DNA of 64,000 nt from Monarcha castaneiventris obscurior (Eukaryota > Chordata > Aves > Passeriformes > Monarchidae), in assembly GCA_026261815.1 (NCBI GenBank), contig JAMPIT010000230.1, forward strand, positions 1,931,501 to 1,995,500. The letters run 5' to 3'. Below are positions 1 through 64,000 of this stretch, piece after piece. A model generated the notes under the pieces. That model worked only from the letters and a program-made list of their open reading frames with translations, had not been told where the DNA came from and searched no databases. Position 1 is the first letter of the stretch. Each line of letters opens with the position of its first letter. A program made the position numbers and the translations under genes.

Positions 1-3000
1 TTGGCTTCCTCGATTCTGCCTTTGGTCACCAGCCAGCGAGCTGACTCTGGGAGCACCCTGCCAGGAGGGGAGGCCAGGACATGCTGCTGGGGCCTGCTGA
101 GTTCCCCACAGCCCCTTTCTCTGGGACCACGTCCAGCAAGCCGTGGCCACCACAGAATCAGACCACAGAACCACAGAATATTCTGTGTTGGAAGGGACCC
201 ACAAGGATCATCAAGTCCAGCTCTAAAGTGAATGGCCCATGGGGTCAATGGGTCTAAGTACCCTACATTTAGGTTCCAAATTGGAGACCTGAAGCAAAGC
301 AGCTGCTGCTCTCAGCAGTGCAGTGCCCCAGGGAGATGTGCTGAGCTCTGCAGCAGCTCCTCCAGCACCTGCATGTCAGAGGGAAAGACCCAGCCTGCAC
401 TGCTGTTGTCGCCTCATTCACACCCCTCATGTCACTGTTGTGTCTTCCAGAAGCTCTGCCCTGCTCCTGCTTACCAGATGTAGAAGAAAAGAGCAAACAT
501 AGGAGCAGATCCTGCGATTTCCAGCAGCCTCCAGTTACGAATTCCATAACTCAAGCCAGCCACCATCATCTGCCCAATGGCAAAAGCCGTGTGAGCAATC
601 AGCACTGCCTTTGGCCGGTAGGAGACACCAACCCATTCTGTAGCTGAGAGCAAAAACAAAGGTTCAGGGTCACCTTTTCCAAAACATGTTGGGCTCTCTG
701 GTTATTTTGTCGTGTGAGGCTAAATGCTGCCTCAGAGCAAGGGCCTCCCACTCACCCAGAGACACAACAGTAATCATAATTCCTGACACAGCTGCTGCCA
801 CGACAAACCTGAAGGCCATGTATACATAGAAATGGGGCAAAAAGGCAACTCCCAAGCCAAACACGCTCTGGATGAGGATGCAGATGAGAAGGACTGGCCG
901 CCTGCCTATCCTGTGGAGGAAGAGAGAAGACACAGTCAGTATCTGGAGAGACTCCATGAGGAGAAGGAAGAGCCCAGGAGGGATGCAAAGGGATTTGAGA
1001 AGTAGAGGAGATTTGACATCCATGTGAACAAAGCTCCTCTATACACCCAAGAAATAATGTGCAGAAAAAGCAGTGTCTCCACTGTTGACCCATCATGATG
1101 CAGGTAAAGCCAGTGACACCAGCATGGGCTAAACTTGTGATTCCCGAAGAACCCCTCCACAAGGCTGTACCTGCCTCTCTTCTCGAATCTCCAAAATTTA
1201 CAGACCTATCAGGTTGCCCCAGATGCCCTTTCTCAGGCAAGGGGATTCAGTCCTGTGAAGGGAGCAGTTCCTGGTCAGTGCATGGACAGTCTACACCCTC
1301 ATCTGGGCTGCCCCTGGGTGCTGGGCAGTGTCTCTGGAAAGGAACTGTGTTTCCTCACCTGTCACTTAGCATCCCAAAGACCATGGCTCCTACAAGAAGC
1401 CCAGCCATGTAGATGGACTGGGAGACGTCATTCAGGACTGCCCTGTCACACACCAGGTCAAACTGGAGGAAAGAAAACACAGATGCTGTTGCTTTTGACA
1501 GAGTCCAGCTGCTGCCTGAGAGTGGGCAGCCCTTCTGGTTCATTGGGTGTCCAGGATCTGGGTGTGTGAGCTCTTGCTCCCGCCCCTGAAAGCAGAGAAC
1601 CCCTCACAAGGGCTTGAACCCTTCATGGTGAGCATGCAGAACACAAATCAATGGTGGGAAAGGTGTATGAGGTGCTCAGCACGCCTCTGCATTCTGGTGC
1701 ACATCTCCTGGGTGCTGGGATCTACCGGATTCCCCTCCAGCCCAAACATCCCTGAGGGAGCCCCCTATTTGGCAAGTTTTGTTATGAATGGGACCTGGGG
1801 GTGAGAGCTTTTTGCTCTGGCAGAAAAGGCAGGGCAGGGTGGAAAGAAGAGGAGGGCAGTGGTTTTTCTGATAAAGGAGGACCAGCATAGGAATGGGAAG
1901 GGATGCTGCTGCTGAAACATCCAGAGAAGGCTTCTCTGAAATGGACTTGGTGCTTCAGGGACAGCAAGGAGCCTTTGCAAATGCCAGAGGCTGGACTTTC
2001 TCCTCTGTTCCAGCTCAGAGGAAGGTACTTGTGAGAAAATGCTGGAGCTGGGATGTAGGAAAGGAGGGAGGAGGAAGGGAGGAATGAGGGAAAGTGAGAA
2101 AGGAACAAAGGTCCACAGAGGGAGAATCGCAGAATTATTTATGTTGGAAAAGACCTCCAAGATCATGGAGTCCAACCTTTGACTGACCACCACCTTTCCA
2201 GCTAGAAGGTGGGAGATAAGGCAGAATGGAGAAACTGAGGATGCTGATAAACAAGGCATTGTTCAACTGCATGGCCCATGGGATGTCCTGTTGCAGCCCT
2301 GAAGGTCTCTGGAGATGCCAATGACAGAAATATCAATTAAAAGCACTTGGAAGGTAAACGTGTTTCTCAGAGATGGTGTGAGAAGAACGAGGCTGAAGAA
2401 CAGGGGAAACTGTGGCAGGGACACCCAAAAGGTCCCTCCAGGCAGACACATCATAAGTTCAAGGGTCTGGATACTGGAAAGGGGACAGATGGCGGGCAGA
2501 ACATGTGCTGGACTCACACCCCCACAGTCACTGGCTGTGCCCTCCCCAGGTATCTGCATCATGGCCTTCCTGCAGCCACCTCACAAGGATTACAGCTGCC
2601 ATCTGTGTGATGGAGACAAAATCCTGCAGTAAACCTCAGCCTGACTGCACCACAGCTGGCACTGGCTGACCAAACCACAGGCCAGGATATTCCCATCCCC
2701 TCCTTTCCACACCCCTGTCTCATCAAACGGCAATTACAGACCTCGGTCAGCAGGGATGGTGGCTGTTCTGAGGGGTACACCCAGCCACTGCTGCACTTCT
2801 GTGTGTCATTCAGGCCGTAGGCCACGATGGAATCGAGGTCCCAGTCCACCGGGGTGTACATGGAGCACTGCTCGAACTCCCCGTCCGCGCCCCGGGGCAG
2901 GGTGAGGTTCAGCTGCTCTTCCTCGGTCAGGTTGGGGCCAACGGCACGGATCCAGCTGGTGTCACAGTGGTGAGGCACTTCCACAACCATGAACACTTGG

Positions 3001-3113
3001 CCAATATTTTGGAAAGGATTGAGAAGTAATGGAAGGGCAAGAAGCAGGATCAGCAGTTTCTGATACAGCCCACACTCCCCCACAGCACTTAAAAGATCTC
3101 CAAACTCAGCCAT
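1..3113 (-). CDS. SLC22A13: SLC22A13-like organic anion transporter, upstream tandem copy (partial, exons 1-5)
   Basis: Plasma-membrane transporter of the major facilitator superfamily, SLC22 family; human SLC22A13 (OAT10) moves organic anions such as nicotinate and urate. Exons read from the sequence: exon 1 2742-3113, exon 2 1359-1462, exon 3 756-910, exon 4 475-643, exon 5 1-57 (cut by the window edge). All joins have GT/AG ends and stay in frame; exon lengths 104, 155 and 169 are the usual SLC22 ones. Visible signatures are the N-terminal start [15 protein letters not shown], the glycosylated first loop (two NLT sites and NDT), the loop motif SDRIGRRP after helix 2, NWRLLEIAG, and LPESARW at the cut edge. 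The ATG at 3113 sits in ACCATGG. The rest of the gene lies left of the window. It is nearly identical to the copy at 8151-14149 except in patches. SLC22A14 or an avian-specific paralogue is the alternative name. Confidence 0.85.
166..240 (-). mobile_element. CR1 3'-terminal fragment in SLC22A13 intron 4 (copy 1)
   Basis: ccacagaatattctgtgttg ... ggatcatcaagtccagctc is an inverted CR1 end; a copy lies at 11197-11271. Confidence 0.7.
2126..2200 (-). mobile_element. CR1 3'-terminal fragment in SLC22A13 intron 1 (copy 1)
   Basis: gaatcgcagaattatttatg ... agacctccaagatcatggag is the inverted CR1 end; the same fragment is at 13162-13236 in the other copy, so insertion preceded duplication. Confidence 0.75.
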
Positions 3114-3451
3114 GGTGAGCACCTCTATGGCCAGGCTGCACTGATGCCTATGGCTTAAAGAGGTAAATATTAATGTTTAAACTGTGTAAGCACTAAAGCC
3201 CTAATCTGGTGTGATAAAATGAGCACCTGTACTGGTGCACTTGTCCATTATGATGATACAGTGCAGTCCTCCAGGCTGCACTTTGTCACCAGCCATTCCC
3301 TCCCTGCTCTTGGGAACAGAACAAAGGTGCCAGAGCATTGCCCCCCTTGGAGATAGTATAGTGATAGCTCATCCTTTTCCAGCTTGGAATGCGTCTCAAG
3401 GCCTCCTGAAGGCAGCTGTGCTGCAGCACATGGTTTTTGTCTGAAGAAAGT

Positions 3452-3468
3452 TGTTTTTTTTTTTTTTT
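3452..3468. repeat. Poly(T) tract at the SLC22A13 duplication junction
   Basis: About 16 T residues, roughly ten bases right of the point (about 3443) where the two tandem copies cease to match. Confidence 0.9.
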
Positions 3469-3469
3469 A

Positions 3470-4640
3470 ATTTCCAAGTCTTCAGATGAACAATCTCTAT
3501 TTATATCTTGTTCTCTATGAGCAGCTGTGGAAGCTTCCTGAATTGTGCATGTTCTTTTTATACTGCCCCTGTTGCTTGTAGCCTCTGGGTGGATATTGGG
3601 TGTGTCCCCATGGGCTGTTTGCAGCCCCGTGGCTGGTGAGTGTGAAGGGAAGGGAGAGGAGGATGCGAATTTGGGAGCAAGATCATCCCGGGATGCTGTG
3701 GCTCTCAAGAGCCCAGGAAGCGAGTGCCCGATAGCAGGGAGCCGGTGGTGGCTGGGTTTGGCCGAGTGTGAGTGGCACCATTCCCTGTTGCCTGTCACAA
3801 AGCCCTCCCTACGGCGTCCCCCATTGAGCTTCTTGGCTTGGGAAGAGCAGGCTGGCACCTTGATTTTCCCATTCCCCTGTGCTCGGTGTGGATGTGTTGG
3901 GAACCTTTAGGATACAGAGACAAGGTAGTTGTGGTACAGTATTATTTTCCCTCTGCCTGCATGCCCTGGGGACCTCCTCGTTCATTTGTGTACTGGTGCT
4001 GAGGAAGGTTAGGACTCAAACTGCCCAAATGGAACAATGCAGCATCTATTTATTGTTATTCCCCATTTTCCCAAAGCCAGGACTTAGGGAGCTTGAGCTC
4101 ACGCTAACCCAAGGTTCCGTAGTTCTTTAATGGAGAAACTAAGTGAGGAAGAAGCTGATGGGTTTTGCTCTATAGATCTCCAGACCTTTTGGGTAGGGAT
4201 CCAGAATATTTACTTGGGCTATTACAGTGCTAGACAACTGTCTTTTCTGATGTTGTTCCAGTAAGTGCCAATGCTGTTCATAATTGTTTTCCAGTGTCAT
4301 TAAGAATTTGGTTTTTGTGCAAATTTCTGATCTGAACCTGGAAGCAGGTGGTAATTTTAAGTTAGTTCCTACTTTTAAGGACAATGCTCTGTTAATGAAA
4401 ACGGATCCTCTTCACAACTTTGGTGTATTGTAGATTATAAGGAAAGATGTAAAATAGTCAGGCTTTTTTTCCTTTTTTGGACTTTGTATTTTACTGCATG
4501 TGTCTAATTTTTAATCAATAAAGAACAAATTGTCCATTGCCAGGTGTTTGATGTGTGCTTTGCTTCTCCTTGGCTTGGATGCTGTGTCTTGGGGAAGGGG
4601 TTTGTCTGAGTGGTGTCTGCAACCCCTGGGGGGTTTCTGT
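3470..4640. other. Non-coding 3' flank segment with a plus-strand AATAAA
   Basis: No convincing coding exon. The stretch ends in an AT-rich part with a plus-strand AATAAA at 4517-4522 followed by GT-rich sequence, as at a genuine or decayed polyadenylation site. An old 3' UTR or retrocopy tail is possible; I recognise no parent gene. Confidence 0.3.
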
Positions 4641-4815
4641 TTGGGGTGGTGGGAGGTTTGACAGCCCCCAGGAGGGAGACAGGGAGATCAAGTCCAGGCT
4701 GGATGGGGCTCTGAGTGACGTGGTCGGGTGGGAGGTGTCCAGGCCCATGGCAGGCAGGGGCTTGGAACTGGATGAGCTTTCAGGTGCCTTCCAACCCAAA
4801 CTCTTCTGTGAATCC
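4640..4815 (+). mobile_element. CR1 LINE 3'-end fragment
   Basis: Matches the avian CR1 3' end (ggatggggctctgag, ccttccaacccaaactcttctgtga), diverged and 5'-truncated. Confidence 0.7.
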
Positions 4816-5337
4816 AACTCTGCAGGAGTTGTGTGCAGAATGGAGCCAGTGGGCACTAGGGATGGTGCCCTGAGAGCTTGTCTCCAGCTGAGAGGTTTTT
4901 TCCAAGCTCTGCATGCCCTGTGCAGCTGGGAATGAGCTTCCCCTGTCCAGGAATGCCTCAGGGTGACCCAGGCTGGTGTGAAGGTGGGAGGATTTATACC
5001 CTGACAAGCGGTGAGAGCATGAAATACACTCCCTCCTCTCTACCTCCACAATAATTGTTCTTTGTGGGTTCCCAGATATCTTGGTTTGAAAGACAGGTGA
5101 CTGCCAAGGAAGGTGGTATCCTCCCTTGGAACTGTAAAAATATCACCCCCTTCCCTTTGAATTATTATAACTTTGAAATTAAATGAAAGCTGTGGGACAA
5201 GAAATAACAGTTCTTTACTAGTACATATAACAAGGCAAACAAACAGCAGCACCGGCAGCGACAACGAACAGAAGCAGAGCCCGGTGCCGGCCTCTCTGGG
5301 CCCAGGCCCGTTCCCCTCAGGGCAGTTCCGCTGGCGG

Positions 5338-5353
5338 CCGCCAGGGGGCGCTG
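5338..5353 (+). promoter_or_regulatory. CTCF-type motif
   Basis: CCGCCAGGGGGCGCTG fits the vertebrate CTCF core (CCASYAGRGGGCRS). It lies in the CpG-rich part of the LTR-like segment between the two transporter copies. Confidence 0.6.
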
Positions 5354-5393
5354 CTGGCTCCCGGCCGGGCAGGGCGCTGCCATGGCTCCCGCG

Positions 5394-5409
5394 CCTGCAG
5401 GGGGCGCTG
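5394..5409 (+). promoter_or_regulatory. Second CTCF-type motif
   Basis: CCTGCAGGGGGCGCTG, 56 bases from the first and in the same orientation. Confidence 0.55.
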
Positions 5410-6877
5410 TGGCGCGGCCGCGTCTCCCTCACGCGCTCATGGCGGGCGGGCTGGGCGGCGAAATGGGCTGCGGCAGGAACCTCGGAGCTGCGGCTGGAAG
5501 GGCAGGGAGGAGCAGAGCCCGGAGGGATGAACTAAATGTATCAGAAACTCTGCAGCTGTAACTGGAGCCGCGAGGTGTCCTGGCAGGCAGGGGGTGTGGG
5601 GTTACAGTGTAGCAAAAAACCCAGAGTAGTGGCAGAGGCATGGTGGTGCTGGGCAGAGGCAGCCCGGCTCCTGAATGCAGCCAGGAGAGGCTCCCTCGGA
5701 GGGGAGCTTGGGGCTCAGGGTGCTGGGTTGTCCCCTGAGGCACCCGAGTAGATGGTGAGGGTCCTTTCCAGTGAGGTCGGGTGTTAATAAGGTCCCAGTG
5801 CAATGGCTGCTCTTATAAGCCAAGGGTCACTCACAGTAAGGAAGAAGCAGTACAGGGCTTCGGCAGCGACAGTGAATTCTCCCTGCAGTAAGCAAAACCT
5901 CAACTGTCCTCTGCTGATGCTGACACCGAGAGAAATCTCGGAGCTATGCCCAGCCCCTTCCCTCCAGCCCAAAATCTCTTGGTGTCTCTGCCCTTCCAAA
6001 GAGAAAACCGCCCTGGCAAGAGAGTAGCCAGCTGCACCCTTTCCCCACCATGGCCATTTTGTTTGTCCCTTAAGTATGGGTATTTACTGTGTCTTAGCAA
6101 AAAATGGAAGAAAATTCCCTCAGAGAAAGAAGAAAAATTGGAAAAATCCTAACCCCTAACACTCATGCACTTGAAGAGTACCTGAATACCTTGACTCATG
6201 ATTTGCCCAGCTCAGCACAAGTAGGAGGATGTCCAATGTTTTTGCTGGGCCTTAATGTCACTCCTAGGCAGCCCACACATGGCCTTGCACTGCAATGAGT
6301 AGAGCTGACAGCACGAAGTGGAGCCAGGAGTATTGGAACAGCGTGTGGGAATGCAAACGTAAACCTGTGGGAATGCAAACACAGTTTTGCATGCACACCG
6401 TGGGGTGCTCTGGGCTCTCATGATTATGAGGCCATGGGCAAAGGGTAAAAAGTGACCTGAGGGATAACTAAGGCAAAGAGGATGACCCCATAATACAGGG
6501 AGGGAGCCAAAAGGCTAAAGAGGTGGTGAGGACAAAAAGGGGTTGAGAGGTTTAGCTGGGAAGAGCAGATGCAGGGGCAAACCAGCTCCTGTTGTCAGAG
6601 GAACCCCACAGGGACCACTGAGATAATCAGCACATTGTCAGTGTCAGTGACACCAACAAACTGTGCTGAAATCCTGGCTGTGGGGCACAGGTGCCAGGAT
6701 CCTGGACCTTCCCCTTTGCCTAGAGGACAAGGATCCTCTCCTTTCACCTGACCCTGTGCTGGGAAGCCCCAGGTCCATGAGAAGAGCAAAGCTTGCAGAA
6801 AGGGACCCAGCAGGGAATGGCTGAGGAGGTGAGCAGATGAGCCTTAAAGCTGATCTCCTGACTGTGTGCAAGAAGCC

Positions 6878-7435
6878 ATAGAATCATTGGTTCATTTAGG
6901 GTGGAAAAGACCTCTAAGGCCATTGAGTCCAGCCATCAACCCAGCACTGCCATATCCACCACGGAACCACATCCCTAAATGACACAGCTATGTGCCTTTT
7001 CGATACCCCCAGGGATGGTGACTCCACCAGTGGCCTGGGCAGCCTGTTCCAGTGTTGGACAACCCTTGGGGAGAAGAAATTTTCCCTATTATCCAATTGA
7101 AACCTCCCATGGTGCAAGTTGGGGCCATTTCCACTGTTCCTGTGCTTTGTTACTTGGGAGAAGAGACCGACCCCCACCTGGCTCCACCTGCCAGTCAGGG
7201 AGTTGTAGAAAGAGAGAGAGAATCCCCTGAGCCTCCTTTCCTCCAGGCTGAGCTCCCCCAGCTCCCTCAGCTGCTCCAGGTGCACCAGCCCCTTCCCCAG
7301 CTCCATTCCCTTCAGTGCCAAAGGCCAGATCTTGCAAACTTCCCACCCCATTTCCAGCCTCCACCAGCTTCCACATGACTCTGGGGTGGTTTTGTGCACC
7401 AAAGACAAACACAAAATTAATATCACCTCCAGGCA
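6878..7435 (-). mobile_element. CR1 LINE 3' end
   Basis: Starts with the inverted CR1 terminus (catagaatcattggttca, ggtggaaaagacctctaagg) and continues through ctccaccagtggcctgggcagcc-type sequence to the GC-rich body. Confidence 0.85.
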
Positions 7436-8150
7436 TGGCTGGCCTGGACTTGGGACATCCCAGCCCTCAAAACACCACTTACTAGAGCACAAAGACATTG
7501 GAAATCAAAAGATGCAGCAAATCTGAGTAAGCAGCCTCCTCCTTCTTTGAGAGCAGTGATGTGTTTGAGGAGATGGATTCATCAGAGGGCACTAAAATGC
7601 GTCCTTTGCATGCAAACGAATGAGCACAGGAGAGGAGTCCACCCTTCTCTTTCTTTTTCATGACACTAGATGACACTAAAATGTCATGACTGAGCTGTCA
7701 GCAGCCAACCAAAGGTCACTGTAAAAGGCTCACGGTGAGTGGGGAAAGCTGTCCAAATGCCCACACAGCTTGGCATGGAATTGCAGCATTCCCATGCAAT
7801 TCACAAAACTTCAACAGCAGCTAGTAGAGAAAATAAACACAGATTGTTCATGGGAAGAACCTGAAAAAAGAAAGAAGGCCAGCCAGGCATGACCAAACTG
7901 GGTTTCAGGGACACTCGGAAGGAAGTGCATCTGTTCCAAAGGCAGAGTGACACAGATCTCCTCTCCCTGGGACCATGAATATTGTGTTCATCATCTGAAA
8001 GACCAGTTTCCAGGCAGCAATGCCTCTCTGGTCTGCTTCGAGAACAATGGAATCAGACTAGACCATTAGTAGATGCCTGTCCAGTCAGCACTTCCCCTCT
8101 GAGCATCTGCAGACATCCTTCTCTGAATCTCCTTCACCCTCTCTGGTGTC

Positions 8151-11100
8151 TCAGAGAAACTCTCCAGTCTTCTGCTCCTGAAGATAAGGAGGAAAGAGGA
8201 AGAGATGAGACTCTTTTCATCCCTGATTCTGACATTTTTTCTTTGCCTTCAATTTGCAGTTTTGGATATTTTTTGCCATATGTACACACCTCATCCGGGG
8301 GTTGGTCCTTTCCTGTATCATCTGGGGGTTGATCCTCCCCTGTGTCATCTGCCAGGTCAACGCCTCGGGTCTCGGGCAGCAGGATGCAGAACAGGGCCGC
8401 CACCACAGGGATGCTCCCAAAGATGGCCATGGGGATGGCCCGGTGGTACTGGTCCAGAGGGATGATCAGTGGGGCCAGGATCCCGGCCACCCGCGCTGAC
8501 ATGGAACACAGCCCTGCACCCGTCTGCCTGTGGGCGAGAGGGGCAGTGGGAGGTGTAGGCAGGGGGCAGCATCCCTGGATTGAGTGTGGCCATGGGGACA
8601 GCTGGGCTCTTGCCCCATCACCACTGCCAGCCACAGCAGAAGGAAGCCCCAGTGGGTGGGGACAGCTCACCTTACGATGGTGGGGAAGAGCTCAGCAGCG
8701 TAGACGTAGGAGGTGGAGAAGGAGGCTGTGGCTGTGAGCTTGCCAATGGTGGCCAGGACGGTGATTGCCACGGGCTGGTCTGAGGGGAGGAGGAGAGAGC
8801 ACCACTGTAACCTCCAGGGGGAATGGTTCACCTGGGACCAGAACTCTCTGCGGTGGGATTCCTTGGGACAGCCCTTTCTGGTGGACTTGCTAAGCAAACC
8901 TACCACCTCACCCACTGGAAATTATCCCCAGCATAGCCTTACCTGGAAAATACCCTCTGGCAAAGAGAACCCAGGTTTCTCCTGTGGCCTTGGGCATTTT
9001 CTAGATCTGCAGCTGAAGTGAGCTGCTGAGCCACCACAGGGGTTTGGGGAGTGCCTGGCTGGAAATGCCACAGCCCTGACCTTGAAAGCATAGGGAAACC
9101 CCTGTTTTCTTCAGCCTCATTCACAGCATTGGCACAGCAGCAGGGGTGGGGTATGGACTGGGGCACAAACAGATGAGGGAGAGTGGGAATTTGCATTTTC
9201 TCTTCATCTATAAATGGGAGACCTGGTGTCTTTTAAAGCACCTCTTCTGCTACACCTTTCTGGTAGGAGGTGGTGGTGTCTAGTGGGTGGTGGTGTCTAA
9301 TGGACACTGCCTGCCAAGGGCCAGGAGCTGTGGAAGACCCAGGGCCAGCCCTGAGGGAGAAGGAATGCAAGGAGAGAGGAAGCCAGCATGGTGGGGATGA
9401 AGCACCCTGGGCTGTGGCACTGGAGGCAGCTGAGCCCGTGGGAGTGAGCGTGGGTCTGCCAGCATGGGAGGATGGGTCTGAACAAGGGTAGGGATGACCA
9501 GGGCTCTGCTCTGCTCTGCTCTGCTCACAGGTTGGGAAGGTTCACCTTCAGGGATGCCAGTGAGGATGAGACACATCAGGCCAGCCAGCAGCAGGAGAAT
9601 GCCCTGCACTTTCTTCCTCCCAAACCACTCCAGCAGGAAAATGCAGGAAATTCGAGCTGGAAGCTCCACTGCCCCAAAGGCCAGCTGTGTCAGGTAGATG
9701 TCCAGGCCAAAATCTGTCACGTTGAGGCTCAGCCCATAGTAGACAATGCTGTCTGCAAACCTGAAATTCAAGTAAAGTAGAATAGAACATGTCACCAGAT
9801 GGTTTTATGAGGGTTTATCATCAAAAATTAGAAAAGTTAGAACACACGCAACTTATTTAAACTCCCAACAACCTCTATTTGTGTTCTAGTCACCACCTGT
9901 GACAGTTCTGTGGGACACAGTTGCAGGAGATAAAGCAGAATGGATCCCCATATGGGCCGCAACTTCTAGACTGAACCCAAAGCTTCTAGGCACAAAACTG
10001 TTCCAAGGCCAAGGGATTGCCAAAAGCTGGAATTACTCAAGGCTTTCTAACAAATCCACGGTGTCATGGATTATCATCCTCTTCCCATGCCCAGACAAGA
10101 CAAATCTGGTCTAGTATGGGGAGGTAAAATGGTAGCAGATAAACACATACGCATATATATGATGACATATAAAATCACATTAGGAGATTTAGAGTTCTTG
10201 TCAACAATCAACTTCTCATCTTTCATCTAGAATTTTTGAAAGAGAGGACAAGGGAATGTCTTACCAGACGCCTGACATGATTAAAGTCACCTTCCGCAGG
10301 TTCTTCTTCCGAAAGAGATCCAGGAAACTTCCAGACTTGACTTCTTGCTCAGGCTTCAACTTCAAAACACAGAAAGTCAAAGAATCAAAGCAGGCAAAGG
10401 AAAGCCATGGCCAGCTCCTTTTCCACCTGCAGACCATGGAAAGCCTTGGTGGGACAGGCCTGTGACACCCAGTGCTGAGGGAGGGAGGGAGGGAGGGAGG
10501 GAAACCCAGTGGGGCAGAGCTCCTGCCCCTGTGCTCTGGGTGCCCAGCACAGCGGGGTGGTGACTGAGAGGTTCCTGGGGATGAACATTTCCCCAGTGCA
10601 GCAACTTTGGGGTGGGCAAGGAGGGAACTCCCCTTCAGGCCTTTCTGCATGGAAACCACAGACTAAACAGAGACCTTGTGTTCATCAGTCACACACCTGG
10701 AATGCTCAGAGGACAAAAGCCAGGGAAGCATTTCAGTCCTTCCCATATCCCCAGGTGGACTCCAGAAAGCTGCAGGCTGAGCCTCAGCAGAAGCTGGGCC
10801 TCTTCCCTGACCTTGTCCCCGTGTAACTCAGCTCGAGCTGGAGTTCCCCACAGTCCATGCCCAAACCATCCCCAGTGGGAATGGAGAGATGTTTGTGGGG
10901 TAAGCTGAGCTCCAGGAGCTGCTGCAAGGCCCAGGGCAGTGTGTGAGGACAAGAACCCCCCCAGTACCTGCTCCAGGAGCCCTGGCGGGAGGCTGCGCTT
11001 GTTGGTGGCTGCCGCCTTCTGCAGGACCTTCTTGGCTTCCTCGATTCTGCCTTTGGTCACCAGCCAGCGAGCTGACTCTGGGAGCACCCTGCCAGGAGGG

Positions 11101-14100
11101 GAGGCCAGGACATGCTGCTGGGGCCTGCTGAGTTCCCCACAGCCCCTTTCTCTGGGACCACGTCCAGCAAGCCGTGGCCACCACAGAATCAGATCACAGA
11201 ACCACAGAATATTCTGTGTTGGAAGGGACCCACAAGGATCATCAAGTCCAGCTCTAAAGTGAATGGCCCATGGGGTCAATGGGTCTAAGTACCCTACATT
11301 TAGGTTCCAAATTGGAGACCTGAAGCAAAGCAGCTGCTGCTCTCAGCAGTGCAGTGCCCCAGGGAGATGTGCTGAGCTCTGCAGCAGCTCCTCCAGCACC
11401 TGCATGTCAGAGGGAAAGACCCAGCCTGCACTGCTGTTGTCGCCTCATTCACACCCCTCATGTCACTGTTGTGTCTTCCAGAAGCTCTGCCCTGCTCCTG
11501 CTTACCAGATGTAGAAGAAAAGAGCAAACATAGGAGCAGATCCTGCGATTTCCAGCAGCCTCCAGTTGCGAATTCCATAAATCAAGCCAGCCACCATCAT
11601 CTGCCCAATGGCCACAGCAACATGGGTAATCAGCACTGCCTTTGGCCGGTAGGAGACACCAACCCATTCGGTAGCTGTAAGCAAAAACAAAGGTTTAGGG
11701 TCACCTTTTCCAAAACACTTCGGGCTATCTTTGGTTATCATGTCTTGTGAAGCTAAATCTGCTGCCTCAGAGCAAGGGCCTCCCACTCACCCAGGGACAG
11801 GACAGTAATCATAATTCCTGACACAGCTGCTGCCACGACAAACCTGAAGGCCATGTATACATAGAAGTGGGGCACAAAGGCAATTGCCAAGCCAAACACA
11901 CTCTGGATGAGGATGCAGATGAGAAGGACTGGCCGCCTGCCTATCCTGTGGAGGAAGAGAGAATACACAGTCAGTATCTGGAGAGACTCCATGAGGAGAA
12001 GGAAGAGCCCAGGAGGGATGCAAAGGGATTTGAGAAGCAGAGGAGATTTGACATCCATGTGAACAAAGCTCCTCTATACACCCCAAGAAATAATGTGCAG
12101 AAAAAGCAGTGTCTCCACTGTTGACCCATCATGATGCAGGTAAAGCCAGTGACACCAGCATGGGCTAAACTTGTGATTCCCGAAGAACCCCTCCACAAGG
12201 CTGTACCTGCCTCTCTTCTCGAATCTCCAAAATTTACAGACCTATCAGGTTGCCCCAGATGCCCTTTCTCAGGCAAGGGGATTCAGTCCTGTGAAGGGAG
12301 CAGTTCCTGGTCAGTGCATGGACAGTCTGCACCCTCAGCTGGGCTGCCCCTCGGTGCTGGGCAGTGTCTCTGGAAAGGAACTGTGTTTCCTCACCTGTCA
12401 CTTAGCATCCCAAAGATCAGGGCTCCTACAAGAAGCCCAGCCATGGAGATGGACTGGGAGACATCATTCAGGATTGCTCTATCACACACCAGGTCAAACT
12501 GGAGGAAAGAAAACACAGATGCTGTTGCTTTTGACAGAGCCCAGCTGCTGTCTCAGAGTGGGCAGCCCTTCTGGTTCATTGGGTGTCCAGGATCTGGGTG
12601 TGTGAGCTCATGCTCCTGCCCCTGAGAGCAGAGATCCCCTCACAAGGGCTTGAACCCTTCATGGTGAGCATGCAGAACACAAATCAATGGTGGGAAAGGT
12701 GTATGAGGTGCTCAGCACGCCTCTGCATTCTGGTGCACATCTCCTGGGTGCTGGGATCTACCGGATTCCCCTCCAGCCCAAACATCCCTGAGGGAGCCCC
12801 CTATTTGGCAAGTTTTGTTTAGAGTGGGACCTGGGGGTGAGAGCTTTCTGCTCTGGCAGAAAAGGCAGGGCAGGGTGGAAAGAAGAGGAGGGCAGTGGTT
12901 TTTCTGGTAAAGGAGGACCAGCATAGGAATGGGAAAGGATGCTGCTGCTGAAACATCCAGAGAAGGCTTCTCTGAAATGGATTTGGTGCTTCAGGGACAG
13001 CAAGGAGCCTTTGCAAATGCCAGAGGCTGGACTTTCTCCTCTGTTCCAGCTCAGAGGAAGGTACTTGTGAGAAAATGCTGAAGCTGGGATGTAGGAAAGG
13101 AGGGAGGAGGAAGGGAGGAATGAGGGAAAGTGAGAAAGGAACAAAGGTCCACAGAGGGAGAATCGCAGAATTATTTATGTTGGAAAAGACCTCCAAGATC
13201 ATGGAGTCCAACCTTTGACTGACCACCACCTTTCCAGCTAGAAGGTGGGAGATAAGGCAGAATGGAGAAACTGAGGATGCTGATAAACAAGGCATTGTTC
13301 AACTGCATGGCCCATGGGATGTCTTGTTGCAGCCCTGCATGTCTCTGGAGATGCCAATGACAGAAATATCAATTAAAAGCACTTGGAAGGTAAACGTGTT
13401 TCTCAGAGATGGTGTGAGAAGAACCTGGCTGAAGAACAGGGGAAACTGTGGCAGGGACACCCAAAAGGTCCCTCCAGGCAGACACATCATAAGTTCAAGG
13501 GTCTGGATACTGGAAAGGGGACAGATGGCGGGCAGAACATGTGCTGGACTCACACCCCCACAGTCACTGGCTGTGCCCTCCCCAGGTATCTGCATCATGG
13601 CCTTCCTGCAGCCACCTCACAAGGATTACAGCTGCCATCTGTGTGATGGAGACAAAATCCTGCAGTAAACCTCAGCCTGACTGCACCACAGCTGGCACTG
13701 GCTGACCAAACCACAGGCCAGGATATTCCCATCCCCTCCTTTCCACACCCCTGTCTCATCAAACAGCAATTACAGACCTCGGTCAGCAGGGATGGTGGCT
13801 GTTCTGAGGGGTACACCCAGCCACTGCTGCACTTCTGTGTGTCATTCAGGCCGTAGGCCACGATGGAATCGAGGTCCCAGTCCACCGGGGTGTACATGGA
13901 GCACTGCTCGAACTCCCCGTCCGCGCCCCGGGGCAGGGTGAGATTCAGCTGCTCTTCCTCGGTCAGGTTGGGGCCGACGGCGCGGATCCAGCTGGTGTCA
14001 CAGTGGTGAGGCACTTCCACAACCATGAACACTTGGGCAATCATTTGGAAAGGATTGAGAAGCAGTGGGAGGGAGAGGAGCAGGATCAGTAGTTTCTGAT

Positions 14101-14149
14101 ACAGCCCACACTCCCCCACAGCACTTAAAAGGTCTCCAAACTCAGCCAT
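8151..14149 (-). CDS. SLC22A13: SLC22A13-like organic anion transporter, complete tandem copy
   Basis: Complete SLC22-family transporter. Ten coding exons: 13778-14149, 12395-12498, 11791-11945, 11506-11674, 10968-11088, 10265-10359, 9546-9760, 8671-8779, 8290-8527, 8151-8177. They sum to 1605 nt, 534 codons plus stop, and every junction phase agrees; human SLC22A13 is about the same size. Hallmarks in order: MAEFGD start, large extracellular loop with NLT/NLT/NDT sequons, [77 protein letters not shown]. The cytosolic tail contains two 9-residue repeats of the type DDTG(E/K)DQPPD and ends in a short tenth exon (EQKTGEFL, stop). That last exon is chosen from a good acceptor (cttatcttcag); reading through the exon 9 donor is the alternative tail. 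Kidney-type urate/nicotinate exchange is inferred from the family, not shown here. Confidence 0.9.
10479..10503. repeat. (GGGA)n short tandem repeat
   Basis: Six GGGA units in intron 5 of the complete SLC22A13-like gene. Confidence 0.9.
11197..11271 (-). mobile_element. CR1 3'-terminal fragment in SLC22A13 intron 4 (copy 2)
   Basis: Duplicate of the fragment at 166-240, one base different over this span. Confidence 0.7.
13162..13236 (-). mobile_element. CR1 3'-terminal fragment in SLC22A13 intron 1 (copy 2)
   Basis: Duplicate of the fragment at 2126-2200. Confidence 0.75.
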
Positions 14150-14479
14150 GGTGAGCACCTCTATGGCCAGGCCGCACTGGTGCCTATGGCTTAAAGAGGT
14201 AAATATTAATGTTTAAACTGTGTAAGCACTAAAGCCCTAATCCAGTGTGATAAAATGAGCACCTGTACTGGTGCACTTGTTCATTATGATGATACCGTGC
14301 AGTCCTCCAGGCTGCACTTTGTCACCAGCCATTCCCTCCCTGCTCTTGGGAACAGAACAAAGGTGCCAGAGCATTGCCCCCCTTGGAGATAGTATAGTGA
14401 TAGCTCATCCTTTTCCAGCTTGGAATGCGTCTCAAGGCCTCCTGAAGGCAGCTCTGCTGCAGCACAAGGTTTTGTCTAA

Positions 14480-17400
14480 GGTATGAAGTTGGGATTCTAC
14501 AAATGAGGGCTAATTTTACCGGGTGTGGTAAAGCAAAAGGAGTACATTTCCTGCTCCCATGAATCGTTTATTAGCTACATAACTCATCCTGGAGACTATA
14601 TGTAAGTGAAGCAGAAGAACACTTCTCTGGTCCAGGAAATATGGCTGGTAGTCCAGTAGACGTGGTCTTGACTGCTGTGTCCCAAGCTGTCTGTTTTCAT
14701 TTGTAGAAACCCTGCAAATCTAAATCTAAAGACACTGTAATTTAAATCTAAAACTAGATCTAAGCTACAGTGTCTTGGTGAGAATCCTAAAAGAGAGCTG
14801 GCTTAGAGAGTACTCTCAGTGAAAAAAGCACGTTACACACACAGACATACAGAGCACACAGGATTTGGGATACAACAGCAACTTGGCTTTGCCTGAGTTT
14901 CTCATGTCACTTGGAAAGCAGATTGAGCTGATTTCTGCTGCACATCTGAGCTGCCTCCTGGGTAGACTCCCTGAGTGGCTTGTGTCTTTATTCCTGGTTA
15001 ACCGGGTAACTGGATTGCCCTCAGCATGTGAAATTTTGTGTGTAGTTTGGCAAAGGTTGGTTTTACCAGAGCTCCTGGCTGCTTTTACCAGAGCTATGAA
15101 CACGTCACTAACTTTCTCATTCCAAGTCTCCTCTCAAATTCTTTGTCTTTCACTCTCAATGCCCATAGTACATCTGAGCCTCCAACAAAGTCACTCCTGG
15201 GTTCCACAAGCCTGTATTAGTGTTTCATGTGTGGGAATAGCTCTGTTGTGCTTATGGAAGTGAGAAAAGGAGAGGAATATTGGATTTTAAAGCATCACCC
15301 CCTAAGCTGGAGTGGGAGAGTGAGATCATACTGGTTAGTGCTATTGGAGTAAAGGAAGGGAGGAGTAAATGTTACTTAGAGTTGTGTAAATTCACACCAG
15401 CACTGTTCATTTATCATCTGCACACACCACACAGCCAAACATCACTCAGCTCTGCATCCATATCCTTGGATGGGAGAACTTACTGTTATTCAAAGACATT
15501 CCTTGAGCAGGAGGTTGAGCTACACAACCTCCAGAGGTTCCTTTCACCCTAAATCCATCTCCGGCCTTTTTGTGGGATGACTTGTCTGAGGAGATCTGCT
15601 CTGGAAGAGATGTTTTTACCCTGTCTTGCCTTCTCTAACAGTGTGCAACAAACTCAAGTCTTCAGTTGTAGCAGAGAGGTTTGATCCTGGTTAGGCACCC
15701 AAAGCCAGGACCTTCCTAGAAAGAGCGTCCAGCAAGCAACAGCTCTCCTAGGGGCCAAGGCAGCCTCCCTGGACAGCGGTGATCTCAGCAAGTGTAGCCA
15801 TTTCTCAGCTACAAGTGATTTCAGCTCTTGTGATTCAGCTCTTTGTGAAATCACCCGAGGCAAACTCGGGGACAGAGAGACAGGAGTCAATGTTTGGCAG
15901 TTCCACAGAGGTAGATGTTATTGTCCAGCAGTCCCTGTGAAAGGGAAACCAGGAACATCAGCACCCTTATTCAGGGCACATCCAGAGCCCTTTTTATGGG
16001 AAAAGCAGGGGGTGGGGTAGACACCAATTTACCAACTGGATACAAAGTATTGCCATACAGAAACAAGGCATGCTGGGGGTGGTTCAGTCTCTCACCGTAA
16101 CCTAGAGAGAAGTTTCTTACCTTTGAGTCCTTTTGCCCTCAGGCTTCGTTCCTTCAAGGGAGTGCAGAGAACTCCTGAGTCAAAGGCTCCCATCCCTCCA
16201 CATTTAGTCTCACTCTGGCTCACGGTCTTCCCTCCCATTCCTCAGACCCCAGCATCTCCTGTGGTGGAGGTCCAATTTCTGACTATAAAACTTCCTTGGG
16301 GGTGACCCACACCTGAGTGAGTCTCACATGCTAATGCAGATGTGACTCCTTCCTTAACGCTGTTCTTCCAGCCATGACCAGACAGGCTTTTCTGAAGCCC
16401 TGGGGAAGCTTCAGCCCTTTGTCACCCTCAGATGACATTTCTTATGGAAAGATGTTGTTTTAGTAACTGTCTCCATCATCTGGAGCTGAGTGAGTCAATC
16501 CTACGTGGTGGAGATCTCTCAGGGACAAAGGCTGGGGCAGCCCTGCAAACCTGTGTTTCCTGGAGCCCGAGTTATAGGGATTCTGGGCTTATTTCTCTCT
16601 GTCCGCAGCTCTGCCCAGGTGGATTACTAAGGCTTGGAAAGCCTCTTGAAAATGGGAAAGCTTCTATCAGGGGGCATCAGAAACCAGCAGGTCTCAGGGA
16701 AGGCCTGGGATGGACATCTGGAAATCTGTACATCCGTGTCAAGGACAAGGGAGGGGGAGCATCCTAGAGAGAAGTTCAGAAAGAGAAACCACTGCCTGGG
16801 AATGAGGCCTAGTGCAGGAAATAGAGCATTGATGCATTAATTCATGGACTTGGCTTTTCTCTGTACATCAGGAGTGACAGTGGCATGAGACTCCTTTGGA
16901 CACCTCTGTGTTGGGGTGAATTGTGGGGAAATGGATTCATACCCACCAACCGTGGTTCTCCTGCATTTTCGCTCCTCCTCTCAGAGCGGGCAGGGAGACA
17001 TCAGGTTTATGGGTGTCATCTGGCAGTGACAACTCATCTGGGGCATCACTCTGAGCACCTTTTGCACAGGTGACAGGGCCACCCACTTCCCACTGCTCCA
17101 GTGAGAAGTGTTGATCTCTGCAAGCCTCCTCTCTATCTCCAAGCACAGCCTGGCCAGGTTTCAGGCACAGCTCTGTGATGGCAGCTCCTTTACCCTGAGC
17201 CCCTTGACCCATCCCAAGGTGAGATTGACTTCAGCATCTGATGAGTCATATAAATTTCAAGGATATCCCTTTTTCCCCTGATTTATGCTGATTGAGCAGT
17301 TTCCCTGCACAGAGCACTGATACTGCTTTGCAGCAGATACAGTCCTTAAGCAGCTTTATTCCTCCAACAGATCTGACAGAACCAGGGTTATTTTGGCACT
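14480..17400. other. Intergenic stretch between SLC22A13-like and LIM/XIRP1 loci
   Basis: No exon, conserved motif or long repeat recognised apart from the short CR1-like end at 15.5 kb. It is the 5' flank of the complete transporter gene. Confidence 0.5.
15495..15560 (+). mobile_element. Short CR1-like 3' fragment
   Basis: gaggttgagctacacaacctccagaggttcctttcaccc-type text resembles the last 50-60 bases of CR1. Too short for certainty. Confidence 0.35.
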
Positions 17401-17424
17401 GGTGAGGCAGGGAGGTTGTTGGGC

Positions 17425-17632
17425 TATTTTATTTTATTTTATTTTATTTTATTTTATTTTATTTTATTTTATTTTATTTTATTTTATTTTATTTTATTTT
17501 ATTTTATTTTATTTTATTTTATTTTACTTTATTTTATTTTTTCATTTTATTTATTTTCTTTTTCATTTTATTTAATTTTATTTAATTTTATTTCATTTTA
17601 TTTCATTTTATTTCATTTTGTTCTATTTTAAA
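17425..17632. repeat. (TTTTA)n pentanucleotide microsatellite
   Basis: About 200 bases of nearly pure TTTTA on the plus strand, decaying at its right end into TTTCA and TTTAA variants. On the minus strand it reads (AAAAT)n and so carries a row of AATAAA hexamers 450-660 bases after the LIM-gene stop at 18087. Confidence 0.97.
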
Positions 17633-18086
17633 AATTAATCATTCTAACACCTTTATCTTTTTTTTTTTTTTACAGACAGCTGATTAAAACATGCGAATTG
17701 ATATGCTCTGTGACCCTTTTCATAGTGCACGTGTTCATGCTTTCACCCTCTGGGGTTTTTCATGAGCTTGTTTATCATTAGTATAATTGTTAACTCCTAT
17801 AACATTTATGTTATGTAATATTTATGCAAAGGGCAGTCAGAGAGGAGCAGAGTGCAATGGCACAGGGAGAGCAGATGTAGCAATGTCCCCACACCCCAAG
17901 ACTTCAAGACACCAGGGTTCATTTCCCTCCTCTGCCCTTCTGACCTTGGCAAAGTCATTTCACTTTTCTTTTCTTATCACTGTACAGCTGATTTCAAGAA
18001 TCACTTTTGGTTCCGTATCAGCTAACTTGTGCTGCACAGAGGGCTGTGTGTCTTTTTTAACCTGTTTTTTTTTTTTCTTTTTTCAC

Positions 18087-21000
18087 CTATATAAAGAACT
18101 CCTTCTCTGAAAGGTCATAATTTAACATCTCCAAGTCTTCGGAAGACAGACTGTCATCATCTTCTTCAGCTCCTGATGTTTTTCCGCTCCTGTTCATTTT
18201 TTCAGAAGCCTCCTGGCCTGTTTTGGTTGAATCAACATCAAAATGTTCAAAGACACCCTGATTAGAGGTTTCAGAAGCACAGGTGCCGAACATGTATGTT
18301 AAGGGAAATTTGTCATCCTGTGTAGGGAGATGCTTTTTTGTGGAGCTTTCAGCAGTGAGACCCATTCCAAACATTTCTTCTGCTGCCTTTGGAGCCTGGC
18401 GCTGTGGATCCAACTGCAGCAGGAGTTCACAGCTCTGAATCCCTTCCAGGTCTCTAATATTAATCTCATCCTGCCCATCGAGAAGTGAGAGGCTGGAGGT
18501 GTCCCACAGCTCTAGTGAGGCATTTGTTTCTGATGAGATTTCCTGGAATAAATCTGAAGGATTTGGGTCAAAGAAAGATGGAATTTCTGCCTCTGAGTTT
18601 TGCAAATCTGAATTTGGAGTTTTTCTTGCTATGCTGGGGAAATCTTGTCCTCCAGAAAAGAACAAGTTACTGTCCCCCAGAAAATCCATGTTGCCGAACG
18701 GAAGTTCAGCCTCCTTGGGTAACTTTTCTGAATTGCCTGGTGAAAAAAATATCCCATCCTGTGCCACTGTGTCCTGGACATCCAAACTCAACAGGTTTTG
18801 GGTTTCTGGCAGATGAGCATCATGGTGATTCCCTCCCCTGGTGAGATTTCTACTGTTGTCAGCTACAGGCATAAGCTCTGGAGGAGGCTGTAGAGGGTTT
18901 GTTCCACGATTTGAGATTCCTGCAGCTTCTTTCTGATTTTCCTGTGCTGGCACGAGAGGGGGCCACCAGCTGTCCTGTTGCTGCCAAACCTGGCTATCTA
19001 AAAACTCTTGGTCATGAATGTCAAATTCAGTTCTCTCACGTTTATCATCATGTGACATATTTGTGCCAGGAGCTAACAACAGGACATCAGTCTCCTTGCC
19101 CTCAGCAGAGCCTGAGAATCCTCCAGAGCTCTCCTGGATATGTTTAGGGAGCACCTCTGTCTTTCCCGACTGTGGGAGGTGATCATTCTTGGAAGCCTTT
19201 TGCTTTGCTTGGCTGGAGGAGCTGAGGAGGCCCTGTGCCTTTTCTGTCCTGCCATCAATATTTGCTTGTTCTGAGGATCCTGCAGGTTTTTCTCGTGGAT
19301 TCTGCTTCTTCTCTGAGGAGTGACCAAACAAAGTGGCAAGGGCTGACTGGGGCTTTGTGGGTTTCCTCTGGATTATTGTTTCTTTCTTGGGAGCTCTGCC
19401 TTTGTCTTCAGAGCCAAAAAGGGTAATGAAGGGGTTTTTCCCAAGCCTGAAACCTTTACCTGATGTCTCTCTAGAGGCTTGGCTGCTTCTGGCCTCCTTG
19501 CTCTGAGCACCAGTCTGTGACATAGGCACGGTGCTTTCCTCTGGGAGTTTCAGATCCACTTTTTCTTCACCTACTGGATGGCCTCTGGATTTGTCCAAGG
19601 ATGTATTTGGTTTGGAATATTCCGATGTCTTGGCTGGTTGCTCAGAAATGTGCAAGGTGTTTTCACTAAGAACTTCCCTGGAATCCTTTGACTTGGAGTT
19701 GTTGTCTTCATCATGTGAGGGGCAAGTGGCACAAGTTTCTTTCAGAGGAGTGTCTGTTGATACTGGAAAACCCTTGCCAGGTGATTTCATATCATGTGTC
19801 CAAATACCCTCATAAGTGGTAGTTTTCAGTGGGCCACATGTGTCTGGAGGTTCCATTTCTTGTAAAGAGGGCACATTGTTATCATCTGTCCTGTTTGGAG
19901 AACCGGGTGAAGAAACTCTGCTCTTTTCAGCTTCATTTTCTTGAGATGTGTGCTCAGGATTGGGCTCTTCCGGAGACCCTGACACACTTACTGGTTTCTC
20001 TTTTTTTGTCTTCTCAAATTCTGCCCCTTTGCTCTCAATTCCAGGCAAATCTCCACTGCTGGATGGCTGCATAGCTTCCCCCAAAGTTACTGGCATCCGT
20101 TTCCCAGGGAACTCTCTGGTGTTTGCCTTTGATTTCTCATTCAGCATTTCAGTGATCTCAGGTGACACACCCAGTCCTCCTGGCTCCAGGGACCCAGAAG
20201 ATACAGAAGAAGTCCTCAACACACCAGAAGGGGAATGGACTTCTTCACCTTCATTTTCAGGGGGATCAACAGCCTCAGCTACACATTTTAGCTCTGTACT
20301 TGTGTTTCTGGTTTCGGGCTCTCCTGGCACACAAATGGTCTGTGTGCTGTTCATTCCCTCTCCAAGGTGATGCTTGGCCCCTGCAGTATCTGGGGTGGCT
20401 ACAGTCAGTTTAGGCTCATCATCTGTCATTGTCCCTCCTTCACTGGGTGTGCTCAGAGACCCACAGACCTTGTTTTGTGTCACTGGGACCTCTGTGTCAG
20501 CGAGAATGCAGCCACCCGTGCCCCCCAGGTACATCCACGAGGTGGGTTTAGTGCTTTGGCGTGTGGGGTGGGGAGCAAGTGAGCCACGAGGCAGGGGTTT
20601 CACAGGCTCCAGGGGTTTCACAGGCTCCAGGACGGGAGGGAGGGAGGCACAGGCAGGTGCTCTCTTCAGCTGGGCTTGGCCCTGCTGGATTGCAGCCACT
20701 CGCTGGGACACCTTCCCCTCTTGCTTCCCTTCAGGCACATCCCCATCCCCAGTCTCTTCATGGCCTCTCTGGCCTCTGTTCTTGGGCCAGGAACATGCTT
20801 GCTCTCTTTGCCTGGTGTAGGTGATGCCAGGTAAGAATCTTCCCTCCTCCCCTGCTCCCTCCTGACCCCTGAGCACCATCCTTCCTGCCCTGCTGCCTGC
20901 AGCCTGGTAGGTTTGCAGGCTCAGTGCAGGCTTTTTCTGGAAACACACTCCATTACCAGCTTTTCCATTGACAGCCAAGGCTGGTTCTGAAGGTGGCCAG

Positions 21001-21264
21001 ACTGTTCTGAGCTTGTTCCCTAAGAGGACAGACCTCCTGTTCCTGTGCTCAGCCAGCTGCAGATGACACTGTGCATTGAAGGATGTGGGTTTCTCTCTTG
21101 TTTCAGTCGTTTTGGCTCTGTTGCACCACTCCCAGGGCTGTGGTCCATGCTGAACATGATGATGCTCCAGCCTTTCCATCTCACTTCTGCTTCCAGCCCC
21201 GGCCATCAGCTTGTAGTGGACTTGGCAGTAAAACACCCCGTGGAGGGCAGCATAGTTTTGCAAG
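18087..21264 (-). CDS. Terminal exon of XIRP1-linked LIM protein: LIM second half plus ~1,040-residue acidic tail
   Basis: Single open exon of 3178 nt. A good acceptor (tgtgttttccag) precedes CTTGCAAAAC; the first base completes a Ser codon begun in the exon at 22699-22823. The exon starts with the second zinc finger of a LIM domain (SLQNYAALHGVFYCQVHYK), then runs over 1,000 residues that look disordered, rich in Ser, Glu, Pro and Gln. Recognisable short motifs are KNPFITLFGSEDK and, shortly after, SALATLFGHSSEKK (nt about 19,300-19,440), a small duplicated LEPVKP element (20593-20628), DPNPSDLFQ, and an acidic end SSEDLEMLNYDLSEKEFFI. Together with the preceding exon, from its first ATG, it would encode 1099 residues. 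It lies on the same strand as, and 8-19 kb downstream of, the Xin exon. I read it as the 3' end of the XIRP1 transcription unit, comparable to the LIM-encoding 3' exons of XIRP2; a separate LIM gene is the alternative. The tail family was not otherwise recognised. Confidence 0.8.
20593..20628. repeat. Two 18-bp tandem copies inside the LIM terminal exon
   Basis: The unit aggggtttcacaggctcc is repeated exactly, adding six residues (LEPVKP) in frame. Length variation here would keep the frame. Confidence 0.95.
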
Positions 21265-21729
21265 CTGGAAAACACACATTGGCACAGCTGTCAGTGGCTA
21301 TGTGGGAGGGGAGCTGTAGCACTGATGGACAGGCTTTCAGCAAAATCATTTTTCAGTGGGGAAGGGAGGGAGCAGGTTGAAGAATGAAACCTTTCAAAAG
21401 TAGTGTTGGCTTTCTCAGAATATGTTTGATTTTTCTTTCAAATGCCAAAACACGTGAAAAATGAAACATTTCCTTGCAATGCCTCTGGGGGCTGTAGCCC
21501 AGGTTATGTGCAATCCCTTTCTCATTTACAGGCCAGGCTTCATACCAGTACTTCATCTCTTCCCCTGTATGCGCAGCGTGGACCTTATGGGTAAAAGTGC
21601 CCAGGGCTCCCATGATACAACAACTGCAGGATGGGAGGAAGTGTCTGCAGAGCTGAGGGCAACAGGATTTCAAGCAGCCTCACAGGAGGTGGCTGTCTCG
21701 GTGACTGACAAGCTGAAAACAAGTCAGCA

Positions 21730-22395
21730 TTGTGCCCTGGTCACAGGGAAGCCGACTACATCCTGAGCTGCATGGCCAAGAGAAGTGAATGTTCCTTTAT
21801 ATTTGACTTTTGTAGGATTCCATGTGGAGTACTTTGTCCAGTTTTGGGCTCCTCACAGCAAGGAATCCAGCAAAAAGCCACCAAAGTGGTGAGGGACCTG
21901 TGTCATCTGAGGAGAGGCTGAGAGATGAGTTGGCCAGGTCCTACCAGGAGAAGGTTAAGAGGGAGAAACTCACTGCTGTGTGTGTCTGTTTTATGGGAGG
22001 TTATAGAGAAGACAGGGCTGGAGTGCTCTTGAAGGGGGACAGTGACAGGATGAGAGGTGATGGGAGCAAGTTGTAAAACAGGGAATTGTGATGAGATGCA
22101 AAAAAACCATTTTCACTGGTGGTCAGATGTTCAAAGGGGGCCCCCAGCTGAAAGGCTGTGTAACCCCCATCCTTGAAGCCATTCACACCTCTCCTGGACA
22201 TGTTCCTGAGCTCCTGCGCTCCTTGGGCCTGCAGAAAGCTGGGTGGAGACTTCCAGAGGAGACTTCCAACCTGCCTGACTCGATGTGATGCTTGGGGACA
22301 TGATTTAGTGGTGGAGAGTGTTGGGTAAATGGTTGGACTCAATGACCTTAGAGGCCTTTTCCAACCTTAATGAGTCTATGATTCTATGACCATAG
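21730..22395 (+). mobile_element. CR1 LINE 3' end between the two LIM exons
   Basis: Diverged CR1 body (gaggagaggctgagagatga) ending in the hallmark ttccaaccttaatgagtcta followed by tgattctatga repeats. It sits in the intron separating the LIM half-domains. Confidence 0.85.
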
Positions 22396-22698
22396 GAGGC
22401 ACCCAATGGCTCCTCCAATTACATTCCCTATCAGTATTCCCAAACTGTAAATATTTATTGTAGTTTCAGCTCACCCTTGCACCACCATCCATGCAGATTC
22501 CTGATCCACAGGGGTCTGCAATCTTGAGGTGGGCAGACTTCAGCCTTCAGTGATGGAGAGGCAGATGGAATCAGGGAAACTGCATGCCCTTTTCCTCATT
22601 TCCTAAGTCCTGCTCTGTCAGAATTACCCTTGGGCAATTTTGAAGGAAATTACTTGGGCATCCCTTAGGAATAAATGCACCTGCGTCCTACCACTCAC

Positions 22699-22823
22699 CT
22701 CAGCTTCCTCCCGCAGACCTGACAGCAGAAACACGAGCGGTGCACACAGACCTTGTCAGTGACCACACGCTCCATGGGGTAGACAGGCTTCAGGCAGGAG
22801 GCACACATTTCTTTCAACATGGG
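22699..22823 (-). CDS. LIM-domain exon (first zinc finger), EPLIN/XIRP2 type
   Basis: A 125-nt exon too short for ordinary ORF calling. Acceptor tctctccttcttcag and donor AG/gtgagt flank it. It begins in phase 0 (PMLKEM) and ends after two bases of a codon; joining to 21264 restores frame exactly. The joined domain reads C-x2-C-x17-H-x2-C-x2-C-x2-C-x17-C-x2-H, a complete LIM pattern. The stretches KPVYPMERVV and KLSLQNYAALHG match the EPLIN (LIMA1)/XIRP2 class of LIM domains, which bind actin structures. The start phase equals the end phase of the exon at 39558-39712, so splicing from there would skip the Xin exon. Translation could instead begin at the ATG four bases into this exon if the 5' leader is non-coding. 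Confidence 0.85.
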
Positions 22824-23929
22824 CTGAAGAAGGAGAGACTGAGGTTATACAACTGAATCATGACCACCTGGAAGTGCATCTGCAAGGTAATTTACTGAAT
22901 TTCCTTCTTGCATTCTGTTTTCTTGGCTTTTTTTTTTTCCTTGTTTTTTGTGGGGTTTTTGTTTGTTTGTTTTGTTTTGTTTTGTTTTGGTTTGGTTTTT
23001 TTTGCAGATCTGTTGTGTGAGTTCAGATTCTTGTCTGGCTCAGTTTACCTGTCAGCTTGGATAGGTCAGTGTTAATTGTCATTCAGAACAGAAAGAAACA
23101 CCCTTGGGTCTCAACTGATGAGAAAAAATATGTTCATTTGATTGACAGTAAATGATTCATTCAGTTGAATCATTTAAAAACCTTGAGTAAGGTGAGAAGT
23201 GTTGTTCTGACTCAAAAACTCTGTGCAGCTCCTGGAATCACTGGTATCTCATGGCTGCTCACACAGACACATAGTCCAAACCCTGGAGAGGCAGCTTGTT
23301 TCAGTGTAAAGCTTCCACAGCTCCCTGAATCTGGTGGTTTACTCCATGTTTACTGTCTGGATTGTGTTGTGTGCCACGACCTGATTCCTCAAACACCTCT
23401 TTATGTGAAAAGCCCAGAGAATCTCTCAGGAAAGCATTGCCAGCACCAGCCTTATTAGTGGAGAGAGAGAGGAGAGAAAGAATCTTGGCTATCGGCCCAG
23501 CTGCAAAAATAGCTCCAGGTACTCTGCATGGTCAAGTGACACAGAGGGTGCAGGTGGCAGGAAGGATGCCTCTGTGCACTCCTCACTGTGGTGCAAAGCA
23601 GAGGTTCAGCTTAGCTGGCAAGTTAATCTGATAATTCAGGTCTTTCCAAAGCCCCAGAAGGAGCACAGCTGAGCCCAGCCTAACTTTGACAGGTCAGCGC
23701 TCTGAGTACTGACACTCCCTCACATCAGGGCAACTCTGCCTCTTTGTAAGGGGTTATTTGCCACAGTTTTGCTGGTGGTCTCTGATCCCTCTGGGTTTTT
23801 TTCCATATGTTCTCCCCTGGTTTGCAGCATTGTCAGCTCACAGAAGAGACAAGTTTACTTTCTGTTCTCGTGTCGAGTGGGCTGATGGCCAGATTTTAGC
23901 TTTGAGTAGAGTAAACAGTAGTCCAGAGA

Positions 23930-24095
23930 AGTTGTGCATTCCCCATCCCTGGAAGTCTTCAAGGCCAGGTTGGAAGGGGCTTGGAGCAGCCTGATGTAGT
24001 GGAAGGTGTTTCTGCAGGGGGATTGGAATGAAGATGAACTTTAAGGTCCCTTCTGACCCAAACCACTCTATGACTGTGTTTCTGTGAAACAGGAA
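23930..24095 (+). mobile_element. CR1 LINE 3'-end fragment
   Basis: ccatccctggaagtcttcaa through ggtcccttctgacccaaacc is the CR1 3' end. Confidence 0.85.
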
Positions 24096-25184
24096 AGGTG
24101 TTTCTGTATCTCAAGAGATGAGCTGACACGAAAAAGAACAAGACAGGGAACAAGAACTCTGTCTTTTACTTGCAACACACACCTGGGGAACCAATTTTTA
24201 ACTTTTTAACTTTTAATTTCATTGAGTCTGATCATATCGTTAAGGTCAGGTCACCTTTGTTTTCCTGTGACAACACTTTCAAGAAGATGAGTTTAACATT
24301 TTAAGTTTTCTTCCTTCCTTCTAGAGGGAAGCATGCAAACAAAATCCCTGTCTTTCTTTCAGTCTGCAATGATCCCAGCACCCCTCTGCTCTTCCAGTCC
24401 TCTGCAGAGAGCAGACCACAGGTCTGTAAGTGAGTACAGAAGTAATGGATGTCCTAACTCCCAGTATTCTTGGTGGAGGTCCAGTTAAGGCAATCTAAAG
24501 GGTGATACATCTACCCTGAAGCAGGCCCATGTAGTTGTACAAAATCGATCTGTTTGCAAGGTGAATTTCACCAGTGTGACTGTAGAGCTTCCTCTGATGG
24601 TGACGAGCTCTCACCCAGCACAAGGGTCTGTGTCCTGGCAGAGAAGAGAGTAACTCAACATGTCTGTGTTGTATAAGAAGAAAATGCTTTCCTTTAATAG
24701 TGACCAAAGAAGGAAGCAGAGCTGTTTAGCAAACAGGCAGGATGTCTCTCCTCTGAACTGGGAATGAATGTCTGTACTCCTGGAGTGTGTTTCCAAAGTG
24801 GGATAACCTTTTATAGGGGATATTGGTCTCTTTAATGGGGGGATTTATTTTCAATGCTCATTGTCTGATGCATGGCAAACACTCTTGCCTTCAGAGGTGT
24901 ATTTGGCAGCCCCAGGAACAAGCCTTCCTAATGGCCTGGAAGATAGAGAGGTGCTTAGAAGCAATTGAATGGCACTGTGGGTGAGGAAATTACCCTAAGG
25001 CTTCAGTGAAAAGCAGTTACAGGGTGTTCCTGGAAGGCTCTTCCAGCACACTGCTGATTACTGCAGTGCTGAAAGTTGTAGCTGGACTATGGCTTATCAG
25101 TTGTCGCCTTTTTTTCCTTGTGTGAATTAAAACCTTTATATAGCAGGAGAAGTCAGCCTGAAAACGCCTGTGTTACTGATAAGT

Positions 25185-25605
25185 GGAGAATCTGGGGAAG
25201 GGTCCGGGACACGAGGCTGATGAGGAGCAGCTGATGGCACTGGGAGGGCTCAGCCTGGAGAAAAGGAGGCTCTGGGGGGACCTTCCAGCTTTCCACAATT
25301 CCTTGACAGGAGGGTGCAGCCAGGTGGGGGTCGGTCTTTTCTCCCAAGTAGCAAGTGATAGGACCTGGCCTCAAGCTGTGCCAGGGGAGGTTTAGGCTGG
25401 GTGTTAGGAAATATTTCCTCACAGAAAGGCTTGCCAGGCATTGGAACAGGCTGTCCAGGGTAGTGGTGGAGTCACCATCCCTGGGGGGATTTAAAAGATG
25501 TGTAGATGTGACCCTCGGGGACAGGGTTGAGTGGTGTGTTGGTAGTGCTGGGGTAATGGTTGGACTCGATCTTTCCAACCTTAATGATTCTGTGATTCCA
25601 TGGTG
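25185..25605 (+). mobile_element. CR1 LINE 3' end
   Basis: Well-preserved CR1: ggctcagcctggagaaaagg, caggctgtccagggtagtgg, ending ccaaccttaatgattctgtg. Confidence 0.9.
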
Positions 25606-26989
25606 AGCACGAATCTTTCAGACTGAAGACTGAGTGTCCGCAGGGAGGCCGGTGACTGACAGAGCTGGGAAGGGCAGTAGTTTTTGTGGACACTTCAAAT
25701 GAGGCCTATTTCCTGTCCAGTGCTGCAAGAGAACCAGATCTGCAGCTGAACTTGTGCTTTGTCCCCTCAAGGAGATGCAGTTCTGGTAATACCAACTGTC
25801 CCCTGTCCTGTGGTGCAGCTAACTCTCCCAGCCTGCTTACTTTTGAAAATATCTACTGTGTGAGAATGCAGAGACCCACCAGGGTAAAGAACAGTGAACA
25901 ATGTCATGTCTTGTACCTAAAAATCACAGAAAAACTGTGACAGCTCATTTGGGATTTGAAAGTTTGTGTGTGCTCTGCTGGTTTATTATTGCAAAGTCTG
26001 AAGCACGGAGAATATGAACTGATCCTTCAGCTTGTGTTTGTTTCGAATCTTTGCATTTGTTTTTTCTCTCCAGCTCTTTCAGTGTCCCAAAGAGCCATGT
26101 ATGGTGCTGAAATAATGCAGCATCTGTCTCCTCATCGTATTTCAGTTCCTAGATGATGGAAATATCATGAAAGAAACACGTCTTAAATGATCTTAACCTC
26201 ATAAATGGCTCTTTGAGACATTTAAAAATCCTGTAAAACCAGAATCACAAACAATAAGATTGGTTTTTTTTAAGCAGTGGCATTGCAGGATGTTTGGGTT
26301 TATTTGAATTTATACTTTTCATTGCCCGAGCAACCTGTTTGCCACTTACTAAAATTGCTCCACAGTTGTCCTTCAAGAGAAATGAAACAAACGTGTGATG
26401 GAAGCTGAGATGGAAACAAACAGGGGTAAGAAAGGAGTGTTGGAAGAATTTTGAAGAGGGTCTCCAGATAACTAACTCTCTCGTATTTCTGCAGTGGGTC
26501 CTACTAAAGGAATTGAGAGGGTCTAAGTGGTTATTTTATTCAGATTGCCTGAAAATAGATATGCTCAGTTTATTATGATCTGGTCTTCCAGCTCAGCCTT
26601 CAGTGTGCAACTGAAAATTATGTTCCTATTCTTCTTTTGGCACGTCTTTAAAATTTTTGGGTTTCTAGATGTAAATCAATGAGACCTCTTTTCTGGGGAG
26701 GAAGCAGAACTCCTGCATGGTCTAGAACACCTTGAACAAGGTCTTTGTGATGCAAGATGACAACTGCTATTTAGAAACCTTGCTATGGGCTCAGGGATGT
26801 GGAGTGGTAGACTCTGAACAGTCCCTTCCTCTCCAGTGTCCTGCTCCTAATTCATTAGTGGGGGCTCTTTTTCCTCAGAGGAAAAAAAGGCAAACATTAA
26901 TCATAGCAAAGTACCGATTTTTTGTTTTTTCACTGAGGTTACTGTCCCATTCTCAGAAAGATAAAATGGTGCACTGAGAGATGAGGTGG

Positions 26990-27565
26990 CTGGCTATAGT
27001 TCAACGAGGAGGTCTACAATCTGAGCCAGGCTGTAGAACGCAGCTCCACAGCCTCACCTCAAGTCCTGTGTGCAGTTCTGGTCACCACAATAAAAGAAGG
27101 ACATTAAACTATTAGCGAGTGTCCAAAGAAGGGCAACAAAGATGATGAAGGGCCTTGAGGGGAAGCTAAATGGGGAGTGGCTGAGGGCACTTGGTCTGTT
27201 CAGCCTGGAGAAGAGGAGAGTGAGGGGAGACCTCATTATGGCCTTCAACTTCCTCATGAGGGGAAGTGGAGGGGCATGTGCCAATCTCTGTGACCAGCGA
27301 CAGGACCTGAGGGAATGGCCTGAAGCAGTGTCAGGGGAGGTTTAAGTTGGATATTAGAAAACAGCTCTTCACCCAGAGGCTGGTTGGTCACTGAATAGGC
27401 TCCCATGGAAGTGGTCACAGCACCAGCCTGAGCTCAAGAAGTGTTTGGCCAATGCTCTCAGCCACATGGAGGGATTTTTGGGGATTTCTTGTGCAGGGCC
27501 AGGAGCTGGACTCAATGGTCCTTGAGGGTCCCCTCCAACTCAGGATATTCCGTAATTCTGTGAGA
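26990..27565 (+). mobile_element. CR1 LINE 3' end
   Basis: CR1 body with ttcagcctggagaagaggag and terminus ggtcccctccaactcaggat. Confidence 0.9.
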
Positions 27566-28964
27566 AGCCATCCTGTCCCTCCACAGGGTCCTCACATTCC
27601 CCCACACCTGGAGCGAACTCCTTGCTCATTCACCCATCCCTGAGCTGAGTGTGAGGGGAGTTGAGGCACAGCAATGAGTAAGGACTGGGTCATCAGCTGC
27701 TCCTCCTCATAAGAGTTGTTGAGGCACAGCACCTCAGCTGCCTTCTCCCATGGGGAAAATGGGTACACACAAGTGTCCAGACCTTTCCTGGTGTACACAT
27801 CCTACCCAGGCTCCACACTCCTACACAGAGTCCTGGTTCTGTATCATCCTGGACTCATTTTTCAGATAAGAGTATGAACACTCTTTGCTGAAGGGCTGAT
27901 GATCCACCCACACTCTAAAGAAGATGTAGACCAAACCCCTCCAGTGACACAGAGTGCTCTCAATGTGTGATTCAACTGGTCCATCAAGATATAATTTCTA
28001 GGCACTTTGAAAGGAAACAAGCACTGAATAAAAGAAACTCCACCAGACCAAAGTATTTTTAGAGGTAACGTTTACCGTCAGAACGCAGCAATAGAAGTTA
28101 AAAAAAAAAAAAAAGCCACAAAATATCTAAAATCTTGAGTTGAGAATGTACAAAACAAAGTCATAATAATAAGAAAAAATGCTTTACAAATTCTCAAAAT
28201 GAATTTAAACAGTAAACATGTAGGAAAGCATGGAAAATCTAAAATAAGGGGTTTGTGTATACTGAATAATAAATTACAATTCTAGAAATAAAGAAGAGAA
28301 AGCAGTAACCATTCTGACTCAAGAATCTTTCATAGCATATTTCTTTGGGGGAATGGCATTGATAGTAGCTGTAGGTCTTGGCTTTACAATTTCCAGTATC
28401 ATCAAACACTTTCCAGGAACTGAAAAACAAACTGATAAATAACTCCCCCAAGTCCAAGAGTGACAACAATTCAAGATTTTTTTTTTTCCTTTTCTTTTCT
28501 TATTGGCTAAGAGAAAATCTATCCAACCCACCCATCAATATGAACTTGTGTATATATATGTATGTGTGTAGGATGCCCTTCTCAGAAAAAGAAGGTACCA
28601 TAAAGGTGTTTGTTTGCCAATGACCAGACTGATTGGTTCTTTAATTGATCGTATCTATCCTTCCTTCTACAGTGGTTCAGAGAAGCCCGATCCAACACCT
28701 CCAACCCCCCCCACCAAACGTTCTAGGGGGAAGTACCCTAAGGTGCCCATGGATGGATTTTTCCCTTGTGCTTCTAACAGTGCCAGGACTCTGGGTTGCG
28801 GTGCAGCACCAAGTCTCTCAGGCTGGCCAGGTGAGGGCTGTTCTCCAGAGCCAAGGCAGGCTGCACTTGTCTTGTCTGTATGCAAACACCAAGACGATGA
28901 CCCTGAGAAGTCCTTAGGGTGTAGGTAAATCCCTGTGTGTAATGTGGATAAAACAGGAGAAATA

Positions 28965-28970
28965 TTTATT
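28965..28970 (-). terminator. Polyadenylation signal candidate for XIRP1
   Basis: A minus-strand AATAAA lies about 50 bases past the Xin exon stop codon. It would give a very short 3' UTR. The AT-rich 28.0-28.6 kb stretch could be a longer alternative UTR. Confidence 0.35.
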
Positions 28971-29021
28971 GTGGCCTTTCTCTTTTGTCTTATACAGTCC
29001 TCTCTTGCTCTCCAGAATCTC

Positions 29022-32000
29022 CTATTTCTTTGGCTTGGAGTTGCCAAAGGTGACAAAAACCACTCCTGGCTCCTGAAAAGTCCCATTGGTGTGGAAGTCT
29101 TCACCTGGGCTCTTCAAGTACCTCTGAAACACAGGTGAGGCAGATACCTCATACTGGGGATGAGAAACCACATCACACGTGGAAGATGTCTGTGTCTCAG
29201 ATTGCTTGGTGACTGTGGTGGACGAAGTGATGATTTTGTTTCCAAACTGGTCCATTTCCTCATACTGCTCCATGACAGTCCGGGTGGCTCCGTAGAGCTT
29301 GGACCCGTCAGGCCCTGTCTGCAGCTCCAAGATGCTTTTCTGCCTCCGCGGATTTTGTGGGCTGGGGACATTCAGGGAGCGGTATTCTGAAAAGCTGCCT
29401 TTCATCCCACAGTGGCAGCTGTCTTTGGAGGTGTCCAGAGAGCACTTCTCTTTGTCACTGGTTGGATGGTTGGCGTTGCCAAGCATGTGCTGTTTCATCG
29501 AGCTCAGCCCAGCTTTTGTTTGGACAGGGTCTGGCCTCTTCTCTAAGGGTTTTGTGTCATGCCCAGCAGACCCTGCTGAGGGGTGGTTAAAGGAGCTAAA
29601 GCTGTTCTGAGCAAAAGCATCTCTCTTTCCTGGAGAGTCAAGACAGTCTGGTGAAGAGCCATCCTGGGGGGAATGTGCTGTCCTGGGTGATTCTGCTGGT
29701 TTCCTGGCAGCAGACTCAATGGAGATGTAGGAAGGTGAGGAGGGAGAGCTGACACGAGACTGAATGAGGCGGGGGACCCCTAGCTCTGCCTTGGCTCCCT
29801 CAGTTTTTTCTACCACCTTTGCACTTTCCACAGATGCTGCTTCCCCTGTCTCCAGCATGACTTCCTCCTGCTTGGCTTTGCTTGAGACAATGCTGATTTT
29901 ACGGATATTGCTACTGCTCACAGAGCTTTGGGTGCTCCCCAGAGACTCCTTGAACAACCCGGAGAGCCCAGCAATGTCTGACTCAGACTTGAGATTAGAA
30001 ACAGAATAAATAGCTTTCTTGATGGCCTCCTCGATGTCCTGGATGCGGGCAAGTGTCTGCTCCTTCAGGTGGAGAATCTCAGCACTTGCTCGCTCCAGGT
30101 CCTCAAAAACCAGATCCACTGAGGAGACACTGTCAGCATCCTCCTTTGCCTCAGCCTTGTCCTGTTGCTTGGCCTTCTGGCGCACAACCCACTCGGGGAC
30201 CTTCTCAAAGAAGCTCTTGAGAGCTTTCACATCCACTTTGCTTGTCTCCTCCTCAAACTCCCTCACTCGGTTCAAGATCTCTTGCAGTTGCTCCTGTCTC
30301 CTGAGGTTCTCAAAGATCTCCATAGCCTCCTTGACATTGCCTTTCATGATCTCCTCTTTGTGTACTGACAACCTCTTCCGACGCTCATCTTCAGTTTCTC
30401 TCTTTTTTTTTTCTCTCATAACAACCGCTGGCTTCTCCTGGGCAGGTGTCTCTGCCTCCCTATCAGGACATTTCCGTTGCCTGCTATTCCCCTGCTGGTG
30501 CTCCTCAAAGGAGTTCATTGACTGCTGATGGAAGGACATTGAATGAGACGTTTGCCTCCTCTCATGCACCTGCTGCGTGACTCTCTGACTATCCCACAAT
30601 CCATAAGAATTAGATACACTTTCCCTTTCCACCTCGGATAAAGCATTTTGTGCAGTGCCATCTCCTCTCTTCAGAGGCGTGGTGTGGCCCATAGGGGAGG
30701 TGCTTGGCTCAGTTTGTCCTGGCACATTCTGTGTCTGTGCTCTGCCAGGACAGGTTGGAGAGGACAGTGAAGAGCACCCGTTCTCCTCTTGGCACAGCTC
30801 TATCTGCCTCTGAGCCACCTCACCTGGGCATCTCCTTGGAGCAGCTGCTTTATCACTCATCATTCCCTGCTTGACTTCAAAACCAATGACTCCATTTTTC
30901 ATTGGCTTTGAGGTCTTAGCACTGTCTGATTCTACCTTTCCTTGTCCTCCTTTGCTGGCCTTGTACCTTTCTTCTGCTATTTGAAGAGGGGTTTTGGCAG
31001 TGTATTTTGGCAGCTTTCTCTCAGGGTTTATACCCTGAACTGTGACAGACCTCTTCACAGATGTCTCCAAATTGCAATGTTTTGCCTGAACCTCCTCATA
31101 GCCTGTTTGTTCATGAACTTCCATGCAGCTTAATCCCAGCTCTGTGGGGGAAGGCTTTGGCTTGCTAATCTCCCTCAAGCCTAAAGGTTTTGGAGGCAGG
31201 GGTGGAGGGATGGGTTTGGTTGACTTGCTTGTGCTGTTATTTGCAGAGGCAGAATGCGCCTCGTGTAAGAGATGCTCAGGTTTTGGAGGAGGAACAGGTT
31301 TTTTCCTGGGTGGGGTAGTAGTTTCTGGTTTTGGAGGAGTCCTGGGCTTCTCTGCAGGACTGTGATCATTGGGTTTGCAGGACAGAGAAGGGAGAGCAGG
31401 AAGAGGGGTCTGGAGTAGTGCAGAACATCCTGGGGCTTCATCTTTGCTGGTTGGTAATAGAAGGGCACCTTCTCTTGCTGCTTTAGTTGAGGGTGGGCAA
31501 TGCTCTGCTTTCATCACAGCAACTGAGGGAGGAGGAGGAAAGTCATTATCAGCCTGCGACCCTGAAGCCACTACAGCAGTCTCGTTACTAGTGAGTTGAG
31601 TCTCATTTTTCTTTTTACATACAGAATAGGACTGCCCTGCATTTCTGTATATCATAGCGGCTTTAAAATCCCCTCTGGAGACATTAACGTTAGACTTTTC
31701 CAGTGACTGAAGTGTGGCTTTTAAATTACCTCGGACAACGTCCTCCTTTTCTACCAGGCGCTGTTCTGTGGCGGCACTTTGCAGTGCTCTGATAGCTGTC
31801 TGCACATCCCCTCTGACACCACCATCTCTTTCTTCTTGCACTGATTGCTCTTTGTAATCAGACTCAACACAAGGGTTTATATAGGTTTTCACAGGTGTGG
31901 CAGTATAAAGGCCATCCTTAATGCTAAAATCTCTACTGGGCACAACTTGGATTTCCTGGCTCAATAGTTGTCCTCCCTGTACTTCCTCAGAAGCACTGAC

Positions 32001-35000
32001 CTTTTTGTGTGATGCTATGCTCTTCTGAGACACGCTTGTGTGGGTCTTGGATGCCTCCTGGACTCTGGTGGTGGTGGTCCTGGTGGCAGTGCTGCTGCTC
32101 TCCTGCTTGGTGGATGAAGTGTCCTGTTGGTGTACGGTCGATTGAAGGGTCATGGTCCCCTGTGAGCTGACTGTCTGCTGCCTGCAGGCTGTGTGGACCT
32201 CCTCCCTGTTCCTCTGGAACTTGCTCTGAACGTGGTGCTGAATGTTTTTTGCTTCGGCTGTCGCCAGCCTCAGGCTTTGCATTGCAGCCTGAAGATCACT
32301 CCCCAGGGCCTTTTCTTCTGTCTGACTCTGACTGGCTTCCCCAGTCACCACACTCTGCTGTTTCCCATCCACTTCTGCCCTCTGAGCTGTCACTTGGGCT
32401 GGAAATGTGCCTTGCATCATAGTTTTTGGTTCCTTCAAATGGGCAGTGGTGGCTTCCTTCTCTGCCTTCTTGCTGGCATCTGCAACCCTTTGGATTGACT
32501 TTGTAGTCACCTTAAGCCCTCCGGACAGAATTTCTTCCTTTCCCATCACTGTGGGCAGGGGCTTCCCCAGACATTGCACAGTAGTGCCAGTCACACCTGC
32601 TGCATGCACAGCCTCTCTCTCTAACACACCCTCTCTGCCCGTGCCTTCACATACAAATCCCTTTTTTGCTCCCTCCATAGCCCCTGGCTCACCTCCTGCA
32701 ATTACTTTCTCTATTTTGTCTTTATTTGGCAAGATGTGTATGTTAGCCCCCTGCACAACCCGTGGGCCGCTCTCATCTACTCCCTCCTCTGCTTGGGAAG
32801 AGATGAGGGATTGTATCTCTGACTCCTGCTGGAGATTCTTCAGATAGCTGAGGTCTCCCTTCTCAATGCAGCTTGCAAAAAGTTGGACATTTCCCTTCTC
32901 ATTGTCCTCACGCTTGATGGTGGCTGCTGCTTTCTGCTCCTGAGAAGAAGCCAACAGGTTCCCAATCGTTGACTTCACATCCCCCTTGACAACTTTCTGC
33001 TGGACAGAATGGAACAGGAGGGAATAGAGAGTCATCTTCACTGATCCCGACTTTGTCTCTTGTAGGACCATGCCCTTTTTGATGGAAGCATCTTGACTGA
33101 GGAGACCCTGTAAGGCCTTGGCTACATCTCCACTCAAGTCCTCTTTGCCTTTAACAGCTTCACTCTGGTCCAACAGCTGCAATGGGCTTACTTTGATCTT
33201 GCCCTCTCTGTCCTCCTCTACCAGCACACTCTGTGCTTCCACGTTGGTTCTGTGCAGGAGCTGCAGCATAATCCTTTGCAAGTGGCCTCCCACAATCTCC
33301 TCTTTCAGGATTTCTGGAGTTCCTGGGCTGCTGAGCTGGTACTTCACCATCTTCACACTCTCCATATCATTAGCTTCGATGAGGATCCCATCATGCTGGA
33401 TAGCTTGGCAAGTGCAGAGAGTCTCTAAAGTCTCCTTCATGGTTCTTTCTTTCAGTTCTATTTCTATGCTGCCTTCAGAAGCACTAAATTTATCAAGGGG
33501 CGTGCTCTCAAAGAGCCACGTTGTGCTTTTCACATCTGCACGAGGGATCTCTTCTTGTGGCCCAGCAGTGGCTGTCACCTCTGTGTCCTTAAGGGTGTCC
33601 ATGGGCTGGGTTTCAAACAGCCAAGTGCAGCGTTTTACATCCCCTTTCTGGCTGTCCTCTCTCTGCACTGTGCTCATGGGTGAGCTTCTCTCCGCATCCC
33701 CGTACAGGGAGTCCACAGGATGGTTCTCAAAGAGCCAAGTGGACGTCCTCACGTCACCCCGCTGCACGTCACTGACACTGACCATCCTCACATACTTCTT
33801 CTGGCCCACTTGCTGGGACTCAAAGAGCTGCTTGTTGGACTGAACATCTCCCTTCTGCACATCATCCACTGTTCTGGGCACAGACAACTTTCCCCCTGAG
33901 AAGGAGTCAAGAGGCTCTGTCTCGAACCTCCACCGGGCAGTCTGGACATCTCCTTTCTTGATGTCCTCTTGGGTGACAGCCCTAATCACAAACACCTCTT
34001 CTTCCTTCTTGATTTGATCCAGGGGCTTAGTTTCAAACAACCACCGGGCACCTTTCATATCACCTTTCATGATTTCTTCTTTCTGCACTGAGGTGACCTC
34101 ATGGTATCCCCCCTCTTTGTCCTGAATAGCGTATAAAGGTTGGCTTTCAAATAGCATTGTGCAGGACTTGACATTAGCTTTGCTCATCGTGTCTTTCTGG
34201 ATCTTCTGGAGCTCTGTCTCGTCCACTTTGTCATGGATTTGGTCAAGGGAATAGGTCTCAAATACAAATCTTTTCCCTCCAATGTCTCCCCTCTTGACAT
34301 TCTTTTCTGGAGGGATTTCCTGGATACCCTCAGAGTTGTCCTTCAAGGTGTCCATGGGGTAGTTCTCAAAGAGCCACGTGAACTTGTGCACGGACCCGGC
34401 TTCAATTGTTCCAGCATCCTTCTGGGACTTCGGCTTGGTGGCTGTGTCCAAGGGCTTGGCTTCAAAGAACTCTTTTACTCTGGACACTTCCCCAGACTGG
34501 AACTCCACACGACTGGAGTACCGCATGGTTTTTTTCCGGTCAGCTTCACTGACAGTGCTGCTGCCCAAGGGTTCGGTCTCAAACAGGTGCCGGACGGTTT
34601 TGACATCCACTCCCTGTAATTCCTCCTGACTGTAGGCCTTACTGACTTGCAAATACTGCTCCTCCTGGCCTTTCAGGGAGTCCAGGGGCTGAGTCTCAAA
34701 CATCCATGTGTAGGACTTCACATCAGCTTGGGGCACACTGCCATCCTCCTCCTGCTTCTTCTCAGCCTTCTCGTACAGGGTGTGCATGGGCTGGGTCTCA
34801 AACAGCCACCGGCAGGTCTTCACATCCCCCTTCTGGGAGATCTCCCGCTTCACTGAGGGATGCTTCTCCCCTTCCGTGGCTTGGAGATGAATGACATCCA
34901 TGGGCTGTGTTTCAAAGAGCCACTTGGCTGTCCTGACATCACCAGCCACCACCTCTTGTTTTGTGATCCCCCGTATTATATCCACTTTCTTGATGCTTTC

Positions 35001-36704
35001 ATCAAACTGGTCCAGGGGCCTGGTTTCAAACATCCACTTGTAGTTCTTGACGTCACCACTGATGATCTGCTCTCTGCTTACAGAGGTGACTTCGTGGAAA
35101 TTGCCAAAGCTATCCTTGATGGCATACAGGGGTGTCGTCTCAAACAGGATTTGATTGGCTTTGACATTGCCAGCTGGAATCTTCTCCTCCTCCTCTTCTT
35201 TGGTGACGGGCTCAGCATCAGCCTGCTTAATGCTGTCTAAGGGGAGAGTCTCAAACAGGGTCTTGAAAGATTTCACATCCCCTTTCACTACCTCTTCCGT
35301 GCTGGTGGCTGGAATTTCTTCCTCAAATGCCTTAGAGATACTGCCAAGGGGACAGGTCTCAAAGACGTGTTTTCTTTGCTTCACATCTCCCTTCTCCTCT
35401 GCTGAAGGCTCTACTTTCTTCAAACGTCCGACCTCAAAATTGTCTTTCAGTGTTTCCATCGGCTGCGTTTCGAAGAGCCAGAGTGTAGATTTCACATCAC
35501 CTCCAATGACTTGTTCTTTGGTTACAACACTTTCCGGAGCTTCTCCTTTCAGGGAGTCTAGAGTCTGGGTCTCAAAGAGCAGTCGCTGCTTAGTGACATC
35601 TGCCCCTGTGACAAAATCTGTCGAAGCCTTGAAGTCCTGTTCTTCAACTGTGATTTCTCTGATGGCATCCAAAGGCTGAGTTTCAAATATCCACCTTGCA
35701 CCACTGACATCGGGCCTTCCAATTTCTTCCAGTGAAATCCCACGGATTATCTGCACTTTGGAAGTGTCCTTGTTGATGGTATCCAGAGGCTGAGTCTCAA
35801 ACAGCCAGCGAGCTGTCCTGACCGCATTGGTCTGAATTTCTTCTCGGCAGACAGACTTGATTTCATGGATAGTCCCACTTTTGTCTCTGATGGCACAGAG
35901 GGGCTCTGTTTGGAAAAGCCTGACAGTCTTCTTAACATCGCCTTTAAGCTCCTGGATTTCTGACTTGAGTTGTAGGATGCTCTTCTCTTCCACTGAGGAG
36001 CAGCGTCCTATGGCATCCAAGGACTGTGCTTCAAAGAGCTGTTTGGCCCCTTTCACGTCACCTCCCTGGACAGGCTCCTTGAGAACTGCCTCCTGCACCT
36101 CAGTTTCATCCGAATACAATTTGTTTAATGTGTCCAGTGGTTGGGTTTCAAAGAGCCACCGGGCAGTGCGAACATCCCCTCTGGCAAGGTCCGTTTCTGA
36201 CACCTTGGCTGATGTTGACAGGTTGTATCCATTTATGGATTGGCTTTCAAACCTCAGGGAAGTGCTTTTCACATCCCCACTAGGAATGATCTCTTCTTCT
36301 GTCAGCTTCTTTGTGGCTTGGTGGTCCCCAATGGAGTCAAGTGCCCAGTTCTCAAAAATCCAGCGCATGGACTGAACCTCTCCCGGGAGAACTTTATCCA
36401 GGTTCACAGAGGCCTGTGCATTGGGATCCTCGGTGTTAAGCATTTCTGCCAGGTCCTCAGTCACAGCTTCTTCCAGGTTCTTCCTGAGCTCGGGGTGCAT
36501 GTGCCTGTAGAGCCTCTTCAGCTCGTTCACCTGGCGCTGCTGGTAGAACTTGGAGAAGGCTTGCTTTGGAGGAGGCACAGGGAGTGCATTGAGATCCTGA
36601 CCCCCTGGAGCGACGACCTGGACTGAGCTAACGGCTGGAGGGGGAGGCAGGTCATCTTCCATTTTCTTGATGGCAACTTTAGATGATTTCTGAGCTTCTG
36701 ACAT
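29022..36704 (-). CDS. XIRP1: Xin actin-binding repeat-containing protein 1, main exon
   Basis: One uninterrupted exon of 2560 codons. XIRP1 (Xin, CMYA1) is a striated-muscle protein of intercalated discs and myotendinous junctions that bundles F-actin through Xin repeats. Near residues 50-90 is the family N-terminus (FSKFYQQRQVNELKRLYRH). From about residue 110 to 1075 (nt 33,480-36,385) I count 27 clear repeats of the form DVK-x5-LFET-x-PLD-x-I, followed by decayed ones. Mid-protein features are an exact FPPPP Ena/VASP EVH1 ligand (nt about 31,540), a less exact LPPPP near the N-terminus, and SH3-type proline clusters (KPVPPPKPE, IPPPLPPKP; about 31,170-31,340). The C-terminal block QKSILELQTGPDG...YGATRT is typical of XIRP1. 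I start at MSEAQKSS because a 3' splice site (ctgtttccccaaag) abuts that ATG; the 11 codons upstream are probably intron. Because the acceptor is in phase 0, the ATG could also be internal in a longer product. Confidence 0.95.
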   Translation of the reverse strand: MSEAQKSSKVAIKKMEDDLPPPPAVSSVQVVAPGGQDLNALPVPPPKQAFSKFYQQRQVNELKRLYRHMHPELRKNLEEAVTEDLAEMLNTEDPNAQASVNLDKVLPGEVQSMRWIFENWALDSIGDHQATKKLTEEEIIPSGDVKSTSLRFESQSINGYNLSTSAKVSETDLARGDVRTARWLFETQPLDTLNKLYSDETEVQEAVLKEPVQGGDVKGAKQLFEAQSLDAIGRCSSVEEKSILQLKSEIQELKGDVKKTVRLFQTEPLCAIRDKSGTIHEIKSVCREEIQTNAVRTARWLFETQPLDTINKDTSKVQIIRGISLEEIGRPDVSGARWIFETQPLDAIREITVEEQDFKASTDFVTGADVTKQRLLFETQTLDSLKGEAPESVVTKEQVIGGDVKSTLWLFETQPMETLKDNFEVGRLKKVEPSAEEKGDVKQRKHVFETCPLGSISKAFEEEIPATSTEEVVKGDVKSFKTLFETLPLDSIKQADAEPVTKEEEEEKIPAGNVKANQILFETTPLYAIKDSFGNFHEVTSVSREQIISGDVKNYKWMFETRPLDQFDESIKKVDIIRGITKQEVVAGDVRTAKWLFETQPMDVIHLQATEGEKHPSVKREISQKGDVKTCRWLFETQPMHTLYEKAEKKQEEDGSVPQADVKSYTWMFETQPLDSLKGQEEQYLQVSKAYSQEELQGVDVKTVRHLFETEPLGSSTVSEADRKKTMRYSSRVEFQSGEVSRVKEFFEAKPLDTATKPKSQKDAGTIEAGSVHKFTWLFENYPMDTLKDNSEGIQEIPPEKNVKRGDIGGKRFVFETYSLDQIHDKVDETELQKIQKDTMSKANVKSCTMLFESQPLYAIQDKEGGYHEVTSVQKEEIMKGDMKGARWLFETKPLDQIKKEEEVFVIRAVTQEDIKKGDVQTARWRFETEPLDSFSGGKLSVPRTVDDVQKGDVQSNKQLFESQQVGQKKYVRMVSVSDVQRGDVRTSTWLFENHPVDSLYGDAERSSPMSTVQREDSQKGDVKRCTWLFETQPMDTLKDTEVTATAGPQEEIPRADVKSTTWLFESTPLDKFSASEGSIEIELKERTMKETLETLCTCQAIQHDGILIEANDMESVKMVKYQLSSPGTPEILKEEIVGGHLQRIMLQLLHRTNVEAQSVLVEEDREGKIKVSPLQLLDQSEAVKGKEDLSGDVAKALQGLLSQDASIKKGMVLQETKSGSVKMTLYSLLFHSVQQKVVKGDVKSTIGNLLASSQEQKAAATIKREDNEKGNVQLFASCIEKGDLSYLKNLQQESEIQSLISSQAEEGVDESGPRVVQGANIHILPNKDKIEKVIAGGEPGAMEGAKKGFVCEGTGREGVLEREAVHAAGVTGTTVQCLGKPLPTVMGKEEILSGGLKVTTKSIQRVADASKKAEKEATTAHLKEPKTMMQGTFPAQVTAQRAEVDGKQQSVVTGEASQSQTEEKALGSDLQAAMQSLRLATAEAKNIQHHVQSKFQRNREEVHTACRQQTVSSQGTMTLQSTVHQQDTSSTKQESSSTATRTTTTRVQEASKTHTSVSQKSIASHKKVSASEEVQGGQLLSQEIQVVPSRDFSIKDGLYTATPVKTYINPCVESDYKEQSVQEERDGGVRGDVQTAIRALQSAATEQRLVEKEDVVRGNLKATLQSLEKSNVNVSRGDFKAAMIYRNAGQSYSVCKKKNETQLTSNETAVVASGSQADNDFPPPPSVAVMKAEHCPPSTKAAREGALLLPTSKDEAPGCSALLQTPLPALPSLSCKPNDHSPAEKPRTPPKPETTTPPRKKPVPPPKPEHLLHEAHSASANNSTSKSTKPIPPPLPPKPLGLREISKPKPSPTELGLSCMEVHEQTGYEEVQAKHCNLETSVKRSVTVQGINPERKLPKYTAKTPLQIAEERYKASKGGQGKVESDSAKTSKPMKNGVIGFEVKQGMMSDKAAAPRRCPGEVAQRQIELCQEENGCSSLSSPTCPGRAQTQNVPGQTEPSTSPMGHTTPLKRGDGTAQNALSEVERESVSNSYGLWDSQRVTQQVHERRQTSHSMSFHQQSMNSFEEHQQGNSRQRKCPDREAETPAQEKPAVVMREKKKRETEDERRKRLSVHKEEIMKGNVKEAMEIFENLRRQEQLQEILNRVREFEEETSKVDVKALKSFFEKVPEWVVRQKAKQQDKAEAKEDADSVSSVDLVFEDLERASAEILHLKEQTLARIQDIEEAIKKAIYSVSNLKSESDIAGLSGLFKESLGSTQSSVSSSNIRKISIVSSKAKQEEVMLETGEAASVESAKVVEKTEGAKAELGVPRLIQSRVSSPSSPSYISIESAARKPAESPRTAHSPQDGSSPDCLDSPGKRDAFAQNSFSSFNHPSAGSAGHDTKPLEKRPDPVQTKAGLSSMKQHMLGNANHPTSDKEKCSLDTSKDSCHCGMKGSFSEYRSLNVPSPQNPRRQKSILELQTGPDGSKLYGATRTVMEQYEEMDQFGNKIITSSTTVTKQSETQTSSTCDVVSHPQYEVSASPVFQRYLKSPGEDFHTNGTFQEPGVVFVTFGNSKPKK

Positions 36705-39557
36705 CTTTGGGGAAACAGTTTTAAATGTCAGCATCACCTCTCACCCCCCATCCCCATGGCCGTTAATGGAGTGAACGGCAAAGGGAAAAGCCAACGGGGA
36801 AATTCATGCACCCAGTAAGCTCCATACCTTTAGTTCAGTAGCACACAGCACTCCAAAGCATCACATCACTGCACACGCTCCGGGCTTGGTGTTAGCCCTG
36901 GTTCCACAGCAAAGCAAGGTCTCTAATTCGGGTGAGGTGGTTAGTCTAGAATTCCCTGGATTCAGTCCAGCTAGAGCACAAGAGAGGTGCCCGATTTGGA
37001 CTATGCCACCAAGAGAGAATGACCACAAGAAGGATAAGGCTGACTTAGAGAAGTCACCTAAAATTAACTTCTCCCTCCTGCTGCCCAGTGTCCAGGACTG
37101 ATGTTCCCAACTGAGGACCTGCAGAGAGTCTGGGAACAAAGGATCTGGGTACAGGAGAAAGCCAAGGAGCCATTTGTGAAGAGATCTCAAGAAGAAAACG
37201 GGGAGAGGGAACCAAAGTGTTAAACTGAGCTGATGAGATTGGATGGTGAGGTAACATGATGAGCTTTTGGTAGCACTATGGGGTGCCCACTGCTCAGGAG
37301 GGAGGGCTTGGGGAAGAATGTTCATCTGATTAACGATTTCTTCTGTTGCACTCAGGAGTGTACTCCACGACACCATTTGCACAAGAATAGATGCACATTT
37401 ACATAGTTGGAGACTTAAAGCTCTTCTGACTTGCAGACTTGTACAGGCATGAGGTTAACTAAGGTTTGCAAACTGCTGGAATCAGCAGGCCAAAATCTGT
37501 GCTGCCTTAGAGGGAAAAGCAAGGATGAGGGACCAGAGGTTGGGGTAGCTCCTATAGGTGGGGGCCAGGGTTAGACCAGTTTACACTCAGTCCAACTGAG
37601 CTCACCTCAAATTCACAGCAGTGTTGGTACAGAAGTGAACAGAGTGGACTGTGGTTGTCCAGCCTCCCTTTGAACCTCCCTTTCTGCAATTTTTCTCCTC
37701 AGTTTGTGCATCCTGGGCATTGAACACTCAACTGAATACCTGCAACCTGCACTGACTGAGCATTTATCCACAGGGAAGGTAGCTGAAGCCTTTAATCATT
37801 GTCTAAAAGAGACAGTAATCCTGGTGGCTTTCCTTTTAGTAAACAGATCTGCTGACCCTTGGCATGCCTGTGCAGTTACGTCTGCAGAGTTATGCCCGGA
37901 ATATTATTAGTTGTTGCTCAAAGCAATGGTGCACGGTGTTATTTCACTCTCTTACACACAGATTGTTCTGGCTAAAAATAAGTTTTGAACATTAGTAAAA
38001 GAAACCCACACTCAGAACACCAAAATCAGCATATTTTGCAGCAAGTGAAAAACACAAATCTTTTGCATGAGCCAATGCACTTGGAATGCACTTTTTAAAA
38101 TAAGCGTTTGTTGTTTGTTTTTTTTTTAATCTGTGAAAAACTTCTGAATGTGGAGAAGGGCAACTGAGCAGCTGATAGCTATATTCAGTATGAAAGTGCT
38201 CCTGGCTGCCTTGTGTGGGTATTTAGATCACACTCACAGGCCACAAATATTTGGTTAGATAACAGTGCTTATCTTAAACATTTCCTACCTTGTTTTTTTT
38301 CTGTCTGTGGGGAGAGTGAATGGAGTTGTCCTTCACAGTACTCTGGAAAAGATATGAGGAGAAATGCCATTAAACTGCACAGGGAGACACATTATCTGCA
38401 TATATATTTTTATGTGCTTATATGTAGTAATGTGTAGTAATTACAGAGACCTGAAAACCATGCAGGTGTGGTTTTCTGTTTTGGTTTACTGGCAGTTCTG
38501 TACAGTTGAGAAAACAATTTTATTCCAGGTTGATCAAAAATATGTTTTCTAAAGTGTCAGTCAACAAATAAAACTCCAAACCCATTTTTTTAAAGTTAGG
38601 GGAAAAACAAAACTAGCACTGATTTTTCCAAAGTTTGATTTAGCCTGTACTTTTCCTTATAATAACTTCAATATTTCAAAATTAAAACTGATCTACATTT
38701 TTAATTGTACTATGAATTGTGTATTTATTGCTTTGTAATTTTAAAAAAAAATAATTCTTGGTTTTCTAACCAGCTGTAATTTTCCAAATGCAGTCTCCAC
38801 TTATTTATTTTCAACTGGGACTGCTTCATCTGGACCTCTCCCTGGTCGAGAGACTGCATCTCTGAACAGGGCCCCATAAAAGTTGAGACTGTGGGGAAAC
38901 ATAAGCCTGCCTGCAGGAAGGGTCTAGGTATAAAATCCCATCCCATGTTACTCCTGGATCACCAGTGGAACTAGAGAAATGGGAAAAAAATGTGCCTCTT
39001 AACCCTTATAACCTGAATTATCACGTGGCCTGATGATCAGCCTGGAGTGGGGGATTAAATCCCTGGATCCCAGACTAAGGGATATAAAAACAGAAGCACA
39101 GGGAGGTTGCACTGTAAGGTAATGCTTGAGCGTGGCATATATATGTATATATATATATATGTGTATATCTGTGTGTGTGTGTCAGAATGAGGATAGCATG
39201 GAGACGTACATGTTACTCTGTACTAAATATTTCCTTCGTGGATGTATGTGAATATAAATGTGGAAATAAAATGGAAATCTTATGTATGAGTAAACTGTAT
39301 AGTCTAGTGAATGTAGGGGGTGTGTGTGTATGCATGTGTGAATTTAATAAGCATGTGATACATGTGTGTGTTTGTACACATTTATCTTATATTTGCAAGT
39401 GACAAGGGGAAAATGGTCACTTTTGGGAAACCAAAGGCTGTTTCTTCAGATTTACCAAGCAGACATGTTCTCTCTCACCCTCTCACAGCCACTTGCCGGG
39501 ACGGGACATTGCTGGGATGCCGCCGGTGGCTGGGGAGGGGGAGGACGCGGTCCTTAC
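36705..39557. other. Putative intron between the Xin exon and the exon at 39.6 kb
   Basis: No coding exon seen. AT-rich centre (38.0-38.8 kb). A perfect MEF2-type motif, CTAAAAATAA, lies at 37972-37981, which would suit a muscle gene but could be chance. Confidence 0.45.
39136..39182. repeat. (TA)n/(TG)n dinucleotide repeat
   Basis: Alternating TA and TG dinucleotides; the next 200 bases remain TG-rich with scattered ATG/TGTG runs. Confidence 0.9.
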
Positions 39558-39712
39558 CGGCTGTGCGGGGCTGGCGTCAGCAGCAGCAGCTGTCTGCGAG
39601 AGATACAGAGCCGACAGCTCCTTCACGGAGGGCGCAGAGGACCTCCCTCGTCCTTGCTGAAGTATGTGGCTGGTGCTGCCTGATGGGTCTAAAAATGACC
39701 GTGCCCGATCAT
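39558..39712 (-). CDS. Upstream coding exon of the XIRP1/LIM locus, SVKELSALYL motif
   Basis: A 155-nt exon inferred from a strong acceptor (gtctgtccctgtttcag), an open frame, and donor CCG/gtaagg. It needs one base from the previous exon, then reads DRARSFLDPSGS...SSAPSVKELSALYLSQ...SPAQP and ends in phase 0. The segment SVKELSALYLSQ resembles SVSELVARYQRI in the exon pair at 59457 and 58207, and the short amphipathic segments before the LIM domain of EPLIN-type proteins. Both the Xin exon (36704) and the LIM exon (22823) start in phase 0, so either can follow it. It lies in a CpG-rich stretch (39,480-39,840), so a non-coding or alternative first-exon role for XIRP1 is also possible. No transcript evidence is available. 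Confidence 0.6.
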
Positions 39713-40420
39713 CTGAAACAGGGACAGACGCGTGTGGTGAGCCGCGAGCCGCAGGCGGGAGGGCAGGGCCAGCATCGCTGTCCACGGGCTCTGCCACCAC
39801 ACACAGAGTTCCCCACTCAGCCCCACCCCGGTCCCCCAAAACTTAACATCGCACCCTTCTGGTTCAGGGAGAAAACATGGACATTCTCATCTCCTTCATG
39901 GCTGAGGTGGATGTTGAGCCTGCATGAGAGTAACACATCTGGCAGTGACCTGATGCCCCCATTTCTGCATCCCTGGGCAAGGCCATCACCAAACATGAGT
40001 GAGTCAGAGGAGATGGAGGAGCTACACAAACTCTACTTGAGCTAATTCCCACTTTTTTTGCTCCGTGGCCAAACCACTCTGCTGTGGGTGTGCCTCACAA
40101 TCAGTTATATCCATTTATCTTTGCCTCTCCCCTGGGAGCTCATTTCAGGAGAGATGAAAAGGGTGAGACTTGCCCCAGGATGTAGCAGGGAGCCCTTGGT
40201 AGAGCCAGAGGACCAAACACTGCTCTGTATTTACAGACCTGATACTTTGAGCTGCACCAGCTCCCATGGGGTCCCCACTGGTGCTTCAGTTTTCAAAGAA
40301 AGAGACAACTCCAAAATGTAGCCAAGACCTTTCTTTTTGCGTTAATCTGCCAGGTGTGAGGATGGCCATCTCCACCTCCCATCACAACCATATATATTAT
40401 ATAGAGCTTTACACCTACAG

Positions 40421-40460
40421 GATGCATCTCAACCCTACAGGATGCATCTCAACCCTACAG
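40421..40460. repeat. Two perfect 20-bp tandem copies
   Basis: The unit gatgcatctcaaccctacag occurs twice back to back, preceded by a partial copy (ctacag). No gene context is evident. Confidence 0.95.
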
Positions 40461-41439
40461 GTTACCCAGGGCTGTAATTTCTCTGTTGCCACTGTAAAAA
40501 CACGAGAAGGTTCTCCCGTTCTCTGCAGGGCTTGCACTGCTGCATTTGGATTTAGTGAGGTATTTGCAATGCTTTCTGTTTGAACAATGGGCTCTCTCTC
40601 CACAAATCCAGCTATTGCACAGCCAGGAAAGGGCTGACGTACTTTCTAATACGTGCACACTAGAAGCACTGCAGCCTTTCCAGCATTCTTTGCCGTCAAA
40701 CCTCAGGCCCCAAATCATGAGAATTAGAAAACAACAAACCTAATGACGCTTCCTTTTTGTGTTCTGCATTTAAGTTTAGATTTTCAAGTTTTTCTTTAAA
40801 ATACTGAAAGAAACTTAACCCTGGTTTTATTTTAAACTGACAAGAGGCAACTTTGTGCACTAAAGGTGCTTCAAATGAAATACCAGTTTCTATAGGCACA
40901 AACAAGCACAGAAGAGCCATGATGATAAGAGCAGAGGGACCTCAGAGAGTTGTCAGACCCTGCCAATTGTGCTGCTGGCAAGCGCCAAACCCCAAGATTT
41001 CTGTTGTCCTTCGTTCCAGCTGCTCCTGCAGGTGTGCAGGCATTTTGATGCAGAACCAAGACTGGATACATGGGGAAGCAGTGGGATGCAATACAGATTT
41101 AGCTGCCCAGTTCTACTGGAGGTCAGTAGGACATCAGAGGAGGAAACAGAAGAAGATATTTCCTTAAAGCTTTTTTTTTTTTTTCCCCTAAATCTCCATG
41201 TAAATACAGCACCTTTCTCCCTGATTTCTGTTGTCCGCAGTTTAAAGATTGAGGCAAAGGGAATTATCTGTCTACAGCCACTGGAGCCAGTGGTAAGGCT
41301 GGGGCAGACCTGCTGCATCCTGAGATAGGCTGTGAGGTTGCAACCACCCTCTGGTCGCATCATTTTCGCCCACTTTGCTCAAGACACCCCAAACTTTGAC
41401 TAGATCCTGGATTTTTGAGATGAACAGCATCCTGGAAAT

Positions 41440-41735
41440 CATAGAATGGTTTGTGTTGGAAGGAACTTTGGAGAACATCTCCTTCCAACCCCCCTGCCAT
41501 GGGGAGGGATGCCACCCACTATCGCAGGTTGCTCCAAGCCCTGTCCAGCCTTGCCTTGGACACTTCCAGGGATCCAGGGGCAGCCACAGCTTCTCTGGGC
41601 ATCCTGTGCCAGGGACTCACAACCCTCACAGTAAATAATTTCTTCCTTTTATCTAACCACAATCTCTCCTCTTTCAGTTTAAAACTGTTCCCCTTTGTCC
41701 TAAGGACATCAGGAGGGTTCTTGCAGCATGTGCTG
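41440..41735 (-). mobile_element. CR1 LINE 3' end
   Basis: Inverted CR1 terminus (catagaatggtttgtgttgg) followed by the conserved body (caccctctgggcat-type region, ctcctctttcagtttaaaac). Confidence 0.9.
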
Positions 41736-42639
41736 AATTAGCTGCAGAAAGCTTTGGGGAATCTGAAAAAATCCCTTTTGAGGAATTTGAAAAATCTTGT
41801 CTGGGAATCTCTTTCTTTCCTCCTACATTGCTGAATTACCTACTGGAAAGGCAAGAAGGAGTCCAATCAGTCTGGCAAACAGAGAGTTTCTTCTTTGCAT
41901 GGTAATGAGATTTAGCTAAGCCCCCCAGTAAGAGCAGTGGGGAACACTGGGCACAGTGAGCCTTGCTAGCTTCAAGGTAGAAAGGAAACCAAGCACAGAT
42001 TTGCAGCCTTTCTGGCTGGGAAAATGAACACAAGCCCTTGACTGTCTTTAACACCACCTCTAGGAGAGGGGAGCACCTCATGGCAAGGCAGGGACCCTGC
42101 CTAGGCTGGTGTGAATTCCTGTGATTACCCAGTTCAGTGTGAAGTGTTTAGCAAAAGCATCCCCGTGTCCATGAGCTGGGCTGGTGATGTTTAATGGCCT
42201 CCTCCCACTCCAGACTATGGGCATTACTGCTGAGATGATATAATTTGTACTAACCTATAGGCCTGTAGGTTCACATACTGCACAAAGAAAAGCCACGTGC
42301 CCCTCCAGCCATGAACAAATAACGCAGCTGAAGGAAGATTTCCAGTTCAGGCAGTGGAAAATAGCACAATGTCAGTGTTGCCCGTTCCTTCACCCTTTTG
42401 CTTGGGTGGATGAAAGGCCACAGGGCTTGTTTTAATGACAGATATAATTAGATACAAGGCTTTCGTTGAAGGCATCCCCTTATCGCTGCCTGTTTTCTTT
42501 TCTTTTTTTTTTATTCTTCCCGTCTCATTTTTGACTATTTTTTTTTCAGTGCACAGGCTGTGCACAGCTCTGTTTGCTTATCACTTCTCACAAAGCCTCC
42601 TGCCTTGGAGAGGGGCTGCTCCAACCCGCCGAGCTGGCT

Positions 42640-43250
42640 CTGCGCTTGCACAAAGTCTGGTCTCTGCCTGACGAAACAGGCTGCTGCCACCCTCTAAATC
42701 GCTAATTATAGATAAGAGCAGAAGAACAGCAGTTCGTGCCGCTAACGGGAAGGCTGAGTTGTCACGTGTGCCCGGATAGCGACATCCGAGCAGCACCGAG
42801 GACATCCCAGGGGCTGGGAGCAAGGTGCGGCTTCGCAGCATCCCCTGGGAGCGAGCGGGGAGCTTCCCAGCTGAAGATGCTGGAGCACAGATAAAGGCCG
42901 CTCTAGACACCAGGCTTCGGGTGATATTTGCTGTGTATGAGGTGGAAGCCCAGCCTGAAACCTGTGCCGGGCTCCGCATTTCTGCCTCGCTGAGCAAAAG
43001 GGCTCCGCTGGCGCGCTTGGCATCCGCTCCAGCGCTGAGTGATGCATCCCGAGCCGCGCTGATTGACTGCACGGACTGCGGCCCCAGGGGTGTTAAATAC
43101 GATACTTCAGGCATTAAAGCATCCCCTGCGAGCTAAAATAGGAGGAAACGATCTCCTGAAACCCCCCTCCTCCCGTCCCACCCAGTGGCTGGCACCACGG
43201 CCGACGGCGCTGCTGTCCAAATGAAGGATACAGGGAATGCTCCTCCCTGC
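42640..43250. promoter_or_regulatory. CpG-rich stretch without a recognised gene
   Basis: GC- and CpG-rich relative to its neighbours; a 177-codon minus-strand frame is open across it (42581-43114) but shows no known domain. A promoter or exaptable CpG island is the likeliest reading. Confidence 0.35.
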
Positions 43251-46200
43251 TGGCGTTTGTCGGCAAAATGTCCTTCGTGCCAGTGTCTGGCGCCGGATGA
43301 ATCTGCACATTTTGTGTGAGGGGCTGCAATGTTAAGATTGCCCATAAGGAACAGCTGTCGGGTTCCTTGAGCTCTTCCCGTGCCCCAGGTTTGTGCAGGT
43401 CGGGCTTGGTTTACAGCCTGTCTGTCCTGTAGGTCACACCCCAGGCAGGCAGGGAGGGCTGCGTGCAAACTTGCAACAGGGGAAAATAATTCCTTGTATT
43501 TGTTTGTACTCACTTCGTTTGTACATCTTCCTAATGCTTATCTCACAGAAAGGACATCAGGGAGGTAATGCATAATCTGACCTAAAACCACTATGTAAAC
43601 ATGCGGGGAGAAGACAAGGCAATGGGGGGAAAAGACTCTAAAATATTAATCCAGAAGTTCATTCACTTCCTCTCCAGTTATTACCCATAAATCACTCAAC
43701 TCTCTGTCTCCTGCTGGAGATAAAATTGCAGGTCTCTTGAACCAGAATCATCTTACACCAGGCGGCCAGCTCTTAACAAGTGGAAAACAAATCACCACCA
43801 AAACCTCTGCCCCTTCTCTCCCCTGAGAAAACCCCATCTCACCAGTAGCAGGGCAGCTCTGTCTCACTCTGCTTTCTATTTAAACCACTTTATCCTATGA
43901 ACAAACAATGCTACCCACCTGTTGGTGTCCACCACCTCTGCTGCTGGCACTGCTTCACAGCCCGGCTCCCACCACCAACCCCAGTGAGCTACCGAGCGCC
44001 TGAGTCACCTATTAAAAAAGGAAGCTGCAAGCTCAGCACCAGTCTCCCGGGTCGCCTGGCCAACCACATGTCATCAGCTGTGCTCCCAAAATCAGCTTCC
44101 CTGAGCAAACACAGCTGCTAAGCAAAGCCCTTTGTGTCGCCGTGCGTGCCCCACGGCGCTCCGGGAGCTGGGGGTTGTGTAACGGGGCCCGGGATCCATC
44201 GGATGGGGGCTTGCACCAGGCAGGGGAAAGGGGTGGCCCTGTGGGGCAAGTTCTGCCAGGGCCCTGTCCCTCTCCATGGCTCGCTGAAGGGAGCAGTGCT
44301 GGGAAGAGCATCTCCTCTCCAGTCTGGCACCCTCAATCCCCTGCTCTGGGGCTGAATGACATTGCTGCTCTGCAGGTCGATTTTGGGTTTGCCATGTTGG
44401 CTGCTGGGCCTGGCATGTCCTGTGCTGTGGAGCACAGATGTGTTGTGGTCTCATGCCTTGGCTACACCATGGTTCAGGTGCCAGGAGACATTTGGTTCAT
44501 CCCATGGTGCAGGACCCAAACCCAATACTCAAAGGCCAGGAAGAGCAAAGGGAGCCATGTCCTGGAGCTCCTTGGCACCAGGGAAATCAGGGCAGGAAAA
44601 CAACTGATTTCTTCAGACTGTGAAAGCAACTTTCTTTTCCAAGGGGATGGAGGTAAACTGACAAGGAGATGCTGCTTTGTGGCACTCTGGGCTAGTTGTT
44701 TCCTGGAAATTTGGGGCTGGTATTTCTCCCTGTCTGGGATTAGCCATGGGTTACCCCCATCAGATGGTCACTACCAGCTCAGCCTCCTGACCCAGGAGTG
44801 TGTGTCACCCCTGTGGGACTGAATGTATCCCAAGTCCCACCTGCTTTTCCCTGCAGTTCATTCCAGTGGAACTTCAGCAGCTCACTGACCTGTCCTGAAG
44901 CTGGAAGCACATCCCTGCAGAGGGGGACCCCATTTCCTAAGTGCCTCTGCCCTTGGATGTGGCAGCTGCATATGCAGAATCACATCTGTCCCATCCTCCT
45001 CCCATCTCTTCTCCCCAGAGAATCACAAAATTGACTCCTAAGTACCGGCACAGCTCCATGGCTGGGCTGGGGGAATTTGCATGGATGGGTGAGCACCCAC
45101 AAAAGCTGGCTGGGAAACCAGTGCTGCTGCTTAATCCAGGAGCCAGGCAGCCCATTGGGGTGCTCAGTCAGTGGGGAAAGGTTTAAATCTCTGCCCTAAC
45201 CCCTCTGCCAGTGGCCCTGGTCCACAGGGAAGCTCTGCCAGAGGGGACACATGCTGAAGGAGGTGTGGGAAGCAGGGCAGGCTCCCTGCCACCCCAGTTT
45301 GGAGGCTGCTGAAAAGGTGAGTGGTCCTGGGATGCTTCAGTGAGGGGTGGGCAGGGAAGGGTAGTCTTGGGAGGGCGAGGGTTTGGGCAGGGGAGAGCAT
45401 CTCTATTTCTCATTGCCCTCACAACCCACTTGTGAGGCTTTAGAGAATGTTAAAATACTCTCTGGTTTTTCCGAAGGAAGTGGAAAAAGAGATGGGACAA
45501 AGATGCAACGGGGAGCATTGATGGGATTTTAGGCTCTAGCAAAGACTGAGGACCAGTCATGCTCTGAAACACCCTGCTCACCCTCACAGGTGCTCTCTCC
45601 TGATGCCTGGATCACACTTTGTTCTCTTTGCAAACCACAGTACTTTCTCTCATTTTCAGTCCTACAAAGGACTGTGCGTGTTTGAAATTCAAGCTTTTTC
45701 TTTCTGCCGTGCATCGGCCCATTCTGTGGCAGAGGGACAGTTGTAAACATGTTATTTTTACACAGATTTCATGCGGTTTTTTACTGTTTTGGTCCAAGAG
45801 TACATGTTTGTTATAACTGCATGGGCTAGGAATCGACCTTTAAAAGTGAGAATTGAGATTTTCACATGCTCACCTACCAACTCAGATGTAAGAACAGCAC
45901 TGATTACAGTTGGATGATTAATGTAAATAATATGACTTAACAAGGCTTTTTTTTTTCTGATTCCAAACTTTCATGAGTACATCTTGTCCTTTCAAATGAG
46001 TTTGTCCAGTATCACATACAATAGATCCTTGATTTGGAGGTGGGGAGCACTGCTAGAACATAAATGTAATGACTAACACATATCAAATAAATAGATCATT
46101 CCCTTTTGAAAGGGTTTAAGAGAGATTTCCCTGTCTGCAAGCCATATATTGCAATTATTAGAGGGGCTCTGGTACACAGAGTTAATAGGTGAATTCTGGG

Positions 46201-49200
46201 GTAGGAAATGGGCTGAAAAGAAAACCACCAGAAACAGAGGAAGGTGCTAGACAAAGAAATAAAATAAAATAATGTAACTAAAGACCAGCTGTGTTGAAGG
46301 GGAAATAAGATTTGAATTATCATTTCATGCTTTAGGAATTGTGTACTAATTATAGTCAAATAATTAACATTTTGCACATGTATGAAGTTGCATTTGCAAA
46401 TCTGAGAGGGTGGGAGGAGGTGAAAGAAAAGAAAAAGTGTTGTTTCCTGCCCTTGATTGTCAAAATCAGATCTTTTTGCAATTTCCAGCACATCCCAACT
46501 GAAGGTTCACGATCTTTGGTCACTTCTGCAAATGTTTTTGGCTCTTCGGTGTCAGCTGGAATTTCTTTACAGGAGCAGCACCGTGACCCCACAGGTAATT
46601 TAAAGAGCTTCTGAGAAGAGTTGGGAAAATTTAGCCTCAGGCAGAGCTGAGTATCTGCCCCAAGGCAGCTCGGAGCTATTTCTGGGCTTTGCAAAAATCC
46701 AGGAATGTGGAGGATTCTATTCCGGGCACCAAAAAAATGCCAAGAAGCTCTGCTGAGAGACAGCTGCGAGTGGCATTGCTGTTTGGGGACATGGCCTTCC
46801 CGAGTGGGCCAACTGCTGTGGGCTTGTCCTTCCTCAGGGACGGTTCCAGCATCACCCCATCACCCCAGGTTTTGGGTACCAAGGGCCTGGAGGAGGTGGG
46901 TGCAGCCCCGACTGTCCCCTCGCTCTCTGTGTTCCTCTGCCGAGTTAATAAAGGGTTAATAAAGAGCGAGTGGATGTTTAGTGACTGTCCCTGGCTGTGT
47001 CACTGGGGGTGTCCAGCACTGCCCCCTGACACACCGTGGGTCACGCCCCACTCACCCGGCACCGTTCTCGTACCCTCCAGCGACTTTTTATCTGCTATTC
47101 ACAGAGGGGTTTTTCACTGCAATGGTGATAAACACCCCTGCTCGACATCCATTCCCCGGTTTCTCATCTCCCCTATCCCACCATCAGCACTACTTTTATC
47201 CCTACCCCCTCTCCCAGTATCTTTTCCCTCCTGCAGCGCAGCTTCTCAGGATGACCCCTCATGATAGCAGCTTCCCTCCCTTCTAAAATCCCCTTCCCCA
47301 GGCAAAGCAACACCGAGCTCCCCACTGGGACAGCCTCAGCCTGGGGAGAGGGCTTCTTGGCATGCCACAAATACCAGACCTTTTAAGGGAAGCCCTCTTT
47401 CACCCCTCTGAAGAGATACCTTGGGAATGTGAGTGCAGACACGAGCCCTGTGAGCATCCCCGGCCTCCCATCCTGCCTGGGATGCAGGGCCCGGCTGGGA
47501 TCAGGCTGTGGTGTGCATCTCTTGGCATTTCTTTGCCATGCCATGGTGTTTATGTGGGGGCATTGCAGGGATGCCACGTGCCCTGAGGAGCTTCAAGGCC
47601 CTGCCTTGGCTTTCTATTCTTGTCTCGGTGTTTCCATGCCACTGTCGGCTCTTTATCACCAGCAGCCAAGAAAACTTAATACTGTTTTCCACGAAAGGGT
47701 CACACCCCAAACCAAATTAGCAGTATCCTTTAAAGAGAAAACCCCAAAGCCACTTGTAGCTATCAAGATTCCTGGGAATTTCCATTTGTTTCTGAGTAAG
47801 GCAAATTGCCAGCGAGAATATGGGACAGGACAGGAGAGAAATGGTTGGCTTGAAAGAGTGAGGTACCAGTAAGGTACAGTACTTCAAGGAAAGATTCCTA
47901 TACTCTGTTCAGACCCAGACCTGGGACTTTCACCAGTGCTAAAGAAGGATTTTCTCTCTCCCAGTAACAGGTTTAGGGCATCCTGGCCTGGTTTCCCCCC
48001 AAAAAGAAGCGTTTGTATCCCAAAAAGTACTGAGTCTGTTCAAGGGCTGAAAACTGACTTTGTAAAATGTTCCTACAAATTTCCACCCATGCTGAATCCC
48101 TTAATTGCCACTAGTGGATCATCTCCCACTTTGCCTGGACAAGAATATGGATTTTTACATTTTGCCTTTTCTCATAAAGTGATATCTGTACCTAAGGCAT
48201 AAAAAAAGAAAGGCAGCTCCTCTTATTTTTCTCTAAATCCCTTTTTTCTAACAAAAATTTGAAGCTACTTAGGTTATTTTTTAGATACAAAGATTTGGGT
48301 GAAAACTAGAGACCTGGAAGGAACTGGGGAAAGCTACAGAATTTCTGTTATTCTCACAGCCATCAGAAGGATGTGAATCTCAGGAGGAAATATCAGCCAT
48401 TGACAAATGCATGAGTTGAAGAAAAAACTGCTTTCAGCTCAGGTCAGGCCTTTCCCACAGCACTGAGGGGCAGCCCCTGGGCTGGACCTGCAATCCTGGC
48501 TCTCCTGGTGACCACAAGACAGCCCTTAGAACCAAAAGGCAAATGGATAATCAGGTGTGAGACACACCCACACACACAGGGGCACATTTCTGCTCCCTCT
48601 TAGAGTGACACAGGTTTTTGGGGTGTCCTTCCACACACATGAGCACAAATAGGGAGTGGGGTATGGCCATATTAATGCTGCTGACCCCACAGGCTCCTGA
48701 AGCCCCTTGTTTGGCTCAGGGTCACAAACACATTTCTCAACCCATTCTGGAGACAGGGATTGAAGAGACAAGGAAAGAAATTCCCTCCTTAACTAATCCT
48801 TCCCTGCCTTTCCCATGGGATGTAAGATCAAGCAAAGACCATTTCCTTCTGAACAGTCCACATTTTCTGTCTACCCATTACCAGTCCTGAGCACAGTTTG
48901 GGTCTGGAACGTGCCCCCTCACCCCCAGCATCCCTCTGGCTCAACTGAATCCCATACAGATTCTTTCCCCTTTTTGTGATCAGAGTGACCAGAGTCATGG
49001 TAAATAACTGGTTTTTTGGGAGAGAGTAGAAACTGAACCTTGTCCCCATGAATTTCAGCCTCAAAGCTGTGAACTTTGGTATTTCAGGATGGAGGAAAAG
49101 CACACAGGTGCAATGCTCTGTTTCTGGCTAGAACATGCCCTGGTACCCTAAACCACGGTCTTGAACCAAACCAAAGCCACCACACATGGAACACACCCTC

Positions 49201-50532
49201 TTCAGCACAGAGCAGGATTTACCAAGCTCTGGGCCAGCAGAATAAAATCCATGGCTTTTCACGAGCTGCAACACCACTTCCATAACGTGAAGCACTAAGC
49301 ATCCTCCTCTGCCCTGCATTTTAGGATCAGTCTGAGGTTCATATTCATGCAACACTTCACCCCGCTCTAATCTAACCCAAAATTACTTACAGGGAGGTCT
49401 CTGTAGTCTCAACAGGTGAGTCACGTCTCAGACAGCCCCAGTGGAAAATCTGTGTGAAACCCAGGGCCAGGCAGCCCTTTGAATATCCCAAAAGGAGCCC
49501 TGCTCCACACCTCACACCCTCGGTCCCGTTCACTGCCTCCCAGTGGTCTCTGGCAGCTGGTTTTATCTCAGAGTGCTGGGCTATGTTGAGAGGATGAACC
49601 ACTTAGTCTATTTTTAGGGAACAGTGAAATTGCTCTTCCACCAGGCTGAGTCAATCATGAGTCCCAGCAATCCCGCGCAGGAGTTGGGAAAGGCTGGAGC
49701 CCTGGCTTATTTTCAGAATTTATTCATTCAAAATACCCCTGGTGTAACCTGGTATGGGATGGGGGATGCATCCAGGCAATGGTGCCATGGGAAAGAGGCA
49801 CTTCCCTGACTCACTGTCATGCCCTCAGGCTGTGACCCACACAGCCAGGCCCCCCTGTCACCTGTGGCTGCAGCCAATGTTTTAAGAGAAAAGCTGGGAA
49901 GGTGACAGGGATTACCTACATTTTCTGGTTCCCTATTTCCTCATCAGTTCCAGTATTTTAGAACCAAGAAGGAAAACAATTACTTTGAGAAAGTGACTGA
50001 AAGAAGGACAACAACTCTACCTGCCTTATGGTAAGCTGGGAATTGCTCCCATCCTTGCAGCAATGTGGTGTCACAGGTATCTGCTCTGGGAAGTGTTTGG
50101 AGAGGGATAATAATAAAACACTCAACCCTGGAGGACTCTTGACGCCCTCAAAGTCCAGCTGGGCAGTGGTTACTATTTTTAGCATGTTAATGGCGGGTAA
50201 AACTGTAGGCCAGAGCTGGGGATGCTGCCTGGCCAAGCTAATTTGCAAATAACAAACATAACCAAGGGCTCTGAGTGTGATTTTAAGAGTCCACCTTTAG
50301 CAGGCTGGGATACCAATGTGACTGATGTACCCAGTAATATCGAACTGGTCCCAGCTGCTCTCTCTTTGGTTTGCTTCTCTGACACCTTTAGAGAGTGTGT
50401 GTTTGAGAACATCACCCCATGGCAATGAAAGATGCGGGTTGGCTGTGCCAGTGCCCAAAGTCCCCATCACCTGAGATAAAACACTCCACGCTCTTTGTTC
50501 CAAACCAAGCAACTGATGCTCATTTTCCAGTT

Positions 50533-50830
50533 TCACAGAATCCCAGAGTGGTTTGGGTTGGAAGGGACATTAAAGATCACCCAGTTCCCAACCCCCTGCC
50601 GTGGACAGGGGCACCTTCCACTATGTCAGGTTGCTCAGGGCCCCATCCAATGTGGCCTTGAGCTCTCCCAGGGATGGGACATCTACAACTTCTCTGGGCA
50701 ACCCATTTCAATGCCTCACTACCCTCTGAGTAAAGACTTTTTTCCTAACATCTAATCTAAATCTCTCCTCTTTTAGTTTTAAATAATTCCCCCTTGTCCT
50801 CTTGCTATGTGCCCATGTAAAAGGTTTTTT
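50533..50830 (-). mobile_element. CR1 LINE 3' end
   Basis: Inverted CR1 terminus (cacagaatcccagagtggtt) running to ctcctcttttagttttaaat and cccttgtcctcttgc. Confidence 0.9.
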
Positions 50831-52832
50831 TCCCTCTTTGTGTAAGCCTCCTTTAAGTACTGAGATGTTTAAGTTTTGTCATGCATTTCCCCTGAATAGT
50901 TTTGCTGGACTTTTACAGGGGCATTTGGAGGGGCTGCTGCCCTTCTCTTTTCCCTGTGGGTCTGCAGGCATCAGTCCCTGGAGAGAAAGCTACACATCAC
51001 CCAGGCTGCAGTTCAGCATGAGGTGTGGTTTCCTTGCCAACACCACATCCCATCACATCCCATCACATCATGTCCAGCTGCAGATGACCATCTGTTTTCA
51101 CTGAGGCTCCTGGAAGGGCCCAGCTCCCCTCTGCCACAGCCCAGTTTCTTTAACCATCCTGCAGGGCTATGAGCTGCCATTCCCCTGCTGTCTGTGTTAA
51201 GCCTGGCACCTCGGGAGATCATCACCCCTCCCTCTGTTGTGGTCTCTGCGTTCTTTGTTGCCTCCTTCAATAAATGATGGTCAGAAAAAGAGCTGTCAGG
51301 AGGGTGCTGGGGAGGTCCTTGGTGGCCAGCCAGGCAGAGGGCTGGGGATGGCAGGGGCTGTCAGCGAACACACGCCCGCTCAGGTAGCACTGAGTGGGTG
51401 GCAGCGGTGTCTGCAAACACAGCAGCACACTGGGGACTGAGACATCTTATTTATTCCATGTGGGTGGAGGGACAGAAATGCAGGAGGTGAAGGGCAGAGC
51501 AAATCAGCTCAGTCAGCAGCTCACAGTGGGTATATTTGTGTGTCGTGGCCTGCCTGTGCCTGGCAGGAACACACAGGCTGAGTGTGTATATTTGTGTGGA
51601 GTTCTCATCTGCGACACACACGTGTTGTGTCTGCACACATGGCTGGCTGTTCACACTCCTGCTGTCTCTCTCCACCCCTAGGTGAAGGACCTGCTCTGCT
51701 GTGGGCTGTGACTCCCATGTGTGTCCCCATCAGTGCCCCTGCAAGCAGCCCCTGCAGCCCTGAGAAACCCGAGCTACCTGACAGCTCTGCACAGCTCCTG
51801 GGGAAAGGGTTTTGTCCTCCTGTCTGGCAGACAGCAGCTAATTAGATGGCAGGAAATAAGAGAGAAAAAAAAAAAAGATTATTGAGGCACTGGGATTTTC
51901 TGAGAGGCGCTGAGGGTGTGGCGGGAGGGATCAGCACCCTGGGGGTCTGGAGCAGAGGGCAGACCTGAGCCCCTGACTAAGATGGGGTGGCTCTTGCTGG
52001 AAGCCCAGTGACGAGGGCAGGAGGATCTTAGCAAGGGAAAGGCTCTTTGAGTTAGACTGAGTGAAAGCAGAGACTGGGGCTTGCAGGAAAGCCAATTAGG
52101 ACGGACAAGCTTGTCTGCTTTGATTGTTGGCAGAGCTCGGCCAGACTCAGCAGAGGCTGATCCCTCCCCTGCTCTCCACGGCTGCCTGGGAACTGCAGCA
52201 CGCTCCCGTGGCAGCCTCACCCAAAAATGCCTGTGATCCCAGCTTCCCTAATCAGCTGTCACAGGGGCTGGGAGATGTGACAGGGAATGCGTGGCACGTC
52301 CTGCTACCCCTTGTTTCTGTGATGTGAGGTGTTTGAGTCGGGGGACAAGGTGGATCTCCTGCTCAAACACCCCAAGTTTCCCTCCTGCCCGAGCTGCAGA
52401 GGCACAACGCAGTGAGAGCTGCAGGTTGGCCACTTACAGGAGTCCTGACGTTCAACTCCTGCTTGTCATGTCCAAGAAAAGCAAAACTGCTGAAAGGGAA
52501 ATGAGCTTTTAAGGATTACTACGACTGCAGGAGCCTCTATCACGGCAAGTGCCAGAGCTTCCTTGAACTCGGAGCCGTCTGTAGCATGAGCACAGCCTTT
52601 TATCTTAAATCAGCATTTTCCCCCCGCCTTTCAGACCTTTCCAGTTCACTAGCGATGTTCTCCCGAGCCCGTCTGCTGAACAGCGTGCTGCAGACGGCGG
52701 GATGACGGCTGCTAAGCCCCGGGTCATGGCGAGAGGGAGGGTGGCAGCCTCCCCCCGCCGCTGGGGCTGGGACACGGTGTCCGGAGCATCCTTGCGGAGC
52801 CCGATTTTGGGTTGGCAGCGAGGCAGTTCCGC

Positions 52833-52850
52833 GGTCGCTAGATGGCACCG
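52833..52850 (+). promoter_or_regulatory. CTCF-type motif in a CpG-rich patch
   Basis: The core CGCTAGATGGCACCG is close to the classical CTCF form CCACTAGATGGCAC. It lies within a CpG-rich patch of about 270 bases (52,610-52,880) with no recognised gene. Confidence 0.5.
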
Positions 52851-53040
52851 CACCCCCTCGCAGCAGAACGCGCGGCTGCCGCAGCCAGCAGGGGATGAAG
52901 CCTCCCCTGTCCAGAAAACCCTTGAACCAAACCTGGGTCTCCCTGCGTGCAGGATGGGGGAATCCCACTGTTTCCTGCCCTTTCCTTCGCCTCCGCTCCT
53001 TGCTTTGAAAATTCCCCTTGTGTAGAGGTTGAAATGAACA

Positions 53041-53194
53041 TTAGAATAGAATGGAATGGAATGGAAGGGAATGGAACAGAATAGAATAGAATGGAATAGA
53101 ATGGAATAGAATAGAATAGAATAGAATAGAATAGAATAGAATAGAATAGAATAGAATAGAATAGAATAGAATGGAATGGAATAGAATAGAATGG
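53041..53194. repeat. (GAATA)n / (GAATG)n pentanucleotide microsatellite
   Basis: About 150 bases of GAATA units, interrupted at both ends by GAATG. It lies in the long interval between the inferred exons at 39.6 and 58.2 kb. Confidence 0.97.
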
Positions 53195-56100
53195 GGGAGG
53201 AGGGGTTTGCAGGTGGTTTTGAGGCTGCCTGGATGCTCTGTAATTTACAGTCACCTCAGGCTCTTGTTTCATCTTTGCTCTGCACCGAGGTAACGTCCCC
53301 ATGTGCCCTTCAGCTGGAAGCCCTGGATAATGGAGCAGTGTCAATACACACACGCACAAACCTGTGTGCATGTCCTTCTTCTCTCTTCCTTGGCCACAAT
53401 TCCCTCTCTCTGATTGCCAAAATTCATCTAGAAGTTGTTGACTTTTAATTCCTGAGTACTCAGGAGACTTTACCTGAAGTAAATTAGCTGGTGCCTTCTC
53501 CTTTTGAATATTAAAGGACTCAAGCTTTCAACTATTTCCCTTTGGGAAAAATGGTTCCTTGATTTGCTGTCTTCCTTCCTAGGAAGAATTTTGTTCTGCC
53601 GTGTAAATCTTCCAGTGCTCAGTTTAATCTCATTACTGCAGACTAGAGCTGCTTGGACCTCTTTAATTAGTGACTTGGTGACGTCTTTGGTGGCAGCTTC
53701 CTCTGGATCATCTGATATCGCCAGCGTGACCAGGGGCACAGCCCAGCTGGTTTGGCTGCCTGGGAATGTTCTTTTCTCAGGGGTGTAGCAGCCATCCCCT
53801 CTGAGCAATGCCCAGGCCTGCAGCAGTGTCTCAGGTGTGACTGTGCTGTGCCTGGAAAGAGATGCAGCCACTGGTGCTTTGGCTTTTTGTGCCATTATTC
53901 AGCTCCAAACTGACGTGTTTGCTGATAAACCCAACTCCAGTCAGCAGAGCTGTCTTGAACACTGCCATGCTCTTGTCTTCCATATCAGACATCCCAACCC
54001 CTGAGAGCTGTGGTCTGTCCTTAAAATACATTAATGTGTGGCTTCAAAGCACTCGACACTGCTTTCCCCATCCCAAGTCTGGGATGGCCCCTCCTCATCC
54101 CTCAGGAAGGGCTGTCCCTGTGGGGTGGTGAGGAGGCTGGGGCTCGTGGAGCACCGACATCTCTCTCACTCCATGGGAATGATGGAACACAGCACAGGTA
54201 CAGCCTCGGACGTGTCTGGTCCCTGAGAAATTTTGGACAGCTGGTTCTTGGACTTTTTTAGGAAGCATTACAACTCCTGTCTCTGAGCAAATCCAGCACC
54301 TACCCCAGCGGTAGCTGTCGTGTTCCCAGCTCCCTGGATGGAATTGCCTCCCCAGAAGGACCTCACACAAAGCCCTTCCAATGAAGCACACCCTCATGAA
54401 GCCATGGCTATTACAAGGCCTTTGAGTCAGGGGCTGGGGAGTGGTGTAAGGCTCCAAGATAGGCCATGATTCAGCCCTCGCCAGCCAGAGGAAAAGACAT
54501 TCCTGGCGCTGGAAAAGGCGCACAGCACTGTGACAGTGTTGAGCTAGACAGCGCAGTGACATCATGTGCTCTGATACTAAGGAAAAAAAATCCCAGCAAT
54601 GCTGTGGAAACCTCAGCTCCATCATTTGTGTGCTCATGTAAGAGACTTCTTTTCCCATGCAGCTGGGTAATTAAATACAAGGTCTCAAATCCAGGCAGTG
54701 TGTGATCCTTTTTCCCTTTCTTGTGTGACAGGCAAGAAAGAAATGGAAAGGAAAAAGAACAAATCCTAAACACACAATTTAAGAAGACCCTGGATTCTTG
54801 ATCCAGGGACAAAAATCGTGGGATGGTCCAGTGGTCTCTAATCCAGTCATTATGGGATTTTTGGAGACCTGCTTTTTTTCTGCCCCAATTCAAACAGCAA
54901 AGTTTGGCAAAATTCAACTCTTTCCCATTCAAAGCTTGGATTTCTCACTCTTGACAGATGCCCCATGCCTTGAAATATTCCTGACCTGCTTTAGTCCCGA
55001 TGATATCATAACATTAGGGATCACTTACATGCTCTATCTTAAGCCAAGGATGACTCTCTCTGATACACCACTGCTGCCAAGTTAAAAAAGGAGCCCAGCC
55101 AAGGCTCCTTAGTTAGGTACAAAGGAACCTCTCCCTCTTCCTCTCCTCAAGGCTGAGGTGCAGGAAGGTATTAGTAGTCCCAAACTAAACATGGATGTAT
55201 TTCTGCCTTGGTATTTAAGAGCAGCTATTTTTAACTGCTGGGATAAGAGCACAGGGAGAGCCAGCATGGCTCTGTGGACTCATCACTGGCCCAGGTCCCG
55301 GCTGTGCTGGGATTTGCCAGCTCTGTGTAGTGGGACTGCTCAGGGCTGCAGTCAAGGGGTCATCTGCTCTCTGTGCTCCCTATCCTTGGCCACATTCCTG
55401 AAGGTCCAGTCCTGGCAGGACCCACATGTCCCCAGCCAGCATCCCCTGATCAGTGTCTGCTGTGGGGTTCTGTGGGTGTAAGGACCGAGCAGACCCTTCC
55501 CAGCTGCAGCTATAGAGGTGGAAGGAGGGTAGCAATGACGCCTGGTAACCAAAATAAATCCAACTCACAGCTTCTGCCCGTGGCTGAGTCATGGGCTGTA
55601 TCTGGCACCGAGGAGATGATCCCCTGCCTGTCCCGGGACTGCTTCCCTTCCTGTGTGGGAACAACAGCAGGGAAACAGGTAAGTTCCCACAAATAGAGGA
55701 GAGGAACTGTGCAAAGGCCTGGTGTGGGGAAAGTGATAGCACCAAAGGTTTTCCAGAGGCAAAGGTGGCTTTTTTTTCCTGCAGGACTCAGCCTTGGCTT
55801 TGCTCTGTTCTGTCCAAGGGCTGTGCTTCACAGTTTTTGATGCTGCACCTCATTTCTAGGGCTAAATGGTATTTCCCCTACCCATCTTTGATTTTGAGGC
55901 CACCTTTCAGAGTCAGGATTATCCATCCATTACCAACTCCCGCAATGATTTTTGTGTCTCAAACCCACTAGTGATTTGTGTTGCCCTTTGCTGCGCTCCC
56001 AGTGAAGGACCAGTCCCTCATGTGGGCTGATATCAACAGCAAAGAGATGAACATGATAATTTCTGATAGGCTCTTATCCATAATTAATATTCCAGATTAT

Positions 56101-58152
56101 ATCAACATGGTTGGTATAATTTCCCATGCTTCCTTGATGTAGGTCTTTCTCTAGGCTGCCCATTCCTACCAAGTCCTTCCCTCCAGGAAGAGGATCACCA
56201 CAAGGAATGGTTTGTGGAGCACCTGCCCTCTGCCTCTGGTGCCATTAAATCACCCAGAGCTGGACATAAACATCCACAGGGAAACCTGTTCCCTGTGCCT
56301 AGGGATTGGCATCAGCGGGTGATGAAGCACCACCACGAAGTCCAGGAATTTATAAGGATAAAATGTATTTCCAGGGCCTTTTGAAGAAGAGTGCCTACTG
56401 ACCTTTGCAGCAGCCTCCTTCCATGGGGTGGTGGCAGGACTCCATCGTGCCTTCCTCTGGATGCTCTGGAGAGGGGAAAGGAAGGCTGGGTCTCTGTGGG
56501 GTTTGCTCTCCATGCTCAGGGGCTGGATCGTTGTCAGGATGCTGGCATGATCAGCCTCCCTCCTCCTCAAAGGGCCTTCCAGTGGGGCACAGTGGGAACT
56601 CCTACAGTGTGGGGTGATTTTAGGGGTGTCAGAGCTGGTTGGGAGTCCTCTGAAATTCCTTGATGGAATGCCAGTCTTAGGGATGGGAGCAGCCTCCGTG
56701 GGCTTGCTTGAGCACATGTCACAGGGATGACTTCGAGGCAAGGCAAGGTTTTTCCCCACTGGAATGACATTGTTTTGGGATGGATATCTTGCTTCCATGA
56801 GCTAAAAAACCCCAAAAAACCAACAAAACATCAAAATAGGTTCTTACATAATTTCAATAATGAATCATGTGAAATTTTCATTTCCTGCTCTTCCACTTCA
56901 AGCATCACATCTGTTATTTTCTAACTTTGTGGAATGGAAGAGTACCCCACCGCTTTCTGTGTTCTCCGAAATAAATGTCAAGGACACAATTTAAACTTTA
57001 GCTTGTTTTTTAAGTGTTGAAGTTTCTGTCTTTCCTGTTTCCAGTGAACCCTCCTGACTTGTCCATGAACATGCAAAGAAGCCTTGGAGTAGGCTTCCCT
57101 CTTGGATCATTGCTTTATTCCCATCTCCATCCTCCACTCTGTGAAAATGTGTTTCCAAACAGCTGGAAACTTCCCCCCCCGACCCATCACGTCATAGGAA
57201 ACCTGCAGTTTCTTCTTAGAAACCTAGACTGAAAATAAAAATGTTCAGATTCTGCCTTTTGTTTAATTAGGTGGAATTCATCTTTCTGTGGTCAGTGGGA
57301 ATCAACCCCTTCTTTAGCAGAAAAGCTGGATAAAGTCCAGAGTATCTGGCTTCTGCCGTGTTATCTTATCTTTTTTATTCCAGATTCCAAGAGGCCCCTT
57401 ATCACAAAGCAGGATCAAATGAGCAAACACAGAGCTGAGAACTACACATTATGTCAATAAGTTTGTAATCAAAAGATGAGGGACACTGGCAGGTAGGAGG
57501 TGCCCCTTTGCCATGATGTGAGAACAGCAGTCACAGCTTCTGGCTGGGGGGAATTCCATTTAAGATGCTGAAATGCAGACAAGTAAATGCAGCTGTGAGC
57601 AAAATCTACTAATGAACTTCATGTCCAAGTCCCATTATAGTCAAAAGCACCAAGCCAGTGCTAGAATGGTGGGGTAGGATGACAGAAGTGACACAAGCAC
57701 CTAATTTTAGACACACAGGGCAAAAAAGCCTCAAGCTGGTAGTGCAGGAGGGCAGAGTGTCATCCCTGCCAGCCCAGTGTGGCTCTCTGGGTGCCTTAAT
57801 GGCACCTTTTACCTCAGGCTGGATCCTTCCCTCACTTTTGAGCCAGTACTAAATCCTCTGCCAAGTCCTCCATTTTTGATGGTCTTCCATTAGTTTCTAC
57901 CTCCACAATTTTTTTCACTCCACAGCAATCTGAATATTTTACATGAAATTTCCATCCTGGAGCATCTTACGTATGTCAGTGATGGATATCTGTATGCATC
58001 TGTACACACTAAGAGGCAATTGGGTCTGAGCTGTCCTGGGGTGTCCTCAGAACAGCACCGGTTATTGCAGAAAATTCTGGGTTTTTGTTTTTTGTTTTGT
58101 TTTATGTTGTGAAAACAACCCACACCAACAGCTCTGAGCCTTTGGCTCTCAC

Positions 58153-58207
58153 CTTGGGATGCTCTTGCTTGGCCATGTTTCTTTCACCATTCAGGATGCG
58201 CTGGTAC
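58153..58207 (-). CDS. Small coding exon, ARYQRILNGERN segment
   Basis: A 55-nt exon with acceptor cttccctgcag and donor CCCAAG/gtgaga. The first base completes the Arg codon left open by the exon ending at 59457. It encodes YQRILNGERNMAKQEHPK and ends in phase 0. Joined to its neighbour it gives SVSELVARYQRILNGERNM, close to the SVSELVARYQ-type segment I associate with XIRP2 N-termini and to the short amphipathic segments of EPLIN. It cannot splice directly to the exon at 39712 without breaking frame, so at least one more exon with start phase 0 and end phase 1 should lie in the 18 kb between. The assignment to the XIRP1 locus is an inference from motif, strand and phase. Confidence 0.6.
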
Positions 58208-59456
58208 CTGCAGGGAAGACAGGAGATGGCACCTCAGGCCCTTTTCAGCCTGAATATATTTTTGCATATTGTGAACAGGCTCGTTCTGCCTTCCCCTACC
58301 CTCTGGAAAATACCAAAGTCAAGAGACTCCAAAGGCAATCTTGAAGAGTGACAGAGATGTGAGAAATCTCTCAAAGAGGACTGGTTTTAGCTCAGGGCAG
58401 TACTGCCAGATGCAGTGTGAGCCCTCTCCTCCCGAGCTCCATGCAGATGTGTCCCTGGAGCATCCATGTCCCCATTGGTGGGGGATGTGTTGGGGGTTTA
58501 CATTGCCTGAACGAGGTGTATTATTGCACTTTGCTGATTTATAGCTTGGAGCTGAAGTCAGGCTTTCCAGAAGCTCAATTCATTCAGCTTTAACCTAATG
58601 TAAAGGGATTTACCAAGTCAGTACCTGACCTAATGTAACACCAGTGATGAGTGAGACCTTTGCAGAAGGAACCACCTTCCTTCTGTTCCGTGCTCTGGGG
58701 AGTGCACTCTCAGCTTTCTCCAGAGACCCTGCCAGAGAGATGGCTATTTACAGTGGAAACGAACCAATTTTGGGGTATTTGGAGCTAAACTGTCCCACGG
58801 GGAAGTTCAAGAGACAGACTTGACAGCTGCTCTGTCACTCTTACATGGAGGGAGACGCACTTTGGGTTCTGTTCCTAATCTTATTCGTCTCACACTTGGC
58901 AGTGTTTTGGTCTGACCTCAGTTATGGGTTGTAACAAGAAGAGAAATCAGCCCTTAAGACGCTTGGGCTGAAATGTGACTCTCCCTGGAGCCTTTTGGTG
59001 AGAGACAGTTGAGAGAAACCAGGAGGGGATGCAGTGCCCATATCCCTCTTTCTTTCCCATCAGCTCATCTCTCCAGCATTTGCTCTTTTCCCTTGTGGCA
59101 CCTTACAAACTACCAAGATTAAAAGCTTTGATTGTCCACCTGGGAATGCTCCAGTTTGGGGGTCAAGGGCAAATTCCTCTGTGTCATTTTATTTAGTGAA
59201 GATTGTCGAGTGTGTCTGGATTTTAAATCAAGACTTGTCTTCCAAGACATAATCATGCACTGGAAATCTGTAACAGATAGGAGCACTGGTGGCAGAAAAT
59301 ACCCACCTCTCACTTGAGACCTGGCAATTTGGGATGCTGTGTTTGGGAAAGACCTGATCTGAGTGAGATCTGTTTGTTACAGAGGTGGGAGAGGGAGAGC
59401 TCTCCCTGGAACCCCTCGGATCTGAGGTGAACTGCAGCCACAGACTGAACACCCAC

Positions 59457-59602
59457 CTGGCAACCAGCTCCGAGACAGACACAGCTTTCCTCAGAAGAAC
59501 TGCCCTGAGCTCTGGATTGCTCCTTGGAGAATGGCACAGAGCAGGGAAGGACTGAGCTGGCCTCAGCTTCTCAGCTTTTTCCATGTTTTCTGTCTGCTGG
59601 CA
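59457..59602 (-). CDS. Likely initiating coding exon of the XIRP1/LIM locus
   Basis: A 146-nt exon bounded by acceptor gctctcttgtttcag and donor GCCAG/gtgggt. An ATG at 59584 in a strong context (A at -3, G at +4) opens 42 codons plus two bases: MEKAEKLRPAQSFPALCHSP, then RSNPELRAVLLRKAV and SVSELVA, with the Arg split across the intron. The frame continues perfectly into the exon at 58207. The split SVSELVAR/YQ unit is what suggests kinship with XIRP2/EPLIN N-termini. The frame is also open upstream of this ATG to the acceptor, so an earlier exon could supply the true start. It is about 20 kb from the next inferred exon; no competing gene is visible between. Confidence 0.6.
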
Positions 59603-62600
59603 CTGAAACAAGAGAGCAAAGGTTATGGTGCTGGATGTGAAGACTCAGGGAAAAGAGGCCAAAAATCCATGTGTCCATCTTCCCTCAGGGGACTGGTGCA
59701 TCAGTAAAGGGCTGTGGAACAAATGCTGCTTCCGCTGATACATCTGCAAACCTCATCACTGAAATTCACTTCTGAAAAACAGAATGGGGTTAAAGCAGAC
59801 ACAAGTTGAATTAAATCACATTTAATGCAGGGAATTGGTCTTTTCTACTCTGCCTACCACTTATCTCATTCTCTTAGATCCCCAAGTTCATCTCTATGAC
59901 AGTGAGAGGGAAAAGATGTGAAGAAAATTAGCTTTAAATAATTTAAAAGTTATTTAATGGAATTTGTATATGCATCATTAGTTAAAATTTTCTGATGTTT
60001 CCAGTGTCACATAGACCTGAACCAGCTCTGGATTCAGACAGTTACTGGAGATTTAAGCACCCCTTGGCCTCTTCTGCCAAAAATGTTCTCGTTTTCCAGA
60101 CTTCAGCAATGTGCAGCAGAAGTCTCAGGCATTGTATTTGCAGTGACTGGTCTGACACTTGGAAGTACATTAGGTCATCTGGGGTTCATTTTCTGAGTGT
60201 AGACAGAGCTCTGGGGACCTACAAGTTATATGTAATTGCTTTTTAATTACTGACACAGACATTTGAACTACGGGATTATTAAATACTTGTATTTACATTT
60301 TGAAAGTATTTGTTCTAAAAGCCACATTACTTGTAAAAAAATGTTTCATCAGCGGTTTCTGCGGCTCTGGCCTGAGTATTATTCAGTGTCCAGAGTCACT
60401 GTCCACCCGTGTTTGGGTGTCCACTTCCAGATGCACTCAAGAGGGACAGATTTTCGGGGGGATGGGAATGTCATTCAGCAGCTTGTGAGACTCTGCCTCT
60501 TTTCTCATGCCTGTTAAGACATCTGAAATCAAGACCAGAGGGAGGGAAATATATTTCTCACTAGTTGCTTTAAAAATTTCCATTTTTTTCTTGTTTTCCA
60601 GGTCATTTCCCATGGTGTTAGAGAAGAGACAGATTTGTCAGATCACAGGCTCCCACCTCCCACAGTTCAGGGATTGTTTCCCGTTTTTGCGGTGGTGTCT
60701 AACATTAAACAATTCCAGGTTAAGGGCCCTCCAGGGATTCACTTTGAGGCAAAATGAGCCTGTTAGGAGGGAAGTATTCCCTATCCCTCCTTTCCCTTAA
60801 ACACAGGCAGTCGATGAAAATACCCTTCTCAGCCCACCCTGAACAGTTCCCACAGCCAGCACAGCATCCCCCCATTGCTGAGGGTTTACAGGATTTTTCT
60901 GATATTAATTCATTCCATCTCCGGTGATCGGGGAGGGGTTTTTGTGTAAAATCACTTACATGCTAGAGCGCTTCCCTCTGCCCGAGATCTGCCATTTGAT
61001 AGTCTCCTTGGGGCTCTCCAGCACCACGCTGCTGACTCCTTCCTCTCCCCCTCCTGTGCAAGAGAGGAGGCAAAGTCCCTTGGCAGAGCTGCAATTAAAT
61101 ATTAAAAGCTGATGTGCAAACAGGGATGGTGTGAATTGGAGAACTGGCACTGAAGAGTGGAGGAGATGAAGCCTCCTCCCTCCTCCTGTCAGCTTTTTGC
61201 CAATTATTGAGGTCTCATTTCTCCCCATAAAATCACTAGATAAGTTCAGATCCTGGCTGGGGCACCCACAGCCATCTAGACCCAAAGCTGGATTTCGATT
61301 TAGGTGGGAAGCTGCAGGAATCCCCCTTGTCTCAGAATGACCTCCACTGTAAGGGGATTTTTAAATGGATGCTTCTGGCACAGGTCGTACACCCATGCTC
61401 CAAACCAGAGAGTGTTTTCAGCTCAATTTGTGTTCCCCTGGGCTTCTGGCTTTGCTGAGGATGTTCTGCATGAGCTGCAGGAGAGGGATTCTCTGGAGTG
61501 TTAACAGCTCCAGGGAATACACTGCTCCTCCTGGCAAAAATGAAAGGCAGGCCAGGGCCCAGACGAAATCAATTGAAATAATTCACCATTATGAGAAACA
61601 GAGGGCAGGACTGTCAGTGGAGATTTGATTTAGCCAAAATCTAAGTTTGACTGAAGTCAGAGTATGGCAAAAGTGGCACCCTCACCCTTTCAAAAAGCAC
61701 CATGGCCACTTAAAGAGCTGCTTTACACCTAACAATAACTGGGTTATTGGAAAGCTCTCCCTGGGATTTGTTCTGCTCACGCTGGAGAGTTGACCAAGCA
61801 GCAAAGCCAGTGCACAAATAAGAGCAGATCACTATGTTGGTTTATAATGAACAAGAAAAGCTACAATTGACATAAAAAGCTGGAAAATAATTTACCCAGA
61901 AATGACTAAGCTAAGCAAGAAACCTTTGAGATGAGAAGCCAGTGAGTCAGGGCAAGGCAGAGATCTGGATAAACAAACGGAGTGTCCGTGTCATTGCTGT
62001 ATGAAATAATAGCTTGCACTTCTCCATCTGCTCTGATTCAGCTCTTACTGGAACAAACCTCCTTACTGAGCTTTTATTTCAGCATCTAAAACAACTGACA
62101 GGCACTAATGATTTTAATTCTCCGTCCTGTGGATAGATACAAGTTTGGTTCCACATGGTGGGCTCTTGTCTTGATGTCAGTCGAGTTCCTTGCAGCAGTG
62201 CCTAAGAACCAGCCTGGAGTTCAGCCCTGGCTTTGTACATGTTCAGATTTGTGACAGATGTTCTCCCAGGGTCTCCCTGAACTGATGGACAGTTCAGTTC
62301 TTGGAGGGCTGAGCAGGATGCCCTGCATGGTAATGGGAAAATACCTGTAGCAGCTGTTGGGCTCTCAAGAGACAAACCTGATGGAGGATAGAAGGGTTTT
62401 AATTGCATGGGCAAACCAAAGCTCTGAAGCTGGGATGCATCCTTGTCAGTTATTTATTTTAGTGGAGGAGTATTTGGCTGCCAGAATGAAACAATGAGCG
62501 CTGCAGCCCTTCCAATAGTGAGTAATAGAGGCTGCTAAAAGCCCCGTGAATTATTTCGGGGACTACTGCTCTCCAGCTCCTCTCTCCATAAAAGGGCTGC

Positions 62601-64000
62601 ATGAAACAATTCCCTGCACAGCTCCGAGGCACCCCCACCAGATAAAGTGTGTTTTGAAACTGTTTTTGCCAGGATTACAGAGCCTGAGGCTGATTCCTCA
62701 GCTACTGTCTCTGCTGGGGGCCTTGCTCATCTCAGAGTGATTTCAGCCTTTGCTATTAGCACTGCTCTGGATTTGCTCTGTTGGCGAGGATCTGTGGGAA
62801 GATGGAAGGGAATCCTTCAGGCTGAGCTGTTACGAAGAAGAGGGGCCCGAATCACATTGATTTGCCTCCAGGCAGCAAATCAAGGCATTTGGGGGCTAGT
62901 TAGAGGATGGAGGGACTGGAGGTACCAGTCCCCAGAACAACTTTTCTTCCAACGACCAAGGAAGGGAAATAATCACTCTTGAAGACTCCTGGGGTTTGTG
63001 TCTTGCCCTGGGAGAAACTGGAAGAGATAACTTGTAGAAACTGGAAGCTTTGATGGGATGGGATTTTTGAGCTTCAGCAGTTCTCCCTAGGTGGAGGACA
63101 AGGGGTAAAGAAGTGCTCTGAGGATCATTCAGCACCCATGTGGTCCCCAAATGCTCTTTCCAGCAACCCTTGACATATTTAGGACACAGATTGTGTTCTG
63201 GCTGCTCTGCTCCTGTTCTCCAAGGGAAGCAAACAGTTCAGCACTGACTGCACCTCTGGAAGGGCCTTTCCAGATGTCCTTAACTCTAATTAAAAACTGG
63301 TGACCAAGATAGAAAGAGCAGCCAGCCTCAAATACCTCCTCTCTTTCCTACAGAAAGGTGGGAACAGCCACGTTACCTGTGTGTGCCTCCATCCTGATGA
63401 CACCTGGGGAGAAAAGGCAGCTGAGGGGTTTTATCAATCCAAACTTCCTTTTCTCTCCTTTAGTGACAAACAGCCAAATCACACTCTTTTCCTTCAAGCA
63501 GGGGAATTTCCCTTCAGAGTTTGAGAAGGGAGGTAGAAAGTCCTCCAGATGCTTCCACAGGCAGCAAATGATGCCACTGCTCCTCCTTAGGGTCAGACCT
63601 TTCCCTGTTAGAACCACCTGCCCTTCCTTGTCCTCTGATTGCATCCCAGGACTTTTCCAGGGTGGGGGCTGGAGTTTTATTCCAGGCACTCTGAGGCCTC
63701 ACTGCCTGCCCAGGACATCTCCTGACCACTGCTCTAGGAACAAAAAGCTCTGCTTTCTGGCTTTTGTTTGCTGTGGTCAGACATTCCGTGGGGAGCATCC
63801 AGGCTGGGTGCTGAGGTTTGGTGTCTCATTCCCTGCTGAAGAGCTGAACTCTCCAGCATGAACACGGACAGGGGTGGGCAGTGCTGCCTGCATCTCACCT
63901 GAGGCAGTCACAGGGAATACTGGCAGGGATGGGAGCTCACTGGGAACTTTGGACTGGGAGCTGCTAATGGTTAACACAGACATTTATTTCTAGCTGTGTC
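59603..64000. other. Upstream flank, no gene recognised
   Basis: No exon with both good splice sites and a convincing frame. A perfect CArG box, CCATAAAAGG, lies at 62586-62595 about 3 kb upstream of the first inferred exon. Confidence 0.45.

Follow-up and report, generated by a model that had tools for sequence, protein, structure and literature searches.

Xin and LIM exons at a bird XIRP1 locus: a gene predicted to encode two proteins

Results

Organization of the XIRP1 locus

The window (the whole 64,000 nt stretch analysed, from contig JAMPIT010000230.1 of Monarcha castaneiventris obscurior) contains the coding part of a bird XIRP1 gene, on the minus strand. Six short coding exons, from position 59602 to 38289 on that strand, are found upstream of a giant Xin exon, and two exons that encode a LIM domain and a long tail are found downstream of it. 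The original prediction had correctly included exon 5, the Xin exon and the LIM exons but missed five coding exons (1–4 and 6), which were revealed by tblastn of avian LIM-tail proteins on the window. All XIRP1 splice sites in the model are GT-AG.

Exon 1 (59457..59602, minus strand) has 18 bases followed by an ATG, and its protein sequence runs from MEKAEKLRPAQSF to SVSELVAR. It is matched in tblastn by the database proteins P0002, P0005 and P0014, is bounded by the acceptor TTTCAG and the donor GTGGGT and joins in frame to the next exon. As an acceptor precedes exon 1, another upstream exon is expected. Exon 2 (58153..58207, minus strand, encoding YQRILNGERNMAKQEHPK), exon 3 (56403..56801, minus strand) and exon 4 (55569..55650, minus strand, ending in phase 1) are each supported by tblastn, splice signals and an in-frame join. 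Exon 5 (39558..39712, minus strand, encoding SVKELSALYLSQ) is supported by tblastn and an in-frame join. Exon 6 (38289..38342, minus strand) is 54 bases long and has both ends in phase 0; it carries the predicted switch donor, and database models diverge exactly there.

The reading phases are as originally predicted: exon 5 has its 3′ end in phase 0, which is also the phase in which the Xin exon and the first LIM exon begin. Exon 6 ends in phase 0 as well, so the Xin exon can be skipped in frame. The proposal of a common donor at 39558 does not hold, since exon 6 intervenes and the models place the donor at 38289. Exons 1–6 joined to the Xin exon (seven coding exons) give a translation of 2,851 residues (315.7 kDa), and exons 1–6 joined to the two LIM exons (eight coding exons) give one of 1,391 residues (151.8 kDa), with zero internal stops in either.

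The Xin exon

The giant Xin exon (29022..36704, minus strand) encodes 2,560 residues and is closed by its own in-frame stop, with an AATAAA 52 bases on (at 28970). All Xin repeats of XIRP1 are in this one exon (Pfam Xin, 485 bits, with 20 stretches each passing E 1 by itself), and its relatives carry the name XIRP1. It presumably resembles the N-terminal region of human XIRP1. Three database proteins (P0063, P0083 and P0091) terminate at the same stop as the window. In P0063, exons 5 and 6 and the Xin exon are joined without introns, and from this join the sequence is probably a cDNA. A minor donor may also lie further up the Xin exon.

When acceptors are ranked by a weight matrix against all AG sites of the same strand, that of the Xin exon is the weakest among the nine exons (73.5th percentile, versus the 98.8th for the first LIM exon).

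A search with the Xin side of the gene yielded 514 matches. Among the best 120 of these, 22 span all of query residues 1–430 (15 from birds and seven from turtles and crocodilians); thus exons 1–6 belong to XIRP1. The junction of exon 6 with the Xin exon was detected in 8 of 117 rows (P0038–P0154) with a strict text pattern and in 17 with a loose one. Many rows without the junction pattern start at the Xin exon itself.

The LIM exons

The first LIM exon, LIM-a (22699..22823, minus strand), encodes zinc ligands 1–6, starts in phase 0 and ends in phase 2, with an acceptor CAG and a donor GTGAGT. The second (LIM-b plus tail, 18087..21264, minus strand; acceptor CAG) encodes zinc ligands 7 and 8 and an acidic tail (pI 5.1), with a stop at 18087–18089. 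An AATAAA is also present 3′ of the tail stop, from position 17612, within a run that resembles a simple repeat.

Joined through a split codon, the two exons display all eight zinc ligands (C-x2-C-x17-H-x2-C-x2-C-x2-C-x17-C-x2-H) and match the Pfam LIM model at 34.7 bits (cut-off 22.9). The intron separates ligand 6 from ligand 7, and the domain therefore depends on both exons. With GT-AG signals, an eight-ligand LIM and the Pfam match, both originally predicted LIM exons are confirmed as real.

The closest solved LIM structures are those of LIMD2 (2lzu, E = 2.7e-22) and EPLIN (2d8y, E = 3.8e-16). Four EPLIN-type LIM loci were found in the genome: XIRP1 (C163), XIRP2 (C355), LIMA1 (C180) and LIMD2 (C577). 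In all four the LIM is split by an intron at the identical codon and phase. In a 57-column LIM tree the bird and turtle XIRP1 LIMs form a group together with the LIMs of two gars (99/97), to which LIMD2 is joined next (95/93), and CRP stands apart; another LIM tree has this order too, but is less well supported (87/97 and 88/91). By these sequence comparisons the XIRP1 LIM belongs to the EPLIN-type group, and LIMD2 is its nearest member.

The available text of Koch 2012 (PMC3305314) defines the EPLIN class by the Eplin motif, 22 residues directly after the LIM. The comparison used here takes the 13 residues that follow the final LIM ligand and scores their ungapped identity, with LIMD2 and not the motif letters of that paper as the reference. 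Identity is 0/13 in the window, 0–2/13 in 17 birds, 4–5/13 in two turtles and 10/13 in two gars. Judged by identity to LIMD2, gars have the Eplin motif, turtles show faint traces of it and birds appear to have lost it. Bird XIRP1 is therefore a Xin/LIM gene by architecture, but lies outside the EPLIN class under the motif definition as given in that text (Koch 2012, PMC3305314).

Assignment to an EPLIN/XIRP2 class, as first proposed, is upheld in that the LIM falls inside the EPLIN-type group, but the nearest relative is LIMD2 and the Eplin motif is lost. LIMD2 and LIMA1 (EPLIN) have the same LIM type and intron position as XIRP1 but keep the post-LIM motif; neither is known to have a Xin exon.

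The tail of the LIM product

The open frame of the tail spans 1,067 codons, compared with a maximum of 318 in 500 Markov-1 randomisations of the same DNA. The tail after the LIM has 1,042 residues in XIRP1 of the window versus 339 in XIRP2 of this bird. Homology between the bird and turtle tails extends over their full length (E = 1e-144, 32% identity). Identity to the quail tail is only 39%–44%, which indicates fast divergence.

The original prediction proposed a comparison of the tail with the C-terminus of the short XIRP2 isoform. Relatedness is not supported: aligned with this bird's own XIRP2 tail, the window tail scores 53 against a shuffled mean of 58, and 144 of 200 shuffles reach the score. 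With the bird's own LIMA1 tail, 104 of 200 shuffles reach the score. The window XIRP1 tail is thus not detectably similar, at the level of these alignments, to the XIRP2 or LIMA1 (EPLIN) tails of this bird. The XIRP2 and LIMA1 tails of this bird are clearly alike (z = 18). A weak link is displayed by the turtle XIRP1 tail, which scores 88 against this bird's XIRP2 tail (reached by 1 of 200 shuffles).

A profile comparison of bird and gar tails gave no signal (E = 0.61, no better than five shuffled-column controls). In plain alignment, bird or turtle XIRP1 tails against the gar tail beat 100 of 100 shuffles in each of four comparisons, and the window tail and turtle tail each beat 200 of 200. 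Aligned with the XIRP2 and LIMA1 tails of this bird, too, the gar tail outscores 200 of 200 shuffles, and orthology of the gar LIM is therefore kept tentative.

Pfam gave zero matches on the tail exon, as did NCBIfam (a prokaryote library) on P0002, P0156 and P0157. Endocytic NPF/DxF motifs were considered as a tail feature and rejected; they are frequent in gar (10 DxF) but few in birds.

Database relatives of the LIM product

Searches with the LIM and tail sequences yielded 41 distinct relatives (37 in the first search and four further ones). A complete eight-ligand LIM is present in 21 of these, including ostrich, emu, duck, quail, two turtles and two gars. As for the other 20, 18 start inside the LIM-b/tail exon, one has no LIM-b and one has no LIM-a. 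LIM-a is absent from all 15 relatives of lgn/jgi source, each of which begins in the LIM-b/tail exon, as unspliced genomic DNA would. Two models (P0036 and P0037) fuse the LIM or tail exon with a neighbouring SLC22A13-like gene. Ten of the 21 full-LIM relatives are named “uncharacterized protein” and two are named XIRP1.

XIRP1 exons are found upstream of the LIM in only 4 of the 21 full-LIM relatives, all of them database models. With these four, and with a LIM inside the EPLIN-type group, neither outcome that the original prediction named as refuting it was observed (LIM exons joined to no XIRP1 exon, and a phylogeny outside the XIRP/EPLIN family). P0002 (UniRef “Xin actin binding repeat containing 1”, n = 7, Passeriformes) runs from exon 1 through the tail end; P0005 and P0014 likewise have exons 1–6, and P0029 has exons 5–6 only. 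All models that join the LIM to exon 6 are automated. Exon 6 is absent from the remaining 17, of which 14 begin seven or fewer residues before the first zinc ligand and three have other upstream sequence.

Two species have models of both products. Those of Anas zonorhyncha, P0029 for the LIM product and P0065 and P0066 for Xin, agree in all of their first 98 residues and diverge exactly where exon 6 ends. Those of Ficedula albicollis, P0005 (LIM) and P0061 (Xin), are identical over 70 residues and split at the same point. The two-way Xin/LIM architecture put forward originally is supported by the shared 5′ part and common point of divergence in these models.

XIRP2 in the same genome

The sister gene XIRP2 was identified by the sequence PMECLVADKQNFHKSCFR, in which 17 of 18 residues match the letters of mouse exon 8 in the portion of PMC10259482 available. 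Its LIM exons are open: LIM-a is near C355:3729605, and LIM-b has a 356-residue frame at 3728630. About 5 kb upstream of them, from about 3734630 to 3734140, is a Xin-exon relic. It is matched by a profile of 12 XIRP1 sequences with E = 8.6e-7 over 162 codons that include two stops, and in a separate alignment the relic beats 1,000 of 1,000 shuffles. A LYRHMHPELRKNL-like stretch is found just upstream in another frame (E = 0.46, a weak match), an apparent frameshift. The relic is not recognised by Pfam, and a 22-residue Xin-unit profile gives only 1.5 bits. No open frame longer than 207 codons is present in the 10 kb upstream of the XIRP2 LIM exon, and a search of 119.8 kb gave no further Xin match at E ≤0.01.

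In this genome, XIRP2 has kept its LIM exons but has a broken Xin exon. As the XIRP2 Xin exon is broken, XIRP1 is likely to be this bird's only source of Xin repeats.

Discussion

Two predicted products from one gene

It is likely that XIRP1 of this bird makes two proteins, Xin and LIM, by alternative use of last exons from exon 6. The donor of exon 6 (38289) would be joined to the giant Xin exon, and the transcript would end at that exon's own stop and AATAAA; or the Xin exon would be skipped and the donor at 38289 joined to LIM-a, followed by LIM-b and the tail. The weak Xin acceptor may be the regulated step. The second, LIM protein of this bird is a prediction, and the evidence for both products comes from the models of two other birds.

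The LIM exons could instead constitute a small gene of their own, located downstream of XIRP1, transcribed from an independent promoter and translated from a start codon in LIM-a (MLKEMC...). The stretch of approximately 6 kb that separates the Xin exon from the LIM exons leaves room for a promoter, and a start in LIM-a would fit the 14 of 21 full-LIM relatives that begin seven or fewer residues before the first zinc ligand. Several database models are drawn in this way, and emu and ostrich list a LIM protein and XIRP1 as separate proteins, on equally long contigs. However, four passerine/duck models extend in frame to XIRP1 exons 5–6, three of them into exons 1–4, and the only alternative upstream stretch that could be placed on the window (from Hirundo, P0003) hits a stop. 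The strong LIM-a acceptor also leads one to expect that something is spliced to LIM-a. A separate gene is thus considered unlikely.

A third reading, in which the LIM exons are defunct leftovers of an isoform now out of use, is very improbable. The fast divergence of the tail (39%–44% identity in quail) and loss of the Eplin motif after the LIM are as expected of decaying sequences. Decay is difficult to combine with 1,067 open codons where randomised DNA reaches 318 at most, with zinc ligands all kept in 21 of 41 relatives that span birds, turtles and gars, or with bird and turtle tails that align end to end (E = 1e-144).

If, as favoured here, XIRP1 makes a LIM product, its role might parallel that of the short XIRP2 isoform: located on actin bundles, in muscle or hair cells, it would mark filaments under strain or repair them. 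This suggested function is a weak analogy from XIRP2. In mouse XIRP2 it is the tail, not the LIM, that is recruited to strain sites (PMC10259482). As the window tail is unlike that of XIRP2 and the mouse recruitment is by the tail, strain recruitment is not simply transferable to XIRP1.

Comparison with known Xin genes

XIRP2 of mouse and zebrafish, as far as described in the available portions of PMC10259482 and PMC3280289, is organized like bird XIRP1, with short exons, a giant Xin exon and two exons that form one LIM, and the mouse LIM exon (exon 8) also starts in phase 0 (PMC10259482). The mouse long form runs into exon 8 in another frame (PMC10259482), whereas the bird XIRP1 Xin exon ends at its own stop. 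The originally proposed identity of layout with XIRP2 thus applies to the short exons, the Xin exon and the two LIM exons, but not to the Xin exon's own stop and AATAAA.

Human XIRP1, which has an orthologous Xin exon, was said originally to be without a dual layout; this agrees with the accessible text of PMC13267782, where the coding region is described as wholly in exon 2. Zebrafish xirp1 is presented as one large exon with intraexonic splicing (PMC3280289, available part). Bird XIRP1 differs from both in being multi-exon. The human and zebrafish accounts, in the parts at hand, give a LIM product to xirp2 only or leave it unmentioned (PMC13267782, PMC3280289). The available text of PMC7709239 yielded nothing on a LIM in XIRP1, and a LIM product of XIRP1 is undescribed in the titles and abstract openings among the matches listed. 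Automated databases already contain XIRP1-LIM models. Published XIRP1 accounts, in the parts available, present a one-exon Xin gene and assign the LIM partner to XIRP2. Provided that the LIM product is made, a second protein comes from avian XIRP1, found mostly under anonymous database names. Xin and EPLIN both appear in the reference list of a paper on short actin-binding motifs (PMC13364712, seen in part).

Possible opposite decay of XIRP1 and XIRP2

XIRP1 and XIRP2 have likely divided the Xin and LIM jobs differently in birds than in mammals. We lean slightly towards the view that the ancestral Xin gene of vertebrates had both Xin and LIM products and that its two copies decayed oppositely: mammals (and teleosts) would have kept the LIM product only in XIRP2, and birds would have broken the XIRP2 Xin exon and kept a dual XIRP1, the LIM product of which evolved a new tail of a thousand residues. 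If so, the bird heart depends on a single gene for all of its Xin-repeat function, and stressed actin in birds has two independent LIM partners.

The divided roles would bear on two sets of reports, each taken from partial texts. Antisense treatment against Xin disturbs heart formation in chicken, whereas Xin-alpha-null mice and zebrafish xirp1 mutants are viable (PMC2478706, PMC3280289), and the bird XIRP1/XIRP2 split may be relevant to this difference. Chicken is inferred to have lost Xin-beta (Grosskurth 2008, PMC2478706), and yet proteomics of chick stereocilia reports XIRP2 (PMC5005036). A LIM-only XIRP2 in birds, as suggested by this one genome, would reconcile the loss of Xin-beta with the presence of XIRP2 in stereocilia.

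A possible proximal promoter of XIRP1

Some database models of XIRP1 from the duck (Anas zonorhyncha) and the flycatcher (Ficedula albicollis) extend exon 5 (39558-39712, minus strand) in the 5′ direction into intron 4, at window positions 39713-39790, and begin there. The duck models that start in this extension encode both a Xin product and a LIM product; the flycatcher model encodes a Xin product. These model starts suggest a second, proximal XIRP1 promoter.

Neighbouring and related sequences

Two copies of an SLC22A13-like transporter gene are also present, and their 5′ exons lie in a tandem duplication (positions 1-3446 and 11032-14480, 97.3% identity). Models from godwit and owlet-nightjar (P0036, P0037; window 8341-22820) splice the SLC22A13-like gene together with parts of the XIRP1 locus, taken from LIM-a, LIM-b or the tail. 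A crane model, P0021, has the sequence of the XIRP1 tail and yet is named SLC22A13. These mixed models represent either an annotation artefact or a read-through transcript.

The sister gene XIRP2, in the same genome (G000:C355:3728630-3734630; loci L010 and L011), has open LIM exons, and only a remnant of its giant Xin exon is left, interrupted by stop codons in frame and apparently also frameshifted.

Positions 6925-7277 and 25224-25567 of the window form an inverted repeat pair (74.5% identical), which is probably a dispersed element. A long microsatellite of the pentamer TTCTA is found at about 53050-53190.
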